Shown here piece after piece: positions 1 through 64,000 of a DNA stretch of 64,000 bases (the first letter of the stretch is position 1; each line of letters begins with the position of its first letter). Source of the DNA: Microbacterium sp. zg-B185 (GTDB lineage: Bacteria > Actinomycetota > Actinomycetes > Actinomycetales > Microbacteriaceae); the NCBI RefSeq assembly GCF_030246885.1, contig NZ_CP126739.1, forward strand, positions 1,240,001 to 1,304,000, given 5' to 3'. Position numbers and translations under genes: made by a program. Below the pieces are notes generated by a model. That model had not been told where the DNA came from. It ran no database searches and was given only the letters and a program-made list of their open reading frames with translations.

Positions 1-185
1 CGTGCCTTCTCGCGCTGCGCAGCCATCTCCGCCTTCGCGCGGGCTTTCGCCTCCTTGGTGTCGGCCACCAGCGGGCGCCTGCGGGCCGCCTCGCGCTCAG
101 CGCGGGTGGGCGTCGGCCGTCCCTTGCCGGTGGTCATGTCGGCCGACGCGTCAGCGGGGACGGGGGCTGCGGGTGTCTTGGCCAC
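1..185 (-). CDS. DUF3043-family protein, N-terminal fragment
   Basis: The gene runs off the left edge, so only its first 61 codons are visible. The start is GTG (V-A-K-T-P), read leftwards. The visible part is a charged, Ala/Arg/Lys-rich segment containing GKGRPTPTRAEREAARRRPL followed by a predicted helix of KAKARA type. This matches the cytosolic N-terminus of the actinobacterial DUF3043 membrane proteins, whose usual two transmembrane helices would lie outside the window. Function is unknown. It is divergent from the M20 peptidase gene, with 46 bp between the starts. The family call is recognition from a short segment only. Confidence 0.6.
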   Translation of the reverse strand, partial: MAKTPAAPVPADASADMTTGKGRPTPTRAEREAARRRPLVADTKEAKARAKAEMAAQREKA

Positions 186-218
186 GTGGAACCTCGGAGT
201 CTCGATAGGGATGCGCCT

Positions 219-224
219 TAAGAT
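219..224 (+). promoter_or_regulatory. -10 box of leaderless M20 peptidase gene
   Basis: TAAGAT ends 7 nt before the ATG at 232. No Shine-Dalgarno precedes the ATG, so transcription probably starts at or next to the start codon. Confidence 0.6.
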
Positions 225-231
225 TACCCGC

Positions 232-1632
232 ATGACCACTGAGCTGACCCGACAGGATGCTGTGCGCGATGCCGCGGCATCCGGCATCCCCGCCGCCCTC
301 GCCGACCTCGGAGCCCTCGTGCGCATCCCGTCGATCGCGTTCCCCGGTTTCGACGGCGCTGAGGTGCAGCGCAGCGCGGAGGCCGTTGCCGCGCTGGTCC
401 AGGATCTCGGTCTGTTCGAAAGCGTCGAGATCCAGCGCGCCGCCATCCCCGGCACGGATGAGATCGGCAACCCGGCGGTGCTGGCGACGCGGGCTGCGCG
501 CAACGGGCGGCCGACGATCCTGCTCTACGCGCACCACGACGTCCAGCCGGTGGGGGAGGAGTCCCTGTGGGAGTCCGCCCCGTTCACCCCCACCGTCCGC
601 GACGGTCGCCTGTACGGTCGTGGCGCGGCCGATGACAAAGCCGGCGTGATGGCCCACGTCGCATCGCTGCGCGCGCTCAAGGAAGCCCTCGGCGCGGATT
701 TCGATCTGGGTGTGGCGCTGTTCATCGAAGGCGAAGAGGAGGCCGGGTCGCGTTCCTTCGCCCAGTTCCTCTCGGACAACGCCGCGGCGCTCCGCGCCGA
801 TGTGATCGTCGTGGCGGACTCGGGCAACTGGGATGCGCGCACGCCGGCGTTGACGGTGTCGCTGCGCGGCAACACCCGCTTCACACTCACGGTGCGCACG
901 CTCGATCACGCGTCCCACTCCGGCATGTTCGGGGGAGCGGTTCCGGACGCGATGATGGCCACCGTGAAGCTGCTCGCCACGCTGTGGGATGAGGACGGCG
1001 CCGTGGCAGTGCAGGGACTGACCGAACGGGATGCCGAAACGCCGGCGTACAGCGAGGAGACGCTGCGCGACGAGGCGGGTCTGCCGGCCGGGGTCAGTCC
1101 GATCGGGCGTGGCCAGATCCTCAGCCGCATCTGGAACAAGCCGTCGATCACGGTCACCGGCATCGACGCGCCGAGCGTGGCGAACGCCTCGAACACGCTG
1201 AGCCCGGCGCTCTCGGTCGTCCTCAGCGCCCGCGTTGCTCCGGGTCAGCCGGCGCGCGAGGCCTATGCGGCCATCGAGGCGCACCTGCGTGCGCATGCGC
1301 CGTTCGGGGCGCAGCTGAGCTTCACCGACCAGGACTACGGTGACGCGTTCCTCGTCGACACGAGCGGGTGGGCGGTCGGGATTGCCCTGGAGGCGCTGCA
1401 CGAGGCCTACGGGGTCGAGCCGGTGCAGATCGGCGTCGGCGGCTCGATTCCCTTCATCGCCGACCTGATCCGCGAATTCCCGGAAGCTCAGATCCTGGTC
1501 ACGGGCGTCGAGGATCCGCACTCGCGCGCGCACAGCCCCAATGAGTCGCTGCACCTGGAGACCTTCCGCAACGCCGTCATCGCCGAGGCGCTCCTGCTCG
1601 AGAAGCTGGACGCGCGCACGACGTCGCCCTGA
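232..1632 (+). CDS. M20-family metallopeptidase (dipeptidase)
   Basis: This is a cytosolic zinc dipeptidase of the M20/ArgE-DapE-carnosinase group, 466 residues long. The metal-binding motif YAHHDVQP has His101 and Asp103. GRGAADDKAG gives the bridging Asp, IEGEEEAGS the catalytic Glu pair, and EDPHSRAHSPNE the C-terminal His ligand. The reading frame is open upstream to 55, but the residues before MTTELTRQ do not resemble the family. The ATG at 232 has a -10 box ending 7 nt before it, so I start there. The insert between the catalytic halves is the usual dimerisation domain. Substrate is not deducible. It reads towards erpA with 98 bp between. Confidence 0.9.
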   Translation: MTTELTRQDAVRDAAASGIPAALADLGALVRIPSIAFPGFDGAEVQRSAEAVAALVQDLGLFESVEIQRAAIPGTDEIGNPAVLATRAARNGRPTILLYAHHDVQPVGEESLWESAPFTPTVRDGRLYGRGAADDKAGVMAHVASLRALKEALGADFDLGVALFIEGEEEAGSRSFAQFLSDNAAALRADVIVVADSGNWDARTPALTVSLRGNTRFTLTVRTLDHASHSGMFGGAVPDAMMATVKLLATLWDEDGAVAVQGLTERDAETPAYSEETLRDEAGLPAGVSPIGRGQILSRIWNKPSITVTGIDAPSVANASNTLSPALSVVLSARVAPGQPAREAYAAIEAHLRAHAPFGAQLSFTDQDYGDAFLVDTSGWAVGIALEALHEAYGVEPVQIGVGGSIPFIADLIREFPEAQILVTGVEDPHSRAHSPNESLHLETFRNAVIAEALLLEKLDARTTSP

Positions 1633-1680
1633 ATGCGGACTGCTCACATGGGGTTCGAGACCCGTGGGAGTCGGCGGGCG

Positions 1681-1686
1681 TAGAAT
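1681..1686 (+). promoter_or_regulatory. -10 box upstream of erpA
   Basis: TAGAAT lies 44 bp before the erpA ATG, leaving room for a leader of about 38 nt carrying the GAGGAG ribosome-binding site. I see no clear -35. Confidence 0.4.
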
Positions 1687-1730
1687 CGAAGAACACCCCG
1701 CCGCATCCGCGGCCTGTCCGGAGGAGTGCC

Positions 1731-2096
1731 ATGACCGACACTGCACTGTCAACCGACCAGACCGTCCGCGCCCACGGCGTCGGGCTCACCGAGGCGGCCG
1801 CGCTCAAGGTGAAGAGTCTCCTCGCCCAGGAAGGGCGCGACGACCTGCGCCTGCGCGTGGCGGTGCAGCCCGGCGGCTGCAGCGGGCTGATCTACCAGCT
1901 GTACTTCGACGAGCGCTACCTCGACGGCGACAAGACCGTCGACTTCGACGGCGTCGAGGTCATCATCGACGACATGAGCGTCCCCTACCTGGACGGCGCG
2001 AGCATCGATTTCAAGGACACGATCGCAGAGCAGGGGTTCACGATCGACAACCCCAATGCTGCGGGCAGCTGCGCCTGCGGTGACAGCTTCCACTGA
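1731..2096 (+). CDS. erpA: HesB/IscA-type iron-sulfur carrier ErpA
   Basis: This A-type carrier accepts an Fe-S cluster and delivers it to apoproteins. It has 121 residues, the usual length. The three conserved cysteines are present: Cys50 in QPGGCSG, and Cys114 and Cys116 in GSCACGDSF. The ATG follows GAGGAG by 5 nt. It is monocistronic here, closed by a strong hairpin terminator 18 nt downstream, and lies directly before the oxidase operon. The separate Rieske protein QcrA in this window would be one plausible cluster client, but that is inference from proximity only. Confidence 0.93.
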   Translation: MTDTALSTDQTVRAHGVGLTEAAALKVKSLLAQEGRDDLRLRVAVQPGGCSGLIYQLYFDERYLDGDKTVDFDGVEVIIDDMSVPYLDGASIDFKDTIAEQGFTIDNPNAAGSCACGDSFH

Positions 2097-2113
2097 CCCC
2101 GAAACATCCGTCT

Positions 2114-2148
2114 CAGGCCCGGCCGCTCATCGAGCGCCGGGCCTGTTT
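2114..2148 (+). terminator. Rho-independent terminator after erpA
   Basis: A perfect 10-bp stem, CAGGCCCGGC paired with GCCGGGCCTG, is followed by TTT. The apex can pair further (GCTC/GAGC). It separates erpA from ctaC. Confidence 0.8.
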
Positions 2149-2208
2149 CGCGCCCTGCGCAGCGGGGTCAAGCTGGGCGGTTGGCCGGAATCAGTTGTGA
2201 GGTTGCTC

Positions 2209-2214
2209 TAGACT
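2209..2214 (+). promoter_or_regulatory. -10 box for the ctaCDF operon
   Basis: TAGACT predicts transcription from about 2221, giving a leader of about 29 nt with the GGAAAGG ribosome-binding site at 2237-2243. No consensus -35 is visible. Confidence 0.45.
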
Positions 2215-2249
2215 GGCAACGTCACAATCGCGACCCGGAAAGGTGCACC

Positions 2250-3143
2250 GTGCCCTCCAAACGCCGCCTCCGCTGGGCAGGTCTTCCCATCGGAATCGCC
2301 TCGGCAGCAGTCCTCGCCGGGTGCACCCCGACCGAACTGCATGGCTACCTTCCCGGTTTCGTCGAAGACGGCACTCCGGCCACCAACCACACCGACATGG
2401 TGGCGGGCCTGTGGGTGAACTCCTGGATCGTGCTGCTGGTCGTCGGCCTCGTCACCTGGGGGCTGATGGGCTGGGCTGCGATCGCCTACCGGCGCCGCAA
2501 GGGGCAGGTCGGACTGCCGGTCCAGCTGCGCTACAACATGCCGATCGAGATCTTCTACACGGTCGTGCCGCTCATTCTGGTGATCGGGTTCTTCGCCTTC
2601 ACTGCGCGTGATCAGACCATCTTGGAGACGCAGACCGAGGACCCGGACGTGTCCATCGTCGCGATCGGCAAGCAGTGGGCTTGGGACTTCCAGTACAACG
2701 GCGAGGACGATGACAGCGCAGACGCTGTCTGGACCATGGGCGTTCAGGCCCAGCCGGCCGCCAACGGCGACGTCGACCAGGCGAAGCTGCCCACGCTCTA
2801 CCTGCCCGTCGACAAGTCGGTCAAGATCCTTCTGCAGTCGCGCGATGTCATCCACTCGTTCTGGGTGATCGACTTCCTGTACAAGAAGGACATGTACATC
2901 GGCCGGGACAACTACTGGTCCTTCACGCCGACGCGTGAGGGAACGTACGCCGGCAAGTGCGCCGAACTGTGTGGCGAGTACCACTCCGCCATGCTCTTCA
3001 ACGTCAAGGTGGTGAGTGAGGGCGAGTACGAGGACTACCTCGACACCCTGCGCTCGGCCGGCCAGACCGGCGACATCAACGACGCGTACGACAGGCTTCA
3101 GAACGAGCCCGGGACGGGCGCAAGCCCCGAAGGAGACGAGTGA
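2250..3143 (+). CDS. ctaC: Cytochrome c oxidase subunit II (lipoprotein)
   Basis: Subunit II carries the binuclear CuA centre that takes electrons from the cytochrome bcc complex into aa3 oxidase. The protein has 297 residues. The signal peptide ends in the lipobox VLAGC, with Cys25 as lipidated residue. Two transmembrane helices follow, then the cupredoxin domain with IHSFWV and the CuA motif [12 protein letters not shown]. The frame is open upstream to 2181, but the GTG at 2250 follows GGAAAGG by 6 nt and gives a proper signal peptide. The stop lies only 2 nt before the ctaD ATG. Confidence 0.95.
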
Positions 3144-3145
3144 TC

Positions 3146-4909
3146 ATGGCGACGACACTTCCATTGCAGGAGAACACGCCGGGTCGCCCGACGACCCTTC
3201 CTCCCCGTCAGGCTGCCCTGCTGAGCGCCTCGCGCACGGAGCAGAAGGGCAACATCGTCGTCAAGTGGATCACTTCCACGGATCACAAGACGATCGGGTA
3301 CATGTACCTGATCGCGTCGGTGCTGTTCTTCATGCTGGGCGGCGTGATGGCGCTGATCATCCGTGCTGAGCTGTTCGAGCCGGGCATGCAGATCGTGCCG
3401 ACCAAGGAGCAGTACAACCAGCTGTTCACGATGCACGGCACGATCATGCTGCTGATGTTCGCGACCCCGCTGTTCGCCGGTTTCGCGAACGTGATCATGC
3501 CGCTGCAGATCGGCGCTCCGGATGTGGCGTTCCCGCGTCTGAACGCGTTCGCGTTCTGGCTGTTCCTGTTCGGCTCGATCATCGCCGTGTCCGGGTTCCT
3601 CACCCCGCAGGGGGCGGCATCCTTCGGCTGGTTCGCATATCAACCGCTCGCGAATGCCACGTTCTCACCAGGGGTGGGCGGCAATCTCTGGATGCTCGGG
3701 CTGGGGATGAGCGGTTTCGGTACGATCCTGGGTGCGGTGAACTTCATCACCACGATCATCACGATGCGCGCGCCCGGGATGACGATGTGGCGGATGCCGA
3801 TCTTCACCTGGAACACGCTGGTCACCAGCATCCTGATCCTGATGGCCTTCCCCGTCCTGGCGGCGGCGATCCTGGCGGCCGCGGCCGACCGGGTCCTGGG
3901 GGCGCACATCTACGACCCGGCGAACGGTGGTGTGCTGTTGTGGCAGCACCTGTTCTGGTTCTTCGGGCATCCCGAGGTGTACATCATCGCGCTGCCGTTC
4001 TTCGGCATCGTCTCGGAGATCTTCCCGGTGTTCAGTCGCAAGCCGATCTTCGGGTACAAGACCCTGGTGTACGCCACCATCGCGATCGCGGCGCTGTCCG
4101 TCGCGGTGTGGGCGCACCACATGTACGTCACCGGGGCGGTGCTGCTGCCGTTCTTCGCGCTGATGACGATGCTGATCGCGGTGCCCACCGGGGTGAAGAT
4201 CTTCAACTGGATCGGCACGATGTGGCGCGGCTCGGTCACCTTCGAAACGCCGATGCTGTTCTCGCTGGGCTTTTTGGTCTCGTTCGTCTTCGGTGGTCTG
4301 ACCGGTGTGATCCTGGCCTCCCCGCCGCTGGATTTCCACATCTCGGACACCTACTTCGTCGTCGCGCACTTCCACTACGTCGTGTTCGGCACCGTGGTGT
4401 TCGCGATGTTCGCCGGGTTCTACTTCTGGTGGCCGAAGTGGACCGGCAAGATGCTGAACGAGCGCATCGGCTACGTGCACTTCTGGATGCTGTTCATCGG
4501 CTTCCACATGACCTTCCTGATCCAGCACTGGCTGGGTGTGGACGGCATGGCGCGCCGCTACGCGGACTACTCCGCGGCCGATGACTGGCTGTGGGAGAAC
4601 CAGGTCTCCACGGTCGGGGCGATGATCCTCGGCGCGTCGATGATCCCGTTCCTGTTCAACGTCTGGATCACGGCCCGCAAGGCGCCCAGGGTGACCGTGA
4701 ACGACCCGTGGGGGTATGGCGCATCGCTGGAATGGGCCACCTCCTGCCCGCCACCGCGGCACAACTTCACCTCCATCCCGCGGATCCGCAGCGAACGCCC
4801 CGCGTTCGACCTCAACCACCCCGAGGCCGGAATACCCGTCGGCGTCGGCCCCGCGAAGGACGCCCCATCCGCCCCGGTTGTCGACCTCGCCGAGGGAGAG
4901 GTCAAGTAG
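3146..4909 (+). CDS. ctaD: Cytochrome c oxidase subunit I
   Basis: This is the catalytic subunit of aa3 oxidase, reducing O2 and pumping protons across the membrane. It has 587 residues and about 12 membrane helices. Haem and copper ligands are visible: His in TMHGTIM, the CuB/Tyr motif WFFGHPEVY, the His pair in VWAHHMYV, and the His residues of [15 protein letters not shown] at 3140 overlaps the ctaC stop, but it sits only 3 nt from AGGAGA. The ATG at 3146 is 9 nt from it and is preferred. The next gene begins directly after the stop codon. Confidence 0.96.
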
Positions 4910-5344
4910 ATGCGTACCAATACCGGACTGTGGTGGTTGCTCTCCGCGTTCTTCATGCTCGTAGCGGTGACGTACACGCTGTGGAGCATCCTGGTGAACC
5001 TCATCAACCCGTGGTACATCGCGGTCGAGTGGGTGGGCACGATCGCCCTCCTGTTCGGCAGCTTGATGGCCGCGCTGATCGCCTTCTACATCGGGCGCGT
5101 GCACAAGGCCCAGGGTGGCGAACTGCCCGAGGACATCCTCACCTCCGACATCGACGACGGTGACCCCGAAGTCGGCGAGTTCAGCCCGTGGTCCTGGTGG
5201 CCGATCGTGCTCGCCTTCTCGGCGGCGATCGGCATACTCGGGCTGGCCATCGGCAGCTGGCTGATGCCGATCGGTATCGGCGTGTTCTTGGTCGCCATCG
5301 TCGGTTGGGTCTACGAGTATTACCGCGGATACTTCGCGCACTGA
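4910..5344 (+). CDS. ctaF: Actinobacterial cytochrome c oxidase subunit IV
   Basis: This small structural subunit of actinobacterial aa3 oxidase has 144 residues. Four hydrophobic segments are visible: two near the N-terminus (WWLLSAFFMLVAVTYTLWSI and the segment after the AVEW motif) and two in the C-terminal third around WSWWPIVLAFSAAIGILGL. The ATG abuts the ctaD stop with no spacer, so translation is probably coupled. Position and topology match the ctaCDF arrangement known from Actinobacteria. Confidence 0.9.
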   Translation: MRTNTGLWWLLSAFFMLVAVTYTLWSILVNLINPWYIAVEWVGTIALLFGSLMAALIAFYIGRVHKAQGGELPEDILTSDIDDGDPEVGEFSPWSWWPIVLAFSAAIGILGLAIGSWLMPIGIGVFLVAIVGWVYEYYRGYFAH

Positions 5345-5354
5345 TCGCTCCGGC

Positions 5355-6152
5355 GTGTCGGCCGTACGGCTGACGGCTGGCGCCGTCTCGGACGTCGGCA
5401 AGCACCGGGCGGTCAATCAGGACGCAGCATTCACCGCGCCGTGGGGGGCGGCCGTTGCCGACGGTGTCGGCGGCGGCCCCTCCGGCGACCTGGCATCGGC
5501 GGCCCTGCTGCACCGACTCGTCGCCGGCACGTTCATTGTTCGGGATGCCGAGGACCTCGCCGTCCGGATCCGCGAGGCCAACTGGGACCTGCGCGCACAC
5601 ACCGAACGCGACGCCTCGTTGCGCGGCATGGCGACCACTCTCACCGGGGTCTTCGTCACGGACAGCGGGGGACTCCTGCTGGCGCACACGGGGGACTCGC
5701 GCGCCTACCTCCTGCGCAGGGGTGCACTCACGCGTGAGACGCGCGATGACTCCTACGTGCAGGCCCTGCTGGATCGGGGTCTGATCGCAGCGGAGGCCGC
5801 GGCATCCCACCCGCGACGGAACATCATCACGGCGTCTCTGGGCGGCGCTGAGGACGATACGATCGCCGTCCTGAGCCGGGAGCCGCTGATCGGCGATCGC
5901 TGGCTCCTGTGCAGCGACGGCGTGACGGACTACCTTCCCGACGCCGAGCTCATGCGAGTGCTGCAGACCGCCCCATCGCCTCAGGCAGCCGCGGCAGGGG
6001 TCGTCTCTCTCGCCCTGGCGGCCGGTACGCGCGACAACGTCACCGCCGTCGTCTGCGACGTCACGACGGCCGTCGGCTCGTCCGCGCGGAGCCGACCGAC
6101 CTTCTACGGCGCCGCAGCGGACCGCTTCTGCGAAGAGCTCGCCTCGGCGTAG
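5355..6152 (+). CDS. PP2C-type Ser/Thr protein phosphatase
   Basis: This is a soluble metal-dependent phosphatase of 265 residues covering a single PP2C domain. Metal-binding aspartates are seen at Asp23 (NQDAAF) and Asp36 (VADGVGGG), then in LCSDGVTDYL and in GTRDNVTAVV near the C-terminus. There is no sensory or membrane domain. The GTG start lies 10 nt after ctaF on the same strand, so it is probably transcribed with the oxidase genes. No Ser/Thr kinase gene lies in the window. It ends 3 nt from the convergent rhodanese gene. The target is unknown; the link with the oxidase operon is positional only. Confidence 0.88.
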   Translation: MSAVRLTAGAVSDVGKHRAVNQDAAFTAPWGAAVADGVGGGPSGDLASAALLHRLVAGTFIVRDAEDLAVRIREANWDLRAHTERDASLRGMATTLTGVFVTDSGGLLLAHTGDSRAYLLRRGALTRETRDDSYVQALLDRGLIAAEAAASHPRRNIITASLGGAEDDTIAVLSREPLIGDRWLLCSDGVTDYLPDAELMRVLQTAPSPQAAAAGVVSLALAAGTRDNVTAVVCDVTTAVGSSARSRPTFYGAAADRFCEELASA

Positions 6153-6155
6153 CGC

Positions 6156-6575
6156 TCAGCCCGGGACCGGCGCGCGAACGACCATCACGCGGTCATCGAA
6201 CCGGCGGGGGAGCGCACCGCTGTCGTTCTCGGTCGGCTGACCCTCCCGCAGCCAGTACTCGTATCCGCCGATCATCTCCTTGACCGAATAGCCGAGAGCC
6301 GCGAACTCGAGCGCCGCCTTGGTGCCCGCGTTGCAACCGGGGCTCCAGCAGTAGACGATGACGGGAAGAGCGGGGTCCAGCTCGGCCGGTGCGCGGTCGC
6401 GGATGTCTTGCCGGCGCATGTGCACAGCACCGCTCACGCGACCCTGGGCCCACGCCTCGTCGCTGCGCACGTCCACGAGGACGAACCGCTCTCCGGCGCG
6501 CTGAGCGGCATACACATCGGAGGCGTCCGTCTCGTGCGCGAGCTTGGCGGAGAAGTAGGACAGAGCGTCGGTCAT
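6156..6575 (-). CDS. Rhodanese-like sulfurtransferase domain protein
   Basis: A single rhodanese domain fills this 139-residue protein. FVLVDVRSDEAWAQGR is the CH2A motif, and the active-site loop is YCWSPGCNAG with Cys76 as the likely persulfide carrier. The loop is longer and more hydrophobic than in thiosulfate sulfurtransferases, so the substrate is uncertain. The ATG at 6575 has TAGCGT ending 7 nt upstream and no Shine-Dalgarno, which suggests a leaderless transcript. It converges on the PP2C gene. Confidence 0.85.
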   Translation of the reverse strand: MTDALSYFSAKLAHETDASDVYAAQRAGERFVLVDVRSDEAWAQGRVSGAVHMRRQDIRDRAPAELDPALPVIVYCWSPGCNAGTKAALEFAALGYSVKEMIGGYEYWLREGQPTENDSGALPRRFDDRVMVVRAPVPG

Positions 6576-6582
6576 GCTGCCC

Positions 6583-6588
6583 ACGCTA
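6583..6588 (-). promoter_or_regulatory. -10 box of leaderless rhodanese gene
   Basis: TAGCGT on the minus strand ends 7 nt before the ATG at 6575. Confidence 0.55.
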
Positions 6589-6677
6589 TGGCGCGCGCCC
6601 GCCCGCGGCATGCCGTCACTCGGCCGTCCTCCGCCGGATTCCTGCCGTGTCCGTGCGCGGCTCGCGGGCATGACGGA

Positions 6678-6731
6678 GCTCCCCTGTCGCAAGCTGCGGG
6701 GTCCGTCGGCGAGTTGTGACAGGGGAGCGGG
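6678..6731 (+). repeat. Dispersed intergenic repeat, copy A
   Basis: Imperfect inverted arms, GCTCCCCTGTCGCA at the left and TGTGACAGGGGAGC at the right, flank a GC-rich core. The same right arm recurs at five other intergenic sites in the window. It lies between the rhodanese start and the qcrB terminator. Confidence 0.75.
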
Positions 6732-6782
6732 GGACTGGCTGGAAAGCGGGGGACTGGCGGGGGAGCGGGGACTGGCGGGGAA
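6727..6782 (+). repeat. Three 19-bp tandem repeats beside copy A
   Basis: Three head-to-tail units (6727-6745, 6746-6764, 6765-6782) share the word GCGGGGGACTGGC with small changes. The last unit is 18 bp. They start inside the right arm of the dispersed repeat. Confidence 0.8.
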
Positions 6783-6783
6783 C

Positions 6784-6831
6784 GCAGAAGGCCCCGGCGG
6801 ACACCGTGGGTGTCGTGCCGGGGCCTTCTGC
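6784..6831 (-). terminator. Long hairpin terminator of ctaE-qcrCAB
   Basis: A perfect 15-bp stem (GCAGAAGGCCCCGGC and its complement) encloses a second small stem, GACAC/GTGTC. It starts 14 nt beyond the qcrB stop. The run of T after the stem on the minus strand is short. Confidence 0.7.
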
Positions 6832-6844
6832 AGGTCGGGCCGGA

Positions 6845-8713
6845 TTAGGAGCCGGACTCCTTCTCGCGCTTGCGCGGCTTCTTCGTGCCGTCGTCGGAGA
6901 CGATCACGTTGGACGGGCGAACCGCGGTCTCCGAGCTGTGCCCGTCGTCGATGGGCACGTGCGGGGCGTCCGGAACTCCTGCGCGCTCGTGGGCGCCCTG
7001 CAGCTCCGCGTCCTCCTCGGTGGCGATGTGCTCCAGCTCGTGGTGCTGGTGAGCTGCCGCGGCGTCGAGCTCGGACTGCGTGAGCGGCGCGAGACGGTCC
7101 TCGAACAGTGTGCGCGACAGAACCGCACGCACGTTCTCGTACCAGGGGATACGTCCCTTGGCGTTGGGCCGAACGACGAGGGGCTCGTAGTTGTCGTTGT
7201 CGACGAGCTTCCAGCGCTCGTATTCGTCGACGGGCTGGTGCACCTCGATGTACTCGCCACCGGGAAGGCGGACGATGCGACCGGACTCGTAGCCGTGCAG
7301 TGCGATCTCGCGGTCCTTCTTCTGCAACGCGATGCAGATCCGCTTCGTGACGAAGTAGGCGATCACCGGTCCGAGGAACAGGAGGACCTGCAGGCCGTGG
7401 ATCACACCTTCCATCGTGAGGTAGAAGTGCGTGGCGATGATGTCCGAGGATGCCGCGGCCCACAGCACCGCGTAGAACGTGACTCCGGCAGCGCCGATGG
7501 CCGTGCGGGTTGCCGCGTTGCGGGGGCGCTGCGCGATGTGGTGCTCGCGCTTGTCACCCGTGATCCACGCCTCCAGGAAGGGGTAGAGCAGCACCGTGAC
7601 GATGAACACCCCGAGGATGACCAGCGGCACGAGGATGTTGAACGACCAGGTGCGGTCCAGGAAGACGAACTCCCACCCCGGCGGCACGAGTCGGAGCGCG
7701 CCGTCGGCGAAGCCGATGTACCAGTCAGGCTGGGTACCGGCCGAGACCGGCGACGGGTCGTAAGGGCCGTAGTTCCAGATCGGGTTGATCGTGAACATCG
7801 AGGCGATCAGGACGATCACGCCGAACGTGATGAACAGGAACCCGCCCATCTTGGACATGTAGACCGGCATCATCGGGTAACCCACGACGTTGCTGTTCTT
7901 GCGCCCCGGGCCGGCGAACTGCGTGTGCTTGTTGATCACCATCAGCATGAGGTGCAGCACGAGCAGTCCGACGAGGATCGCGGGCAGCAGCAGGATGTGC
8001 AGCGTGTACAGCCGACCGACGATCGCCACGCCGGGGAACTCGCCGCCGAACAGCAGGAACGATGTCCAGGTTCCGATCAGGGGGATCCCCTTGACCATGC
8101 CGTCGATGATGCGCAGGCCGTTTCCGGAGAGCAGGTCATCGGGAAGCGAGTAACCGGTGAATCCCTCGGCCAGCGCCAGGATGAACAGGATGAATCCGAT
8201 CACCCAGTTCAGCTCGCGAGGCTTGCGGAAAGCACCCGTGAAGAAGATGCGCAGCATGTGCACGCCGATGCCGGCGACGAAGACGAGCGCGGCCCAGTGG
8301 TGGATCTGCCGGACCAGCAGACCACCGCGGACATCGAACGAGATGTTCAGCGACGACTGCAGCGCCGCGGACATCTCGACGCCGCGCATCGGCAGGTATG
8401 CGCCGGTGTAGTGCGTGGGCACCATCGATGCCTGGAAGAAGAAGGTCAGGAACGTCCCGGACAGCAGGATGACCACGAAGCTCCACAGCGCGATCTCACC
8501 GAGCATGAACGACCAGTGGTCGGGGAAGATCTTGCGGCCGAGTTCCTTCACGAAGCCGGACAGGCTGGTGCGCTCGTCGATGTAGTTCGCGGTGGCCCCG
8601 ATGAAGCGACCGCCCAGGGGCTTGCCGTCCTTACCGGTGGGAACCGTGGTCAGGTTCTCCTTGACGGCCGGTTCCTGGGTGAGGTTCTCGGTGGGGTGAG
8701 TTGACGTACTCAA
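6845..8713 (-). CDS. qcrB: Cytochrome bcc complex cytochrome b subunit
   Basis: Cytochrome b carries the two haems b and the menaquinol sites of the actinobacterial bcc complex. The protein has 622 residues, with the long hydrophilic C-terminal tail typical of Actinobacteria (about the last 100 residues, rich in His, Glu and Lys). Haem ligands sit in QIHHWAALVF and HILLLPAILVGLLVLHL. The start is TTG at 8713, overlapping the qcrA stop as TTGA. No ATG or GTG precedes the conserved region, so the TTG is well supported. The last gene of the ctaE-qcrCAB operon. Confidence 0.95.
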   Translation of the reverse strand: MSTSTHPTENLTQEPAVKENLTTVPTGKDGKPLGGRFIGATANYIDERTSLSGFVKELGRKIFPDHWSFMLGEIALWSFVVILLSGTFLTFFFQASMVPTHYTGAYLPMRGVEMSAALQSSLNISFDVRGGLLVRQIHHWAALVFVAGIGVHMLRIFFTGAFRKPRELNWVIGFILFILALAEGFTGYSLPDDLLSGNGLRIIDGMVKGIPLIGTWTSFLLFGGEFPGVAIVGRLYTLHILLLPAILVGLLVLHLMLMVINKHTQFAGPGRKNSNVVGYPMMPVYMSKMGGFLFITFGVIVLIASMFTINPIWNYGPYDPSPVSAGTQPDWYIGFADGALRLVPPGWEFVFLDRTWSFNILVPLVILGVFIVTVLLYPFLEAWITGDKREHHIAQRPRNAATRTAIGAAGVTFYAVLWAAASSDIIATHFYLTMEGVIHGLQVLLFLGPVIAYFVTKRICIALQKKDREIALHGYESGRIVRLPGGEYIEVHQPVDEYERWKLVDNDNYEPLVVRPNAKGRIPWYENVRAVLSRTLFEDRLAPLTQSELDAAAAHQHHELEHIATEEDAELQGAHERAGVPDAPHVPIDDGHSSETAVRPSNVIVSDDGTKKPRKREKESGS

Positions 8714-9768
8714 TGGCGCTCCCAGAAGCTCGGCCCGACGGGTTCGGTGAAGTCGCTGCGGGCGACCAGATATCCCTCATCGTCGATGGTGATCGGCAGC
8801 TGCGGCAGGGGGCGCGCGGCGGGGCCGAAGATGACAGCGGCGCCGTTCGCCACGTCGAACTGCGACTGGTGGCAGGGGCACAGCAGGTGGTGGGTCTGCT
8901 GCTCGTACAGGGCGACGGGGCAACCCACGTGGGTGCACACCTTCGAGTACGCGACGATGCCGTCGTAGGACCAATCGGCGCGCTCGGGCGTCTCGACGAG
9001 GTCTTCAGGCAGCAGGCGCATGAGCAGCACGATGGCCTTGGCCTTCGCCTCGAGATAGCCGTCGTCGTGTCCCAGCTCGGCGAGGGCCTGGGGGATCACG
9101 TGCACCGCAGAGCCCAGGGTGACGTCGGCGGCACGGATGGGCGTTCCCTCGGGATCGTGGGCAAGGCGCATGCCTTCAGTCCACATGGTCTCTTCGAGGA
9201 GGGCAACGGGGTCTTCGCCCTCGGGAGCCAGTCCGCGGAAGAGCACGATGCCCGGGGCGACGGAGGCCACGACCGCGGCGATCAGCGAGTTGCGGATCAG
9301 GACGCGCCTGCCGAACCCGGACTCCTCGTTCGCGTCCGCGAAGACCTGGACTGCAGCGGCGCGGGTCGTGTCACGGCCGCGCGTGGCGTGACGAGGCTCG
9401 GTGAACTCCTTGTCCGACATGATCGCCTTGGACCAGTGGATCGCGCCGATGCCGAGCGCGAGCAGCGCAAGACCGATGCCCAGGCCGATGAAGAGGTTGT
9501 TGTTGCGGATGTCGACGATCCGCCCGCTCTCGATCGGGAAGAGCATGTAGGCGGCGATCGCCCAGATGCTCGCCGCGACCGACAGGTAGAACAGCGTGTA
9601 GACCGTGCGGACCGCACGCTTCATCGCCGCGGGGTCCTTGTCGGTCATCCTCTCGCGGTGAGGCGGGAGCACAGGGGGCTGCACCGGGTCGGAAACCGCG
9701 ACGGCGAGCCCGGGCGAGGGCTTCCAGGAAGCCCTTTCATGCTCGAGCGGGTCGTCCTCGTGTGCCAT
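8710..9768 (-). CDS. qcrA: Cytochrome bcc complex Rieske iron-sulfur subunit
   Basis: This subunit oxidises menaquinol and passes electrons to cytochrome cc. The protein has 352 residues. Three hydrophobic helices (about 56-78, 93-110 and 162-180) replace the single anchor of classic Rieske proteins, as in other Actinobacteria. The cluster ligands are intact: Cys278 and His280 in CTHVGC, Cys297 and His300 in CPCHQSQF. The ATG follows GAGGA by 6-7 nt. The stop overlaps the qcrB TTG. Confidence 0.95.
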   Translation of the reverse strand: MAHEDDPLEHERASWKPSPGLAVAVSDPVQPPVLPPHRERMTDKDPAAMKRAVRTVYTLFYLSVAASIWAIAAYMLFPIESGRIVDIRNNNLFIGLGIGLALLALGIGAIHWSKAIMSDKEFTEPRHATRGRDTTRAAAVQVFADANEESGFGRRVLIRNSLIAAVVASVAPGIVLFRGLAPEGEDPVALLEETMWTEGMRLAHDPEGTPIRAADVTLGSAVHVIPQALAELGHDDGYLEAKAKAIVLLMRLLPEDLVETPERADWSYDGIVAYSKVCTHVGCPVALYEQQTHHLLCPCHQSQFDVANGAAVIFGPAARPLPQLPITIDDEGYLVARSDFTEPVGPSFWERH

Positions 9769-9819
9769 GGTGATCCTCGTTCGTACGGTGTTCGTAGCTG
9801 TGGTCGAAATCGAAATCGA

Positions 9820-10620
9820 TCAGTTGGACTTCGCCGTGATCCACACGGTGATGGCGATCAGACCGCCGATGCCGAAGATCCAGATGAACAGGCCTTCGGA
9901 GACGGGTCCGAGGGAGCCGAGCGAGAATCCGCCGGGCGACTCGTTCTCCTGCATGAACAGGAGCGAGGAGATGATGTCGCGCTTGTCTTCGGGCGTCAGG
10001 TTCAAGTCGTTGAAGACCGGCATGTTCTGCGGTCCGGTGACCATGGCGGCATACATGTGCAGCGGGCTGGTTCCGCTCAGCGCGGGGGCGTACTTGCCCT
10101 CGGTGAGCGCGCCGCCGGCGGCGGCCACGTTGTGGCACATCGCGCAGTTGATGCGGAACAGCTCCGCACCGCGTGCGACGTCGCCCTCGCCGTCGAGCAC
10201 TTCCTCTGCCGGGTAGGTGGGGCCGGGCGCGGTGGTCTGCACGTAAGCGGCCATCGCGAGGATCTGCTCGTGCGTGAACTGCACAGGCTTCTGCGGCGCC
10301 TGGGGCGCCTGCGCCTGCAGCGGCATGCGCCCGGTGGCGACCTGGAATTCAACGGACAGTTCGCCCACCCCGTACAGGGAGGGGCCCGTGCTCGAGCCCT
10401 GCAGGTCAAGACCGTGGCAGGTTGCACAGTTCGCCTGGAAGAGCTTCTTCCCGTCTTCGACGGTCAGCGCCGAGGAGACGGCGGTGTCGGTGTTCGCTGC
10501 CATCGCTGCGGATGCACCGGCGTACACGCCGCCTGTGATCAGGAGGCCGATGCCGATGAGTGCCGCCGCCGCCCAGGGACTGCGACGGCCGTTCGAGCGG
10601 CGCTTGGTCTCACGTGCCAT
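9820..10620 (-). CDS. qcrC: Dihaem cytochrome c of the bcc complex
   Basis: This membrane-anchored dihaem cytochrome links the bcc complex directly to aa3 oxidase, replacing soluble cytochrome c. It has 266 residues. An N-terminal anchor or signal helix (about 16-36) precedes two c-type domains with CATCH (Cys65, Cys68, His69) and CAMCH (Cys159, Cys162, His163). A C-terminal helix (about 244-262) holds it in the membrane. It lies 17 nt after ctaE and 51 nt before qcrA. Confidence 0.95.
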   Translation of the reverse strand: MARETKRRSNGRRSPWAAAALIGIGLLITGGVYAGASAAMAANTDTAVSSALTVEDGKKLFQANCATCHGLDLQGSSTGPSLYGVGELSVEFQVATGRMPLQAQAPQAPQKPVQFTHEQILAMAAYVQTTAPGPTYPAEEVLDGEGDVARGAELFRINCAMCHNVAAAGGALTEGKYAPALSGTSPLHMYAAMVTGPQNMPVFNDLNLTPEDKRDIISSLLFMQENESPGGFSLGSLGPVSEGLFIWIFGIGGLIAITVWITAKSN

Positions 10621-10637
10621 TTCGGAAAAGCTCCGCT

Positions 10638-11270
10638 CTATTTCAGGAAGTAGATGACGAGGAAGAGGGCGATCCAGACGACGTCGACGAAGTGCCAGTA
10701 GTACGACACCACGATCGAGGTGGTCATCTCCTTGCGCCCGAAGTTCTTGACGGCGTACGCCCGGCCGATCACGAGGAGGAACGCGAGCAGACCGCCCGTC
10801 ACGTGCAGGGCGTGGAAACCGGTCGTGATGTAGAACGCGGATGCGTACGAGTCGGACGAGATCGGCATGCCCTCAGCGACGAGCTGGGCGTACTCCCACA
10901 CCTGACCGGAGACGAAGATCGCGCCGAGTGCGAAGGTCAACCAGAACCACTCCACCATGCCCCAGCCGAGCCATCCGCGCTTCTTGGTGGAGTACGGCTG
11001 GAAGCGCTCGGCGGCGAAGACGCCCATCTGGCAGGTGACCGAGGAGAGCACCAGGATGATGGTGTTCACGGTCGCGTAGGGGACGTTCAGCAGTGCGGTG
11101 CGATCGGCCCAGAGCTCAGGGGACGTGCTGCGCAGGGTGAAGTAGATCGCGAACAGACCCGCGAAGAACATCACCTCGCTGCCGAGCCACACGATGGTGC
11201 CAACAGCGACCGGGTCGGGACGCTTGACCGAGCGCATGGCCTGAGAGTAGGTCGCTGTCGTGGTTGTCAC
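10638..11270 (-). CDS. ctaE: Cytochrome c oxidase subunit III
   Basis: Subunit III of aa3 oxidase, 210 residues with five or more membrane helices and the family motifs [25 protein letters not shown] and [11 protein letters not shown]. The frame is open to 11336. I start at the GTG at 11270 (V-T-T-T-T) because CATAAT ends exactly 6 nt before it and the homologous N-terminus begins here. The GAAGGG just upstream is too close to act as a ribosome-binding site. It heads ctaE-qcrCAB and is divergent from trpD, an order known from Mycobacterium. Confidence 0.93.
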
Positions 11271-11276
11271 CCCTTC

Positions 11277-11282
11277 ATTATG
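11277..11282 (-). promoter_or_regulatory. -10 box of ctaE-qcrCAB
   Basis: CATAAT on the minus strand ends 6 nt before the ctaE GTG. The operon transcript is therefore probably leaderless. Confidence 0.55.
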
Positions 11283-11451
11283 GCCGATTCCGGCGCGGTA
11301 TTTTCCATCCGCGCGACCGAATCGGCCCTTCCTCACCTTGACGGCGCTCCGGAGAGGGCCGAGAGTCCGCCGGGAATGTCGCCAGAGGTCGCAGTGAATG
11401 TCGGGCGGCCGCAGAGGGACCGCGCGGCGATCGTCCGGCGTGTCGCGCGGC

Positions 11452-11457
11452 TAGGCT
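11452..11457 (+). promoter_or_regulatory. -10 box of leaderless trpD
   Basis: TAGGCT ends 8 nt before the ATG at 11466, and no Shine-Dalgarno is present. Confidence 0.5.
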
Positions 11458-11465
11458 CTTGGCTC

Positions 11466-12527
11466 ATGGCGGAGTTGTACACGTGGCCCGGAATCCTCAC
11501 CACCCTCCTCGACGGGAGCGACCTCAGCGTGGCCGAATCGACGTGGGCGATGCGGCAGATCATGTCCGGCTCGGCCACCCCGTCGCAGCTGTCCGGGTTC
11601 CTGGTCGCCCTGCGCGTCAAGGGCGAAACAGTGGACGAGATCGTCGGGTTCCGGGACGCGATCCTGGAAGCGGCACTGCCACTGCCGGTGGACGCGAACG
11701 TGCTCGATATCGTCGGCACCGGCGGAGACCGCTTCGGGACGGTGAACATCTCGACCATGGCTGCAGTCGTGGCCGCGGCATCCGGGATACCCGTGGTCAA
11801 GCACGGCAACCGGGCGGCCAGCTCAGCGTCGGGCTCGTCCGACGTGCTCGCCGCGCTGGGCCTGGACCTGGCCATCACGCCGGAGCAGGTCGCGGAGACG
11901 CTCTCGCGCGCGGGGATCACGTTCGCGTTCGCCTCCGCCTTCCACCCCGGGTTCCGCCACGCCGGTGCCACGCGCCTCGAACTGGGTGTGCCGACGGTGT
12001 TCAACTTCCTCGGGCCGTTGTGCAACCCGGCCCGCGCGGAGGCCAATGCGGTCGGCGTCGCCCAGCTCGACCGGGTGCCGCTGATCACCGGCGTGTTCCG
12101 CACGCGCGGCGCCACAGCGCTGGTCTTCCGCGGCGACGACGGGTTGGACGAGCTCACGACGACCGGCCACAGCAGAATGTGGGAGGTGAGCCGCGGCGAT
12201 ATCCATGAGCACGACCTGGACCCGCGGGACCTCGGCATTCCCCTCGCGGACATCAATGATCTGCTCGGCGGTGACCCGGCGCACAATGCGCAGGTCGTGC
12301 ACCGGGTGTTCGACGGCGAGCGTGGGCCGGTGCGGGACATCGTGCTGCTCAACGCCGCGGCAGGCATCGTCGCCTTCGAGCTGTTCCAGGACGCGGCGCA
12401 GGTGCAGCGGCCGATCCTGGAGCGTCTCGCCGCGGCCAAGGACGCCGCCGCCGAGGCCGTGGACAGCGGCGCGGCAGCGCGGAAGCTGCAGACCTGGGTC
12501 GATGCCACCCGCTCGTACGCGGGCTGA
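11466..12527 (+). CDS. trpD: Anthranilate phosphoribosyltransferase
   Basis: TrpD transfers phosphoribose from PRPP to anthranilate in tryptophan synthesis. It has 353 residues, the full family length. The PRPP-binding motif GTGGD is at 84-88 and KHGNRAASS at 112-120. The frame is open far upstream, but homology begins at MAELYTWP and a -10 box sits 8 nt before this ATG. No other trp gene is nearby, so it is a detached trpD as in other Actinobacteria. Confidence 0.95.
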   Translation: MAELYTWPGILTTLLDGSDLSVAESTWAMRQIMSGSATPSQLSGFLVALRVKGETVDEIVGFRDAILEAALPLPVDANVLDIVGTGGDRFGTVNISTMAAVVAAASGIPVVKHGNRAASSASGSSDVLAALGLDLAITPEQVAETLSRAGITFAFASAFHPGFRHAGATRLELGVPTVFNFLGPLCNPARAEANAVGVAQLDRVPLITGVFRTRGATALVFRGDDGLDELTTTGHSRMWEVSRGDIHEHDLDPRDLGIPLADINDLLGGDPAHNAQVVHRVFDGERGPVRDIVLLNAAAGIVAFELFQDAAQVQRPILERLAAAKDAAAEAVDSGAAARKLQTWVDATRSYAG

Positions 12528-12578
12528 CGCTCCGCCGCTCCGCCGGACATGGCCTTACGGTGCTGCCGCGCACGCGGC

Positions 12579-12584
12579 TAGCGT
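12579..12584 (+). promoter_or_regulatory. -10 box before the 12621 membrane-protein gene
   Basis: TAGCGT lies 36 nt before the ATG. A possible -35, TTACGG, is at 12555-12560 with an 18-bp spacer. An AGGAGG ribosome-binding site follows in the leader. Confidence 0.4.
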
Positions 12585-12620
12585 GAGGACACACGCACCA
12601 CCCAATCGCAGGAGGATGCC

Positions 12621-13127
12621 ATGACCGATGCCCCGACCACCGCCCCCGCCGACACGGCCGCCGCGGTCGAATCGCCCGCGCGCAAACTCGGGCTCGTCAA
12701 GGCCGCCGGGATCCTCGGAATCCTGGGCGGGATCGTGCTGATCGTGGTCGGCATCGTGATCTGGATCGCCGTCTCCACGCAGCTGCGGGCCGAGAACATC
12801 ACCATCCCCGACGACGCGATGGCGTTCCAGGGGCAGACCGTCGCAGGACCATTCACCGCCTACGTGCAGGCCGACATCATCCAGCACCATGCCCTGGATG
12901 CGTCCGGCGGCAAGACGTACGCCGAACTCGCGCAGGACGATCCGGTGCGCCAGACCATGATGACCGCGTCGTTCCTGCGCGCATCGCTGTTCACCTCTGT
13001 GGTCTCGTTCGGCGTGGCCGTCTTCGCGATCGGCGTCGGCATCCTGTCCATCCTGTTCGGGTGGGCCATCCACCGACTCGCCACGGCCCCGGTCGTGATC
13101 AAGCGGTCCCAGGGCATCGCGACCTGA
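12621..13127 (+). CDS. Two-helix membrane protein of unknown function
   Basis: I do not recognise an enzyme here. The 168-residue protein has an Ala/Thr-rich N-terminus, transmembrane helices at about 28-51 and 123-150, and between them an extracytoplasmic loop of about 70 residues containing TIPDDAMAFQGQ and VQADIIQHH. The tail is short and basic. The ATG follows AGGAGG by 4-5 nt. Proteins of this type sometimes carry the label LigA-like ring-opening dioxygenase, which nothing in the sequence supports. The PHP gene follows after 16 nt, suggesting co-transcription. Confidence 0.75.
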   Translation: MTDAPTTAPADTAAAVESPARKLGLVKAAGILGILGGIVLIVVGIVIWIAVSTQLRAENITIPDDAMAFQGQTVAGPFTAYVQADIIQHHALDASGGKTYAELAQDDPVRQTMMTASFLRASLFTSVVSFGVAVFAIGVGILSILFGWAIHRLATAPVVIKRSQGIAT

Positions 13128-13143
13128 ACGCGCCCGCTTCCCG

Positions 13144-14139
13144 ATGCACCCCTTCGACGCGCTGAACGAGATCGCCACCCTGCTGGAGCGGGAGCAGTCG
13201 TCGCGATACAAATCGAAGGCGTTCCGCGCGGCCGCAGACGCGATCGCCGGCCTCAGCGACGAGGAGCTGCGGGACACCGCTGCGCTGCGGCGCCGGAAGG
13301 GGATCGGCGATTCCACCTTCGCGGTCATCTCCGAGGCGCTCGAGGGCCGCGTTCCCGGCTACCTCATCGATCTGCGCGAACGAGCGGGCGTGCAGCGGGA
13401 CTCGACCCTGCGCGCGATGCTGCGAGGCGACCTGCACAGCCACAGCGAATGGTCGGACGGACTGACCTCCATCGACCTGATGGTCCAGGCGGCTCGGAGT
13501 CTGGGGCACGAGTACCTTGCGCTGACCGACCACTCGCCGCGGCTGCGGGTGGCTAACGGCCTGTCTCCAGAGCGGCTTCGTGCTCAACTCGACATCGTCC
13601 GCGGGATGAGCGGCGACGGCTTCACGCTGCTGTCCGGGATCGAAGTCGACATTCTCGAAGCCGGCGGCCTGGACCAGGAACCGGAGCTGCTGGACGAATT
13701 GGACGTCGTGGTGGCCTCGGCGCACTCGAAGCTGCGCATGGAACGCGGCCCGATGACCCGCCGACTGGTCGCGGCGGTGTCCGATCCGCGTGTGGATGTG
13801 CTGGGGCACGTGACCGGACGCCTGGTCGAGGGCTCGCGGGGCACGCGCCCGCCGTCCACCCTCGATGCGCGCGCGGTGTTCGAGGCGTGCGCGGCCAACG
13901 GCGTCGCGGTCGAGATCAACTCGCGCCCCGAGCGGCAAGACCCCCCCGACGAGATGATCGCGATCGCCCTCGAGGTGGGATGCCTGTTCTCGATCGATTC
14001 GGACGCGCACGCACCCGGTCAGCTGTCGCTGCTGGACTACGGGGCCGAGCGCGCGGAGCGGGCCGGGGTACCCGCCGAGCGCATCGTGACCACCTGGCCG
14101 CTGGAGCGACTGCGGGAGTGGACATCGCGCGGCCGCTGA
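13144..14139 (+). CDS. PHP-domain phosphoesterase with PolX-like N-terminus
   Basis: The 331-residue protein combines a helical N-terminal region (about 1-85) resembling the helix-hairpin-helix part of PolX, including RRRKGIGDSTFAVI, with a PHP metal-dependent phosphoesterase domain. PHP metal ligands are visible in GDLHSHSEWSDG, LALTDHS, ASAHSKL, LGHVTGR and the C-terminal SIDSDAHAP. No nucleotidyltransferase domain is present, so it equals PolX without its polymerase. A role in nucleic-acid or sugar-phosphate hydrolysis is inference. No Shine-Dalgarno is evident; it likely follows the preceding gene in one transcript. Confidence 0.85.
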   Translation: MHPFDALNEIATLLEREQSSRYKSKAFRAAADAIAGLSDEELRDTAALRRRKGIGDSTFAVISEALEGRVPGYLIDLRERAGVQRDSTLRAMLRGDLHSHSEWSDGLTSIDLMVQAARSLGHEYLALTDHSPRLRVANGLSPERLRAQLDIVRGMSGDGFTLLSGIEVDILEAGGLDQEPELLDELDVVVASAHSKLRMERGPMTRRLVAAVSDPRVDVLGHVTGRLVEGSRGTRPPSTLDARAVFEACAANGVAVEINSRPERQDPPDEMIAIALEVGCLFSIDSDAHAPGQLSLLDYGAERAERAGVPAERIVTTWPLERLREWTSRGR

Positions 14140-14155
14140 CGCCGCGCTCGAGGGG

Positions 14156-14161
14156 TAGCGT
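14156..14161 (+). promoter_or_regulatory. -10 box of leaderless MFS gene
   Basis: TAGCGT ends exactly 6 nt before the GTG at 14168. Confidence 0.6.
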
Positions 14162-14167
14162 CAAGCG

Positions 14168-15496
14168 GTGACCTTCCTGCGGATCGGGCCCCCTGGAGCC
14201 CGCGTGAGCCCGACGCCCGCGGCACGCGCGAGGCGCGGCATCCCCTGGTTCATCGTGGCGGGACTGCTCGTCGCGGCGCTCAGCCTGCGGGGGCCCATCG
14301 TCGCACCGACACCTGTGCTGCGCGACATCGAGGCGGACTTCGGCATCGGCTCGGCCACCGCGGGGCTGCTGACGACCGCGCCGGTGCTCATGTTCGCGCT
14401 GCTGACCCCGATCGCCGCGCTGGTGATCCGCAGGTCGGGCGCCGAGCCGGCGCTGATGCTCTCACTCGGCGGTGTGCTGCTGGGCACGGTGATCCGCGCC
14501 TTGCCCGGATACGGCTGGATGCTGGCCGGAATGTTCGTGATCGGGGCCGCGGTGACCATCGGCAACATCGTGATCCCCGTCATCATCCGCCGTGACGTGC
14601 CACCGGCGCATGTCGGCGTGATCACCGCCGCGTACGTGGCGATGCTCAACGCAGGCTCGCTCGTCACCTCGCTGCTGACGGCACCGCTGGCCGCGGTGAT
14701 CGGCTGGCCGGCGGCGCTGCTGTCGTGGGTGCTGCTGACCATCGCGGGGATCGCCCTGTGGGGCGCGCACCTCTCCCGCAGCCGACGTTCCGGCGACGGG
14801 CACGAAGACCGGTACTCCGGGCGTGAGCTGCCAAGCGAGGGCGCAGCGCCCGCGGCCCGCGACATCGATTCGACCACGATCACCGGCCCGCTGCCGGTCG
14901 CGGCGCGGGGACGTCAGGAGCGCACCATCCTCCGGCGGCCGGTCACCTGGCTGCTGCTGGCGGCGTTCGCAGCGCAGACCACGATCTACTATTCCCTCTC
15001 CACGTGGCTGCCGACGCTGACTGCCGACGAACTGGGGCTGGATCAGACAGCCGCAGGCGCCTTGGCGTCTGTGTTCCAGGGCGCGGCCATCGCCGGCGCG
15101 TTCGTGGTGCCGCTGCTCGCCCGGTTCACCCCCGCGATCGTGCCGACGCTGACGATCTGCGCGTCGTGGCTGATCCTGACCGGGGGGATGCTGCTGGCAC
15201 CACAGCTCACGTGGCTGTGGCTGATCGTCGGGGCAATCGCCCACGCCGGCGGCTTCGTCGTCATCTTCACCGCGCTCGTGACGGTGGCGCGCAGCGACCG
15301 TGAAGCTGCGGGGATGTCTGCGCTCGTCCAGGGCGGTGGGTACGCGTTCGGGGCGGTCGGTGCACCCGTGATGGGTGCGCTGCACGAATGGACCGGCGGC
15401 TGGACGCTCCCACTGGCGGTTCTCCTCGTGCTGGCCGTGCTCTACTGCGTGGCGCTTCTCGCGGCCGGCCGTGCAGCACGCACCAGCCGGCGCTGA
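14168..15496 (+). CDS. MFS transporter, CynX/NimT-like
   Basis: A major facilitator protein of 442 residues with about 12 membrane helices in two halves. Between them is a hydrophilic loop of about 65 residues (SRSRRSGDGHEDRYSGREL and onward). The N-terminal LSLRGPIVAPTPVL and the early FGIGSATAGLLTTAPVL resemble the cyanate/nitroimidazole permease group (CynX/NimT). Substrate is unknown. The GTG start has a -10 box 6 nt upstream and no ribosome-binding site. Confidence 0.88.
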   Translation: MTFLRIGPPGARVSPTPAARARRGIPWFIVAGLLVAALSLRGPIVAPTPVLRDIEADFGIGSATAGLLTTAPVLMFALLTPIAALVIRRSGAEPALMLSLGGVLLGTVIRALPGYGWMLAGMFVIGAAVTIGNIVIPVIIRRDVPPAHVGVITAAYVAMLNAGSLVTSLLTAPLAAVIGWPAALLSWVLLTIAGIALWGAHLSRSRRSGDGHEDRYSGRELPSEGAAPAARDIDSTTITGPLPVAARGRQERTILRRPVTWLLLAAFAAQTTIYYSLSTWLPTLTADELGLDQTAAGALASVFQGAAIAGAFVVPLLARFTPAIVPTLTICASWLILTGGMLLAPQLTWLWLIVGAIAHAGGFVVIFTALVTVARSDREAAGMSALVQGGGYAFGAVGAPVMGALHEWTGGWTLPLAVLLVLAVLYCVALLAAGRAARTSRR

Positions 15497-15549
15497 GGTC
15501 CCGCGACCCGCCGCCCGGGGCAGAACGGCGCGTCGTTCCTGCGGTGTAC

Positions 15550-15879
15550 TCAGGATCTCGGTGCGGCGTTCGCGCGCAGCACCTCGAGCCGCGCGCGATA
15601 CTCCACCTCGTCGATGTCCCCCTTGGCATAGCGCTCGGCGAGGGTGAGCTCCGCCTGCCGCAGCGGGCTCAGCCGGCCGTGCGGTCCGTAGCCGTTCTCG
15701 ATCGCCGCGCGCCGCCAGCGCCGGCCGAACAGCGCGAACAGCAGGGCGAACAGCAGGATCCAGAACAGCGGAATCAGCAGGAACCACCACCCGAAGCCGG
15801 GCCCCCACCCGACGAAGTGCCGTTCGGCGGCGGAGGCGGCTGCGGTGACGTTCTGGACGGCGGCGAGTGCGGTGGACAT
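15550..15879 (-). CDS. SHOCT-domain membrane protein
   Basis: A 109-residue protein with one strongly hydrophobic helix (about 28-52, WWFLLIPLFWILLFALLF) and a C-terminal SHOCT motif, AELTLAERYAKGDIDEVEY. SHOCT is a short helical module often found at protein ends and implicated in oligomerisation. The ATG is preceded by GAGGAA. It converges with the MFS gene. Function is unknown. Confidence 0.85.
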   Translation of the reverse strand: MSTALAAVQNVTAAASAAERHFVGWGPGFGWWFLLIPLFWILLFALLFALFGRRWRRAAIENGYGPHGRLSPLRQAELTLAERYAKGDIDEVEYRARLEVLRANAAPRS

Positions 15880-16026
15880 GGGTTTCCTCTCGGTCGGGAC
15901 CGCGGCATCCCCGCCAGAGGCAGGGCCGCGATCGCATGAGTCGAGCCAACCCGGGGTGCGGCATCCGCGAATCCGGCCGGGGAAGGCAGTGCGGATGCTT
16001 CCGCCGCAGTACGCGCAGGGCGCGGG

Positions 16027-16689
16027 CTACTGCCAGCCGGGCGCGACCAGACCGGACTCGTAGGCGGTGACGACCAGCTGCACGCGGTCCCGGGCGGACA
16101 GCTTCTGCATGATCCGCGAGACGTGCGTCTTCGCCGTCAGTGGAGACAGGAACAGCCGCTGGGCGATCTCGTCGTTGGTCAGTCCCTGACCGACCAGCCG
16201 CAGCACTTCGGTCTCGCGCTCGGTCAGCGGGCCGAGGCGATCGGGGTCCGCGGCATCCCGCAGTCCCACGGCGGCGCGCTCGAGCAGGCGGCGCGTGACA
16301 CCGGGGGAGAGGAGCGCGTCGCCGCCCGCGACGACGCGGACCGCGCGGATCAGGTCGACCGGTTCGGTGTCCTTCACCAGGAAGCCGCTGGCGCCCGCCC
16401 GGATGGCCCGGGCGACATACTCGTCCAGCTCGAAGGTCGTGACGATCACGACGCGGACGCCGGCCAGAGCGACGTCCGTCGCGATCTGCTCTGTCGTCCA
16501 GAGGCCGTCGCCATCCGGCATCCGGATGTCCAGAAGAGCGACGTCCACGGGCGTCTCGCGGATCGCGCGCAGCAGAGCCTGGCCACCGGAAGCCTCCACG
16601 ACGACGTCGATGTCGGGCTCCGAGTCCAGCAGGGCACGGAATCCCGCGCGCACGAGCTGGTGGTCATCGGCCAGCGCGACCCTGATCAC
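16027..16689 (-). CDS. NarL/LuxR-type response regulator
   Basis: A 220-residue DNA-binding response regulator. The receiver domain (about 1-120) has the acidic pair in LADDHQ and the phospho-acceptor Asp54 in LLDIRMPD. The helix-turn-helix (about 150-215) contains LTERETEVLRLVGQGLTNDE. The start is GTG at 16689, overlapping the kinase stop as GTGA, so the pair is translationally coupled. It forms a two-component system with the upstream histidine kinase. Target genes are unknown; a neighbouring gene is the simplest guess. Confidence 0.93.
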   Translation of the reverse strand: MIRVALADDHQLVRAGFRALLDSEPDIDVVVEASGGQALLRAIRETPVDVALLDIRMPDGDGLWTTEQIATDVALAGVRVVIVTTFELDEYVARAIRAGASGFLVKDTEPVDLIRAVRVVAGGDALLSPGVTRRLLERAAVGLRDAADPDRLGPLTERETEVLRLVGQGLTNDEIAQRLFLSPLTAKTHVSRIMQKLSARDRVQLVVTAYESGLVAPGWQ

Positions 16690-17867
16690 GCGACACCCTC
16701 CCAGGGGATGCGTGCGGTCACCACAGTGCCGGCGCGAGGGGCGGCCGTGATGGTCAGCTCGCCGCCGGCCAGCTCCGCACGCTCGCGCATACCGCGGATG
16801 CCGGCGCCGTCGGTCGCGGCCGGACCCCGCCCGGTGCCGTCGTCCTCGACGGTGAGGACGAGCTGATCCCCATCGGCGGAGTGCACCCGGTCGAGGGTGA
16901 TGGTCGCGGCAGAGCCACCCGAGTGGCGCACGACGTTCGTGAGCGCCTCCTGAGCGATCCGGAACGCGGCGGTCTGGACGGAGCTGGGCGGCAGTGTCTC
17001 GCCGAGATGGTCAGCGATGGTCACCTCCAGCCCGAGGCCGGTGCGCTGCGTCGCCAGCATCCCGAGGTCGGCCAGCTGCGGCTGAGGGGTGAGCGGCGCG
17101 GTGATCGGGGAGGCTTCGTCCCCGCGCAGGAAGGAGAGCACTCCGCGCACTTCGTCCAGTCCGGTCGCACTGAGCGCGCGGATGTTCGCGAGTGCCTCGC
17201 GGGCGCGCTCGGGTTCCCTGTCGAACAGGTGCAGCCCGACTCCGGACTGCACGGCGATCTGGCTCAGCGAGTGCGCGAGGACGTCGTGCAGTTCGCGTGC
17301 GATGCGCGTGCGCTCCTCCTGCTCGACCGTCCGCCGCCGCTCCTGAAGCTGGGCGCGGCGTTCGGTGCCGCGGTCCATCCGTCGCCGGATGCCCTCGCCG
17401 ATCGCGAAGCACGCGGCCAGGGCGAGTGTCGTGATCGCGACGCGGAACGGGTGCACGCCGTCGGGATTCAGCAGCCCCAGAGCGACGATCGCGACCAGCC
17501 ACGCCGCACCGACCGAGATGAGCGCCCAGAGGCGGGCGCGTCGAGCCACCGCTCCGATGATCGCGAAAGCGAGCGCGACGTACGGGGGTGACAGGTCGGG
17601 TGGCACGAACAGATCCGCCACGGTGAGCGCCGTCACCACAGCGACCGTCGGCCCGGGGTACCGGCGGGCTCCGAGCAGAGCCAGGGCGGATGCCGCAGCC
17701 AGCGTGACGCTCAGCGCGGCGTACCCGAAGGGGACGCGCTGCCAGAGCGAGATGCCCACCGTGCCGGGAACCTGGATGAGCAGCGCCAGCACCACCGGGA
17801 CGACCAGCAGAACTACCGGGTTCGGGCGCGAGCGGGAGCCGGAACCGTCCCAGCGCTCATCCGACAT
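16686..17867 (-). CDS. NarL-partner sensor histidine kinase (HisKA_3)
   Basis: A 393-residue membrane sensor kinase. The N-terminal part up to about 160 holds several hydrophobic helices. A linker rich in Arg and Glu leads to the HisKA_3 motif RIARELHDVLAHSLSQ with phospho-acceptor His194. The HATPase domain has EALTNVVRHSGG (N box) and VEDDGTGRG with GAGIRGMRERAELAGG. The ATG at 17867 (M-S-D-E-R) is chosen; an in-frame GTG at 17876 would add three residues, and no clear ribosome-binding site separates them. The signal sensed is unknown. Confidence 0.9.
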   Translation of the reverse strand: MSDERWDGSGSRSRPNPVVLLVVPVVLALLIQVPGTVGISLWQRVPFGYAALSVTLAAASALALLGARRYPGPTVAVVTALTVADLFVPPDLSPPYVALAFAIIGAVARRARLWALISVGAAWLVAIVALGLLNPDGVHPFRVAITTLALAACFAIGEGIRRRMDRGTERRAQLQERRRTVEQEERTRIARELHDVLAHSLSQIAVQSGVGLHLFDREPERAREALANIRALSATGLDEVRGVLSFLRGDEASPITAPLTPQPQLADLGMLATQRTGLGLEVTIADHLGETLPPSSVQTAAFRIAQEALTNVVRHSGGSAATITLDRVHSADGDQLVLTVEDDGTGRGPAATDGAGIRGMRERAELAGGELTITAAPRAGTVVTARIPWEGVA

Positions 17868-18044
17868 GGCACCCACGCGACCCGGGGCTCATCCGGCGCA
17901 GCCCCCCTCGAGGGAGGCTGGTGCGAGATGGTGCTGACCCGGCATGGGCTCGATCGTACGCCGCGACACCGTGCGTCTCGTCGGCGCCCGGAAGGTGGCC
18001 GGCTACTCCGGGGGGAGTATCCCAGGCGGGCCGGCCCCGCCGAG

Positions 18045-18998
18045 TCAGCCCTTGCGCGCGCCGGTGGCGTCCAGCGCGCCGATGATGCGCGTCATCGCGG
18101 TGCCCAGCGCCCAGCGGTCGGCGAGGGCTGCGGCATCCGCCCGCGCACCGTCGTCGAGGGGCTGCAGCACCCATTCGCGGGCGTCGAGGTCGAGATCGAG
18201 GTCCTTGACGACTTCGACGACCGTCGGCGCGACGGCCAGGTAGGGCAGCGAGGAGAGGACCTTGCTGCGGATCCCCGCCGACATCCCTTCGCCGCGCTCG
18301 GCCGCCGCGAGAATGCCGGCGAGGTCGCCGTGCGCGGCGAGCAGGCTCGCGGCGGTCTTCTCGCCGATGCCCGCCACGCCCGGCAGCCCGTCGGATGCGT
18401 CGCCGCGCAGGGTCGCGAAATCGGCATATTGGCTCGGCAGCACGCCGTACTTGGCAACGACGGTGGCGTCGGTGACGGTCTCGAGGTTGCTCATCCCTCG
18501 GGCGGTGTAGATCACGCGGACCTGTGCGGCGTCGTCCACCAGCTGGAACAGGTCCCGGTCGCCCGTGACGACGTCGACGGGCAGAGTCGCGCGCGTTGCG
18601 AGAGTGCCGATGACGTCGTCGGCTTCGTGTGCGGCCGCGCCGACGATCGTGATGCCGAGCGCGTCCAGGACCTCGCGGATGACAGGCACCTGAACCTCGA
18701 GCGGGTCGGGGACGACCTCGATGTCCGGCCCGACGGCGGTGATCTCGGCGACCCGGTGGGTCTTGTACGTCGGAATCAGGTCGACGCGCCACTGCGGACG
18801 CCAGTCATCGTCCCAGCACGCGACCAGATGGGTGGGCTCGTAGGTCGTCACGAGCTTGGTGATGATGTCGAGGAAGCCGCGCACCGCGTTCACGGGGGTG
18901 CCGTCAGGCGCTCGTACCGTATCGGGCACGCCGTAGAAGGCACGGAAGTACAGCGACGCGGAGTCCAGCAGCATGAGGCGTTCGGTCACGCGTGTCAT
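18045..18998 (-). CDS. Free-standing 5'-3' exonuclease (PolA-type N domain)
   Basis: The 317-residue protein corresponds to the 5' nuclease part of DNA polymerase I without polymerase. It has the acidic metal site in LMLLDSASLYFRAFYG, AHEADDVIGTLA and VVTGDRDLFQLV, and the helix-hairpin-helix GVAGIGEKTA. Such FEN-like proteins trim flaps and RNA primers. The ATG at 18998 follows GGCAGG closely. The frame stays open to 19832, but that part has no homology and crosses an intergenic repeat. Confidence 0.9.
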   Translation of the reverse strand: MTRVTERLMLLDSASLYFRAFYGVPDTVRAPDGTPVNAVRGFLDIITKLVTTYEPTHLVACWDDDWRPQWRVDLIPTYKTHRVAEITAVGPDIEVVPDPLEVQVPVIREVLDALGITIVGAAAHEADDVIGTLATRATLPVDVVTGDRDLFQLVDDAAQVRVIYTARGMSNLETVTDATVVAKYGVLPSQYADFATLRGDASDGLPGVAGIGEKTAASLLAAHGDLAGILAAAERGEGMSAGIRSKVLSSLPYLAVAPTVVEVVKDLDLDLDAREWVLQPLDDGARADAAALADRWALGTAMTRIIGALDATGARKG

Positions 18999-19031
18999 CC
19001 TGCCACGACGGTGTGACGCGGGCACGCGGCC

Positions 19032-19091
19032 TGGACCCCGCCGTTTGAGTCCGGACCCCGCCGTTCGAGGCTCGACCCCGCCGTGTGAGGC
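19032..19091 (+). repeat. Three 20-bp tandem repeats
   Basis: Three adjacent units (19032-19051, 19052-19071, 19072-19091) share GACCCCGCCGT and end in GAGKC or GAGGC. They abut copy B of the dispersed repeat, between the exonuclease and secreted-protein genes. Confidence 0.85.
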
Positions 19092-19145
19092 TCGCCTGTC
19101 ACGTTGTGCGCGGTGGGTCGGCGTGTTGTGACAGGGGAGCGGGGG
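19092..19145 (+). repeat. Dispersed intergenic repeat, copy B
   Basis: The arms CCTGTCAC (19095-19102) and GTGACAGG (19128-19135) are perfect inverted repeats. The right arm continues as GGAGCGGGGG, as in the other copies. Confidence 0.75.
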
Positions 19146-19159
19146 TGGGGGACGGGGGA

Positions 19160-19921
19160 TCAGCAGCCGGGGCCGGCGGGGTTCTCGGCGCAGGTGCGAT
19201 CCACCAGCGCGGTGCGCGCTTCCACGACGCGCACGTCGTAGCCGCCATCGGTGGCGGTGACATACCCCGTGACGGGCCGCCACGTCCCGGATCCGAAGTC
19301 GACGTAGGCGGCGTACTGCACGGTGACGCTCACCGGGTACGTGCCGCGCTCGCGGTAGACGTGACTCGTCGCGGTCGGCGTGAACTGCGCCTGCCCGAGG
19401 CTCTCCCAGCTCGCGCCGCCCGTCATCGATCGCGCCGTCGACCCGTCGCCGTAGTCGAACACGAACCCGGCGGGAACGAACTGCACGGTCACGTCCCAGC
19501 CCAGCAGCGTCCCGCTCATGACCTGCTCGGATGCCGCAGCCACGACGTTCGCCGGTGCTCCGACGATGCCGAATCCCGCCGGTTCGCCCGTCAGCGACGG
19601 CGCGGCCGGCCGGAAGGAGGCCAGATCGGCCGCCGTGACATCGGGCGGAGTCACCACGATGAAGCCGCACCGGTCCGGCTGCGTCGGACAGCGCGGAGCG
19701 GGGGGCGAGGGCTCGCCGGGGGCGGGTGAGCCTCCTCCGCGCGAGTCGCCGACCGGAGGTGCGGGTTCGTCGATGCTCGCCCCGATGTCCACCTGAGAGC
19801 CGTTGTTCGAGACCTGGCAGACGCCAGTCCAACTGCTGTTGCTATAGCAATCGGAGACTGATTGAGGGGTTGTCGCCGGAGCGAGCGCGACGGATGCGAC
19901 TAGGAGTGCGTGGATCAACAA
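19160..19921 (-). CDS. Secreted protein with PKD-like domain, unknown function
   Basis: A probable signal peptide (LIHALLVASVALAPA) starts this 253-residue protein. A Pro/Gly-rich spacer follows at about 50-75, then a C-terminal domain with FDYGDGS and THVYRERGTYPVSVTV, the core pattern of PKD beta-sandwiches. Cysteines near both ends could form disulfides. Function is not recognised. The start is TTG at 19921, or TTG at 19918 overlapping the upstream stop as TTGA; a GGAGG lies upstream. The first 40 codons use CTA, CAA, TCA and AGT, unlike neighbouring genes. Confidence 0.75.
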   Translation of the reverse strand: MLIHALLVASVALAPATTPQSVSDCYSNSSWTGVCQVSNNGSQVDIGASIDEPAPPVGDSRGGGSPAPGEPSPPAPRCPTQPDRCGFIVVTPPDVTAADLASFRPAAPSLTGEPAGFGIVGAPANVVAAASEQVMSGTLLGWDVTVQFVPAGFVFDYGDGSTARSMTGGASWESLGQAQFTPTATSHVYRERGTYPVSVTVQYAAYVDFGSGTWRPVTGYVTATDGGYDVRVVEARTALVDRTCAENPAGPGC

Positions 19922-20445
19922 TCCTGCTGCCCTCCGTCGATCGACGAGATCACCAGCCCGGTAGCCGTCGTCTCACTGTGATCGAGCCTTACGAGGCTCG
20001 GCTGCGCGGCGGGGCGGTTGGGATCCACCACCGAGGCGCCCGAACTGTCGGTAACCATGACTGCGCTCACGTCCGTGCAAGTCTCCAGAGTGACGGTGGG
20101 ATCCGCGTGCCCACGGTACTGGCGGGGCTCTACAGCGGTGACGATTGTCGAGCCCTCAACGCTCCAGCCGTCGGCGTGCATCTGCGTCAGTGACTTTTTC
20201 TCCCCAGCATTTGCCTCACCCGTCGTCCACTCGTACACGGCCTCGAAGGTCTCCGGATCACTCAGATCCACCTGGTTCAGCGCATCCACATAGGCGCGAT
20301 AGGTCTCCTCGGCCGCCGCGAACGCCTCCTCCTCACTGGCGAAGACCGAGGCTGTCGGAGTCGGCTCGGGCTGGGGCTGGCATCCGGTCGCCAGTCCGGC
20401 GAGCACCGCGAGCATGAGGATCACGGAGGCGACTCGGGGGATCAC
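19915..20445 (-). CDS. Putative lipoprotein, unknown function
   Basis: The 176-residue product has a lipoprotein signal ending in GLATGC (Cys22). A Pro/Glu/Thr stretch and a soluble domain follow, with the acidic helix EEEAFAAAEETYRAYVDAL and an NTF2-like look. It overlaps the start of the PKD-like protein gene, so the two are probably translated together and may act together at the cell surface. No known family was recognised with certainty. Confidence 0.75.
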   Translation of the reverse strand: MIPRVASVILMLAVLAGLATGCQPQPEPTPTASVFASEEEAFAAAEETYRAYVDALNQVDLSDPETFEAVYEWTTGEANAGEKKSLTQMHADGWSVEGSTIVTAVEPRQYRGHADPTVTLETCTDVSAVMVTDSSGASVVDPNRPAAQPSLVRLDHSETTATGLVISSIDGGQQDC

Positions 20446-20519
20446 CCGACCAAGGTATCCGCGATCCGGACCGGCCCACCCGACTTATCCACACCCCGGC
20501 GTCCGCGTGGCGTGGTGCG

Positions 20520-20533
20520 GCGTGCCGGCACGC
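20520..20533 (+). promoter_or_regulatory. 14-bp palindrome in the -35 region of the 20549 gene
   Basis: GCGTGCCGGCACGC is perfectly palindromic and ends 3 nt before the -10 box CATACT. It is placed where an operator would act, but no regulator is assigned. Confidence 0.35.
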
Positions 20534-20536
20534 TGA

Positions 20537-20542
20537 CATACT
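20537..20542 (+). promoter_or_regulatory. -10 box of leaderless lipoprotein gene
   Basis: CATACT ends 6 nt before the GTG at 20549. Confidence 0.5.
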
Positions 20543-20548
20543 GACCGC

Positions 20549-20914
20549 GTGAAGATCTCGAACCTGTACGGCATCATCGCTGTCGTCGCGCTGACGGCCG
20601 GCCTCAGCGCCTGTGCGGCGCCCACACCGGTGATCGCGCCCGTGACCATGGACGCCGACGACCTGCAGGGGGCCACCGTGGACCTCGTGGTGGGTCAGGT
20701 GCTGAACATCAACACGGGCGACCTCGCCGTCGACAGCTACAGCGGCAAAGTGGCGGACACCAGCGTCGCGGAGTTCGTCGCGGGCCGCGAAGATGGCGGA
20801 GCCACGTCCAACCCCGGGGTGAAGGCGCTCGCGGAGGGCTCCACGCAGGTGGTCATGTCCAATTCGAACGGCGGCATCCAGAACCTCACCTTCACCGTCG
20901 ACGTCGGCAAGTAG
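20549..20914 (+). CDS. Small putative lipoprotein
   Basis: This 121-residue exported protein has a lipobox ending in GLSAC (Cys22) after a short hydrophobic core. The mature part of about 100 residues is rich in Val, Ala, Asp and Gly and looks like a beta domain (VDLVVGQVLNINTG, then VSFTV-type strands at the end). No family is recognised. The GTG start has a -10 box 6 nt upstream, and a 14-bp palindrome covers the -35 region. It is divergent from the lipoprotein gene ending the preceding module. Confidence 0.75.
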   Translation: MKISNLYGIIAVVALTAGLSACAAPTPVIAPVTMDADDLQGATVDLVVGQVLNINTGDLAVDSYSGKVADTSVAEFVAGREDGGATSNPGVKALAEGSTQVVMSNSNGGIQNLTFTVDVGK

Positions 20915-20922
20915 CCGTTCCG

Positions 20923-21960
20923 TCACGAGGCAGGTTCGAGCGCCTCGTGGATCCGGCGCAGGTCCTCCAGCATGGAGCCGATCAGCACCCAGTGGTCACT
21001 CGACGGCGTGCTCACCCTGAGCGGCGCGGTCAGCGCGGCCGGTTCCTCCCGGTGCTCCGCGATCAACGGCGCGGCATCCGTTCGTCGCACTTCGAGGCGC
21101 ACGTCGTGTGCGGCGCGTCGCAGCTGCTCTGCGATCGCCTGGACGGCGGGCTCGTCCGCGATGGTCGGGTCGTAGTGGTCGGCGAACGCGCGGGTCATGC
21201 CGACGGTCTGCGTGACGATGGGGCCCAGACGGTCCAGCAGCGCCTGGACTGCGGCAAGGTCCTCACGGTGCCGGCGCCCCCGCGGATTGAGGGAGAGCGA
21301 CTCCGTCCCGACCTCGATGGCCGCGTCCGCGGCATCCTTCATCGGCCGCATGAGCCGTGCTTCCACGAGCAGGCCGTGCAGCTGACCCGCGGACTGCGGT
21401 GACTCTAGCGCACCGGCCAGCCGCTCGAGCGAATTGGCGAGCTCGTTGCCGAGCGCCATGACCGCGTTGCGTGCGGGTGCGACGGCGACGGGCGGCACCA
21501 GCGCGAGGTTGACCAGGATGCCGATCACCGCGCCGATCAGCGTCTCCAGCACGCGGTTGACCGCGTAGGCGGGCGTGGCCGTGCCCAGGGCGAGCACCAG
21601 CAGCGCGCTGATGGCGACCTGGTTCGTGGATCCCGGAGTCAGGCGCAGCGCCCACGCGATCAGCAATCCGGTCACCGTGGCGAGCAGGATCACCCAGGTG
21701 CTGCCGCCGAGGAGGATGCCGAGCAGGGAGGCGATCACGACACCGGTGAAGACTCCGATGCTGCGCTCGACGGCCTTTGTGAGCGACTGGTTCAGGCTCG
21801 GCGCGACCACCAGCAGGGCGGCGATCGCCGCGAACACAGGCGGCTCTCCCGGAATGAGCAACCCCGCGATCAGCCACGACGCCGCGATGGCGATCGCCGA
21901 CTTGACGACCTGCAGGAGTGGGCTGCGGTGGGAGGCTCGGATGCCGGCGGTGACTCGCAT
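20923..21960 (-). CDS. FUSC-family membrane protein
   Basis: A 345-residue inner-membrane protein with six or so helices in the first 170 residues (VVKSAIAIAASWLIAGLLI onwards), including the fusaric-acid-resistance-like stretch AVERSIGVFTGVVIASLLG. A long cytoplasmic helical domain follows with many Arg, Glu and His residues. FUSC proteins are linked to aromatic-acid export, but no substrate can be inferred here. The ATG at 21960 has TACCCT ending 6 nt upstream; GGAGG touches the ATG and is too close to serve ribosome binding. Confidence 0.8.
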   Translation of the reverse strand: MRVTAGIRASHRSPLLQVVKSAIAIAASWLIAGLLIPGEPPVFAAIAALLVVAPSLNQSLTKAVERSIGVFTGVVIASLLGILLGGSTWVILLATVTGLLIAWALRLTPGSTNQVAISALLVLALGTATPAYAVNRVLETLIGAVIGILVNLALVPPVAVAPARNAVMALGNELANSLERLAGALESPQSAGQLHGLLVEARLMRPMKDAADAAIEVGTESLSLNPRGRRHREDLAAVQALLDRLGPIVTQTVGMTRAFADHYDPTIADEPAVQAIAEQLRRAAHDVRLEVRRTDAAPLIAEHREEPAALTAPLRVSTPSSDHWVLIGSMLEDLRRIHEALEPAS

Positions 21961-21966
21961 CCTCCG

Positions 21967-21972
21967 AGGGTA
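21967..21972 (-). promoter_or_regulatory. -10 box of leaderless FUSC gene
   Basis: TACCCT on the minus strand ends 6 nt before the ATG at 21960. Confidence 0.6.
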
Positions 21973-22022
21973 TGCCTGGCTCCGTGCCGGATGCGGCGAG
22001 CCGACCGCTTCGACGACCCCGA

Positions 22023-22028
22023 TACCGT
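22023..22028 (+). promoter_or_regulatory. -10 box of leaderless PEP-mutase-family gene
   Basis: TACCGT ends 6 nt before the ATG at 22035. It is back to back with the FUSC promoter. Confidence 0.6.
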
Positions 22029-22034
22029 GGACGG

Positions 22035-22811
22035 ATGAGCACTCAGCCAGAAAAAGCACAGACCCTCGCCCAGCTGCATGCCGCGCCCGAGATCCTCCGC
22101 GTCGTGAACGTCTGGGACGTCGTGTCTGCCAAGGCCATCGCCGCCATGTCGCAGACCAAGGCGCTCGCCACCGCGGGCCACTCGATCGCCGCGACGTTCG
22201 GGTACCCCGACGGCGAGAAGATCCCCCTGGATGTGATGCTGGACATGATCGGCCGGATCGCCGCCGCCGTCGACCTGCCCGTCTCCTCGGACCTCGACGC
22301 CGGTTACGGCAACCCGGGCGAGACCGTCCGTCGTGCGATCGGCGTTGGTGTGGTGGGCGCCAACGTGGAGGACGCCCTGAAGCCCCTCGCGGAATCGGTC
22401 GCCGCCGTGGAGGCGATCATCGCCGCGGGGCAGGCGGAGGGTGTGCCCTTCGTGCTGAACGCCCGTACGGATGCGTTCGTGCGCGCCGGCGACCGCCCGA
22501 TCGCGGAGTCCATCGCTGATGCGATCACCCGGGGTCGTGCCTACATCGATGCGGGAGCGGATCTCGTGTTCGTTCCGGGCAAGCTGGACGCGGACACCAC
22601 CCGCCGGCTGGTCGACGGGATCGGCGAACGCAAGATCAGTGTCATCGGCGTTCCCGGCGCGCTGTCGGCTGCCGAGTACGAAGCGCTCGGTGTCGCGCGC
22701 ATCTCGTACGGTCCGCTCACCCAGCGGGTCGCACTGACCGCGCTGCAGGATGTCGCCGCCGACCTCTACGCCGACGGAGTGATCCCGACCACCACGCGGA
22801 ATCTGAACTGA
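22035..22811 (+). CDS. Isocitrate lyase/PEP mutase-family enzyme
   Basis: A 258-residue cytosolic TIM-barrel enzyme of the isocitrate lyase/phosphoenolpyruvate mutase superfamily. Diagnostic motifs are the metal-binding SSDLDAGYGNP and the later VLNARTDAFVRAG. The short length and the lack of the KKCGH catalytic motif of true isocitrate lyase point to a carboxyvinyl-phosphonate mutase-like or oxaloacetase-like member; the reaction cannot be fixed. The ATG was chosen by its -10 box. A 30-bp perfect palindrome follows 9 nt after the stop. Confidence 0.85.
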   Translation: MSTQPEKAQTLAQLHAAPEILRVVNVWDVVSAKAIAAMSQTKALATAGHSIAATFGYPDGEKIPLDVMLDMIGRIAAAVDLPVSSDLDAGYGNPGETVRRAIGVGVVGANVEDALKPLAESVAAVEAIIAAGQAEGVPFVLNARTDAFVRAGDRPIAESIADAITRGRAYIDAGADLVFVPGKLDADTTRRLVDGIGERKISVIGVPGALSAAEYEALGVARISYGPLTQRVALTALQDVAADLYADGVIPTTTRNLN

Positions 22812-22820
22812 CGGCGCCGC

Positions 22821-22850
22821 CCCCGATTCCCTCGGCCGAGGGAATCGGGG
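22821..22850 (+). terminator. 30-bp perfect palindrome between two genes
   Basis: CCCCGATTCCCTCGG is followed immediately by its exact complement. It can form a hairpin of 13 or more bp with a minimal loop. It has no T tract, so it could be a terminator of the gene before it or an operator for the flavoprotein gene that starts 7 nt later. Confidence 0.5.
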
Positions 22851-22857
22851 TCACCCC

Positions 22858-23970
22858 GTGGATGTTCACGTGAGCATGGAGCACACGCCCGTCGACGTCG
22901 TGGTGATCGGCGCGGGCCAGGCGGGTCTGTCCGCGGGATACCACCTTCAACGCCGGGGATTCGTGCCCGTGGGGCGGGCGTCCCAGGGGGAGCGCACGTT
23001 CGTCGTCCTCGACGCGAACGACCGGCCGGGCGGCGCCTGGCAGCATCGGTGGGCGTCGCTGAAGATGGCGACGGTCAACGGCATCCACGAGCTGCCGGGG
23101 CATGCGGTGCCGGAGGCGCCCGGTCACGCCGCGAGCCGCGACGTGCTGCCGCCCTACTTCAGCGAATACGAGTCGAAGTACGCGCTCGACGTGCGTCGAC
23201 CGGTGCGGGTGACTGCGGTGCGGCGTGCCGACGAGGACCCGAGGGGCCGGCTGCTGGTCGACACCGACGACGGCGCCTGGGCGGCGCGCTACGTGATCAA
23301 CGCGACCGGCACATGGACGCGCCCGTTCTGGCCGCACTACCCCGGCCAGAGCCGCTTCCGCGGGCGGCAGCTGCACGTCGCCGATTACGGGTCCGCGGAG
23401 CAGTTCGCCGGTCAGCGCGTGGTGATCGTGGGGGCGGGGATCTCGGCGGTGCAGCTGCTCGATGAGATATCCCGGGTGGCCGACACGTTCTGGGTGACCC
23501 GACGCGAGCCGGAATGGTCCGAGGAGGCGTTCGACATCCCCGCGCGGGTGGCCGCCATCGCCGGGGTCGAGGATCGCGTGCGGCGGGGCCTGCCGCCGGG
23601 CAGCGTCATCTCGGTGACCGGCATGCACTGGACACCGTGGGCTCGGGCTGCCCAGGCGCGAGGCGTTCTGGAGCGGCATCCGATGTTCAGCGCGATCGAG
23701 GAGGACGGCGTCCGCATGCCGGACGGCTCCTTCGAGCCCGCGGATGCGATCCTCTGGGCAACCGGCTTCCGGCCGGCCGTGGACCACCTGGCGCCGCTGC
23801 GGCTGCGCACACCGGACGGTGGCATCCGCGTGGCAGACACCCGCGCTCTGGACGAGCCGCGGCTGTTCCTCATCGGCTACGGACCGTCGCAGTCCACCAT
23901 CGGCGCCAACCGCGCCGGCCGCGCCGCGGTGGGGGCGATCGTCGCCGACGAGGCGCCTGTCCCCGCGTGA
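22858..23970 (+). CDS. FAD-dependent monooxygenase-like flavoprotein (CzcO-type)
   Basis: A 370-residue two-dinucleotide-binding flavoprotein. The FAD motif VIGAGQAGLSAGYHL is at the N-terminus, a second Rossmann motif VVIVGAGISAVQLLDE lies mid-protein, and the flavin-binding ILWATGFRP is near the end. This arrangement is that of the CzcO/flavin-containing monooxygenase group. Three starts are possible: GTG 22858, GTG 22870 and ATG 22876; none has a clear ribosome-binding site. The palindrome at 22821-22850 sits immediately upstream. Substrate unknown. Confidence 0.85.
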   Translation: MDVHVSMEHTPVDVVVIGAGQAGLSAGYHLQRRGFVPVGRASQGERTFVVLDANDRPGGAWQHRWASLKMATVNGIHELPGHAVPEAPGHAASRDVLPPYFSEYESKYALDVRRPVRVTAVRRADEDPRGRLLVDTDDGAWAARYVINATGTWTRPFWPHYPGQSRFRGRQLHVADYGSAEQFAGQRVVIVGAGISAVQLLDEISRVADTFWVTRREPEWSEEAFDIPARVAAIAGVEDRVRRGLPPGSVISVTGMHWTPWARAAQARGVLERHPMFSAIEEDGVRMPDGSFEPADAILWATGFRPAVDHLAPLRLRTPDGGIRVADTRALDEPRLFLIGYGPSQSTIGANRAGRAAVGAIVADEAPVPA

Positions 23971-23985
23971 CGCGCTGATCAGGTC

Positions 23986-24153
23986 TCAGGTGTCATGGAT
24001 GATCGGGGCGTCATCGTCGCGATGATCGTCGATGCCGCCGGGCGGATAGTCGGTCAGTTCGGGCCGGGACCGGAGGTACAGCGTGCTCGCCACCAGCCCG
24101 CCCCAGACGACCACGATCGCGAGGATCAGGAAGGTGATGGCGATCGGGGTCAT
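23986..24153 (-). CDS. metS: MetS-type small subunit of NSS symporter
   Basis: A 55-residue membrane peptide: MTPIAITFLILAIVVVWGG forms the single helix, followed by STLYLRSRPELTDYPPGG and a hydrophilic Asp/His tail. This matches the small subunit required by MetP-type sodium symporters, first described for methionine uptake in Corynebacterium. Its ATG overlaps the symporter stop as ATGA, so the two are made together. Short genes like this are easily missed in annotation. Confidence 0.88.
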   Translation of the reverse strand: MTPIAITFLILAIVVVWGGLVASTLYLRSRPELTDYPPGGIDDHRDDDAPIIHDT

Positions 24154-25757
24154 GACGATGCTCCTTCCCGCGTCGGAGAGTTCGACGCGGCGACCGGACC
24201 AGCCGGCGGATAGGGGGGCCAGGCCGTGAAGTCATCCGGCGACCGCCGCCAACGGAACATCGGCAGCACGATGGCCGCGACGATGACGAACGCGATCGTT
24301 CCCCAGCCCATGACCGCCAGATACCAGGGCGGCAGCCCCTCATAGCCCTCGATGATCAACGTGATGATCCGCTGGATCAGCATGTAGCCGAGCACCACGG
24401 GTGCGAGCAGTCCGACCAGCAGAACCCAGATCCGACCCACCCGGAACGTCGACACCGCGTTCAGGTGGTAGCGCAGTTCGGGGCCGCTCCGCAGCACCCA
24501 GATCACCAGGATGGTCGATATGACCGCGGAGGCGACGATCCCGACGTTGTTCGCCCACTGGTCGGTCACATCCAGAGCCAGCAGGCCCGTCGTGGTGGCG
24601 AACAGGAGGACGGACAGGATCGCGGAGAGGATGCCGACACCGACTGCGGCGCTGCGGCGCGAGATCCCGAACTTCTCCTGCACCGCAGCCGAGACCACCT
24701 GCAGCACGGAGATGAGGGAGGTGAAACCGGCCATCACGAGCGAGCCGAAGAACAGCGCCCCGAAGATCGGTCCGCCGGGCATCTGGGACACGATCGCCGG
24801 GAACGTGATGAAGGACAGGCCTACGCCGGTGAGACCTTCGAGTTCACCGACTTCGATGCCCTGCTGGAAGGCGAAGAATCCCAAGGTCGCGAACACTCCG
24901 ATGCCGGCGAGGATCTCGAAGGACGAGTTCGCGAACGCCACGACGAGCCCCGGGCCGGTGAGGTTTGAGCGGCGCCGTCGATAGGACGCGTAGGTGACCA
25001 TGATCCCGAACGCGATCGAGAGCGAGAAGAAGATCTGGCTGTACGCGGCGATCCACACGTTCGGGTCACCCAGGGCCGCCCAGTCCGGCGTGAACAGTGC
25101 GTTGAGTCCTGCCGCAGCACCGTCCAGGAGCAGCGCGCGGACGACGAGGATCGAGAAGGCGACGACCAGGAGCGGCAGGAAGATGACGTTCACCCGCTGC
25201 AGCCCCTTGGCCACGCCCAGGACGAGCACGAGGATGACCGCGAGCCACACGATCAGCAGCGGAATGAGCACACCGGGGACGAACTCCAGGCTGAAGCCGG
25301 GATCGCCGACCTGCAGATATTCGCCGGTGAGGAAGCCGGCCGGGTCGTCGCCCCATCGCAGATCGAACGAGAACCCGAAGTAGCTGAGCGCCCAGGCGAT
25401 CACGGCGGTGTAGTACAGCCCGATCACGAACGCGATCGCCACCTGGAACCACCCGAGCGACTCCATCCAGACCTTGCCCCTGCCGAGTCGTCGGAACGCG
25501 GTCGGCGCAGAGCCGCGGAAGCGGTGCCCGATGGCGTAGTCGAGGAACAGGATGGGGATTCCGGCGGTGATCAGGGCCACCAGATAGGGGATGAGGAACG
25601 CGCCGCCGCCGTTCTCGTACGCCACGCCCGGGAAGCGCCAGATGTTGCCCAGGCCTACCGCGGACCCGATCGCGGCCAGGATGAACCCCACCTGGCCGGT
25701 CCATTCCTCCCGCGGCTTGTCCGGAGTGGCCGGCTTTCCGTTCTGCACGTCCGTCAT
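24150..25757 (-). CDS. NSS sodium-dependent amino-acid symporter
   Basis: A neurotransmitter:sodium symporter family member of 535 residues with about 12 helices. The first-helix signature GFILAAIGSAVGLGNIWRFP holds the substrate and Na+ sites, with ENGGGAFLIPY next. The small MetS-type subunit encoded downstream points to methionine or alanine import, as in MetPS; that is inference from family. The ATG follows GAGGAG by about 8 nt. It is divergent from the YchJ gene. Confidence 0.92.
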   Translation of the reverse strand: MTDVQNGKPATPDKPREEWTGQVGFILAAIGSAVGLGNIWRFPGVAYENGGGAFLIPYLVALITAGIPILFLDYAIGHRFRGSAPTAFRRLGRGKVWMESLGWFQVAIAFVIGLYYTAVIAWALSYFGFSFDLRWGDDPAGFLTGEYLQVGDPGFSLEFVPGVLIPLLIVWLAVILVLVLGVAKGLQRVNVIFLPLLVVAFSILVVRALLLDGAAAGLNALFTPDWAALGDPNVWIAAYSQIFFSLSIAFGIMVTYASYRRRRSNLTGPGLVVAFANSSFEILAGIGVFATLGFFAFQQGIEVGELEGLTGVGLSFITFPAIVSQMPGGPIFGALFFGSLVMAGFTSLISVLQVVSAAVQEKFGISRRSAAVGVGILSAILSVLLFATTTGLLALDVTDQWANNVGIVASAVISTILVIWVLRSGPELRYHLNAVSTFRVGRIWVLLVGLLAPVVLGYMLIQRIITLIIEGYEGLPPWYLAVMGWGTIAFVIVAAIVLPMFRWRRSPDDFTAWPPYPPAGPVAASNSPTREGASS

Positions 25758-25842
25758 TGGGGGACTCCTCGTATGCCGTCGCTTCGATGCGATGCTCGTC
25801 GGTACGCGGCACGCTACCAGGCTGGTTGCGTCTGCGCTCGCC

Positions 25843-25848
25843 TAGGCT
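25843..25848 (+). promoter_or_regulatory. -10 box upstream of the YchJ-like gene
   Basis: TAGGCT lies 26 nt before the ATG, giving a leader that carries GAAGGGA. No good -35 is visible. Confidence 0.4.
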
Positions 25849-25874
25849 TGCGGACGGTCCAGAAGGGAAGAATC

Positions 25875-26300
25875 ATGTCATTCGGCAACGCCGCCTCGCG
25901 CCGCGCGCGCGCCGTGGAGGCGACGGCGGCCTGCCCCTGCGGGAGCACGGCGACATTCGGCGGATGCTGCGGGCCGCTGCTGCGGGGTGCGCCGGCACCG
26001 ACGGCCGAACGTCTGATGCGCTCCCGTTATACGGCATTCGTCCTCGGCGACGATGACCATCTGTCCGGATCCTGGCATGCCCGCACACGTCCGGACGCCG
26101 TCGACTCCGCGAGCGGCCCGCACTGGACCGGCTTGGAGATCCTCGACATCGAAGGCGGCGGGGTCGAGGATGCCGACGGCGTCGTGGAGTTCCGCGCCAG
26201 ATGGACCGACCGGGGCACGCGCGGTGAGCTGCACGAGCGCAGCCGGTTCGTTCGGCAGGCCGGGCGCTGGTGGTATGTCGCCGGAGATGTCCTGGGATGA
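25875..26300 (+). CDS. YchJ-family SEC-C motif protein
   Basis: A 141-residue protein with an N-terminal SEC-C-like zinc motif, CPCGSTATFGGCCGP, followed by the conserved LMRSRYTAFVLGD and an NTF2-like fold ending in RWWYVAGD. This is the YchJ/UPF0225 pattern. Function is unknown. The ATG at 25875 follows GAAGGGA with ideal spacing; the frame is open further upstream without homology. DUF427 follows 34 nt later. Confidence 0.87.
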   Translation: MSFGNAASRRARAVEATAACPCGSTATFGGCCGPLLRGAPAPTAERLMRSRYTAFVLGDDDHLSGSWHARTRPDAVDSASGPHWTGLEILDIEGGGVEDADGVVEFRARWTDRGTRGELHERSRFVRQAGRWWYVAGDVLG

Positions 26301-26322
26301 CCCTCACCTCGTGAATCGTGCG

Positions 26323-26328
26323 TACCGT
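26323..26328 (+). promoter_or_regulatory. -10 box of leaderless DUF427 gene
   Basis: TACCGT ends 6 nt before the ATG at 26335. The GGAGG between is one nucleotide from the ATG and unlikely to function. Confidence 0.55.
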
Positions 26329-26334
26329 GGAGGC

Positions 26335-26832
26335 ATGCCCCACCCCACGCCCGATCCCGTCCTGGCCGGTCAGGAGTCCGTGTGGGACTACCCGCGGCCG
26401 CCCCGCATCGAGACCGTCGATCGCCGCGTCACGATCGAGATCGGTGGTCAGCGGATCGTGGACACGGCGGATGTCGTGCGCGTCCTCGAGACCAGCCATC
26501 CGCCCGTCTATTACCTGCCGATCTCGGCGTTCGCCGAGGGGACGCTGATTCCCGCGCGAGGTTCGTCGTTCTGCGAGTTCAAGGGCTACGCGCGCTATTT
26601 CGACGTGCGTGGCGGCGATCGGACGGCCCAGGGCGCGGCATGGAACTATCCGACCCCTGCGCGCGGTTACGAACTCCTGGCCGACCGTGTCGCGGTCTAC
26701 GCCGGCAAGATGGACGTCTGCACCGTCGACGGTGAAGTCGTCGCGCCGCAGCCCGGCGGGTTCTACGGCGGCTGGGTCACTGCCGACGTCGTCGGTCCGT
26801 TCAAGGGCGACCCGGCAACCCTCGGCTGGTAA
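26335..26832 (+). CDS. DUF427-family protein
   Basis: A 165-residue soluble protein with the DUF427 fold marks ESVWDYPRPPRIE, VLETSHPPVYYLP, CEFKGYARYFDV and AAWNYPTP. Family members are small beta-rich proteins of unknown activity common in Actinobacteria. The ATG is fixed by its -10 box. It converges on the LON-domain gene, with 9 bp between the stops. Confidence 0.88.
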   Translation: MPHPTPDPVLAGQESVWDYPRPPRIETVDRRVTIEIGGQRIVDTADVVRVLETSHPPVYYLPISAFAEGTLIPARGSSFCEFKGYARYFDVRGGDRTAQGAAWNYPTPARGYELLADRVAVYAGKMDVCTVDGEVVAPQPGGFYGGWVTADVVGPFKGDPATLGW

Positions 26833-26841
26833 CGGCGCAGG

Positions 26842-27597
26842 TCATGGCCCCGGCGGGGTCCCGTCCTCGGACGCGGCATCCGGGTCGTCGTCGTCCTGCG
26901 GCACGGCGCTCGGGCCGTCGTCGGGAGCCTCTTCCTCGGCCTGCGCTTTGTCGAGGAGGTCTATCAGCGCCGCATCGAAATCGTCTCCGCGCGGCGGGGC
27001 CGTCAGAAGCGGCTCCGCGGCCAGTGTCAGATCGATCAGCTCGCGCAGCAGTCCGCCGACCGTGGTCGAGCGCAGCAGACGGAACTGATCCAGCTGGCCG
27101 AGGGGAGCGATGGCCGCAAGCTGCCAACTCGACTCGAGCGGGTCATCCGACAGCTCTACACTCGGATCCCACTGCACCTCGGCGAACTCCGCTGCGCGCG
27201 CGAGAACCCGACGAACGATGCGCTCGGCCTCGGTGTGCAGCGGGGTGAGCGCGTCATCCCAGACCAACGGCGGCAGCTCCCGCACCGAGGCCGTCGGGTA
27301 CGGCTGGTCATCGCGCCATTCGTCGACCTCGACGCGCGAACCGCCCACGGCGATGAGGTGGATATCGCTTTCACCCGCCATGACGTTGGTGATGCGTGCC
27401 ATCGTGCCCACTCGCACGCGCTGTTCGCCGCCGCCGGTCTCGCTGCCGCGCTCGATGAGCACCACGCCGAACTGCGGATCCTCGTCGTCCAGCAGTCGGC
27501 CGAGCATCATGAGATAGCGCTCTTCGAAGATCCGCAGTGCCAGGGGCGTGTGCGGAAAGAGCACCGTTCCGAGTGGGAACATCGCGACGTTCGCCAT
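26842..27597 (-). CDS. LON substrate-binding-domain protein
   Basis: A 251-residue protein beginning MANVAMFPLGTVLFPHTPL, the typical entry of the LON N-terminal domain, with IFEERYLMMLGRLL and FGVVLIERG following. There is no AAA or protease domain, so it is a stand-alone LON substrate-binding-domain protein. The last 40 residues are acidic and low-complexity. I choose ATG 27597; a TTG at 27609 is in frame, but the added residues lack homology. Confidence 0.88.
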   Translation of the reverse strand: MANVAMFPLGTVLFPHTPLALRIFEERYLMMLGRLLDDEDPQFGVVLIERGSETGGGEQRVRVGTMARITNVMAGESDIHLIAVGGSRVEVDEWRDDQPYPTASVRELPPLVWDDALTPLHTEAERIVRRVLARAAEFAEVQWDPSVELSDDPLESSWQLAAIAPLGQLDQFRLLRSTTVGGLLRELIDLTLAAEPLLTAPPRGDDFDAALIDLLDKAQAEEEAPDDGPSAVPQDDDDPDAASEDGTPPGP

Positions 27598-27679
27598 GCA
27601 TCCAGTCAATCAGCGTTCCGGCAGACCGGGCCGGAAAACTGCAATTCCGCGCCGGTCGGCGATCCCGCTGGCGGTGCGG

Positions 27680-28720
27680 CTACTGTGGCGCGGCCCAGTA
27701 GAGCTCGTAGTCGAAGCCGATGGCGGTACGCACGCCACCGACCGCATCCAGCGGCGCGTCGACCACGGAATGGAACGTCACGGTTTGGCCGGGCCCCATC
27801 GTCGCCAGGTCCAGCGCGCTGAGATACCCGTCCGGCAGCAGGAGGTACTCCTCCTCCAACGGCGCGCCGCCCAGGGTGACCCAGGAGGTCTCGACGACCC
27901 ATTCATAGTCCCGCCACGGATCGATGGTCCCGTCGCCGATGTACGTCAGTGTGACCGGAACGGCGCTGTACACACCCGTCTCCGGAGTCGGATTGAACAG
28001 GTCCTCGGCGGCGAGCTCGCCGGTCAGGTCCACCGGTGTGCCGACCGAGATCTCCCAGACGGGATCGCCGGTCGCGGCGTTCCAGATCGGAACGAGCTCA
28101 CCGTAGCCATACGGGCTGTCGATCGTCCCGCGCATGCCGTCGCTGCCGTCCGTCGGCTCGGCGTCCACGGGGGGGACGTAGGTCTCGGACGAGGGCAGCG
28201 GGCTCGGAACGACCGCGTCATCGCGCCAGGCATCGGCGAGCCCGAAGAGTCCGAAGACGACGGTGGACAGGATCCACGCCGTCATCCCGCCCACCACTGC
28301 GACGACGATCGCGGCCACGCCGAAGCCTTTGCCGCCCTGACGGCGACTCGCGAGCGCGACGATTCCCAGAACGATCGCGGCGAGCAGGATGAGCCCTGCC
28401 ACCACGCTGATGATCGGGACCAACACCGCGACCACACCCGCGAGGGCGGTCGCCAGTGCGACGGTGGCGAGCGTCTTCGGGCGGGAATCCGGCGCCGCGG
28501 CGTACGGCTGCGGATAGGGGTACTGCATCGGCCCGCCGGGATACTGCGCTGTCTGCGCGTGCGGCGGCGCGGGATACGGCGCTGTCTGCGCGTACGGCGA
28601 ACCAGGCGCCTGCTGAAGCGCTGGATTCGGCTCGGGCGGGGCTCCGGGATAGCGCTGGATGAATGCCGGCGGCGGCGGCGCGGAATCGCGATTCGCGTCG
28701 CCGGTCGGAACCTCTGTCAT
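27680..28720 (-). CDS. DUF4190-like membrane protein with Pro-rich N-terminus
   Basis: A 346-residue protein. Residues 1-80 are Pro/Tyr/Gln-rich with repeated AQTAPYP/AQTAQYP units. Residues 86-124 and 133-160 form membrane helices around ALASRRQGGKGFGVAAI, the DUF4190 pattern. The extracytoplasmic C-terminal part (about 190-346) looks like a DUF4352-type beta domain. The function is unknown; such proteins are common in Actinobacteria. The ATG follows AAAGGA by about 8 nt. Confidence 0.82.
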   Translation of the reverse strand: MTEVPTGDANRDSAPPPPAFIQRYPGAPPEPNPALQQAPGSPYAQTAPYPAPPHAQTAQYPGGPMQYPYPQPYAAAPDSRPKTLATVALATALAGVVAVLVPIISVVAGLILLAAIVLGIVALASRRQGGKGFGVAAIVVAVVGGMTAWILSTVVFGLFGLADAWRDDAVVPSPLPSSETYVPPVDAEPTDGSDGMRGTIDSPYGYGELVPIWNAATGDPVWEISVGTPVDLTGELAAEDLFNPTPETGVYSAVPVTLTYIGDGTIDPWRDYEWVVETSWVTLGGAPLEEEYLLLPDGYLSALDLATMGPGQTVTFHSVVDAPLDAVGGVRTAIGFDYELYWAAPQ

Positions 28721-28934
28721 GGCACGTCCTTTCGGTGCACCGACCGCGCACGCCTCACGACTCGCAGTGTATCGCCGACCTCGCCGTGCCGATCCCCGCT
28801 CCACACCGACGCGACCGTCTCGTCGGCGAAACCCCGCGGAGTGTGCGGGTCCGTGCCGTCATTCCGCCGCTGTGAGTATCACCGCGCCCGGCCTCGTCCT
28901 CTCCACTGCAGAGATCCGACGACCGGAGGTGGCC

Positions 28935-31106
28935 ATGCCTGAATTCGACGACATCGTCCAAAGCTTGAAACGGCTGCGGGACGTCATCGAGCTGGAGTCG
29001 CCGTTCTTCACCGGTCCGGCAATCACCGGCATCGAGGTGACGCAGGCGATCCAGTACTACGACTCCTCCGAGCACCTCAGTGATCCCGCCGACCGGGGCA
29101 TGGACAATGCCGCCACACTGGTCGCATACAAGCCGGCCATCGTGCGGGTCTACGTACGCCCGCCGCTCGGCGACACACTCGGAGAGCCGGTCACGGGGGA
29201 GCTGCTGGTCGAGCGCGGGAAATTCTTCGGGCCGTATCGCACGATCGGCACGTATGCGCCGGTGTGGACGAACACGGTCACGCCGCAGGACGACAGCTAC
29301 GACGACGAACGGCGCAACTGGTGGCGTTCGCTGAACTTCCGGATACCGGCATCCGACTTCGTCGGCTCCCTGCGGTTGACGGTGACCCTCGAGACCGGGC
29401 AGACCCACACCGTATCGGTGGTTGCCGCGCTCGTGCAGACGTTGCGGGTCCGCGTCATCGGGGTGCACTACCAGGGACCGAGCACGTCATCGCCTCCGGC
29501 CGGGACGGCCGCGACGGCGCTGGACCTCCCCGCTCCTTCGCTCGCGGATGCGCAGGTCACGGCGGCGCTCGCCTTCCGTGCCATGCCCGTGCAGCAGACC
29601 GGATCGTTCGCCACGGCGGGTGCGATGAACTGGTTCGTGCCGCTCGACGATCCGCGCAACGGGGCGGGTGGGTGCTCGGACAACTGGAACTCGCTGCTGG
29701 CCTGGATGCGACTGATCCGGGACAACGACGGCAACCGTTCCGATGTCGTCTACTACGGGCTGCTGCCGGCCGGAATGCCTGTCGGAGTCCCGGGCTGCGG
29801 CGAGGGCGGGCTGGGCGCGGGGCGCGTCGGCGACACCGTGACGTTCGTGCACGAGATCGGACACGGATACGGCTTCGCGCACACGCCCTCCGGGTCGGTG
29901 GGCACGCCCGACCCGGACTATCCGGTCTACGAGCCGCACCCATCGGCATCCATCGGCGAATACGGCATCGACATCCAGAACGGGCAGGTGTACTCGCCGG
30001 CTTCGTCGACGGACTACATGAGCTACGGTCCGATGCGGTGGATGTCGCTCTACCAGCACAATCGGCTGATCTCCCACCCGCGCCTGGCCCCGACCTGGAT
30101 CCGCGACAAGAACCCGTTCGAGGACGTGCCCATCCCGTACGATCCGGACGACCTGTGGTGGCCCGATCCGCCCTGGCGGAGGGAGGAGCTGGTGATCCAC
30201 GAGCTGCGGCCGATGATCTCGGTGCGGGGATTCGTCGACGAGCGCGGAGCGGTGCGGGTGGACTCGGTCGCCCGGGTGACTGCCAGCGCCACGATGCACG
30301 GACCTGCGACGGACTGGTCGCTGCAGCTGGTGTCCGGCAGGGGCGAGGTCGCAAGCCGCGGCCAGCTCACCCGCGTGGACAACCATGGCGGGCAGGCCTG
30401 CGGCTGCGCGCCTGGCGCGCACGAGGGCAACCCGAACCGATTGCCGTTCGCGTTCCACGCGATGATCCCGGATGCCGAGCCCGGAGCGGCGCTGCAGATC
30501 ACCGACCCGCGCGGTGAAGGCTCCTGGGAGCGGCTCGCACCCGAACGTCCGGCACGCTTCACCCGTGCCGAGGGGGCGCTTGACGGCGACTCGCTGCGGC
30601 TGAGCTGGTCCCTTGACCGTGGGATCGAGGTCGCCGACGTCTGGGCGCAGTGGAGCCAGGACGACGGGCGAAGCTGGCACGGCCTCGCGATCGGGCTGAC
30701 CGACGGGGACGAGCTGAGCGTGGCCGGCCTGCCCGCGGGGGTCGTCCTGGTGCGGCTGCTCGGTCATGACGGGTTCTCCACCGCCTACTCCGACGCCATC
30801 GAGGTCGAGATTCCGCAGCGCGCCCCCGAGGTCGCGATCCTGTACCCGACCGACACCGGGACTGTCCTGGCCGACACGCCGATCGAGGTCTTCGGCAGCG
30901 CGGTCGATCAGGCCGGCGCCCCGATCGAGGAGGAACGACTCGAGTGGCTGGTCGACGGGGAGCCGGTCGGCCGCGGCCGCGTGGTTTCGCTGACGCTCGA
31001 GCCCGGTGAGCACACCGTATCGCTCGTGGCCCATGCCGCCCCGGAGGGATCGACCCGGGTGCGGGTGCAGGCGCTGCGACTGGAGGACGCGGCCGGCACG
31101 CAATAG
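28935..31106 (+). CDS. Metzincin-type zinc protease without signal peptide
   Basis: A 723-residue protein. VHEIGHGYGFAH supplies the HExxHxxGxxH zinc site (His306, Glu307, His310, His316), and DYMSYG with Met362 forms a plausible Met-turn 46 residues later, so this is a metzincin. Residues 1-170 include ITGIEVTQAIQYY and a beta-rich region, and two beta-sandwich-like segments follow the catalytic part, the last (about 635-720) Ig-like. There is no signal peptide or membrane helix. ATG 28935 has GGAGG 6 nt before it. No close family is recognised; substrate unknown. Confidence 0.82.
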   Translation: MPEFDDIVQSLKRLRDVIELESPFFTGPAITGIEVTQAIQYYDSSEHLSDPADRGMDNAATLVAYKPAIVRVYVRPPLGDTLGEPVTGELLVERGKFFGPYRTIGTYAPVWTNTVTPQDDSYDDERRNWWRSLNFRIPASDFVGSLRLTVTLETGQTHTVSVVAALVQTLRVRVIGVHYQGPSTSSPPAGTAATALDLPAPSLADAQVTAALAFRAMPVQQTGSFATAGAMNWFVPLDDPRNGAGGCSDNWNSLLAWMRLIRDNDGNRSDVVYYGLLPAGMPVGVPGCGEGGLGAGRVGDTVTFVHEIGHGYGFAHTPSGSVGTPDPDYPVYEPHPSASIGEYGIDIQNGQVYSPASSTDYMSYGPMRWMSLYQHNRLISHPRLAPTWIRDKNPFEDVPIPYDPDDLWWPDPPWRREELVIHELRPMISVRGFVDERGAVRVDSVARVTASATMHGPATDWSLQLVSGRGEVASRGQLTRVDNHGGQACGCAPGAHEGNPNRLPFAFHAMIPDAEPGAALQITDPRGEGSWERLAPERPARFTRAEGALDGDSLRLSWSLDRGIEVADVWAQWSQDDGRSWHGLAIGLTDGDELSVAGLPAGVVLVRLLGHDGFSTAYSDAIEVEIPQRAPEVAILYPTDTGTVLADTPIEVFGSAVDQAGAPIEEERLEWLVDGEPVGRGRVVSLTLEPGEHTVSLVAHAAPEGSTRVRVQALRLEDAAGTQ

Positions 31107-31128
31107 GCCGGGCGTCCCCCAGCACGCG

Positions 31129-31134
31129 TAGCGT
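31129..31134 (+). promoter_or_regulatory. -10 box for the 31158 gene
   Basis: TAGCGT lies 23 nt before the ATG at 31158. The short leader carries TGGAGG. Confidence 0.4.
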
Positions 31135-31157
31135 GGGAGCGAACCCTGGAGGTCTTC

Positions 31158-31799
31158 ATGTCTCGCGTCCTGATCATCGGCGGCCATGGCAAGGTCGCGC
31201 TGCTGCTCGCTCCGCTGCTGGTCGCCGGCGGCGATGAGGTGACCGGTCTCATTCGCAATCCGGCGCACGCCGCCGCCGTCTCGTCCACCGGCGCGGCACC
31301 GCTGGTGGCCGACGTCGAGGCGCTGTCCGTCTCGGAGCTCGCGGAGCTGTTCGCGGGGCAGGATGCGATCGTCTGGTCGGCCGGAGCCGGTGGCGGCGAC
31401 GCCGCTCGCACCTTCGCCGTCGACCGAGACGCCGCCATCCGGTCGATGGATGCCGCGGCATCCGCCGGGGTGGATCGCTACGTCATGGTGTCGTACTTCG
31501 GGGCGCGGACGGACCACGGGGTTCCGGCCGAGAATCCGTTCTTCGCGTACGCCGAGGCCAAAGCCGCCGCGGACGAGCACCTTCGCGGCAGCAGCCTCGC
31601 GTGGACGGTGCTCGGTCCCAGCGCGCTGACGCTCGACGAGCCCACCGGCCGGATCGACGTCGACCCCGCGGAGTCCACATCGGTCTCCCGGGCCGATGTC
31701 GCAGCCGTGGTCGCGGCGAGTCTGCACGAGGACGCGACGATCGGTCGGACGATTCGCTTCAACAACGGGCGGACGCCGATCGCCGAGGCGCTCGGGTGA
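31158..31799 (+). CDS. NAD(P)-binding SDR-like protein
   Basis: A 213-residue atypical short-chain dehydrogenase with the Rossmann motif VLIIGGHGKVALLLAP at the N-terminus. FFAYAEAKAAADEHL replaces the classic YxxxK region (Tyr and Lys present in a YAEAK form), and the C-terminal part resembles NmrA/YwnB-like NAD(P)H-binding proteins. Reaction unknown. Its stop overlaps the next gene's GTG. Confidence 0.85.
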   Translation: MSRVLIIGGHGKVALLLAPLLVAGGDEVTGLIRNPAHAAAVSSTGAAPLVADVEALSVSELAELFAGQDAIVWSAGAGGGDAARTFAVDRDAAIRSMDAAASAGVDRYVMVSYFGARTDHGVPAENPFFAYAEAKAAADEHLRGSSLAWTVLGPSALTLDEPTGRIDVDPAESTSVSRADVAAVVAASLHEDATIGRTIRFNNGRTPIAEALG

Positions 31800-32140
31800 G
31801 AGCCGAGTTCACGCGGCTCATCGCGGATCGACGAGCGGAGCTGGAGGCCAGGCTGACCGCCGCCGAAGGGCGGCTCGCGTCCATCCGGCTCGCCCGCAGC
31901 GGCGCGACCGACGACGACGAGCATGATCCCGAGGGCTCCACGCTCTCCACCGAGTGGTCCCGCGCGGAGGGGCAGCGCACGGATGTCATCCGTGAGCTCG
32001 CCGACCTGGACGCCGCCTCCGACCGGGTCGCCGCGGGGACTTACGGCGTGTGCGCCGCGTGCGGTAACCCGATCCCGCTGGAGCGGCTGCGGCTGCTGCC
32101 CGCCGCCGCGCTCTGCGTGCCCTGCGCGTCCCGGGTCTGA
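31796..32140 (+). CDS. DksA/TraR-type C4 zinc-finger protein
   Basis: A 114-residue protein with an N-terminal coiled-coil region (RRAELEARLTAAEGRL) and a C-terminal zinc finger, CAACGNPIPLERLRLLP then CVPC, giving a C-x2-C-x17-C-x2-C pattern. This is the DksA/TraR family; in Actinobacteria such proteins may bind RNA polymerase like CarD/DksA relatives, but that is inference. The GTG overlaps the preceding stop as GTGA. Confidence 0.9.
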   Translation: MRAEFTRLIADRRAELEARLTAAEGRLASIRLARSGATDDDEHDPEGSTLSTEWSRAEGQRTDVIRELADLDAASDRVAAGTYGVCAACGNPIPLERLRLLPAAALCVPCASRV

Positions 32141-32157
32141 CCCGGCCTCGTTCCGCT

Positions 32158-33120
32158 TCAGTTCTCGAGCATGCGACCGAGCCAGCGGTTGCGCGTCTCG
32201 ATCATGGATCGGGACACGCGCGCCAGCGGCACGAACCCGTCGAAGCCGTGGAACCCGCCGGGCCAGACGTGCAGCTCGGCAACGCCCCCGGCCGCCCAGA
32301 TCCGTGACGCGTAGGCGACATCCTCGTCCCGGAACACCTCTGCGCTTCCCACGTCGATGAACGTCGGAGGCAGGCCGGAGAGGTCCTCGGCGCGTCCGGG
32401 TGCGGCATAGATGGACACGTCGTCGGTGCCGCGGCGGTCTCCGAGCAGCGCGTTCCAGCCGGTGAGATTGCTGACCCGGTCCCAGACGCCGATGCCCTGG
32501 ATCTGGTGAGAGGACACCGTCTCGTTGCGGTCGTCGAGCATCGGATAGATCAGCAGCGATGCCCGCAGCGCCGGACCCCGACGATCACGAGCCAGCAGGG
32601 TCACTCCAGCGGAGAGCCCGCCGCCTGCGCTGGCCCCGCCGACGATGATCCGGGACGGATCGATGCCCAGCTCGGCGGCGTGCGCAGCCGTCCAGACGAG
32701 GCCGGCGTAGCAGTCCTCGACGGGCACCGGGTCGGGGAATTCGGGAGCCAGCCGGTACTCGACGCTGACGAGCACCGCGCCGTGGGTGGCGACGAAAGGC
32801 AGGAACGACGGCAGGCCCGAGAACCGATCGCCCAGCACCATACCGCCGCCGTGAATGTGGTAGATCCCCGGCCCCGCGGTGCTCTGTTCGGCCGGACGGT
32901 AGATCGACACCACGATCTCCGCGCCGTCGAAACCGGGGATCGCGCGCTGTTCGTGAACGGCGCCGACGCCGGCCACGACGTCCTCCAGCCCCGGGTCAGG
33001 CGGCGTCTCCCGCATGAGCGGGATCATCTCGGGCGTGAGCGTCGGCGGCATCGTCTCGGACACGACCTCGAGCGCGGCTGCGAGCTCCGGATCGAACGGC
33101 GGAACGGCGTGGGCGGACAT
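32158..33120 (-). CDS. HSL-type alpha/beta hydrolase
   Basis: A 320-residue esterase of the hormone-sensitive-lipase family. The oxyanion motif IHGGGMVLGDR, the nucleophile elbow GGASAGGG (Ser), a downstream Asp region and the His motif GGFHGFD are all present. The ATG at 33120 is preferred because GGAGG lies 7 nt upstream; ATG 33132 overlaps that site. It converges on the DksA-type gene. Substrate unknown. Confidence 0.9.
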   Translation of the reverse strand: MSAHAVPPFDPELAAALEVVSETMPPTLTPEMIPLMRETPPDPGLEDVVAGVGAVHEQRAIPGFDGAEIVVSIYRPAEQSTAGPGIYHIHGGGMVLGDRFSGLPSFLPFVATHGAVLVSVEYRLAPEFPDPVPVEDCYAGLVWTAAHAAELGIDPSRIIVGGASAGGGLSAGVTLLARDRRGPALRASLLIYPMLDDRNETVSSHQIQGIGVWDRVSNLTGWNALLGDRRGTDDVSIYAAPGRAEDLSGLPPTFIDVGSAEVFRDEDVAYASRIWAAGGVAELHVWPGGFHGFDGFVPLARVSRSMIETRNRWLGRMLEN

Positions 33121-33218
33121 GCGGGCCTCCATCGGTACGAAACGCCTGCCCTACGGGTCGTGGGTGGCGAGAAACGTGGTCGCAGGCTATCGCGCTGCGG
33201 TCCGGAGGAACTGCCCGA

Positions 33219-33431
33219 TCACCGGACCCGTGCGAAGCGCGGTCCGTCGTACCCGTCCCGCACGACCCGCTCCTGCCACATCTCGAGGGGGCGGATCCAC
33301 AGGTCGCCCTCGCCGTAGCGGGGACGGTAGAGCACGTACTGCTCTTCGGTCTCGCTGTGCCGCACGGTGCCGATCACCTCGTACTGCCGGCCCTTGAAGT
33401 GCTGGTAGATCCCCGGCTCGACCTCACTCAT
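33219..33431 (-). CDS. DUF1653 protein
   Basis: A 70-residue protein filling one DUF1653 domain: GIYQHFKGRQYEVIG, then YVLYRPRYGEGDLWIRP. Function unknown. Its ATG overlaps the upstream DUF1801 stop as ATGA, so the two small genes form a coupled pair. Confidence 0.88.
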   Translation of the reverse strand: MSEVEPGIYQHFKGRQYEVIGTVRHSETEEQYVLYRPRYGEGDLWIRPLEMWQERVVRDGYDGPRFARVR

Positions 33432-33820
33432 CGCGCACGTCCCTGCGTCTGGTCGATCCACGCGCCGACGATCTCGCGCAGCGCCGCCGCGTTGCTCTGC
33501 ACGTCGCTCACGCCGGCGAACCTGACAACGGCCCGATCGGCTCCGCGCCACTCGAGCAGGTTCCCCGGGTCGTCGATCACCACACGGCGCGGGTCACCTC
33601 TGCGTCGCGCGCCGGTGTGCAGGACGAGACGGACGCCACCATCGGGGGAGACCCCGGTGGTGGCGAAGTGATCCCTGATGGCGAAGCTGGGCGCGTTCCA
33701 TTTGATCTCGCCCCGGATGCGCTCGTCGCACCCCACGATGAGTGCGCACAGCTCCGCCAGCACGCTGCGCGCCGGTTCCGCCACCGTGCGCAGGTAGCCG
33801 TCCACTTCGTCTGTGCTCAT
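33428..33820 (-). CDS. DUF1801 (YdhG-like) protein
   Basis: A 130-residue soluble protein with the DUF1801 marks LCALIVGCDERIRGEIKW, PSFAIRD and LVLHTGAR. The ATG is preceded by AAGGGCGAGATC. Family members are small proteins of unknown function. It is divergent from the acyl-CoA dehydrogenase. Confidence 0.85.
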   Translation of the reverse strand: MSTDEVDGYLRTVAEPARSVLAELCALIVGCDERIRGEIKWNAPSFAIRDHFATTGVSPDGGVRLVLHTGARRRGDPRRVVIDDPGNLLEWRGADRAVVRFAGVSDVQSNAAALREIVGAWIDQTQGRAR

Positions 33821-33944
33821 GCGATCTCGCCCTTGCCGTCGCGTCGCCCCTCGGTGAGCGTTCGCGGTTTCGCCGAGCCTACGGGAGGCCCGGCGCGCTA
33901 CGGTGGCCGGGCACCACCGCCCGCTCTCACCCCCGGAGGCCGAC

Positions 33945-35105
33945 ATGAGCGCTGTTCCCGACCTGCTCGACTTCGATGAGCTCCTCACCGACGACGAGCG
34001 GGCTGTCCGCGACCGGGTGCGAGGATTCGTCGACGCGCGCGTTCGGCCATTCATCGCGGACTGGTACGAACGCGCGCTCTTTCCGACCGAGCTCGTTCCC
34101 GAGCTGGCCGAACTCGGAGTGCTCGGGATGCATCTGCACGGGTACGGATGCCCCGGCCGCAGCGCCGTCGAGTACGGCCTGGCGGCGATGGAGCTGGAAG
34201 CGGGCGATTCGGGTCTGCGCACCTTCGTCTCGGTACAGGGCTCGCTCGCGATGAGCGCGATCCACACGTACGGAAGCGAGGCGCAGAAGAAGCGATGGCT
34301 GCCGCGCATGGCAGCGGGCGCGGCGATCGGCTGCTTCGGCCTGACGGAGCCCGATTCCGGATCCGACCCGGCCGGTATGACCACCTTCGCCCGCAAGGAG
34401 GGCGACGCCTGGATCCTGGACGGTGCGAAGCGGTGGATCGGCCTGGCGTCGATCGCGCAGATCGCGGTCGTCTGGGCGCAGACCGACGACGGCGTCCGTG
34501 GTTTCCTGGTCCCGACCGACAGTCCAGGTTTCGTGGCCACCCCCATCGGCCCGAAGATGTCCCTGCGCGCATCGATCCAGTGCGACATCACCCTCACCGA
34601 GGTCCGGCTTCCCAGCGATACGCTGCTGCCGCAGGCACGTGGACTGCGTGCCCCGCTCTCCTGCCTCAACGAGGCCCGGTACGGCATCGGCTGGGGTGTC
34701 ATCGGGGCGGCGCGCGACAGCTACGCGACCGCCCTGGCGTACTCGCAGACGCGGATGCAGTTCGATCGTCCGATCGCCGGCTTCCAGCTGACGCAGCAGA
34801 AGCTGGTCGACATGGCCGTGGAGATCGAGAAGGCCCAGCTGGTCGCGCTGCGGCTGGGCCGGTTGAAGGATGCCGACAGGCTGCAGTCGCACCAGATCTC
34901 CGTCGCGAAACTCAGCAACACCCGGGCGGCGATCGCCATCGCCCGCGAGGCGCGCACGATCATCGGCGGCAACGGCATCTCCGCGGAGTACTCGCCGATG
35001 CGGCACGCCGCCAACCTCGAGTCCGTCCGCACCTACGAGGGGACCGACGAAGTCCACACCCTCGTGCTCGGTGCGCACATCACCGGGATACCCGCCTTCC
35101 GCTAG
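33945..35105 (+). CDS. Acyl-CoA dehydrogenase, glutaryl-CoA dehydrogenase-like
   Basis: A 386-residue FAD-dependent acyl-CoA dehydrogenase. GCFGLTEPDSGSDP is the family substrate/FAD signature, YSQTRMQFDRPI follows, and the catalytic Glu365 lies in TYEGTDEVHTL, the position used by glutaryl-CoA dehydrogenases. Overall motifs resemble GcdH, but residues that bind the glutaryl carboxylate cannot be checked here. The ATG follows CCGGAGG by 6 nt. No partner degradation genes are adjacent. Confidence 0.9.
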   Translation: MSAVPDLLDFDELLTDDERAVRDRVRGFVDARVRPFIADWYERALFPTELVPELAELGVLGMHLHGYGCPGRSAVEYGLAAMELEAGDSGLRTFVSVQGSLAMSAIHTYGSEAQKKRWLPRMAAGAAIGCFGLTEPDSGSDPAGMTTFARKEGDAWILDGAKRWIGLASIAQIAVVWAQTDDGVRGFLVPTDSPGFVATPIGPKMSLRASIQCDITLTEVRLPSDTLLPQARGLRAPLSCLNEARYGIGWGVIGAARDSYATALAYSQTRMQFDRPIAGFQLTQQKLVDMAVEIEKAQLVALRLGRLKDADRLQSHQISVAKLSNTRAAIAIAREARTIIGGNGISAEYSPMRHAANLESVRTYEGTDEVHTLVLGAHITGIPAFR

Positions 35106-35164
35106 GTGCACCGGCTCGGGGTGTGCTCGGCGTGATCGTGCGTCGGACAGCAGCGATCCGTCCG

Positions 35165-35170
35165 TAGGCT
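35165..35170 (+). promoter_or_regulatory. -10 box of leaderless trhO
   Basis: TAGGCT ends 6 nt before the GTG at 35177. Confidence 0.6.
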
Positions 35171-35176
35171 GAGTGG

Positions 35177-35917
35177 GTGGCATCCGTACTGAACGTCTCG
35201 GCATACCTGTTCACGCGGATCGAGGACGCCGCGGCCCTGCGCGCGGTGCTGCGTGAGCGTGCTGCCGTGCGCGCTCTGAAGGGCACGATCCTCTTGGCCG
35301 AGGAAGGCATCAACCTCTTCCTGGCCGGCGACCCGCATGCGGTGCGCGCGTTTCTGGCCGACATGCGCGCTGATCCTCGTTTCGCAGATCTGACGACGAA
35401 GGAGAGCTGGTCGGACACGCAGCCCTTCAAGCGGATGCTGGTCAAGGTCAAGCCCGAGATCATCCGGATGGACCACCCGACCATCCGCCCCGACGCCGGC
35501 CGTGCACCCGCGGTGACACCGGCGACGCTCAGACGCTGGCTCGACCGCGGGAGCGACGACGAAGGCCGCGAGGTCGTGCTGCTGGACACGCGCAACGCGT
35601 TCGAGGTCGAGTACGGAGCGTTCCGGGGCGCGGTGAGTTGGGGGATCGAACGGTTCACGCAGTTCCCCGATGCCGCGTCCACCCACCACGCCCAGCTGTG
35701 GGGCAAGACGGTGGTCAGCTACTGCACGGGCGGCATCCGCTGCGAGAAGGCCGCGCTGTATCTGCGTGAGGAGGGCATCGACGCACACCAGCTCGACGGA
35801 GGGATCCTCGGCTATTTCGAGCACGTCGGAGCCGAGCACTGGACCGGGGAGTGTTTCGTCTTCGACGAGCGAGAGGCGCTCCGACCAGACCTCGAGCCGC
35901 GGCACGTCGCGCGATGA
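35177..35917 (+). CDS. trhO: Rhodanese-type tRNA U34 hydroxylase TrhO
   Basis: A 246-residue protein of the UPF0176/TrhO family, which hydroxylates uridine 34 of tRNA. The N-terminal domain has LAEEGINLFLAG; the rhodanese domain has LLDTRNAFEVEYGAF and the active-site loop SYCTGGIRCEKA with Cys183. The GTG start has a -10 box 6 nt upstream. The stop overlaps the DUF3054 ATG. Confidence 0.92.
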   Translation: MASVLNVSAYLFTRIEDAAALRAVLRERAAVRALKGTILLAEEGINLFLAGDPHAVRAFLADMRADPRFADLTTKESWSDTQPFKRMLVKVKPEIIRMDHPTIRPDAGRAPAVTPATLRRWLDRGSDDEGREVVLLDTRNAFEVEYGAFRGAVSWGIERFTQFPDAASTHHAQLWGKTVVSYCTGGIRCEKAALYLREEGIDAHQLDGGILGYFEHVGAEHWTGECFVFDEREALRPDLEPRHVAR

Positions 35918-36324
35918 GCCCGCACACGCACCGGCGATCCGACGGCGGCGCGATCCGCCGGTCCCCCCGCACGCGCACGGTCGTCCTATCCCTCGCTTGC
36001 GACGTTCTCCTCGTCGTCGCCTTCGCCGCCTTCGGTCGGGCCAGTCACGAATCCGACGTGTTCGCCGGTCTGTGGCGGACCGCGTGGCCGTTCCTGGCCG
36101 GCCTCGCCCTGGGCTGGCTCGTCACACTCGCGTGGCGAGCGCCGAGCGCTCCAGTGCGGACCGGCCTGGGAGTCTGGGCGGCGACGCTGGTCGGCGGGAT
36201 GCTGCTGCGCACGGCATCCGGCCAGGGAACGGCGCTGCCGTTCATCGTCGTTGCAGCCGTCACGCTCCTCGTGGCGCTGGTGGGGTGGCGGGTGCTCGCG
36301 CGGATCGTCGCCCGCCGCCGCTGA
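35914..36324 (+). CDS. DUF3054 membrane protein
   Basis: A 136-residue membrane protein with four hydrophobic helices after a basic N-terminus. The DUF3054 pattern is seen in LACDVLLVVAFAAFGRASH and WPFLAGLALGWLV. Its ATG overlaps the trhO stop as ATGA. Function unknown. Confidence 0.85.
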   Translation: MSPHTHRRSDGGAIRRSPRTRTVVLSLACDVLLVVAFAAFGRASHESDVFAGLWRTAWPFLAGLALGWLVTLAWRAPSAPVRTGLGVWAATLVGGMLLRTASGQGTALPFIVVAAVTLLVALVGWRVLARIVARRR

Positions 36325-36362
36325 CCCGACTCCCGTCGCGGCCACTCCCATCCCCGTCCCCC

Positions 36363-36425
36363 GTCCGCTCACCTGTCACAACACGTCGGCGCGGCCCGCA
36401 GATCGTGACGGGGGAGCGGCGAGGT
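36363..36425 (+). repeat. Dispersed repeat, copy C1 (63 bp)
   Basis: The unit begins GTCCGCTCACCTGTCACAAC and ends GTGACGGGGGAGCGGCGAGG. The left arm is unusually complete. It is followed directly by copy C2. Confidence 0.85.
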
Positions 36426-36488
36426 GTCCGTCCGCTCACCTGTCACAACACGCCGGCGCGGCCCGCAGATCGTGACGGGGGAGCGGCG
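36426..36488 (+). repeat. Dispersed repeat, copy C2 (63 bp)
   Basis: Identical to C1 except one T/C difference, so it is a recent tandem duplication between DUF3054 and the PadR gene. Confidence 0.85.
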
Positions 36489-36547
36489 AGGTTCGTCCGG
36501 TCGTCTGCGAACCGGTCAGTGCAGATTCACAGCCGCGACCGACCCTT

Positions 36548-36561
36548 AACGATATATCGTT
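36548..36561 (+). promoter_or_regulatory. PadR-type palindromic operator
   Basis: AACGATATATCGTT is a perfect 14-bp palindrome, strikingly AT-rich for this DNA, 45 bp before the PadR ATG. It contains TATCGT, a plausible -10 box, so binding would block transcription. Autoregulation by the adjacent PadR protein is the likely role. Confidence 0.65.
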
Positions 36562-36606
36562 GACTATCGCTGAGCCCGGCCGGGCGACGGCGCGAAGGAG
36601 GTCATC

Positions 36607-37200
36607 ATGAGCGGTTCGAACATGGGCGACTGGTTCGGTGGCGGAGCCACCGGCAGCACCGGCGGCACTCGCGGATCGGGCCAGGGCTGGCCCTTGACCG
36701 GTCTGTGGGAAGCGATGGAGCAGCTGCGCGGGCAGTTCGAGCAGAAGGTCGGCGGCGGCACCCGGATGGGTCGCGGCGACGTACGCGCAGCGGTCCTGGC
36801 GCTTCTGGCCGAGAAGCCGATGCACGGCTACCAGATCATTCAGCTGATCGAAGAGCGCAGCGGCGGCTCGTGGAAGCCGAGCCCCGGCTCGGTGTACCCG
36901 ACGCTTCAGCTGCTGGCCGACGAGGGGCTGATCAGTGCGGAAGAGTCCAACGGGCGCAAGACGTACTCGCTGACCGAAGAAGGCCGACAGGTCGCCGACG
37001 AAGCCGGCAAGTCGGTGCCGTGGGAGACGTCGGCGGCGAAGGAGAACCCGCGCACCGCCGGGCTCCCCAAGGCCGGCATCGACCTCGCGCAGGCCGTCGC
37101 TCAGGTCGGACGTACGGGTACGCCCGAGCAGGTGAAGGAGTCCATCGCGGTCCTCGACGAGGCCCGCCGTCGGATCTTCAGCATCCTCGCCCAGGACTGA
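36607..37200 (+). CDS. PadR-family transcriptional regulator
   Basis: A 197-residue repressor. After a Gly-rich N-terminal stretch, the PadR winged helix runs from about 58 to 130 with LALLAEKPMHGYQIIQLI, PSPGSVYPTLQLLADEGLI and GRKTYSLTEEG. A helical C-terminal region provides dimerisation. The ATG follows AAGGAGG. A palindrome upstream fits autoregulation. The UbiB-family gene lies 37 nt downstream on the same strand and may be co-regulated. Confidence 0.92.
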   Translation: MSGSNMGDWFGGGATGSTGGTRGSGQGWPLTGLWEAMEQLRGQFEQKVGGGTRMGRGDVRAAVLALLAEKPMHGYQIIQLIEERSGGSWKPSPGSVYPTLQLLADEGLISAEESNGRKTYSLTEEGRQVADEAGKSVPWETSAAKENPRTAGLPKAGIDLAQAVAQVGRTGTPEQVKESIAVLDEARRRIFSILAQD

Positions 37201-37237
37201 CCGGTTGCCCGCCGATCGTCGGCATCATGGAGATCCG

Positions 37238-38932
37238 ATGACCGACGCCGGCAGCATGCGCGCCCGCTACCGCCGGATCCTGCGGTTCGCTGCCCGTTAC
37301 CTGGTGCAGGCGTGGTGGTTCGAGCTCACCCTGCCCAGGATCGGACTGGAGCGGGTCGCGGCACGCGGCAGGGCCGTCCGATTGCAGCGGATCGCGCAGC
37401 GCTTCCACGTGCTCGCGGTGGACCTCGGCGGCCTCATGATCAAGGTGGGGCAGTTCATGTCCTCGCGACTGGACGTGCTGCCTCCGGAGATCACCAAGGA
37501 GCTCGAGGGACTGCAGGACGAGGTCCCTCCCGTTCCGTTCCCCGCGATCCGTGCGCTGGCGGAGGCGGAGCTGGGCGTAACGCTCGAGCGCGCATACGCG
37601 TTCGTGGATCCGTCGCCGCTGGCCGCGGCATCCCTGGGTCAAGCCCATCGGGCACGGCTCTCGGATGCCGATGCGCACGAGGCCGGAATGACCGACGTCG
37701 TGGTGAAGATCCAGCGGCCGGGGATCGACAAGGTCGTCGACGTCGATCTGCGGGCGCTGCGTCGCGTCGCGGGCTGGCTCAGCCGCGTGAAAGTCGTCGC
37801 CGATCGCGTCGACATGCCTTCGCTCGTCGAGGAGTTCGCCCAGACCAGCCTGGAGGAGATCGAGTATCTGCACGAGGCCGCCAACGCCGAGCGATTCGCG
37901 GAGATGTTCGCCGGCGACCCCCGGGTGGGCGTTCCTCGCGTCTTCTGGGAGCGCAGCACCCGGCGGGTGCTCACCCTCGAGGACGTCACGGCGATCAAGA
38001 TCAACGACATCGTCGCGTTGCAGGCCGCCGGTATCGACCCTGCGGAGGTCGCACAGCAGTTCGCCTCCGTGATGTTCGACCAGCTCTTCCAGCATGGGTA
38101 CTTCCACGCCGACCCACACCCCGGGAACATCTTCGTCACCCCGCTGGTCGGGGGGGCGGATTCCGGCGGCCGGGCCTGGAAGCTCACGTTCATCGACTTC
38201 GGAATGATGGGCGAGGTCCCGGACGGTCTGCGCCGGGGCCTGCAGAAGGTGCTCATCGCAGCGGCGTCGCGCGACGGCAAGGGGCTCGTCGACGGCATCC
38301 GGCACGTCGGAGTGCTGCTGCCGTCGGCCGACACCGCTGAGCTCGAGCGGGCGATGACGAAACTGTTCGGACGGTTCGGAGGAATGGGGTTCGCCGAGCT
38401 GCAGGAGGTCGATCCGCGCGAGTTCCGCGAGTTCGCGGTCGAGTTCGCCGACGTCGTGCGCACACTGCCGTTCCAGCTGCCCGAGAATTTCCTGCTCATC
38501 ATCCGCTCGATGGGACTCACCTCGGGCATGTGCAGCGCGCTGGACCCCCGATTCAACATCTGGGACGCGATCGAGCCGTACGCCGCCCAGCTCATCCGGG
38601 ACGAGAGCGGCAACATCCTGCAGGGGTTCGGTCAGAAGGCGATGTCGGTCGCGGGTCTGCTCGCGCGGCTGCCTCAGCGGCTGGATGACGTGGTCACGCG
38701 GATCGAAGACGGACGGCTGACGGCACAGAGTCCGCGGCTCGAGCGGCGCATGGGACGCCTCGAGCGCACCGGTCGGCGCGTCATCTCGGCCGTGCTGTTC
38801 GCGGCGTTGTTCATCGGCGGGATCCTGCTCCGCGTGGACGATGTCGTGTTCGGCACCGTGATCATGGCGATATCGGTGCTTCCCCTGCTGCACGCCCTGT
38901 TCGCCGGGCTCGCCGCACGCTCCGATCGGTGA
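37238..38932 (+). CDS. ABC1/AarF/UbiB-family atypical kinase
   Basis: A 564-residue protein of the UbiB protein-kinase-like family. The signature GLMIKVGQFMSSR (KxGQ) is near residue 65, AAASLGQAHRA replaces the Gly-rich loop, VVVKIQRPG has the ATP-binding Lys, and HADPHPGNIF with FIDFGMMG are the catalytic and metal loops. Two hydrophobic helices end the protein (about 515-560). UbiB proteins support quinone or lipid metabolism; in this menaquinone-using organism the client is uncertain. ATG 37238 follows GGAGA. Confidence 0.9.
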   Translation: MTDAGSMRARYRRILRFAARYLVQAWWFELTLPRIGLERVAARGRAVRLQRIAQRFHVLAVDLGGLMIKVGQFMSSRLDVLPPEITKELEGLQDEVPPVPFPAIRALAEAELGVTLERAYAFVDPSPLAAASLGQAHRARLSDADAHEAGMTDVVVKIQRPGIDKVVDVDLRALRRVAGWLSRVKVVADRVDMPSLVEEFAQTSLEEIEYLHEAANAERFAEMFAGDPRVGVPRVFWERSTRRVLTLEDVTAIKINDIVALQAAGIDPAEVAQQFASVMFDQLFQHGYFHADPHPGNIFVTPLVGGADSGGRAWKLTFIDFGMMGEVPDGLRRGLQKVLIAAASRDGKGLVDGIRHVGVLLPSADTAELERAMTKLFGRFGGMGFAELQEVDPREFREFAVEFADVVRTLPFQLPENFLLIIRSMGLTSGMCSALDPRFNIWDAIEPYAAQLIRDESGNILQGFGQKAMSVAGLLARLPQRLDDVVTRIEDGRLTAQSPRLERRMGRLERTGRRVISAVLFAALFIGGILLRVDDVVFGTVIMAISVLPLLHALFAGLAARSDR

Positions 38933-38970
38933 CGGTGACGGTGCCCGGCGCGCGGCGCGCCGCTGCCGCA

Positions 38971-39519
38971 TCAGTTGCGCAGACCCACCCGGTCCGGGAT
39001 CTCGAACGGCAGGCGGGGGAGCCAGGATGCCGGGTCCGGCCACGGCCGCGAGGACGGCAGGTGGCTGAGCAGACGCCGGATGGCGGCATCCGTCACCGTC
39101 GCCGGCGCGGGCGAGGCGAGCACGCGCTGAGGGGCGTGGTGTCCGAGCGCTCCGCACCACCAGTGCCGCCACGTGTCCGGCGCGCCCAGCGGCTCGAGCA
39201 CGATGTAGTAGTCGGGCATCAAAGCGGAGCCCGCCTCGAACATGGCCAGGACGGTCTCGACCTCGAGTTCGAGTGCGCCCAGTGTCGATCGCTCCTCGAA
39301 CAGCTCCACCCACGCGGCTGCGACGTGCTCGAGCGGGTCCGCATCGTGGACGATCCACGGGGTGCCGGCCGCGGCGATCCGTCGTGCCGCGAGCGCGGGC
39401 TCGCTGTCCCGCAACTCGAGCACCTCGACTCCGCGGATGCCGTCGAGGCTGGCCAGTGCTTCTTCGGATTGCTCGCCGACGATTGCGACGATGGTCCCGG
39501 TGTTCATCGCGTGCGCCAT
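38971..39519 (-). CDS. Conserved protein of unknown function
   Basis: A 182-residue soluble protein I do not recognise. It starts with a Rossmann-like beta-alpha pattern (TIVAIVGEQSEEALASLDGI, VEVLELRDS), has a central acidic region, and ends Trp/Pro-rich (WRHWWCGALGHHAPQRV, PWPDPASWLPRLPFEIP). ATG 39519 has TAATAT 5 nt upstream; an internal ATG five codons later is possible. Codon use matches its neighbours. Confidence 0.7.
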   Translation of the reverse strand: MAHAMNTGTIVAIVGEQSEEALASLDGIRGVEVLELRDSEPALAARRIAAAGTPWIVHDADPLEHVAAAWVELFEERSTLGALELEVETVLAMFEAGSALMPDYYIVLEPLGAPDTWRHWWCGALGHHAPQRVLASPAPATVTDAAIRRLLSHLPSSRPWPDPASWLPRLPFEIPDRVGLRN

Positions 39520-39524
39520 GTTCG

Positions 39525-39530
39525 ATATTA
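39525..39530 (-). promoter_or_regulatory. -10 box of leaderless 39519 gene
   Basis: TAATAT on the minus strand ends 5 nt before the ATG. Confidence 0.5.
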
Positions 39531-39608
39531 CGTCGGGGTCGCGTGCGTACGGCCGACCTGCGCGGCGATGTCCCGAACAACTGTGCCTGGGACCCGACCG
39601 TTAACGGC

Positions 39609-39639
39609 GAATGCCGTGGACCCGAGGTCCACGGCATTC
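39609..39639 (-). terminator. Hairpin downstream of the cold-shock gene
   Basis: GAATGCCGTGGACC pairs perfectly with its complement across a 3-nt loop. It lies 84 nt past the cold-shock stop and has no strong T tract on the minus strand, so activity as a terminator is likely but not certain. Confidence 0.55.
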
Positions 39640-39722
39640 TTGTCCGTTCGCTCAGCGCCGAAACGCACCGCGTAGGGAGTGGTCGGCCGGGGCGAAGCTA
39701 AGCCGCCCCAACCAACAGAAAA

Positions 39723-39926
39723 TCAGAGAGGCCGGATGTTCGCAGCCTGCATGCCCTTCGGGCCGCGCTCGGCCTCGAATTCGACCTTCTGGTCTTCGCG
39801 AAGCTCCTTGTAGCCGTCGCCAGTGATCGCGCTGAAGTGCGCGAACAGGTCGGCGCCGCCGTCATCGGGAGCGATGAAGCCGAAGCCTTTTTCAGAGTTG
39901 AACCATTTCACGGTGCCAGTGGCCAT
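39723..39926 (-). CDS. Cold-shock protein (CspA family)
   Basis: A 67-residue single cold-shock domain: [12 protein letters not shown] (RNP1, 13-18) and DLFAHF (RNP2, 27-32) bind single-stranded RNA or DNA. The ATG follows AAAGGAAAG with good spacing. Oddly, the frame continues upstream without a stop for another 108 codons, to 40250, so the cold-shock domain may also be made as the C-terminus of a longer product. Confidence 0.93.
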
Positions 39927-40250
39927 CGTGTCTTTCCTTTTACTTTTAGGGCCGCGAGAGCGACCGGTTGTACCGCGCCGATGTGTTCGGAGCGGACGAA
40001 TGGGGTGCAGGGGACGGCCCGTCTGCGACGGAGCCGCATGCGTGCCCGATGCCGCAACCACTGCCGAGGCCTGTTCTCGCGTCGCGTGTACGCCGAGGTC
40101 TTCGCCTCGAGCGCTGTGCGCTTCGTATCCGCGGGAGGTGATGCCGACGAAACCAGCGTACTCGCCGGCGGCTGTTGCGACGAACACGTCGTCGTCAGCG
40201 GGGCGCCAGTCGAGCGGCGGTCGCGATGTTGCGGTGATGCAGGTAGTCAA
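39927..40250 (-). pseudogene. In-frame ORF extension upstream of the cold-shock gene, possibly a decayed gene
   Basis: This 108-codon stretch reads straight into the cold-shock gene. Its first 65 or so residues look like a real small domain ([19 protein letters not shown], then [14 protein letters not shown]), followed by an Arg/Pro-rich linker. The only start is a TTG at 40250. The preceding frame holds a 49-codon ORF (40195-40344, [11 protein letters not shown]...) that could be its displaced N-terminus. Either a small gene has lost its stop, or a frameshift has split one. I cannot tell which. Confidence 0.4.
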
Positions 40251-40755
40251 TGCGGCTTTCAGGATTCGTGTGGCGATACAGACGCTCGTACACGGAAGTC
40301 GAAGGGTGATGGGGGCGGATGTCGATGCGACGATCCGGCGTCATGCTGTCTGCTACTCCACAGTGAGGCAGTGGGTTAAGACGCTAGACCCGAGTGGGCA
40401 GACACCAGCCTAGCACGCCGCGGCCGTGTCGCTTGACCGGCCACGGGCCGATCCGGGTCGCAACTCAGAAATCCGGTGGATCCGGGTCCACGAGATCGGA
40501 GTATTCGGGGTGCTCGGCGATGAACACCCGCACCACCGGACAGAGCATCGTGATGCGAACACCCTGCTCCGGTCCGGACTGGTCGTCTCGCATGGGCTCG
40601 CGTTCCCTTCGCGGTGTCGGCGCCCGGGCTTGCGGAACGCACGAGAACACCCTCCCAGGTCGACGCCCGGATAGCCACGGCATGGCATGTCAAGCCCGTC
40701 CCAGAACCGGAGCCCGGCGGCTAACGTGACGAACCTACGAGTCGGAGGGTGAGAC
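40251..40755. other. 505-bp stretch without a confident gene
   Basis: No ORF here has convincing homology. Two minor possibilities on the minus strand are the 49-codon ORF at 40195-40344 and a 42-codon ORF at 40465-40593 (MRDDQSGPEQ..., ending EYSDLVDPDPPDF) with GAAGGGA upstream. A probable -10 box TAACGT (40722-40727) serves the next gene. Confidence 0.5.
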
Positions 40756-41040
40756 GTGAGCAGACACAAGGACGATGTGGGCCCGGCATTCGCAGCGGGG
40801 GAGACGGAGGCGATGCCACCGGCGCCGTTGACGGAATCCGATCAGGTGCGCAAAGACATGACCTACAGTCCGGCCAGTGAGACCGAGACGCAGCAGAAGC
40901 AGGCGGACGCATTGCCGGAGACGATCGACGACGACATCGACGAGGATGCGGTCCGCGCTGTTCCCGGCACCGGTGGTCCCGACGACGTGGGCGACGTCGA
41001 CGTCGATGCCGAGGACCTGAACCTGCCCTGGCGCGAATAG
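40756..41040 (+). CDS. Small acidic protein of unknown function
   Basis: A 94-residue, strongly acidic and probably disordered protein, with DDDIDEDAVRAVPGTGGPDD and VDAEDLNLPWRE at the end. The GTG is preceded by GGAGG, and a -10 box TAACGT sits 28 nt upstream. No family recognised. Confidence 0.65.
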   Translation: MSRHKDDVGPAFAAGETEAMPPAPLTESDQVRKDMTYSPASETETQQKQADALPETIDDDIDEDAVRAVPGTGGPDDVGDVDVDAEDLNLPWRE

Positions 41041-41084
41041 CGATCGCCGCTCGGCGTCTGCCTGCGCCGGGCTCGGAAGAAAAG

Positions 41085-41114
41085 AAGAAGGCGCCCCCGG
41101 AGGGACGCCTTCTT
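41085..41114. terminator. Bidirectional terminator
   Basis: AAGAAGGCG pairs with CGCCTTCTT. A T-rich tract follows on both strands (GTTTTC on plus, CTTTTCTT on minus), so it ends both the small acidic-protein transcript and the tRNA transcript. Confidence 0.85.
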
Positions 41115-41121
41115 GTTTTCG

Positions 41122-41195
41122 TTGCGGGGACAGGATTTGAACCTGCGACCTCTGGGTTATGAGCCCAGCGAGCTACCGAACTGCTCCACCCCGCG
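41122..41195 (-). tRNA. Initiator tRNA-fMet (CAT)
   Basis: A 74-nt cloverleaf with anticodon CAT in a CTCATAA loop. Position 1 is C and position 72 is A, the unpaired end required of initiator tRNA, and the anticodon stem carries three consecutive G-C pairs (CTGGG/CCCAG). The T arm is GCAGGTTCAAATCCTGT. The CCA end is not encoded. Confidence 0.95.
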
Positions 41196-41285
41196 GCACA
41201 GGAAAAGCTTAGCACGGCAAAACCGGCCGGTTGCCCGGCGGTGCTCGGCTTGCCGTTTGCAGGCGGTGACGGCAAGGATGAGCGC

Positions 41286-41798
41286 ATGACCGCCCCGACA
41301 GACATCGACCAGGACGACCTGCACGACGGGCGCGATGAAACACCCGCGGAACGTGCGGACCGCAACTGGAACGAGGTGCTCCAAGAGCTGCGGGTGATGC
41401 AGACCGGCACGCAGATCCTCACCGGGTTCCTGCTGGCCCTGGCCTTCCAGCCCGCCTTCAGCGACCTGAGCGACGACCAGCGGATCTTCTACCTGGTCCT
41501 GATCGTGCTCTCGGCGCTCACATCGATCGTGGCGCTCGCACCCGTGGCCATCCACCGGTTCCTCTTCCAGCAGCGGGCGAAGGCCAAAGTCGTCACATAC
41601 GGCCATGCGGCGCTGCTGACGGCACTCGTGACGGTGTCGGTCCTGCTCGTCGGGGTCGTCGGGTTCGTCTTCGATGTCGTGGTCGACCGCACCGCCGCGG
41701 TCACCGCGATCGCGGCCCTCACCGCGGTCGTCCTGGCGCTGTGGCTCGTTTGTCCTGCCATCATCCGGGCGAGGCTCGATAACGGGGCGGACCGATGA
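41286..41798 (+). CDS. DUF6328 membrane protein
   Basis: A 170-residue protein. An acidic N-terminus leads to the family motif RNWNEVLQELRVMQTGTQIL, and four hydrophobic helices follow. Function unknown. The ATG at 41286 has an AAGGA about 8 nt upstream; the upstream in-frame part lacks homology. Its stop overlaps the next gene's ATG. Confidence 0.85.
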   Translation: MTAPTDIDQDDLHDGRDETPAERADRNWNEVLQELRVMQTGTQILTGFLLALAFQPAFSDLSDDQRIFYLVLIVLSALTSIVALAPVAIHRFLFQQRAKAKVVTYGHAALLTALVTVSVLLVGVVGFVFDVVVDRTAAVTAIAALTAVVLALWLVCPAIIRARLDNGADR

Positions 41799-42613
41799 TC
41801 GCGCCGGCAGCTCAGACCACCGCCATCGCGGTCGCTCAGTTCGCACCCAGCGCGGACAAGGAGGCGAATCTGACGTCCATCGGGCAGCTCGCGGCCGCGG
41901 CATCCGATCGGGGCGCCTCGCTGGTGGTGTTCCCCGAGTACTCGAGTTACTTCGTCGACCCGTTCGACGATTCGCTCGCCGAGAATGCCGAGGGCCTGGA
42001 CGGCCCCTTCGTCCAGGCTCTGATCGGGCTAGCGTCCGAACACGCGCTGCACATCGTCGCCGGTCTCCTCGAGCGGGCGACGGATGATCGCCATGTGCGC
42101 AACACGGTCGTCGCGGTCGATGCGACCGGGATCGTGGCGGTCTACCGCAAACTCCACCTGTACGACGCGTTCGGTCAACGCGAGTCCGACTGGGTCCAGG
42201 CCGGGGACCTGGTCGCGCCAGAGACCTTCTCGCTGGGGGGCCTGCGGTTCGGGCTCATGACCTGCTACGACCTGCGTTTCCCCGAAGTCGGTCGAACACT
42301 CGTCGACGCCGGCGCCGACGTGTTCCTCGTTCCTGCGGAGTGGGTGCGGGGACCGCTCAAAGAGCACCACTGGCGCACGCTGGTGCACGCCCGCGCCATC
42401 GAGAACACGGTCTTCGTGGCCGCGGCCGACCACCCGCCGCCGCTGGGCGTGGGCAACTCGATGATCGTGGACCCGCAGGGCGTCGAGGTCGCCGCGATCG
42501 GCACGGCGACCGACGTCGTCGTCGCCCACCTCGACCGGGACGCGGTGCAGCGTGTGCGCCGGGTCAACCCGGCGCTGCGCCTGCGCCGGATGGGGGTCGT
42601 ACCGCGCGAGTGA
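41795..42613 (+). CDS. Nitrilase/carbon-nitrogen hydrolase
   Basis: A 272-residue member of the nitrilase superfamily with the Glu-Lys-Cys triad: Glu48 in FPEYSSY, Lys119 in YRKLHLYD and Cys157 in MTCYDLRFPE. The cut is an amide or nitrile, substrate not deducible. The ATG overlaps the DUF6328 stop as ATGA. It converges on the aminotransferase gene. Confidence 0.93.
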   Translation: MIAPAAQTTAIAVAQFAPSADKEANLTSIGQLAAAASDRGASLVVFPEYSSYFVDPFDDSLAENAEGLDGPFVQALIGLASEHALHIVAGLLERATDDRHVRNTVVAVDATGIVAVYRKLHLYDAFGQRESDWVQAGDLVAPETFSLGGLRFGLMTCYDLRFPEVGRTLVDAGADVFLVPAEWVRGPLKEHHWRTLVHARAIENTVFVAAADHPPPLGVGNSMIVDPQGVEVAAIGTATDVVVAHLDRDAVQRVRRVNPALRLRRMGVVPRE

Positions 42614-42661
42614 GCGTGCAGCTGTGGGCATCGCTTCCCCGCGCTGACCCCCGCGCGCAGC

Positions 42662-43864
42662 TCAGGCGGTCAGCGCGCCCAGGCGCAGCATCGCGTCCTC
42701 GAGCACCCGAACGCGCTTGCACGCCGCGAAGCGAACCAGGGTGGCGTACTGCGCACGCCGTCCTGCGGTGACGAACGCCGTCAACGGAATGGCGACGACC
42801 CCGACGCGGTCCGGAAGCGCGCGACAGAAATCGGCGGCATCGGTCGCGCCCAGGGGAGCAGCGTCCGCGACCGTGAAATACGAACCCGCAGCGATCGAGA
42901 CCTCGAAGCCTGCCGATCGCAGGCCTGCGCCGAGCAGGTCCCGCTTGTCGCGGAGCGTCCGAGCGATGCCTCGGAAGAAGTCATCGGACATGCGCAGTCC
43001 GGTCGCGATCGCCGGCTGGAACGGCGCGCCGTTGACGTACGTGAGGAACTGCTTGACGGCGAGCACGGCGTCGACCAGGACGGCTGGCCCGGTGATCCAG
43101 CCGATCTTCCACCCGGTCACCGAGAAGGTCTTGCCGCACGACGAGATGGTGAGGGTCCGTTCCCACGCCCCCGGCAGCGTGGCGATCGGCACATGGGGTC
43201 CGTCGAAGACGAGGTGCTCGTAGACCTCGTCGGTGATGATGAAGGCATCGTGACGATCCGCGAGGCGGATCACTTCGTCCTGGAGCTCGCGGCTGAAGAC
43301 GGCGCCGGTGGGGTTGTGCGGGTCGTTGACCAGGATGACGCGGGTCCGGTCGGTCACCGCGGCGCGCAGCTGATCGAGGTCGGGCTGGAAGTCGGGCCAC
43401 CGCAGCGGCACCGTCACGAGCCGGGCGCCGGTGAGCGCGACGACCGCTGCGTAGGAGTCGTAATACGGCTCGAAGACGACCACTTCGTCCTCCGGGCCGT
43501 CGATGAGCGCGAGCAGTGCGGCCGCCAGCGCCTCGGTCGCGCCGGCGGTGACCAGCACATTGCGCTGCGGGTCCAGATCGAGACCGTAGAAGCGCCGCTG
43601 ATGCTCGCTGATGGCCAGCAGCAGATCCGGGGTGCCACGGCCGGGCGGATACTGGTTCACGCCGTTGGCGATCGCCTCCCGTGCCGCGTCCAGCACTTCG
43701 CGTGGTCCGTCCTCGTCGGGAAAGCCCTGGCCCAGGTTGATCGCGCCGGTTCGCGCCGCAAGGGCCGACATCTCGGCGAAGATGGTGGGACGGGGTGAAG
43801 CATCGGCAGAGATGAGGCCGGCGCCCATCGCGGTTCGGCGCCAGGCTCCTGGAATTTCTCGCAT
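42662..43864 (-). CDS. PLP aminotransferase, class I (DapC/kynurenine-type)
   Basis: A 400-residue pyridoxal-phosphate enzyme. NDPHNPTGAVF, TDEVYEHLVF and the Schiff-base Lys245 in SSCGKTFSVTGWKIG are intact, and INLGQGFPD near the start fits the N-succinyldiaminopimelate/kynurenine aminotransferase group. The exact substrate is not fixed. ATG 43864 has TAGCGT 7 nt upstream; upstream frame extends to 43906 without homology. Confidence 0.92.
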   Translation of the reverse strand: MREIPGAWRRTAMGAGLISADASPRPTIFAEMSALAARTGAINLGQGFPDEDGPREVLDAAREAIANGVNQYPPGRGTPDLLLAISEHQRRFYGLDLDPQRNVLVTAGATEALAAALLALIDGPEDEVVVFEPYYDSYAAVVALTGARLVTVPLRWPDFQPDLDQLRAAVTDRTRVILVNDPHNPTGAVFSRELQDEVIRLADRHDAFIITDEVYEHLVFDGPHVPIATLPGAWERTLTISSCGKTFSVTGWKIGWITGPAVLVDAVLAVKQFLTYVNGAPFQPAIATGLRMSDDFFRGIARTLRDKRDLLGAGLRSAGFEVSIAAGSYFTVADAAPLGATDAADFCRALPDRVGVVAIPLTAFVTAGRRAQYATLVRFAACKRVRVLEDAMLRLGALTA

Positions 43865-43871
43865 CCGGCTC

Positions 43872-43877
43872 ACGCTA
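43872..43877 (-). promoter_or_regulatory. -10 box of leaderless aminotransferase gene
   Basis: TAGCGT on the minus strand ends 7 nt before the ATG at 43864. Confidence 0.55.
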
Positions 43878-43961
43878 CTCGCATAGTCGACGCCCATCCT
43901 TGGCATAAGAAATCCACAGAATCCGGGAGCACAGTTGTCTTAGTCGGCAGAAGGAGCAACC

Positions 43962-45695
43962 ATGAGCGACATCACGGGCAACCGCCCCGAAGATTCCACC
44001 CCCCGCACGCCGGTCGACGCTACGCCCGAGTCGACAGCGCCCGAGACTTCCACACCCGAGACCACGGAGCCGGAGGTGACCGCGTCCGAGCCGACGCCGG
44101 AGCCTTCGCAGCCCAGCATCCCGGCGGCCCCGCCTCTTCCCGAGCGGGTCGCCCCGGCGGCCACCCAGCCGCCCGCGTCCGCCCCCGCCCAGCCCGGTGC
44201 GCCCGCTCAGCCCGGCGCATCCGCCCAGCCCGGCGCGGCCGCCTGGCAGGCCCCGCAGGGTGGACGCCCGGCAGGATCGCCGGCGGGCTATCCCCCTTAC
44301 CCGCAGCAGGCACCGCCCTACGGTCACCCGCGCGCGCAGTCCTACGCGGGCCAGCCCACGGCGGGTCCGCAGAATGCGTCGGCCTTCGGTGCGGCGGCCG
44401 GACGGCCGGATGCCAACCAGACCCGGCCGACCACGCCGCTGAGTCCGGGCTCGGCAGGCACGCCGCGTAGCGACGCCGAACCGAAGAAGAAGTCCGGTGC
44501 CGGCAAGGTCGTCGGCATCCTGGTCGCTGCCGCGATCGTCGGCGGTGCCGCGGGCCTGGGCGGCTCCTATGCCGGCGTCAACCTGTTCACGCCGGCGGCC
44601 ACGAGCTCGCAGGCCGGCCCGGCCACTGTGACGGTGAACAACCCCGACGAGGTCACGCAGACCACGGCGATCGCCGCGAAGGTGCTTCCCAGCGTGGTCA
44701 CCATTCAGGCAGCCGGCACGAACGGTGCCGGCACCGGGTCCGGTGTCATCCTGACCCGTGACGGCTACGTGGTCACCAACACCCACGTTGTGACACTCGA
44801 CGGCGCGTCCGCCGACGCGACCATCCGCGTGAGCACCTCCGATGGCCGCGTGTTCAACGCCGAGGTGGTCGGCACCGACCCCACGTACGACCTCGCTGTC
44901 ATCAAACTCGAGGGCGCCGAAGACCTCACACCCATCGAGTTCGCGGATTCGTCCAAGCTCAACGTCGGCGACGAGACCATCGCCGTCGGCGCTCCGCTGG
45001 GGCTTGAGAACACGGTGACCACGGGCATCGTGAGCGCGCTGAATCGTTCGATCCAGATCGCCTCCTCGGCTGCTCCGGACTCGAGCGACACCCCGGACTC
45101 CGAGGACGGTCAGGCGCCGGACTCCGAGGAGGCACCGCCGTTCTTCTTCGACTTCGGACAGGGCCAGGACCCGACGCAGCTTCCGACCGAGTCCATCTCG
45201 ATCGCCGTCATCCAGACGGACGCCGCGATCAACCCCGGCAACTCCGGCGGAGCTCTCGTGGATGCCGAGGGCAAGCTCATCGGCATCAACGTCGCGATCG
45301 CGACCGCAGGCGGCGCGAGCGGTGCGTCCGGCTCGATCGGGGTCGGTTTCTCGATCCCCTCGAACATCGTCAAGCGTGTGACGGACGAGATCATCGAGGA
45401 CGGGGCGGCGACGCACGGTCTGCTGGGCGCGAGCGTTCGCGACGCCTCAGCGGTCGAGGACGCCACGATCACCGGGGCGTACATCGCCGAGGTCGTCGAG
45501 GGCGGCGCCGCCCAGGCGGCGGGGCTTGCAGAGGGTGACGTGGTCACGGAGTTCAACGGGGTGCCCATCACGAACGCCACCGACCTGACCGCCCAGGTCC
45601 GCGCCGCTGCCGCGGGCAGCGACGCGTCCCTGTCCTTCGTGCGTGACGGCCGGACCCGGACGCTCGATGTGACGCTGGGCGAGTTGCAGCCGTAA
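43962..45695 (+). CDS. Membrane-anchored HtrA-type serine protease
   Basis: A 577-residue S1C protease. Residues 1-180 are a disordered cytosolic tail rich in Pro, Thr and Ala with PAQPG repeats. One helix (about 183-205) spans the membrane. The protease domain has His275 (TNTHVV), Asp310 (YDLAVIK) and Ser428 (PGNSGGAL). An acidic insert lies at about 370-405, and a PDZ domain ends the protein (about 470-570). ATG follows AGAAGGAG. Likely a quality-control or stress protease outside the membrane. Confidence 0.94.
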   Translation: MSDITGNRPEDSTPRTPVDATPESTAPETSTPETTEPEVTASEPTPEPSQPSIPAAPPLPERVAPAATQPPASAPAQPGAPAQPGASAQPGAAAWQAPQGGRPAGSPAGYPPYPQQAPPYGHPRAQSYAGQPTAGPQNASAFGAAAGRPDANQTRPTTPLSPGSAGTPRSDAEPKKKSGAGKVVGILVAAAIVGGAAGLGGSYAGVNLFTPAATSSQAGPATVTVNNPDEVTQTTAIAAKVLPSVVTIQAAGTNGAGTGSGVILTRDGYVVTNTHVVTLDGASADATIRVSTSDGRVFNAEVVGTDPTYDLAVIKLEGAEDLTPIEFADSSKLNVGDETIAVGAPLGLENTVTTGIVSALNRSIQIASSAAPDSSDTPDSEDGQAPDSEEAPPFFFDFGQGQDPTQLPTESISIAVIQTDAAINPGNSGGALVDAEGKLIGINVAIATAGGASGASGSIGVGFSIPSNIVKRVTDEIIEDGAATHGLLGASVRDASAVEDATITGAYIAEVVEGGAAQAAGLAEGDVVTEFNGVPITNATDLTAQVRAAAAGSDASLSFVRDGRTRTLDVTLGELQP

Positions 45696-45712
45696 CACCG
45701 GGTCAGAGTCCG

Positions 45713-45752
45713 AGACGCCACCCCGCGATAGAGTCGCGGGGTGGCGTCTTTC
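45713..45752 (+). terminator. htrA terminator that contains the next gene's promoter and start
   Basis: A perfect 16-bp stem (AGACGCCACCCCGCGA and its complement) with a 5-nt loop and TTTC after it. The next gene's -10 box TAGAGT begins in the loop and its GTG start codon lies in the 3' arm. Confidence 0.75.
45729..45734 (+). promoter_or_regulatory. -10 box of leaderless 45741 gene
   Basis: TAGAGT ends 6 nt before the GTG at 45741, and lies in the loop of the htrA terminator hairpin. Confidence 0.55.
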
Positions 45753-47018
45753 TCGTTCGGCGCGGGAAACGCGCGGAAGATCGCGAGCATCCCGCTCTAC
45801 GTGCTCGGCCGCCTCGTCACGCTTCTGATTCCGCGTCGCCGGGGTACCTGGGTGTTCGGCTGCGCGGTCGGCATCGCAGACGGTGCCCTTGCGCTGTGGG
45901 ACGAGGTCGCCGCGCATGGGCATCCCGCGGTCTGGCTCGTGGGCTCGGCTCAGCAGGAAAGGGATGCCGCCATTCGCGGCATCCCGTACGCGCGCAAGCA
46001 GTCGCTGCGCGGGTTCTGGCTCACCGCACGCGCGGGGATCGTCGTGGTCACGCACGGCTTCGGAGACGTGAACCGCTACGCGGTCCCCGGTGCGGTCATC
46101 GTGCAGCTCTGGCACGGCATCCCGCTCAAACGGATCGGCTTGGACTCGCCCGAGACCGTGCGCAGCGGCATCCTTCCGCGATCCCGCCTGCTGCCCGTGC
46201 TGATCGGTGCGATGTACCGCGCGGCCACTCGTCGCATAGACGTGCTGCCGGCCGCCTCCCACCTCGTCCGCGGACGCCTCGAGTCGGCCTTCGCACTGCC
46301 GGACGCGCATGTCCCGGTCACCGGCGAACCGCGAGTGGATGTCCTCTCGCGCGGCACTGCGGACACGCGCCGCTCCGCTGCCCGGGCGGCGATCGGCGCG
46401 GCGACGGGGACGCTGGATCCTGGTGCGCGGCTGATCCTGTACGCGCCGACGTGGCGTGACGGTGCCCCCGACCCGGCGGTGCCCTCCGCGGAGGAGTGGC
46501 GGGCGATCGTCGCGGTGCTGAACCGTCACGACGCCGTCCTGCTGGTGCGATCGCATCCACTCGGGGCCGGCCACTATGCCCCGCCCGCCGCGACCGAGCG
46601 GGTGCGCAGCCTCGGCAGCGACCTCGTCGCCGATGTCACCCCTCTTCTGCCGGGCCTGGACGCGCTGGTCACCGACTACTCGTCGCTCGTGTTCGATGCG
46701 GCGCTTGTGCCGCTCCCGGTCCTCTTCCTGGCGCCGGACGTCGAGGCGTACGCGCGCACCCGCGGGTTCTACGGGTCGTACGCGGATGTCGCGGGCGAGG
46801 ACTGGGCGGTGAACTGGCCGCAGGCCGCGGCGCAGCTGGACGCGTTGCTGGGCGAGCAGTCCGTCCGCGACCAGAGCATCGCGCGGTCTGCGCGACTGAG
46901 CCGTCGCGTGCACGCCTTCCGCGACGGAGAGAACACGCGCAGGGTGTACCGTGCGATCCTGGCGAGGGTGCGCGCAGATGCGCGGATCGACGGCGCCGTG
47001 AACGACGAGGGGAAATAG
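45741..47018 (+). CDS. CDP-glycerol glycerophosphotransferase-family protein (first)
   Basis: A 425-residue TagB/TagF-type enzyme, which adds glycerol- or related polyol-phosphate units to wall polymers from CDP-activated donors. Motifs: LWHGIPLKRIG, YAPTWRDG, RSHPL and VTDYSSLVFDAAL. The N-terminal part has basic and amphipathic segments suited to the inner face of the membrane. GTG start chosen by its -10 box. The second such gene begins directly after the stop codon. Confidence 0.9.
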   Translation: MASFSFGAGNARKIASIPLYVLGRLVTLLIPRRRGTWVFGCAVGIADGALALWDEVAAHGHPAVWLVGSAQQERDAAIRGIPYARKQSLRGFWLTARAGIVVVTHGFGDVNRYAVPGAVIVQLWHGIPLKRIGLDSPETVRSGILPRSRLLPVLIGAMYRAATRRIDVLPAASHLVRGRLESAFALPDAHVPVTGEPRVDVLSRGTADTRRSAARAAIGAATGTLDPGARLILYAPTWRDGAPDPAVPSAEEWRAIVAVLNRHDAVLLVRSHPLGAGHYAPPAATERVRSLGSDLVADVTPLLPGLDALVTDYSSLVFDAALVPLPVLFLAPDVEAYARTRGFYGSYADVAGEDWAVNWPQAAAQLDALLGEQSVRDQSIARSARLSRRVHAFRDGENTRRVYRAILARVRADARIDGAVNDEGK

Positions 47019-48476
47019 ATGACCGACGCCCGCTTCTCCACCGATGCAGGAGCGACACTGATCGTCTCCGGTGCCGGCCCGCGTCCGGAATCGGTCGAAC
47101 TGGTCGGGCCCCGCGCCCGGGTCGTGGGATCGATGACCGGTCGAGGCAAGACCTGGCGCGCGGTGCTTCCACTGCGTTCCTCGCGGTGGGGCGGCGGGCA
47201 GCTTCCGCTGCCGGTGGGCAGCTACGACTTGCGCATCGCTGTCGCGGATGGCGATGAGCTCGAGCTGCCGGCATCCCTTCCCCTGACTCAGCTCGGAACG
47301 CTGCGCGCCGCGCTGGAGGGCAGCACACTCACGATCGGGCCGCCGATCGACCCCGCATACGACTCCGGCGACGGGCAGGCGGCGCTGGAGCGCCGATACG
47401 CGACACGACCCACTGCCCTGGAGAACGCCGTCTTCTTCGAGAGCTTCTACGGGCGAAACGCCAGCGACAACCCGCTCGCCATCGATCGCGAAATCGCCCG
47501 CCGTGCGCCGGAAGTGACCCGCTATTGGAGCGTCGTGGACCTTTCCGTGCAGGTCCCGGAGGGGGCCATCCCGGTGGTGGACGGAAGCCCCGACTGGTGG
47601 CGGGCCCGTGGCTCGTCCCGGCTGCTCGTGGTCAACGATTGGCTGCGACGCACCTTCTCCCGCCGGGCCGGGCAGGTCGTGGTGCAGACCTGGCACGGCA
47701 CTCCGCTCAAGCGCCTGGCCCTGCATCGCCCCGGATTCGATCTGCGCAGGATGGCCGCCGTCTTCAAGGAGTCGCGGCGCTGGAACGTGCTGCTCGCGCA
47801 GAACCCCTACGCGGCCCGCGTCCTGGGCAAGGCGTACGCCTTCCTGACGCGACCGATCTGGGTGGAGGGCTATCCCCGCAACGACGTTCTCGTCAACGGC
47901 GACAACGGTGCGACCAGGGAGGCCCTGGGCATCCGCCCGGACGAGCGCGTGCTGCTGTACGCCCCGACCTGGCGCGACGACCGCACCGAGATCGTCGACT
48001 TCATCGACCCCGCCGCACTGGCGGCGGCCACCGACTCGGTCGTGCTCGTGCGCGGTCACTCCCGGACGCTGCTGGCCGGACGGGATGCCGCAGGCCCCCG
48101 CGTCCTGGATGTCACCGGGTTTCCCGACACCGCCCGACTGCTGCTGGCCGCGGACGCCCTGATCACGGACTACTCGTCGGTGATGTTCGATTTCAGCGTG
48201 ACCGGCAAGCCGATGTACTTCCTCGTTCCGGACATCGCGCACTATCGGGGCGAGCTGCGAGGGTTCTATTTCGACCTGGCCTCCCACGCGCCGGGGCCCG
48301 TGGTGCAGACCCAGGAGGAGCTGGTCCTCGCGCTGCGCGATGGGGACCCCGCGGATTTCGCGGTGAAGTACGCGCAATGGCGAGACAGGTTCAATCCCCG
48401 CGACGACGGACATGCTGCCGAGCGCGTGGTCGACCGGATCATCGACCAGCGGTTCATCGAGGCCGCGGGGACCTGA
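47019..48476 (+). CDS. CDP-glycerol glycerophosphotransferase-family protein (second)
   Basis: A 485-residue protein. The first 120 residues form a beta-rich domain of unknown role; the rest is a TagF-like catalytic region with TWHGTPLKRLALHR, YAPTWRDDRTE, VRGHSR and LITDYSSVMFDFS. The ATG abuts the preceding stop, so the two enzymes are made together and may act in sequence (primer then polymer). It converges with the alcohol dehydrogenase gene with 1 nt between the stops. Confidence 0.9.
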   Translation: MTDARFSTDAGATLIVSGAGPRPESVELVGPRARVVGSMTGRGKTWRAVLPLRSSRWGGGQLPLPVGSYDLRIAVADGDELELPASLPLTQLGTLRAALEGSTLTIGPPIDPAYDSGDGQAALERRYATRPTALENAVFFESFYGRNASDNPLAIDREIARRAPEVTRYWSVVDLSVQVPEGAIPVVDGSPDWWRARGSSRLLVVNDWLRRTFSRRAGQVVVQTWHGTPLKRLALHRPGFDLRRMAAVFKESRRWNVLLAQNPYAARVLGKAYAFLTRPIWVEGYPRNDVLVNGDNGATREALGIRPDERVLLYAPTWRDDRTEIVDFIDPAALAAATDSVVLVRGHSRTLLAGRDAAGPRVLDVTGFPDTARLLLAADALITDYSSVMFDFSVTGKPMYFLVPDIAHYRGELRGFYFDLASHAPGPVVQTQEELVLALRDGDPADFAVKYAQWRDRFNPRDDGHAAERVVDRIIDQRFIEAAGT

Positions 48477-48477
48477 C

Positions 48478-49533
48478 TCACGCGCGGATGAGGACTTTCA
48501 GCGCCTCGGTCTCCGCCGCGCGGGAGAAGACGTCGTAGGCCTCGTCCATCTGGTCGAGCCGGAACTCGTGGGTGACGAACGCCGCCGACGGGAGCTTGTG
48601 CTGCTCGACGAGCTTGAGCAGCGTCGGGGTGGTGTCGGTGTTCACCAGCCCCATCGTGATGGCGATGTTGGCGATCCACAGGCGATCGATCGGCAGCTCC
48701 ACCGGCTTGCCGTGCACCCCGACGTTCGCGACGACACCGCCCGGCCGGATGATCTCCAGCGCGGCCTCGAACGTGGCCGGAATCCCGACCGCCTCGATGG
48801 CGACATCCACCCCCAACCCGTCGGTGAGCGCCAGCACCTGCTCTTTCCAGTCCGCATCGGAGGAGAGCACGCCGTCGGTCGCGCCGAACCGCTTCGCCTG
48901 CTCGATGCGGTTCGAATCCAGATCGAGGGCGATGACCCGCGACGGTCCGTACAGCCCCGCCGTGGCGATCGTGGCCAGCCCGACCGGACCGGCGCCGATC
49001 ACGGCGACGACATCGCCGGCGGCGACCCGCCCGGCCTGCACGCCGATCTCGTGTCCGGTGGGCAGGATGTCCGAGAGCAGGATCGCCTCGGCATCCGTCA
49101 CAGTGTCCGGAACCTTGTGCAGCGAGGTGTCCGCGAACGGGATGCGCACGTACTCGGCCTGCGTTCCGTCGATCAGGTGCCCGAGGATCCAGCCGATTCC
49201 CGATTGGCCTTCGGGCGCCAGGCAGTGCGAGTAGAGCTGCCTGCGGCAGTAGGAGCAATGGCCGCACGCGGACACGCACGAGATGATGACGCGGTCGCCC
49301 ACGCTCAGCCCGCCCACCGCGGTGCCGACCTCGGTGATCGTGCCGACGCCCTCGTGGCCGAGGATGCGCCCTTCGACGACGGCGGGGACGTCCCCCTTGA
49401 GGATGTGCAGATCGGTCCCGCAGATGGTGGTCGCCTCGATTATCACGATCGCATCGGTCGCGTGGATGATCTCCGGGTCGGGGACCTCTGTCCACGCCTT
49501 CTTGCCTGCTCCTTGGTATACGAGGGCTTTCAC
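48478..49533 (-). CDS. Zinc-dependent alcohol dehydrogenase
   Basis: A 351-residue medium-chain dehydrogenase. Catalytic zinc ligands lie in TTICGTDLHI and GHEGVG; structural zinc cysteines in SACGHCSYCRRQLYSHC; the NAD motif is VAVIGAGPVGLA. The GTG follows AGGAGG by 6 nt. Substrate unknown. It lies among wall-polymer genes, but its motifs look like general secondary-alcohol dehydrogenases rather than TarJ. Confidence 0.92.
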   Translation of the reverse strand: MKALVYQGAGKKAWTEVPDPEIIHATDAIVIIEATTICGTDLHILKGDVPAVVEGRILGHEGVGTITEVGTAVGGLSVGDRVIISCVSACGHCSYCRRQLYSHCLAPEGQSGIGWILGHLIDGTQAEYVRIPFADTSLHKVPDTVTDAEAILLSDILPTGHEIGVQAGRVAAGDVVAVIGAGPVGLATIATAGLYGPSRVIALDLDSNRIEQAKRFGATDGVLSSDADWKEQVLALTDGLGVDVAIEAVGIPATFEAALEIIRPGGVVANVGVHGKPVELPIDRLWIANIAITMGLVNTDTTPTLLKLVEQHKLPSAAFVTHEFRLDQMDEAYDVFSRAAETEALKVLIRA

Positions 49534-49622
49534 TTCGGGGCCTCCTGACCTGGCTGAGGGCCTATGTTTGCTCAGCGCTCCGCCGAGCGGTAGAGCACAA
49601 AGGCGGTCGGCGTGTCGACAGG

Positions 49623-50714
49623 TCAGGGCAGCGGGGTGTTGCGGTCGCCCAGTCGCGACGTATCGACGGTGTCGTGCGCACCCCGCACGACGCCGACGAG
49701 GAATCCCGTGCCCCACGCGAGATGCATGCTGGGCAGCACGGCCAGGGTCCACAGCTTGTCGCGCCAGCCGGAGCCGCCGCCGCGACCGAGCGCCATGGCG
49801 AGGACCAGCAGTGCATACGCCAGCACCGGCAGGTAGACGGCCGACGCGGCGACGGCCCACCATCCGGTGAGCACGCCGGTGAGCTGCAGGAGCCCGACGA
49901 CCACACTGAGTACCAGCGCGATGACGAGAGCCGGCGGGGCGAAGAACCGCAGCGAGTTGCCGCGGCCGTAGCGGCGGACGAGCTCTCCCCGCCACCGCCC
50001 CGTCGCGGAGAACTGCCGCACGAGTCGGGTCCAGCTTTCGCGGGGCCAGTAGGTGACCGAGAGCGCGGGATCGAACCACACCCGGTAACCGGCGCGGCGG
50101 ATGCGCAGGTTCAGCTCCCAGTCCTCGCCTCGCCGAATGCTCTCGTCGAAGAGCCCGACCTCGTCCAGCACGTCCCGGCGCATGACGCCGAGATAGGCGG
50201 ACTCGGCCTCGCCCTCGGAGGTGCCGCCGTGGTACGCCCCGCCACCGAGGCCGATCGGGGAGTTGTATGCGCGCGCGACGGCGCGCTGGAATGGCGTCCG
50301 GCCGTCTGCCTTCATCACGCCGCCGACATTGGCCGCGCCGACGCGGTCGAGAGTCTCCAGGGCGCGCGTGGTGTACCCCGGCTCCAGTTCGGAGTGCGCG
50401 TCGACCCGCACGATCGTCGGATACCGGGCGGCGCGAATGGCGCGGTTCAGTCCGATCGGGATGTCGGCATCGGGGTTGTCGACCAGCACGATGCGTTCAT
50501 CGGCGGCGAGTTCCCGGGCCAGCTCGGTGGTGCCGTCCGTCGAAGGGGCAAGCGCCAGGATCAGCTCGGTGGGACCACCGACGTCCTGCGCGAGCACGGT
50601 CTCGACGGCGCGGCGCAGGTAGACCCTCTCGTTCAGCACCGGCATGACGAAGCTCACTCCGGCGCCTTCGGCGACGACCGGCGCATCCTTGCGTCCGGGT
50701 TGGTCGACATGCAC
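49623..50714 (-). CDS. Membrane GT2 glycosyltransferase
   Basis: A 363-residue family-2 glycosyltransferase. VSFVMPVLNERVYLRRAVE starts the GT-A fold, IVRVDAHSELEPGY carries the DxD-like motif (VDAHS), and RRGEDWELNLRIRRAG is the acceptor/base region. Three hydrophobic helices lie near the C-terminus (about 270-350). GTG at 50714 has CATGAT 6 nt upstream. Divergent from the third glycerophosphotransferase gene. Confidence 0.9.
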   Translation of the reverse strand: MHVDQPGRKDAPVVAEGAGVSFVMPVLNERVYLRRAVETVLAQDVGGPTELILALAPSTDGTTELARELAADERIVLVDNPDADIPIGLNRAIRAARYPTIVRVDAHSELEPGYTTRALETLDRVGAANVGGVMKADGRTPFQRAVARAYNSPIGLGGGAYHGGTSEGEAESAYLGVMRRDVLDEVGLFDESIRRGEDWELNLRIRRAGYRVWFDPALSVTYWPRESWTRLVRQFSATGRWRGELVRRYGRGNSLRFFAPPALVIALVLSVVVGLLQLTGVLTGWWAVAASAVYLPVLAYALLVLAMALGRGGGSGWRDKLWTLAVLPSMHLAWGTGFLVGVVRGAHDTVDTSRLGDRNTPLP

Positions 50715-50720
50715 CCGTCG

Positions 50721-50726
50721 ATCATG
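50721..50726 (-). promoter_or_regulatory. -10 box of leaderless GT2 gene
   Basis: CATGAT on the minus strand ends 6 nt before the GTG at 50714. Confidence 0.5.
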
Positions 50727-50743
50727 CCACGCGGCCCCGCCGG

Positions 50744-50749
50744 TATCCT
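50744..50749 (+). promoter_or_regulatory. -10 box of leaderless 50756 gene
   Basis: TATCCT ends 6 nt before the GTG at 50756. It is back to back with the GT2 promoter in a 41-bp intergenic gap. Confidence 0.55.
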
Positions 50750-50755
50750 GAAGGC

Positions 50756-52036
50756 GTGGGTCTTGTGACGGATGCGAAGAAGGCGGCAGCTCTGCTGCGC
50801 AAGGCGGTCGTCAGCCGCGGCGCCGTCCGTGAGGTCCGGCAGGCGATCGAGCGGATGCCGCCGCACGTGCCGAATCGCTATCGCGTCGCGGTGTACTTCG
50901 CGGACGGTGCGGTCAACATGTACCAGCTGCGGCAGTGGTACAAGCCGCTCGCGGAGCTGAGCAAGACGTGGCCGGTGGTCGTGATGAGCCGCGTTGCGAC
51001 CGGCGCGCGCGCGCTCCTGGCCGACGGTGCGCTTCCGGTCGCCTTCGTTCCCACGGTCCGCGATGTGGAGAACTTCATCTCGGATCAGGACATCCGCGTT
51101 GTGCTCTACGTCAACCAGAACACGCGAAACTTTCAGATGTTCCGGTACGGGCGGCGCTGGCACGTGTTCATCAACCACGGCGAGTCCGACAAGATGTACA
51201 TGACCACGAACCAGTACAAGGCGTATGACTACGCATTCATCGCGGGGGAGGCCGCTCGGGAGCGGCTCGGCCGGGTGCTGTGGGACTACGACCTGGACCG
51301 GCGGACCATCCAGATCGGGCGCCCGCAGGCGGACCACTACTCCGGTCTGCTGCCGTACACACCGGATGAGCGCGTCGTGGTCCTGTACGCCCCCACCTGG
51401 GAGGGCGACCGTCCGTCCGCGCACTACGGCTCGATTCTCACGCACGGCGAGACGCTGATCACCGCGCTGCTCGCCACCGGCCGCCACCGCGTCATCTATC
51501 GCCCCCATCCGCGCTCCGGCGTCGTCAACCCTGAGTACGGCGCGGCGAACCGCCGCATCATCGTCGCGCTCGAGTCAGCCAATGCCGCGGACAGCATCGC
51601 GAACCACGTCTTCGACGACGGTCCCGACCTCGGCTGGCAGCTGGCCGCGGCCGACGTCGCCATCGTCGACATCTCGGCGATGGTCTACGACCGACTCGCC
51701 GCAGACCGTCCGCTGATGGTCACTCGGCCGGTGGACCCGGAGGCCGTCATCGACATGCACGGCTACCTGTCGGCCTGTGAATGGCTCGCGGCGTCGGATG
51801 CCGCTGCCATCGTCGCGGAAACGGACCGCGTTCTGGAGGACGCCGATGCCGTCGCGCGGTTGGAGCAGTGGGTGACCTTCTACTTCGGCGACACCCGCCC
51901 CGGAGCGGCGACGCAGCGGTTCCACGCAGCGGTGGGGCAGCTGATGGCTGCCTGGGAGACGTGGCACGCGCGGGGAGCTGCCGACCAGGACGAAGACGAC
52001 GAGTCCGAGTCGGACGAGGCGGACCTGGACGACTGA
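50756..52036 (+). CDS. CDP-glycerol glycerophosphotransferase-family protein (third)
   Basis: A 426-residue TagF-like protein more diverged than the other two: the donor-site motif is INHGESDKMYM rather than WHGxPLK, but YAPTWEGDRP, IYRPHPRSGVVNP and IVDISAMVYDRL keep the fold. The C-terminus is highly acidic (about the last 18 residues). It presumably acts in the same surface-polymer pathway as its neighbours. GTG start chosen by its -10 box. Confidence 0.85.
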   Translation: MGLVTDAKKAAALLRKAVVSRGAVREVRQAIERMPPHVPNRYRVAVYFADGAVNMYQLRQWYKPLAELSKTWPVVVMSRVATGARALLADGALPVAFVPTVRDVENFISDQDIRVVLYVNQNTRNFQMFRYGRRWHVFINHGESDKMYMTTNQYKAYDYAFIAGEAARERLGRVLWDYDLDRRTIQIGRPQADHYSGLLPYTPDERVVVLYAPTWEGDRPSAHYGSILTHGETLITALLATGRHRVIYRPHPRSGVVNPEYGAANRRIIVALESANAADSIANHVFDDGPDLGWQLAAADVAIVDISAMVYDRLAADRPLMVTRPVDPEAVIDMHGYLSACEWLAASDAAAIVAETDRVLEDADAVARLEQWVTFYFGDTRPGAATQRFHAAVGQLMAAWETWHARGAADQDEDDESESDEADLDD

Positions 52037-52051
52037 TCTTCAGGCCGGCGC

Positions 52052-52294
52052 TCACTCCGGCGTCGGTTCGGAGGCTTCCCGCTCAGCGGTGTCGGCGGCC
52101 GGCGGCCCCGGCTCCGCCACGGGGACGACCACCGGGATGACGATGGACTGCACTGCCGGCCCCAGCACGCGCAGCGGATCGGTGTACCCGGTCGCGGGGT
52201 CCAGCGAGTCGACTGCATGGACCGGCTCGAGCGGCTCAGAGGGAAGCCCGGCCCACTCGGCGGGCTCTTCGGGACGCGGCGTGAACAGACCCAT
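52052..52294 (-). CDS. Small Pro/Glu-rich protein of unknown function
   Basis: An 80-residue, probably disordered protein beginning MGLFTPRPEEPAEWAGLPSE, with a central hydrophobic patch VQSIVIPVVVPVAEP. The ATG has CACAAT 6 nt upstream, and GGAGG lies too close to the ATG to serve. It converges on the third glycerophosphotransferase gene. No family recognised. Confidence 0.6.
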   Translation of the reverse strand: MGLFTPRPEEPAEWAGLPSEPLEPVHAVDSLDPATGYTDPLRVLGPAVQSIVIPVVVPVAEPGPPAADTAEREASEPTPE

Positions 52295-52300
52295 GCCTCC

Positions 52301-52306
52301 ATTGTG
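52301..52306 (-). promoter_or_regulatory. -10 box of 52294 gene
   Basis: CACAAT on the minus strand ends 6 nt before the ATG at 52294. Confidence 0.4.
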
Positions 52307-52334
52307 CGCGCGTCTGCGTGCGCGGGTCGTGGTG

Positions 52335-52634
52335 TCAGACGAGAAATCGCCACACGTACTCGATTCCCGTTTCCGGGCGGAACCAGCTCAGCGTCACGAC
52401 CACATCGTCCGGGTCGTGATCGCACAGGCACAGCTCGATCGTCTCGCCGGGAAGCATTTGCCCCCAGAGCTCGGTCTCGGGCGCGAACGCGCTGCTGTCC
52501 ACGAAGACCCGGACGGAATCCAGGGGAGTGTTGCCGGCGTTCGTGATCAGGGGATGCGTGTCATAGACGTGGTCGACGTGCCACGGCACAGGGTATGCAG
52601 ACGGGAACTCTTCGGGATCGACGACTCTCAACAT
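52335..52634 (-). CDS. Small conserved beta-rich protein, unknown function
   Basis: A 99-residue protein with alternating hydrophobic strands (VRVFVDSSAF, TIELCLCDHDPDDVVVTLSW) and conserved-looking Trp/Pro positions at the end (YVWRFLV). Resembles small single-domain immunoglobulin-like proteins, but I recognise no family. ATG has TAGCGT 7 nt upstream. Confidence 0.65.
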   Translation of the reverse strand: MLRVVDPEEFPSAYPVPWHVDHVYDTHPLITNAGNTPLDSVRVFVDSSAFAPETELWGQMLPGETIELCLCDHDPDDVVVTLSWFRPETGIEYVWRFLV

Positions 52635-52641
52635 GTCGGGA

Positions 52642-52647
52642 ACGCTA
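52642..52647 (-). promoter_or_regulatory. -10 box of 52634 gene
   Basis: TAGCGT on the minus strand ends 7 nt before the ATG. Confidence 0.5.
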
Positions 52648-52743
52648 GAAGCGGCGTCCGACGACGGGCCGTCGATTCTGCCCGATCAGACCGCTGATGT
52701 GCGCGGACGGAGATCACCCGGCGCTGGGGAGGAGCGGTGGGTC

Positions 52744-53715
52744 TCAGCCCTCGGCGTGACCGTCGTCGATCGAACGGTCGGATGCCGCGGCACCGTGTTC
52801 CTCGATCGCCTTCCGCCGGCGTGGGGTGACCGCACCACCGACTTTGCGTCCGGCGCTGCCCACCGCCGAGACGCCGCGGGTCACCCCCTCAGCGATCGCT
52901 CCACCGGCGCGACGGATGCCGCGAGTAGCGGCGTGCTCCAGCCGCAGCGTGTCCGGTCCGGGCTCCAGGTCGACCGGAAGCTCGACCGGCGGCAGTCCGA
53001 ACGCGCGGCGCGACCCGATCAGCACTCGCCGGCCGAGGATGTGATTGCCGGCGCCGCCGACCGCCGCGCCGATGCCGAACGGCAACGCCTTTCCCAGGAA
53101 GGATGCGCCGCCGCGCGCGGCGAAGGAGCGCACGAAAGCGGTCTTCAGACGGTCGACGAGGGGACCGACCGCGGCCCGCGGAAGGGTCTTGGTGACCAGC
53201 TCGCCCCAGTAGCGGTCGCGGCCGGGGCCTTTGCCCGTGACCTGACCGGCCAGCTGCGCGACCAGATCCACGCCCTCCTTGCCCAGCATGAGGGCCAGGA
53301 CGAGCGCTCGCGCGCGGTCGGGGTCCGCTACCGGGATCCCGTGCACCTCGGCCACCGATTGCGCGAACAGGGTCGTCGCTTCGAGGAACCCGACGGTTTC
53401 GACTCCGCTCAGCGCGAGCGTCACGCCGGTGCCGATCCCGGGCACGACGGCCGTGGCGCCGACGGCCGCGCCTCCCGTGGTCACGGCGGCGAGATAGCGA
53501 CGTTCCAGGATGCGGACGATCTCGCTGGTAGTGGCCTGGGGATGACGCAGGCGGATGCTGCGCAGGTGCGCCACGACAACCGGCCGCTGGATCGCCAGCA
53601 CGCGGTCCAGCATGCGGACGATCAGCGGATGCTCGTCCGAACCGGCGGGCGGAAGTCCTCCCGTCCACGGAGCGTCTTCCGGGAGGGAGTGGATTCGGTG
53701 CACCTTTTCGGCCAT
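52744..53715 (-). CDS. Conserved actinobacterial protein with Gly-rich amphipathic region
   Basis: A 323-residue protein. A helical N-terminus (MLDRVLAIQRPVVVAHLRSI) is followed by a Gly/Ala-rich hydrophobic stretch, TTGGAAVGATAVVPGIGTGV, and by ARGGASFLGKALPFGIGAAV, suggesting membrane association without clear spanning helices. It has an EcsC-like look, but I do not assign it. ATG 53715 has TAAGAT 7 nt upstream. The frame extends upstream without homology. Confidence 0.7.
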   Translation of the reverse strand: MAEKVHRIHSLPEDAPWTGGLPPAGSDEHPLIVRMLDRVLAIQRPVVVAHLRSIRLRHPQATTSEIVRILERRYLAAVTTGGAAVGATAVVPGIGTGVTLALSGVETVGFLEATTLFAQSVAEVHGIPVADPDRARALVLALMLGKEGVDLVAQLAGQVTGKGPGRDRYWGELVTKTLPRAAVGPLVDRLKTAFVRSFAARGGASFLGKALPFGIGAAVGGAGNHILGRRVLIGSRRAFGLPPVELPVDLEPGPDTLRLEHAATRGIRRAGGAIAEGVTRGVSAVGSAGRKVGGAVTPRRRKAIEEHGAAASDRSIDDGHAEG

Positions 53716-53722
53716 CGGGCCG

Positions 53723-53728
53723 ATCTTA
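53723..53728 (-). promoter_or_regulatory. -10 box of leaderless 53715 gene
   Basis: TAAGAT on the minus strand ends 7 nt before the ATG. Confidence 0.55.
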
Positions 53729-53774
53729 CGCGTGCACCACCGAGCCAAGCCTGGGCTTGACAAGCAGAGCGGGC

Positions 53775-54467
53775 TCAGACGAAGAGGTTGGCGCGTTCCA
53801 GATCTTCGGCGAAGTCGACCTCGACGGCGTACAGATCAGAGATGTCCATCGGCTCCAGCAGGACGCGGTCCTCGACGATCGCCAGTTCGAGGCCACGCTC
53901 GAAGTAATCCTGGTCGTCCACGCGGGACAGCTGGCGGATGAATGCCTGCTTGTCGGTGCTGGAGATGTAGTTGATCCCGACGGCCTCGCCGATGCCGCCC
54001 TGGACGGTCTTGGACAGCTCGTTGATGAAACCTTCGGCGGTGACGGTGTACTTGACCTCTTCGTCACTGACCTTCGAGGTGTTGACCGCGACGAAGGACT
54101 GATCGCGCTCGATCAGCTCGATCGCCCGCCCCAGCACCCGAGGATCGAAGACGACGTCGCCGTTCATCCAGAGCACGCCGCCCTTGCCGCTCTTGGTGAG
54201 GGCGCGCAGCAGGCTCTTGGAGGTGTTGGTCTGGTCGTAACGGTCGTTGTAGACGTAGTCGACGCGGGGGAAGGCCTCCACGATCGCCTCCGCCTTGTAT
54301 CCCACGACGGTGGTGATGCGCGCGTCGGTGCCGAAGGCGGCGCGGATGTTCTCATGCTGCTGCTGCATGATGCTGCGTCCGTCGCTGAGCTCGGTCAGGG
54401 GTTTGGGCAGGCTGCGGCCTAGCCGCGAGCCCATTCCGGCTGCGAGAATCACGGTCTGAAGGGTCAA
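53775..54467 (-). CDS. LicC-like nucleotidyltransferase
   Basis: A 230-residue NTP-transferase of the phosphocholine cytidylyltransferase (LicC) type: VILAAGMGSRLGRSLPKPL binds the nucleotide, YNDRYDQTNTSKSL is the characteristic substrate loop, and WMNGDVVFD the metal site. Start TTG 54467 has AGGAG 7 nt upstream; an in-frame GTG at 54497 is the alternative. With three glycerophosphotransferases near, it may make a CDP-activated donor or decoration for a wall polymer; this is inference. Confidence 0.85.
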   Translation of the reverse strand: MTLQTVILAAGMGSRLGRSLPKPLTELSDGRSIMQQQHENIRAAFGTDARITTVVGYKAEAIVEAFPRVDYVYNDRYDQTNTSKSLLRALTKSGKGGVLWMNGDVVFDPRVLGRAIELIERDQSFVAVNTSKVSDEEVKYTVTAEGFINELSKTVQGGIGEAVGINYISSTDKQAFIRQLSRVDDQDYFERGLELAIVEDRVLLEPMDISDLYAVEVDFAEDLERANLFV

Positions 54468-54653
54468 AAGTCTGCTCCTGGGGATGAGTGTCTTCACTGT
54501 CGGTTCACCGACGCGACACTCCCTTGTGCCAAAATTCATGGTAGCGATGACACCTGGGAACCGGCATGAAGGGCCCTCGCCGTTGCAGACTTGTGACAAA
54601 AAGACGCTCGCCCGGTCAGGGGCACGCGTTGCCGCCGCGTCGGGACCGCTTGG

Positions 54654-54659
54654 TAGGTT
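54654..54659 (+). promoter_or_regulatory. -10 box of leaderless ABC ATPase gene
   Basis: TAGGTT ends 6 nt before the GTG at 54666. Confidence 0.6.
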
Positions 54660-54665
54660 GTATCG

Positions 54666-56321
54666 GTGACAGCCCCGCTGCCTCTGCCGCAAGACGCCCA
54701 TCCGAACCTCTCGGATGGCGAACCCGGTGGCGCGCGCGGCCAGGTCAGAAAGCTTCCGCCCAAACCCGACGTGCCCGCCGATGTCGCGGCGGCGCAGGCC
54801 CAACCCCGGCCCACCCCGAAACGACCATCGGGTAGGACCACGGCCAAGAAGGCACCGCGCAGGAAACCGACTCCCGCTCCGGGACCGCCGCCGCCGCTGC
54901 CGCAGGATCTGTTGCTGCCGCCGGATCTGCCGCTGCCGCCGGATCTGCCGCCGCCGCCGGATCTGCCGCTGCCGCCGGATCTGCCGCCGCCGCCGGATCT
55001 GCCGCCGCCGCCGGATTTCATCGTCCCGCCGCGTCCTCCGCTCCCGCCCCCGACCACACCGGATGAGGCTGAGCTCGAAGCGCCGGAGCGTGCCGGGGCG
55101 CCGGAGTCCGTTGCCGAGACGGCCGAGCCCGCGGAGGCGGTCGCCGAGCCAGCAGTCGCCGTGCCGCCCGAAACGACGCCCGAGCCCGTGGCTCAGACGG
55201 CCGAGCCTGCGGTGGCTGTGCCGCCCGAAACAACGACCGAGCCCGAGCCTGAGCCCGTGGCTGAGGCGATTGCGGCTGCGGTGGCTGCGCCGGCGGAGAC
55301 GACCGAGTCCCTGGCCGACACGACGACCGAGTCCCTGGCCGACACGACGACCGAGTCCCTGGCCGAGGCGACCGCCGATCCTGCGGTGGCTCCGCCGGCC
55401 GGACCCGGTGCGCCGGGTACGGATGAGCCGTCCGGGCTGCCTGCCGAGGTGCCGCCCGCGGATGCCGACGCGCCGATCGTCGTGGCCCTGGACCGGGCGT
55501 ACGTCCGCCCGCCGACCATCGCCGCGCCGGACGCGTCGGTGACGGCATCCGTCGATGCGGGCACCGCTGCGCTGGTGGTCAAGGGGATCACCAAGAGCTT
55601 CGGCGATACCCGTGCCGTGGACGGCATCGATCTGACCGTTCCCGCCGGAATCTTCTACGGACTGGTCGGACCGAACGGCGCCGGCAAGACCACCACGCTG
55701 TCGATGATCGCCGGACTGCTGCGCGCTGACCGCGGGAGCATCCTCGTGAACGGAATCGACGCGGCATCCGACCCGATCGGCGCGAAGCGGCAGATGGGGG
55801 TGCTGCCCGATCGGCTGCGCACGTTCGACCGTCTCACCGGGCGGCAGCTGCTGCGTTACTACGGGCTGCTGCGCGGACTGCCGTCAGCCGTCGTCGAGAG
55901 CAGAACCGCCGACCTGGCGCGTGCCTTCGACCTGTCCGGCGCCCTCGGTCGTGCCGTCTCGGACTATTCGGCGGGAATGGTCAAGAAGGTGATGCTCGCG
56001 GGCGCCCTGATCCACTCTCCGCGGGTCCTGGTCCTGGATGAGCCGTTCGAGTCGGTGGATCCGGTCTCCAGCGCGATCATCCTCGACATCCTCTCCGCTT
56101 ACGTCGCACACGGCGGAACGGTCATCCTCTCCAGCCATGGGATGGAGCTGGTCGAGCGAGTCTGCGGCCGACTGGCGGTCATCGTCGCCGGCCAGGTGCT
56201 GGCCGAGGGGACCGTGGACGAGGTGCGCGGCGAGCTCACGCTCGAACAGCGCTTCATCGAGCTCGCGGGCGGTCTGAGCGACGTGGAGGGCCTGGAGTGG
56301 CTGCACACGTTCTCCGACTGA
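54666..56321 (+). CDS. ABC transporter ATPase with long Pro-rich N-terminal extension
   Basis: A 551-residue protein. Only residues from about 300 form the ABC ATPase: Walker A GPNGAGKTTT at 335-344, signature region DYSAGMVKKVMLAG, Walker B VLVLDEPFESVDP and the H-loop SSHGME. The first 300 residues are disordered and carry six LPxPPD units and three ESLADTTT-type units, encoded by tandem DNA repeats. Neighbouring ABC ATPases of this class lack such a region. GTG start by its -10 box. The permease gene overlaps its 3' end by 25 nt. Confidence 0.88.
   Translation: MTAPLPLPQDAHPNLSDGEPGGARGQVRKLPPKPDVPADVAAAQAQPRPTPKRPSGRTTAKKAPRRKPTPAPGPPPPLPQDLLLPPDLPLPPDLPPPPDLPLPPDLPPPPDLPPPPDFIVPPRPPLPPPTTPDEAELEAPERAGAPESVAETAEPAEAVAEPAVAVPPETTPEPVAQTAEPAVAVPPETTTEPEPEPVAEAIAAAVAAPAETTESLADTTTESLADTTTESLAEATADPAVAPPAGPGAPGTDEPSGLPAEVPPADADAPIVVALDRAYVRPPTIAAPDASVTASVDAGTAALVVKGITKSFGDTRAVDGIDLTVPAGIFYGLVGPNGAGKTTTLSMIAGLLRADRGSILVNGIDAASDPIGAKRQMGVLPDRLRTFDRLTGRQLLRYYGLLRGLPSAVVESRTADLARAFDLSGALGRAVSDYSAGMVKKVMLAGALIHSPRVLVLDEPFESVDPVSSAIILDILSAYVAHGGTVILSSHGMELVERVCGRLAVIVAGQVLAEGTVDEVRGELTLEQRFIELAGGLSDVEGLEWLHTFSD
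54906..55013 (+). repeat. Six 18-bp in-frame tandem repeats
   Basis: Units begin GATCTG every 18 bp at 54906, 54924, 54942, 54960, 54978 and 54996 and encode DLPxPP. Because the unit is a multiple of three, copy number can change without frameshift. Confidence 0.9.
55305..55376 (+). repeat. Three 24-bp in-frame tandem repeats
   Basis: Units at 55305, 55329 and 55353 begin GAGTCCCTGGCCGA and encode ESLADTTT twice, then ESLAEATA. Confidence 0.9.
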
Positions 56322-57868
56322 GGATCGCTCTTCTGCTGGGTGCCCTGCGCGGCGACTCCGCGCTCGTGACCCGGGTGCTGCTGGGACTGCTGCTGCTGGC
56401 GATGTCCGCGGTGACCGTGTGCTGGGCGATTCTCACGCTGCGGGATGCGCGCACCGAGGAGCTGCTCGCCGTCACGGTACTCGGCGGGTCCGCCGTCACA
56501 CTCGGGTTCGCGCTGGCCCCCCTGATCGCCGGCGCGACGGATCCGCTGGATCCTCGCCGGTTCGTGGTCCTCGGCCTGCCCGCCGGCAGGCTGGCGGCTG
56601 TCCTCGGCATCGCCGGGTTGCTCAGCGTGCCCACGCTCGTCCTGGTGGCCGTGGCGGTGTGCGCGGCCGTCGTGTGGGCCGAGCGCGGCGTTCCCGGGTG
56701 GGCCGCGGGCCTCGGCGTCGTGCTGGGTGTTGCCACGTGCGTGCTGCTCGCGCGGGTGTGCATGGCGCTGACGGCCCTGTTCTCGCGCGGGCGGCGTTCA
56801 CGTGAACTGGCCGGAGTGTTTGCCCTCGTCGTCCTGGTGGTCGCCGTACCGGTGGCCGTGTTCCTGGGCTCGCTGGAGTGGCGCGGCCAGGTCCCGCCGC
56901 AGCTGGCGGAGGCCGTCTCGATCCTGGCGCTGACACCGCTGGGAGCGGCGTGGGCCCTGCCCGGGGCGCTCGCGCAGCAGCAGACCGGCGCGGCCGGCGC
57001 GATCGTGCTCATCGCTGCGGGCACCCTTCTCGCCCTCGGCTTGATCTGGTTCCTGCTTGTCAGACGACTGCTTTCCACCACGGACCGGCCGGTGAGTGTG
57101 CACGTGCGCGGCGGGCTGGGCTGGTTCGCCGTCGCTCCCCGAACCGCCGGTGGAGCGATCGCCGCACGGAGCCTGATCTATTGGCTGCGCGACCTCCGCT
57201 ACGTCGTGAACATCGCCGTCATCCCGGTCGCGGCGGTCCTGACCACGGTCCCGCTGCTGATCGCGGGTGTCCCTCCGCAGATCGTGGCGCTGGTACCGGT
57301 CCCCATCATCGCGCTGTTCCTCGGCTGGTTCCCGCACAATGACGTCGCCTACGACTCCACGGCGATCTGGATGCACATCGCGAGCGGCATCCGCGGAGTA
57401 TCCGATCGGGTGGGGCGGCTGGTCCCCGTGCTGCTGATCGGCATCCCCCTGCTGGCGATCGGCGTCCCGATCGCCGTCGCCCTGAACGGTCGCTGGGCTC
57501 TGCTGCCGGCGATGGCCGGCGTCTGTGCCGCTCTGTTCCTGACCGGCCTGGGACTGTCGAGCATCTCCTCGGTCGCCGCGCCGTACGCGGTCTCACGGCC
57601 CGGAGAGAGCCCGTTCCAGCAACCCCAGCGGGTGGGCGCGGGCGGCGCCATCGCGCAGGCGGTGGTCATGCTGGGCGGAGTCGTACTCAGCGCCCCGGCG
57701 CTGTGGTGGGCATGGCTGGCGCTGAACGGCGACCCGGAGGCGGCGACGCTCGCGTTGTGGGGCGGCCTGGCGATCGGAGCGGTCGTGCTGATCGTCGGCA
57801 TCGCGATCGGATCCGCTGTCTTCCGGCAGCGCGGCGGCCGGCTCATGGAGTTCGCGGAATCCGTGTGA
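56297..57868 (+). CDS. ABC transporter permease
   Basis: A 523-residue membrane protein with twelve or so hydrophobic helices and few loops, matching the large permeases paired with ABC-2-like export ATPases. Its GTG start overlaps the ATPase gene by 25 nt, so both subunits are made together. The exporter's substrate is unknown. No accessory protein gene is adjacent. Confidence 0.85.
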   Translation: MAAHVLRLRIALLLGALRGDSALVTRVLLGLLLLAMSAVTVCWAILTLRDARTEELLAVTVLGGSAVTLGFALAPLIAGATDPLDPRRFVVLGLPAGRLAAVLGIAGLLSVPTLVLVAVAVCAAVVWAERGVPGWAAGLGVVLGVATCVLLARVCMALTALFSRGRRSRELAGVFALVVLVVAVPVAVFLGSLEWRGQVPPQLAEAVSILALTPLGAAWALPGALAQQQTGAAGAIVLIAAGTLLALGLIWFLLVRRLLSTTDRPVSVHVRGGLGWFAVAPRTAGGAIAARSLIYWLRDLRYVVNIAVIPVAAVLTTVPLLIAGVPPQIVALVPVPIIALFLGWFPHNDVAYDSTAIWMHIASGIRGVSDRVGRLVPVLLIGIPLLAIGVPIAVALNGRWALLPAMAGVCAALFLTGLGLSSISSVAAPYAVSRPGESPFQQPQRVGAGGAIAQAVVMLGGVVLSAPALWWAWLALNGDPEAATLALWGGLAIGAVVLIVGIAIGSAVFRQRGGRLMEFAESV

Positions 57869-57927
57869 GAACACCCCCGCCGGGACGGCCGGCGCCTCGC
57901 CCGGCCCCTCGCGTTCTGTCAGCGCGA

Positions 57928-57933
57928 TACACT
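57928..57933 (+). promoter_or_regulatory. -10 box of DUF3039 gene
   Basis: TACACT ends 8 nt before the ATG at 57942. Confidence 0.45.
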
Positions 57934-57941
57934 GACTGACC

Positions 57942-58208
57942 ATGAGCACCCCCCTCGACACCCCGGATCAGGGTGGCACCGCGACCCTAGATCGAGAACT
58001 CGAAGAGCTCATCCGGGAAGAGAACCTGGAACCCGGCGATCACGAGCGCTTCTCGCATTATGTGAAGAAGGAGAAGATCCTCGAATCGGCGATCACGGGC
58101 AAGCCGGTCCGCGCGCTGTGCGGCAAGAAGTGGACGCCCGGACGCGATCCGGAGAAGTTCCCGGTGTGCCCGACGTGCAAGGAGATCTACGAGTCGCTCG
58201 TCGGCTGA
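57942..58208 (+). CDS. DUF3039 protein
   Basis: An 88-residue protein typical of Actinobacteria: RFSHYVKKEKILESAITGKP and then LCGKKWTPGRDPEKFPVCPT with CPTC, giving three or four cysteines that probably bind zinc. Function unknown. Convergent with pncB. Confidence 0.92.
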   Translation: MSTPLDTPDQGGTATLDRELEELIREENLEPGDHERFSHYVKKEKILESAITGKPVRALCGKKWTPGRDPEKFPVCPTCKEIYESLVG

Positions 58209-58238
58209 TCGCCGGTCCTGTTCCCCCCGCGGGGCAGC

Positions 58239-59579
58239 TCACGAGCCGGCGTCGACGAAGACGGTCGGGATCGCCGGATCCGACCGGCTCAGCGCGAGCC
58301 CCCGCACCGGAAGCTCGTGCCGTGCGCGGACGTGATGCGCACGCGCGGCTTCGACGCCGGGGTGGCCCTGGTACGCGGCATCCGGTTCCCCCTCCACCAT
58401 GAGCTGAACCTGCAGCGGCCGCGCTCCGGGGTGGTCGGCCGCCGTGTCGACCTGCTCGAACCCGTCCGAGACCGCCACGACCTCGGCGGTCGCGACACCG
58501 TCCTGCAGTGCGCGGAACGCCGCCTTGCGGCCGCCCATCGAGCTCTTGTCGGCCGAGGACTTCGCCACCGCGACCCACGACCCGTCGGATGCCTGCCGCG
58601 CGACGAGCTTGTAGACCATGCCGGCGGTCGGCGTGCCCGAGCCGGTGACCACGGAGGTGCCCACTCCGTACGAGTCGACGGGGGATGCCGCCAACGCGGC
58701 GATCGCGAATTCGTCCAGGTCGCTGGTGACGGTGATCTTCGTGGCTGTCGCCCCGAGCTGATCGAGATGCGCCCGGACCTGAGCGGCGACGGTGGGAAGG
58801 TCGCCCGAGTCGATCCGCACGCCGCCGAGGCCGGTGCCGGCGACCCGCACGGCGGCCGCCACGCCCTGCCGGATGTCGTAGGTGTCGATCAGCACGGTGG
58901 TGTCCACGCCGAGAGCCTCGATCTGAGAGCGGAACGCGTCCTCCTCGCTGTCGTGCAGGAGCGTCCAGGCATGTGCGGCGGTGCCCATCGTCGGGATGCC
59001 CCAGCGCCGGCCGGCCTCCAGGTTGCTGGTTGCGCCGAACCCGGTGATGTACGCGGCGCGAGCCGCGGCGATCGCGGATTCCTCGCCGGCGCGACGGGAG
59101 CCCATCTCCGACAGAGGACGCTCCCCGGCGGCGATGCTCATCCGCGCGGCGGCGGTCGCGATGGCAGAGTCGTGGTTCAGCACGCTGAGTGCGAGCGTCT
59201 CCAGCACGACCGCCTCGGCGAACGTGCCCTCGATGGTGAGGATCGGGGAGCCGGGGAAGTACAGCTCGCCTTCCCGGTAGCCCGTGATCGAACCGCGGAA
59301 GCGGAAGCCGGCGAGGAATTCGAGCGTCGCGGCATCCACCACCCGTTCGTCGCGGAGGAATCGCAGCTCGTCGTCGCCGAAGCGAAAATCCTGGATCAGT
59401 GAGAGCAGGCGACCGGTGCCGGCCACGACACCGAACCGCCGTCCCGCAGACAGGCGCCTGCCGAACAGCTCGAAGACGCAGCGTCGCTGCGCGGTGCCGT
59501 CGCGGAGTGCCGCGTCGAGCATCGTCAACTCGTACCGGTCGGTGTGCAGGGCAGTGCTCCGCGGGAAGGGCGCGCTCAT
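58239..59579 (-). CDS. pncB: Nicotinate phosphoribosyltransferase
   Basis: A 446-residue NAD-salvage enzyme that joins nicotinate to PRPP. Motifs: LHTDRYELTMLDAAL at the start, MGSRRAGEESAI, GATSNLEAGRRWGIP, MGTAAHAW and VRIDSGDLP. Length matches the family. ATG has TAGGCT 6 nt upstream. Divergent from murI with 115 bp between the starts. Confidence 0.95.
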   Translation of the reverse strand: MSAPFPRSTALHTDRYELTMLDAALRDGTAQRRCVFELFGRRLSAGRRFGVVAGTGRLLSLIQDFRFGDDELRFLRDERVVDAATLEFLAGFRFRGSITGYREGELYFPGSPILTIEGTFAEAVVLETLALSVLNHDSAIATAAARMSIAAGERPLSEMGSRRAGEESAIAAARAAYITGFGATSNLEAGRRWGIPTMGTAAHAWTLLHDSEEDAFRSQIEALGVDTTVLIDTYDIRQGVAAAVRVAGTGLGGVRIDSGDLPTVAAQVRAHLDQLGATATKITVTSDLDEFAIAALAASPVDSYGVGTSVVTGSGTPTAGMVYKLVARQASDGSWVAVAKSSADKSSMGGRKAAFRALQDGVATAEVVAVSDGFEQVDTAADHPGARPLQVQLMVEGEPDAAYQGHPGVEAARAHHVRARHELPVRGLALSRSDPAIPTVFVDAGS

Positions 59580-59585
59580 GCGCTC

Positions 59586-59591
59586 AGCCTA
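59586..59591 (-). promoter_or_regulatory. -10 box of leaderless pncB
   Basis: TAGGCT on the minus strand ends 6 nt before the ATG at 59579. Confidence 0.6.
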
Positions 59592-59680
59592 CTGAGACCG
59601 GAACCGGCGCATTCGCCGGTTCCGCGGCGTTCTGGGCGATCGCGACCGCGCGGACGAGGTCGCGCCGACTGCAGCGCGGG

Positions 59681-59686
59681 TAGGCT
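59681..59686 (+). promoter_or_regulatory. -10 box of leaderless murI
   Basis: TAGGCT ends 8 nt before the GTG at 59695. Confidence 0.5.
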
Positions 59687-59694
59687 GGGCTCTC

Positions 59695-60519
59695 GTGAAC
59701 GACGCGCCGATCGGCATCTTCGACTCCGGGGTCGGCGGACTCACCGTGGCGCGGGCGATCTCCGCCCAGCTGCCACGCGAGTCGCTGCTGTACATCGGAG
59801 ACACCGCCCGCTCGCCATACGGGCCGAAGCCGATCGCCGACGTGCGACGCTATTCGCTGGAGATCCTCGACACGCTGGTCGAACAGGGCGTGAAGATGCT
59901 CGTGATCGCCTGCAACACCGCGTCCGCAGCGATGCTCCGCGACGCGCGCGAGCGCTACGACGTACCGGTGGTCGAGGTCATCGGCCCCGCTGTCCGCACC
60001 GCGATGTCCACGACCCGCAACGGCCGCATCGGCGTCATCGGCACCGCCGGCACCATCAGTTCGGGCGCCTATCAGGACATGCTCGAAGTCAACGAGCGCC
60101 TCACCGTCTTCGCGGAGGCGTGCCCTCGCTTCGTGGAGTTCGTTGAGGCGGGCATCACCGACTCGCCCGAGGTGCTCGCGGTGGCTGAGGAGTACCTGGC
60201 GCCGCTGCGGCACGCCGGCGTCGACACGCTCGTCCTCGGGTGCACGCACTACCCCTTTCTGGAGGGCGCCATCAGCTACGTCATGGGACCGGACGTGTCC
60301 CTGGTCTCCAGCGACACTGAGACCGCGAAGGACGTCTACCGCCAGCTCGTGAGCCGGGACCTGCTCTCCGGTGCGAATGCCGCCTCCCGCCACGTGTACG
60401 AGGCCACCGGCGACTCCGCCGACGAATTCCTCAGTCTCGCCCACCGCCTGATGGGCCGCGAGATCAGCGAAGTGCAGCTGGTCCACACCGGTGCCATCGA
60501 CCTGCCCGCGGGGCGCTGA
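59695..60519 (+). CDS. murI: Glutamate racemase
   Basis: MurI makes D-glutamate for peptidoglycan. 274 residues. [17 protein letters not shown] and the two catalytic cysteines, Cys73 in IACNTAS and Cys183 in LGCTHYPF, are intact. The GTG start (MNDAPIG) is supported by the -10 box. rph and rdgB follow on the same strand after 91 nt, a common actinobacterial order. Confidence 0.96.
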
Positions 60520-60610
60520 GGCGCCTTGCCCCGATCCGTGTCCCGATCGTGCAGCCGACACGCCGTGTCAGCGGTGTGAGAGTGGGACACCAACAGAAGA
60601 AGAGAGACTC

Positions 60611-61354
60611 ATGACCGACATCATCCGCGCCGACGGCCGCAGCGTCGACCAGCTGCGCCCCATCACGATCGAGCGCGGCTGGAGCAGCCACGCCGAAGGT
60701 TCGGCGCTCATCTCGTTCGGCGAGACGAAGGTGCTGTGCACCGCGTCGTTCACCAACGGCGTGCCGCGCTGGCTCACCGGCAAGGGCAAGGGATGGGTCA
60801 CGGCCGAGTACGCGATGCTGCCCCGCGCCACGAACAGTCGCAACGACCGGGAGAGCGTGAAGGGCCGCATCGGCGGACGCACTCACGAGATCTCGCGGCT
60901 CATCGGCCGCGCTCTGCGCGCGGTGGTGGACACCAAGGCCCTCGGCGAGAACACCATCGTCATCGACTGCGACGTGCTGCAGGCCGACGGCGGAACCCGC
61001 ACGGCTGCGATCACCGGCGCCTATGTCGCCCTGGCCGACGCGATCGAGTGGGGCCGGGCGAAGAAGTTCATCGCCCAGAAGGCGACCCCGCTCGTCGACT
61101 CGGTCTCGGGGGTGTCCGTCGGGATCATCGATGGCGAGCCGATGCTGGACCTGGCCTACGTGGAGGACGTCCGCGCCGAGACCGACATGAACCTCGTGGT
61201 GACCGGCCGCGGGCTGTTCGTCGAGGTGCAGGGGACCGCCGAGGGTGCCCCGTTCGACAAGCGCGAACTCGACGCGCTCCTCGAGCTCGGCCTGGCCGGC
61301 TGCGCGGACCTCCGTGACCTGCAGGTCGCCGCGCTGGCAGCTGCCGCGGAGTAG
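60611..61354 (+). CDS. rph: Ribonuclease PH
   Basis: A phosphate-dependent 3' exoribonuclease that trims tRNA 3' ends. 247 residues; [57 protein letters not shown] region (Arg-rich phosphate site) and [17 protein letters not shown] are present. ATG follows AGAAGAGAG with good spacing. rdgB begins 11 nt after. Confidence 0.95.
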
Positions 61355-61365
61355 GGACCTCGGAC

Positions 61366-61983
61366 ATGGATGCCGCACGCAGGGCGATCGTGCTGGCCAC
61401 GCACAACGCGCACAAGGTCGAAGAGTTCCGTGCGATCGTCGCCGCGACCCGCCCGGACCTCGACGTGATCGGATACGACGGACCTGAGCCGGTCGAGGAC
61501 GGTGTGACCTTCGCCGAGAACGCGCTGATCAAAGCCCGCGCAGCCGCCGCTCACACCGGACTGCCGGCGGTGGCGGACGACTCCGGCATCTGCGTCGAGG
61601 TCCTGGGCGGGGCTCCGGGGGTCTTCTCGGCGTACTGGGCAGGGCATGCGAAGGATGCTGCGGCCAACGTGAGCCTGCTGCTGGACCAGCTCTCCGACAT
61701 CCGCGACCCGCATCGCACGGCCACCTTCGTCTCGACCATCGCACTCGTGATCCCGGGGGACGGCGGCGCCGCTGTGCACGTCGTCGAGGGACGGTGGCCC
61801 GGGCGGCTGGCAGAGTCGGCGTCCGGCGAGGGCGGCTTCGGGTACGACCCGATCTTCATTCCCGACGGGCAGCCCGAAGGGACCGAACGCACGGTCGCGG
61901 ATTGGAGCGCAGAGGAGAAGAACGCGGCATCCCATCGCGCACGCGCATTCCGCGAGCTCGCACCGCTGCTGTCGTCTCTCTGA
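61366..61983 (+). CDS. rdgB: XTP/dITP pyrophosphatase (RdgB/Ham1)
   Basis: This enzyme hydrolyses non-canonical purine NTPs such as dITP and XTP. 205 residues with LATHNAHKVEEF (nucleotide binding), TFAENALIKARAAA, VADDSGICVEVLGG and GFGYDPIFIPDG, the full family set. It is the end of the murI-rph-rdgB group. Confidence 0.96.
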   Translation: MDAARRAIVLATHNAHKVEEFRAIVAATRPDLDVIGYDGPEPVEDGVTFAENALIKARAAAAHTGLPAVADDSGICVEVLGGAPGVFSAYWAGHAKDAAANVSLLLDQLSDIRDPHRTATFVSTIALVIPGDGGAAVHVVEGRWPGRLAESASGEGGFGYDPIFIPDGQPEGTERTVADWSAEEKNAASHRARAFRELAPLLSSL

Positions 61984-62136
61984 CGAACCGGTCTAGCCCG
62001 GTCTGCACCCGCTCTGCGCCCGGTCACGGCGAGACCTGCGCAGGCACCGGGCCGGCCGCGGCGCCGTCCGTCGCTATCGAGAACCGGACTCATTCCCGAC
62101 TAGCCCGGAATCGCTCGGGTGACCGCCCGGCGGTCG

Positions 62137-62142
62137 TAGCCT
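62137..62142 (+). promoter_or_regulatory. -10 box of leaderless cation-efflux gene
   Basis: TAGCCT ends exactly 6 nt before the ATG at 62149. Confidence 0.6.
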
Positions 62143-62148
62143 GAGGGT

Positions 62149-63057
62149 ATGCACGACCACGCTCCCGGCATCCGCGGCACCGGCAACCGCCGGCTGCTGG
62201 GGATCTCACTGGCCATCACCGCCGTGGTGATGGTCGTGCAGATCGTCGGGGCGGCGCTGTCGGGATCGCTGGCGCTGCTGGCGGATGCGGCGCACATGTT
62301 CACGGATGCCGCGGCGCTGGTGATCGCGCTCATCGCGAGCATCGTGGCGGCGCGTCCGGCGACGGACCGCCGGACCTTCGGATTCCAGCGCGCCGAGGTG
62401 TTCGGGGCGCTCGCAAACGGGGTGATCCTCATCGTCCTGTCGGTGTGGGTGGCCGTCGAGGGCGTCCAGCGGCTGATGAACCCGAGCGACGTGGCGGTCG
62501 CCGGCGGGCTGATGCTCGTCGTGGCGATCGTCGGCCTGGTCGCGAACGCGGTGGCGATGTGGCTGCTCAGCGCCGCGCAGCGGACGAGCATCAACGTGCG
62601 CGGAGCCTATCTGGAGGTGATGGGCGATCTGATCGGATCCGCGGCGGTGATCGTCGCGGCCATCCTCATCGTCACGACCGGGTGGATCCAAGCCGATGCG
62701 ATCGCGTCGCTGTTCATCGCGGCGATGATCATCCCGCGCGCCGTGTCGCTCCTGCGTGAGGTGGTCTCGGTACTGAGCGAGTCCACTCCGAAGGGGATGC
62801 ACGTCACGGAGATCCGCGACCACATCCTCGCCACGCCCGGAGTGGTGGACTGCCACGACGTGCATGTGTGGCAGCTCACCAGGGGCGCGCCGGTGTTCAC
62901 GGCGCACGTCGTCGTGGACGACGAGGCGCTCGCGGACGGCCGCGCGGGCGCGATCCTGCAGCGACTGCAGTCGTGCTTGGACGAGCATTTCGACGTCGAG
63001 CACTCGACGTTCCAGCTGGAGCCCGCCGGCCACGTCGAGCACGACGCGCACGCCTGA
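62149..63057 (+). CDS. Cation diffusion facilitator (CzcD-type)
   Basis: A 302-residue metal/proton antiporter with six helices and a cytoplasmic C-terminal domain (about 210-300) rich in His. The first metal motif is LLADAAHMFTDAAAL (His49, Asp53). The second, AYLEVMGDLIGS, has Glu156 in place of the usual His, with Asp160 retained, so metal selectivity may differ from classic zinc exporters. ATG by its -10 box. The N-terminus starts MHDH. Confidence 0.9.
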   Translation: MHDHAPGIRGTGNRRLLGISLAITAVVMVVQIVGAALSGSLALLADAAHMFTDAAALVIALIASIVAARPATDRRTFGFQRAEVFGALANGVILIVLSVWVAVEGVQRLMNPSDVAVAGGLMLVVAIVGLVANAVAMWLLSAAQRTSINVRGAYLEVMGDLIGSAAVIVAAILIVTTGWIQADAIASLFIAAMIIPRAVSLLREVVSVLSESTPKGMHVTEIRDHILATPGVVDCHDVHVWQLTRGAPVFTAHVVVDDEALADGRAGAILQRLQSCLDEHFDVEHSTFQLEPAGHVEHDAHA

Positions 63058-63083
63058 CACCCCCGGCGTCCAGGGCCGGCCGC

Positions 63084-63146
63084 ACCGGCCTGTTCGCCTG
63101 TCGGGTTCGGCGGCGGCGCTCGGCGTGTTGTGACAGGGGAGCGGGG
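63084..63146 (+). repeat. Dispersed repeat, copy D1 (63 bp)
   Basis: It starts ACCGGCCTGTTCGCCTGTCG and ends GTTGTGACAGGGGAGCGGGG, and differs from D2 at four positions. Confidence 0.85.
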
Positions 63147-63157
63147 AGGGTTGGTGG

Positions 63158-63220
63158 ACCGGCCTATTCGCCTGTCGCGTTCTGCGGCGGCGCTCGGCGT
63201 GTTGTGACGGGGGAGCGGGG
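63158..63220 (+). repeat. Dispersed repeat, copy D2 (63 bp)
   Basis: Second copy, separated from D1 by 11 bp, in the gap between the convergent cation-efflux and ligase genes. Confidence 0.85.
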
Positions 63221-63254
63221 CGACGCGAGCGGCGCGGGACGACAGCCGCGGGGG

Positions 63255-64000
63255 CTAGGACTCGCGCACCACGTCCGCGGGGGACTTGTCCGGCCGAAGG
63301 CCGCGCCACCGGGAGTGGCGCAGGATGCCCCCGGGCGTGAACTCGCCGAACTCGACCTCGCCGACCAGTTCCGGCCGCAGCCATTGGACACCGCGGGCCT
63401 CCGGCCCGGGCACCCCGACCAGCGGGTTCTCGTCGGTGTGCAGCGGCGCGAACGTGCGCATCAGCGAGCGCAGCGTCGCGTCGCTGAACCCGGTGCCCAC
63501 GCGTCCCGCATACTGCAGTCCGTCCGCCCCGGGGATGCCCAGCAGCAGCGATCCGAAGGTGTGCGCGCGTCCCCCCTGCCCCGGGCGGATGCCGGCCAGC
63601 ACGACCTCCTGCGTGCGGGTCAGCTTCACCTTCAGCCACGACTCGCTCCGGATGCCGCGCCGGTACGTGGACGCGGGGTCCTTGACCACCACGCCCTCCA
63701 GGTCCAGCCGACGGCTGGTCGCCAGGGCGATCTCCACGTCATCGAAGACGGGAGGAACGACCAGCGGGGCGGACGCGCCTCCGGCGAGCTCCTCGAGGAT
63801 CCGTCGACGCTCCCGCAGCGGCCGCGGCGTGACATCCAGGCCGTGGGCGCCGAGCACGTCGAAGAGGTAGTACTGCACCGGTGTCCGCTTCGCCTCCCGC
63901 GCGACGTCGCCGGCGCGCTGCAGGTTCATCCGCGTCTGCAGCAGCGGAAAGCTCGGTCGCCCCCGTTCGTCGATCGCCACGATCTCACCGTCGACGATCG
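63255..64000 (-). CDS. ATP-dependent DNA ligase, C-terminal part
   Basis: The gene enters from the right edge and ends at 63255. The visible 248 residues cover the later ligase motifs: VDGEIVAID, YYLFDVLGAHGLDV, LEGVVVKDPASTYRRGIRS and SWLKVKLTRTQEVVLAGI, then the OB-fold domain ending WRGLRPDKSPADVV. This is the LigC/LigD ligase type. Whether a polymerase or nuclease domain (LigD end-joining) lies outside the window cannot be seen. Confidence 0.88.
   Translation of the reverse strand, partial: IVDGEIVAIDERGRPSFPLLQTRMNLQRAGDVAREAKRTPVQYYLFDVLGAHGLDVTPRPLRERRRILEELAGGASAPLVVPPVFDDVEIALATSRRLDLEGVVVKDPASTYRRGIRSESWLKVKLTRTQEVVLAGIRPGQGGRAHTFGSLLLGIPGADGLQYAGRVGTGFSDATLRSLMRTFAPLHTDENPLVGVPGPEARGVQWLRPELVGEVEFGEFTPGGILRHSRWRGLRPDKSPADVVRES

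What the first reader, a model, noticed from the sequence alone, without database searches (positions are those of the whole stretch)
6678..63220. Six-copy dispersed intergenic repeat with conserved inverted arms
Sequence shows six copies (6678-6731, 19092-19145, 36363-36425, 36426-36488, 63084-63146, 63158-63220). Each has a left arm like CCTGTCACAAC and a right arm GTGACRGGGGAGCGG around a variable GC-rich core. All are intergenic, and all have the right arm on the same strand whatever the direction of neighbouring genes. Two sites are paired 63-bp units. I do not recognise it as a known element. Inference: a REP- or MITE-like family, or a structured site tied to replication direction.
Basis: partly seen in the sequence, partly recalled or inferred. 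Interest (0 to 1): 0.75.

Follow-up and report, generated by a model that had tools for sequence, protein, structure and literature searches.

The report
Palindromic repeats partnered with a nuclease
The six repeats are copies of a 51-base palindrome that recurs about sixty times around this bacterial chromosome and also brackets a gene for a homing-type nuclease; related nuclease genes in related bacteria are often bracketed by their own matching palindromes, which points to an unrecognised nuclease-and-repeat partnership.

Summary
The repeat is real: a 51-bp inverted repeat of half-site GCTCNCCTGTCRCRANNYGCSG around a 7-bp centre. The chromosome holds about 63 copies in 35 places, none inside a called gene. 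Exact-pattern relatives in a collection of 84,980 species were all Microbacterium. Arms show little hairpin covariation. No Y1/RAYT transposase was found in 14 carriers.

The key result lies outside the window. At 869.4-870.4 kb a 318-aa gene is flanked on both sides by copies. Its protein models as an AbiEi-like domain fused to a Vsr/EDxHD homing-endonuclease domain. Relatives occur in 76 of 79 Microbacterium genomes and 95 of 198 genomes of the order. Of 58 such genes, 42 have a matched inverted repeat on both sides; 0 of 244 ordinary Microbacterium genes do. Repeat similarity follows protein similarity (Mantel r 0.41, 0 of 2000 permutations).

Best reading: a REP/REPtron-like partnership whose enzyme is an EDxHD nuclease instead of a HUH transposase. 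The physical coupling is shown; binding, cleavage and mobilisation are inferred. Ten paper searches showed no report of it.

The parts
6678..6728 (-). 51-bp dyad, copy 1 (strand = direction of the better-conserved A half); single copy between two minus-strand genes
19090..19140 (-). 51-bp dyad, copy 2; single copy between two minus-strand genes
36367..36417 (+). 51-bp dyad, copy 3; first of a tandem pair (period 67) between two plus-strand genes
36434..36484 (+). 51-bp dyad, copy 4; second of the pair
63092..63142 (-). 51-bp dyad, copy 5; first of a tandem pair (period 74) between convergent genes
63166..63216 (-). 51-bp dyad, copy 6; second of the pair. The partner nuclease gene is outside the window, at genome 869,412-870,368 (minus strand; the window begins at genome 1,240,001)

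Best explanation
The six copies belong to a family of about 63 dispersed 51-bp dyads, the non-coding half of a two-part system. The other half is a nuclease gene about 370 kb from the window (genome 869,412-870,368, minus strand, 318 aa) that is bracketed by six copies of the same dyad (869,196-869,399 and 870,478-870,751). SHOWN by sequence: genes of this nuclease family are often bracketed by matched inverted repeats, different subfamilies by different repeats, and repeat and protein diverge together. INFERRED: the AbiEi-like part (residues 2-210) reads the half-site, a dimer sits across the dyad, and the Vsr/EDxHD domain (213-318) cuts DNA there. INFERRED: cutting and repair copy the dyad into other intergenic places and expand it into tandem arrays, so the dyad is a non-autonomous REP-like element and the nuclease plays the part that RAYT plays in REPtrons. 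The lack of divergent (promoter) positions would reflect where insertions are tolerated.
Against: No binding, cleavage or movement is shown. 16 of 58 family genes have no matched pair by this test (G017, flanked by known copies, is one of them, so some are misses of the test; others may be real). Controls are Microbacterium genes only; none were run for the genomes outside the genus. Arm similarity among close proteins can also be shared ancestry of the locus. G052, G056, G062 and G065 carry a few P1-type elements while their best homologue is only 46-54% identical; the flank words of the G052, G056, G062 and G065 genes are of other types, so dyads can exist without an obvious cognate gene. 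Relatives are too distant to read exact insertion ends; no target duplication was found at 19 single-copy loci (49 tests). Foldseek gave no match with E<=0.001. The own protein is just below the Pfam cut-offs.
Confidence: 0.6

Rival explanations
1. Regulatory or sink sites: the AbiEi-like domain represses its own gene by binding flanking dyads, and dispersed dyads titrate the nuclease or hold it harmless. The system would be a defence or addiction nuclease with host-encoded binding sites rather than a mobile element.
For: AbiEi-like fold over residues 2-210 and PADLOC AbiEi models in up to 17 of 54 members; that AbiEi antitoxins autoregulate at inverted repeats is recalled, not from a call. 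Repeat and protein diverge together.
Against: Dyads flank both ends of the gene, not only its start. Dispersed copies avoid divergent, promoter-bearing gaps (1 of 36). Presence is patchy.
Confidence: 0.2
2. Cassette scars: the dyads are the two ends of a mobile nuclease cassette, and dispersed dyads are left behind when the cassette is lost by recombination between its ends, like solo LTRs.
For: The dyad-gene-dyad arrangement. The own P1 gene sits in another neighbourhood than the lipoprotein-Xre place used in 13 other loci.
Against: About 63 copies against one cognate gene in this genome. Same-place inheritance with changed dyads in 13 loci suggests a gene that rarely moves. Arrays with recurrent 73-74 bp spacing are not explained.
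Confidence: 0.1
3. Bidirectional terminator or host chromosome-organising site, with no part in mobility; the link with the nuclease would be secondary.
For: Excess between convergent genes (15 of 36 against 28 of 165 pairs, p 0.003). In strain CD11_3 the dyad follows the stop codon of a convergent gene where G056 has unrelated sequence. A 1.06-Mb gap around the terminus if the diverged 1,749-kb array is left out (p 0.0004), but p 0.049 with it, and the terminus-half test is not significant (14 of 35).
Against: No run of T after the arms in the six window copies (by eye). Little covariation of the arms. 71 of 79 genomes have no match at E<=1e-5. Does not explain matched dyads around the nuclease genes.
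Confidence: 0.1

Closest known systems
REP / REPIN sequences with RAYT (TnpAREP) transposases, 'REPtrons' (PMC3116915 and PMC3733652: passages; PMC8266576: abstract and section list)
   Same: Short palindromes in many copies between genes; inverted doublets of a half-site at fixed distance; arrays; the partner gene is flanked by the repeats; enzyme and repeat coevolve
   Different: The partner is an AbiEi-EDxHD nuclease, not a HUH tyrosine transposase; arms do not behave as a hairpin; no GTAG/CGTC tag; no Y1_Tnp gene in 14 carriers
EDxHD homing endonucleases (I-Bth0305I) and Vsr (PMC3943268: passages)
   Same: Catalytic fold and E, D, H, D residues; the I-Bth0305I target is long, nearly 60 bp, and bound by a dimer
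   Different: A free-standing chromosomal gene with an AbiEi-like recognition part and dispersed cognate repeats; no intron seen around it
Vsr-like DUF559 nuclease VsrA of Caulobacter (PMC12907096: start of abstract and passages)
   Same: A DUF559/Vsr-type nuclease on a bacterial chromosome, reported there as the cause of an SOS response
   Different: That paper ties it to cytosine methylation; in the passages seen, no flanking or dispersed palindromes
AbiEi antitoxin (6y8q)
   Different: Here fused to a nuclease; an AbiEii partner gene was not looked for
REase_MTES_1575 / DUF559 Pfam families (name from a Microbacterium testaceum multidomain protein; PMC3710099: passages)
   Same: C-terminal domain; 49 and 44 of 54 members match at E<=0.01
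   Different: In PMC3710099 the domain is part of a large HEPN protein; no link with repeats in the passages seen

Membership tests
REP/REPIN-RAYT (REPtron) | Short palindromic repeat, many copies, between genes | tested here: met
   63 elements, 0 inside called genes
REP/REPIN-RAYT (REPtron) | Inverted doublet of the half-site at a fixed distance | tested here: met
   Gap 21 in 134 of 134 other-species copies (seed copies by construction; 18-24 allowed for the rest); 55 of 63 own elements have the same length
REP/REPIN-RAYT (REPtron) | Y1 (HUH) transposase gene in the carrier genome | tested here: not met
   0 of 14 carriers; 5 of 14 control genomes ring
REP/REPIN-RAYT (REPtron) | GTAG or CGTC tag at one end | tested here: not met
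   Consensus ends are GCTC..GAGC, read by eye; tag from PMC3733652 passages
REP/REPIN-RAYT (REPtron) | Arms act as a single-strand hairpin | tested here: inconclusive
   No compensatory pair; columns 12, 14, 16-18 at or below shuffled pairing, 5, 20 and 23 above
MITE of an insertion sequence | Target-site duplication | tested here: inconclusive
   No excess of flanking direct repeats at 19 single-copy loci, 49 tests; copies may be old
MITE of an insertion sequence | Full-length element with the same ends around a transposase | tested here: inconclusive
EDxHD/Vsr nucleases | Fold of the catalytic domain | tested here: met
EDxHD/Vsr nucleases | Conserved E, D, H, D residues | tested here: met
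   E218, H267, D277 54 of 54; D250 51 of 54; assignment to the motif is by order in sequence, not by superposed active sites
EDxHD/Vsr nucleases | DNA cleavage / homing | not testable with these tools
   needs protein
AbiE toxin-antitoxin | AbiEi fold | tested here: met
AbiE toxin-antitoxin | Adjacent AbiEii nucleotidyltransferase toxin | not tested
   neighbours were listed only for the own paralogs and not searched for it
Intrinsic terminator | Hairpin followed by a T run | tested here: not met
   No T run in the 20 bases after the six copies (by eye)

The most novel reading that the evidence does not exclude
Across this bacterial order there is an unrecognised class of selfish element: an AbiEi-EDxHD homing-type nuclease that propagates its own palindromic recognition site through the host chromosome ('nuclease REPs'), nuclease and site diversifying together, so that one genome can carry several independent nuclease-repeat pairs (four in this one).
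Probability: 0.45. Interest if true: 0.92.

Novelty: new variant of a known kind. Interest (0 to 1): 0.8.

Why it matters
Dispersed bacterial palindromes have one well-described partner enzyme, the HUH transposase RAYT, and one large palindrome class is said to lack a dedicated transposase (PMC3733652, abstract passages). A second, unrelated partner in an order of Actinobacteria would explain orphan palindromes, give a role to a DUF559/MTES_1575 family, and supply natural pairs of protein and 51-61 bp site whose specificity could be read from sequence. It makes the spread of such repeats directly testable at the bench.

Full report
THE OBSERVATION. The six copies are at the stated places. The unit is a 51-bp dyad of two half-sites, GCTCNCCTGTCRCRANNYGCSG, inverted around a 7-bp centre (profile of 107 copies, one per locus; the other-species copies were fetched by a pattern that fixes much of the arm, so arm conservation there is partly by construction). 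Nearly all own copies have one better-conserved half (A, CTGTCACRACACGCCG) and one looser half (B). In the window A points to + in two copies and to - in four. A covariance model from 30 own copies gives 125 match rows in the 3,568,984-bp chromosome at E<=1. Merging strands and leaving out two weak rows (3,375,806 and 1,437,564, E about 0.25) leaves 63 elements; the weakest kept is 182,129 (E 0.017). They lie in 35 loci, 16 of them multi-copy. By my own gene caller 0 of 63 lie inside genes. Of 36 intergenic regions 15 are convergent, 20 tandem, 1 divergent, against 28, 111 and 26 among all adjacent pairs in 20 stretches chosen without regard to elements: convergent excess p 0.003, divergent deficit p 0.055.

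DISTRIBUTION. The exact arms with a 21-base gap occur in 72 stretches in the collection of 84,980 species genomes; every listed title is Microbacterium, 15 assemblies by my count (records near the own genome may be left out). In 79 genomes of the genus, 8 have model matches at E<=1e-5: 71 match rows in the own genome, 59 in G017, 14 in G028, then 7, 7, 2, 2 and 1 (rows count both strands, stricter filters). Loci without the dyad exist. G019 lacks one that G028 carries just upstream of a gene start, and G011, G015, G013 and G022 lack another of G028. G056 (taken to be M. oleivorans NBRC 103075 because it shares copies with it) has unrelated sequence in a convergent gap that holds a dyad in strain CD11_3. 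Protein-coding DNA of the relatives aligned is about 70-86% identical, so exact insertion ends could not be read. No flanking duplication was found at 19 single-copy loci.

NOT CLEARLY A HAIRPIN. RNAalifold finds no compensatory pair in 30 own copies. In 107 copies the variable columns 12, 14, 16, 17 and 18 pair at or below shuffled expectation; 5, 20 and 23 lie above it. The gap between arms is 21 in 134 of 134 other-species copies. Neighbouring copies in other species recur at 73-74 bp in 37 of 57 pairs, with linkers that look unrelated from locus to locus. Own spacings are more varied. Helical phasing is not established.

STRAND BIAS. dnaA, dnaN, gyrB and gyrA open the contig, so I take the origin at 0; sampled GC skew is weak. 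In 55 elements position 5 is G in 47 of 55 arms read on the leading strand, and C in 36 of 55 arms read on the lagging strand. Per locus Fisher p is 8e-7, and 53 of 66 against the 53% of flanks gives p 6e-6. The A/B core is random to replication (29 against 26).

GENERALITY. Relatives at E<=1e-10 occur in 76 of 79 Microbacterium genomes, one to eight per genome, and at E<=1e-15 in 95 of 198 genomes of the order. The five closest outside the own genome (G017, G028, G050, G051, G054) have arms of this family with up to 3 mismatches on both sides. Of more distant ones, most share some other repeat between their flanks. Tests: the best word shared by the 450-nt flanks scores >=15 in 19 of 27 loci against 1.4% of 146 ordinary genes, and >=17 in 15 of 27 against none. 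A matched dyad pair of equal length and similar arms is found in 42 of 58 family genes (24 of 35 in the genus with all four own paralogs, 18 of 23 outside) against 0 of 143 own control genes and 0 of 101 control genes from other Microbacterium loci. Own paralogs P2 (907,952), P3 (972,755) and P4 (2,636,736) have dyads of 61, 53 and 53 bp. P2 and P4 arms also occur away from their genes in the 692 kb examined; P3 arms were seen only at the gene.

COEVOLUTION. Across 39 loci arm similarity follows protein identity (Mantel r 0.41, 0 of 2000 permutations). Arms score >=12 in 1-4% of pairs under 50% identity, 21% at 50-55, 50% at 55-60 and 67% at 60-70 (9 pairs), with 1.5% for shuffled arms. Shared ancestry of the whole locus can add to this. 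Regression weights are largest for residues 61-135 and 1-60 and smallest for the nuclease domain, a hint, not tested for significance, that the AbiEi-like part reads the site. In 13 loci the same lipoprotein and Xre neighbour genes are both present, yet their dyads fall into several unrelated families: same place, changed site. The own P1 gene sits elsewhere.

MECHANISM. Shown: a nuclease family and matched repeats are physically coupled and diverge together, and in this genome one such repeat is dispersed in about 63 copies. Inferred: dimer binding to the dyad (a review describes I-Bth0305I as a dimer on nearly 60 bp; PMC3943268, passages), cleavage, and copying of the dyad by repair. Alternatives: operators or sinks of a defence nuclease, cassette scars, terminators or chromosome sites.

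COMPARISON. It works like a REPtron but fails two features tested for REP/RAYT (Y1 transposase gene, end tag) and the hairpin test is inconclusive. I therefore do not file it as REP/RAYT but as a REP-like variant with a different enzyme class. The nuclease meets the fold and residue tests of the EDxHD/Vsr group; activity is untested. Ten paper searches (listed under Tried and rejected) showed no report of the link in an open-licence library; listings and passages were seen, no whole paper.

Noticed in passing
L312 (genome 905000-912000), L313 (970000-977000), L314 (2634000-2641000): Three further paralogs of the nuclease in the own genome (50, 40 and 36% identical), each bracketed by its own dyad family; P2 and P4 arms also occur elsewhere in the held stretches.
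   Followed up: partly
L020 162-390 (genome about 869,180-869,400): Next to the nuclease gene the half-site also recurs in direct orientation about every 24 bp, besides the dyads.
   Followed up: no
L092, genome 1,749,338-1,749,673: The only array near the terminus is a diverged four-copy array with 94-bp period and a different inner core.
   Followed up: no
L308 (G005) and L311 (G075), flanks of the nuclease gene: Other nuclease homologues are flanked by long near-perfect palindromes of about 55-57 bp, unlike the loose dyads of the own genome.
   Followed up: no
L333 (G082), L335 (G175), L340 (G262): Outside Microbacterium some flanking dyads are nearly perfect palindromes, so hairpin formation may matter there.
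   Followed up: no
L099, linker between the elements at genome 2,814,239 and 2,814,537: Another inverted repeat (GCATAACTCC..GGAGTTATGC) lies between two copies of the element.
   Followed up: no
window 54875-55054: 18-bp tandem repeats at the start of a called gene (54912-56321).
   Followed up: no
window 41122-41195: A tRNA gene on the minus strand (Rfam).
   Followed up: no
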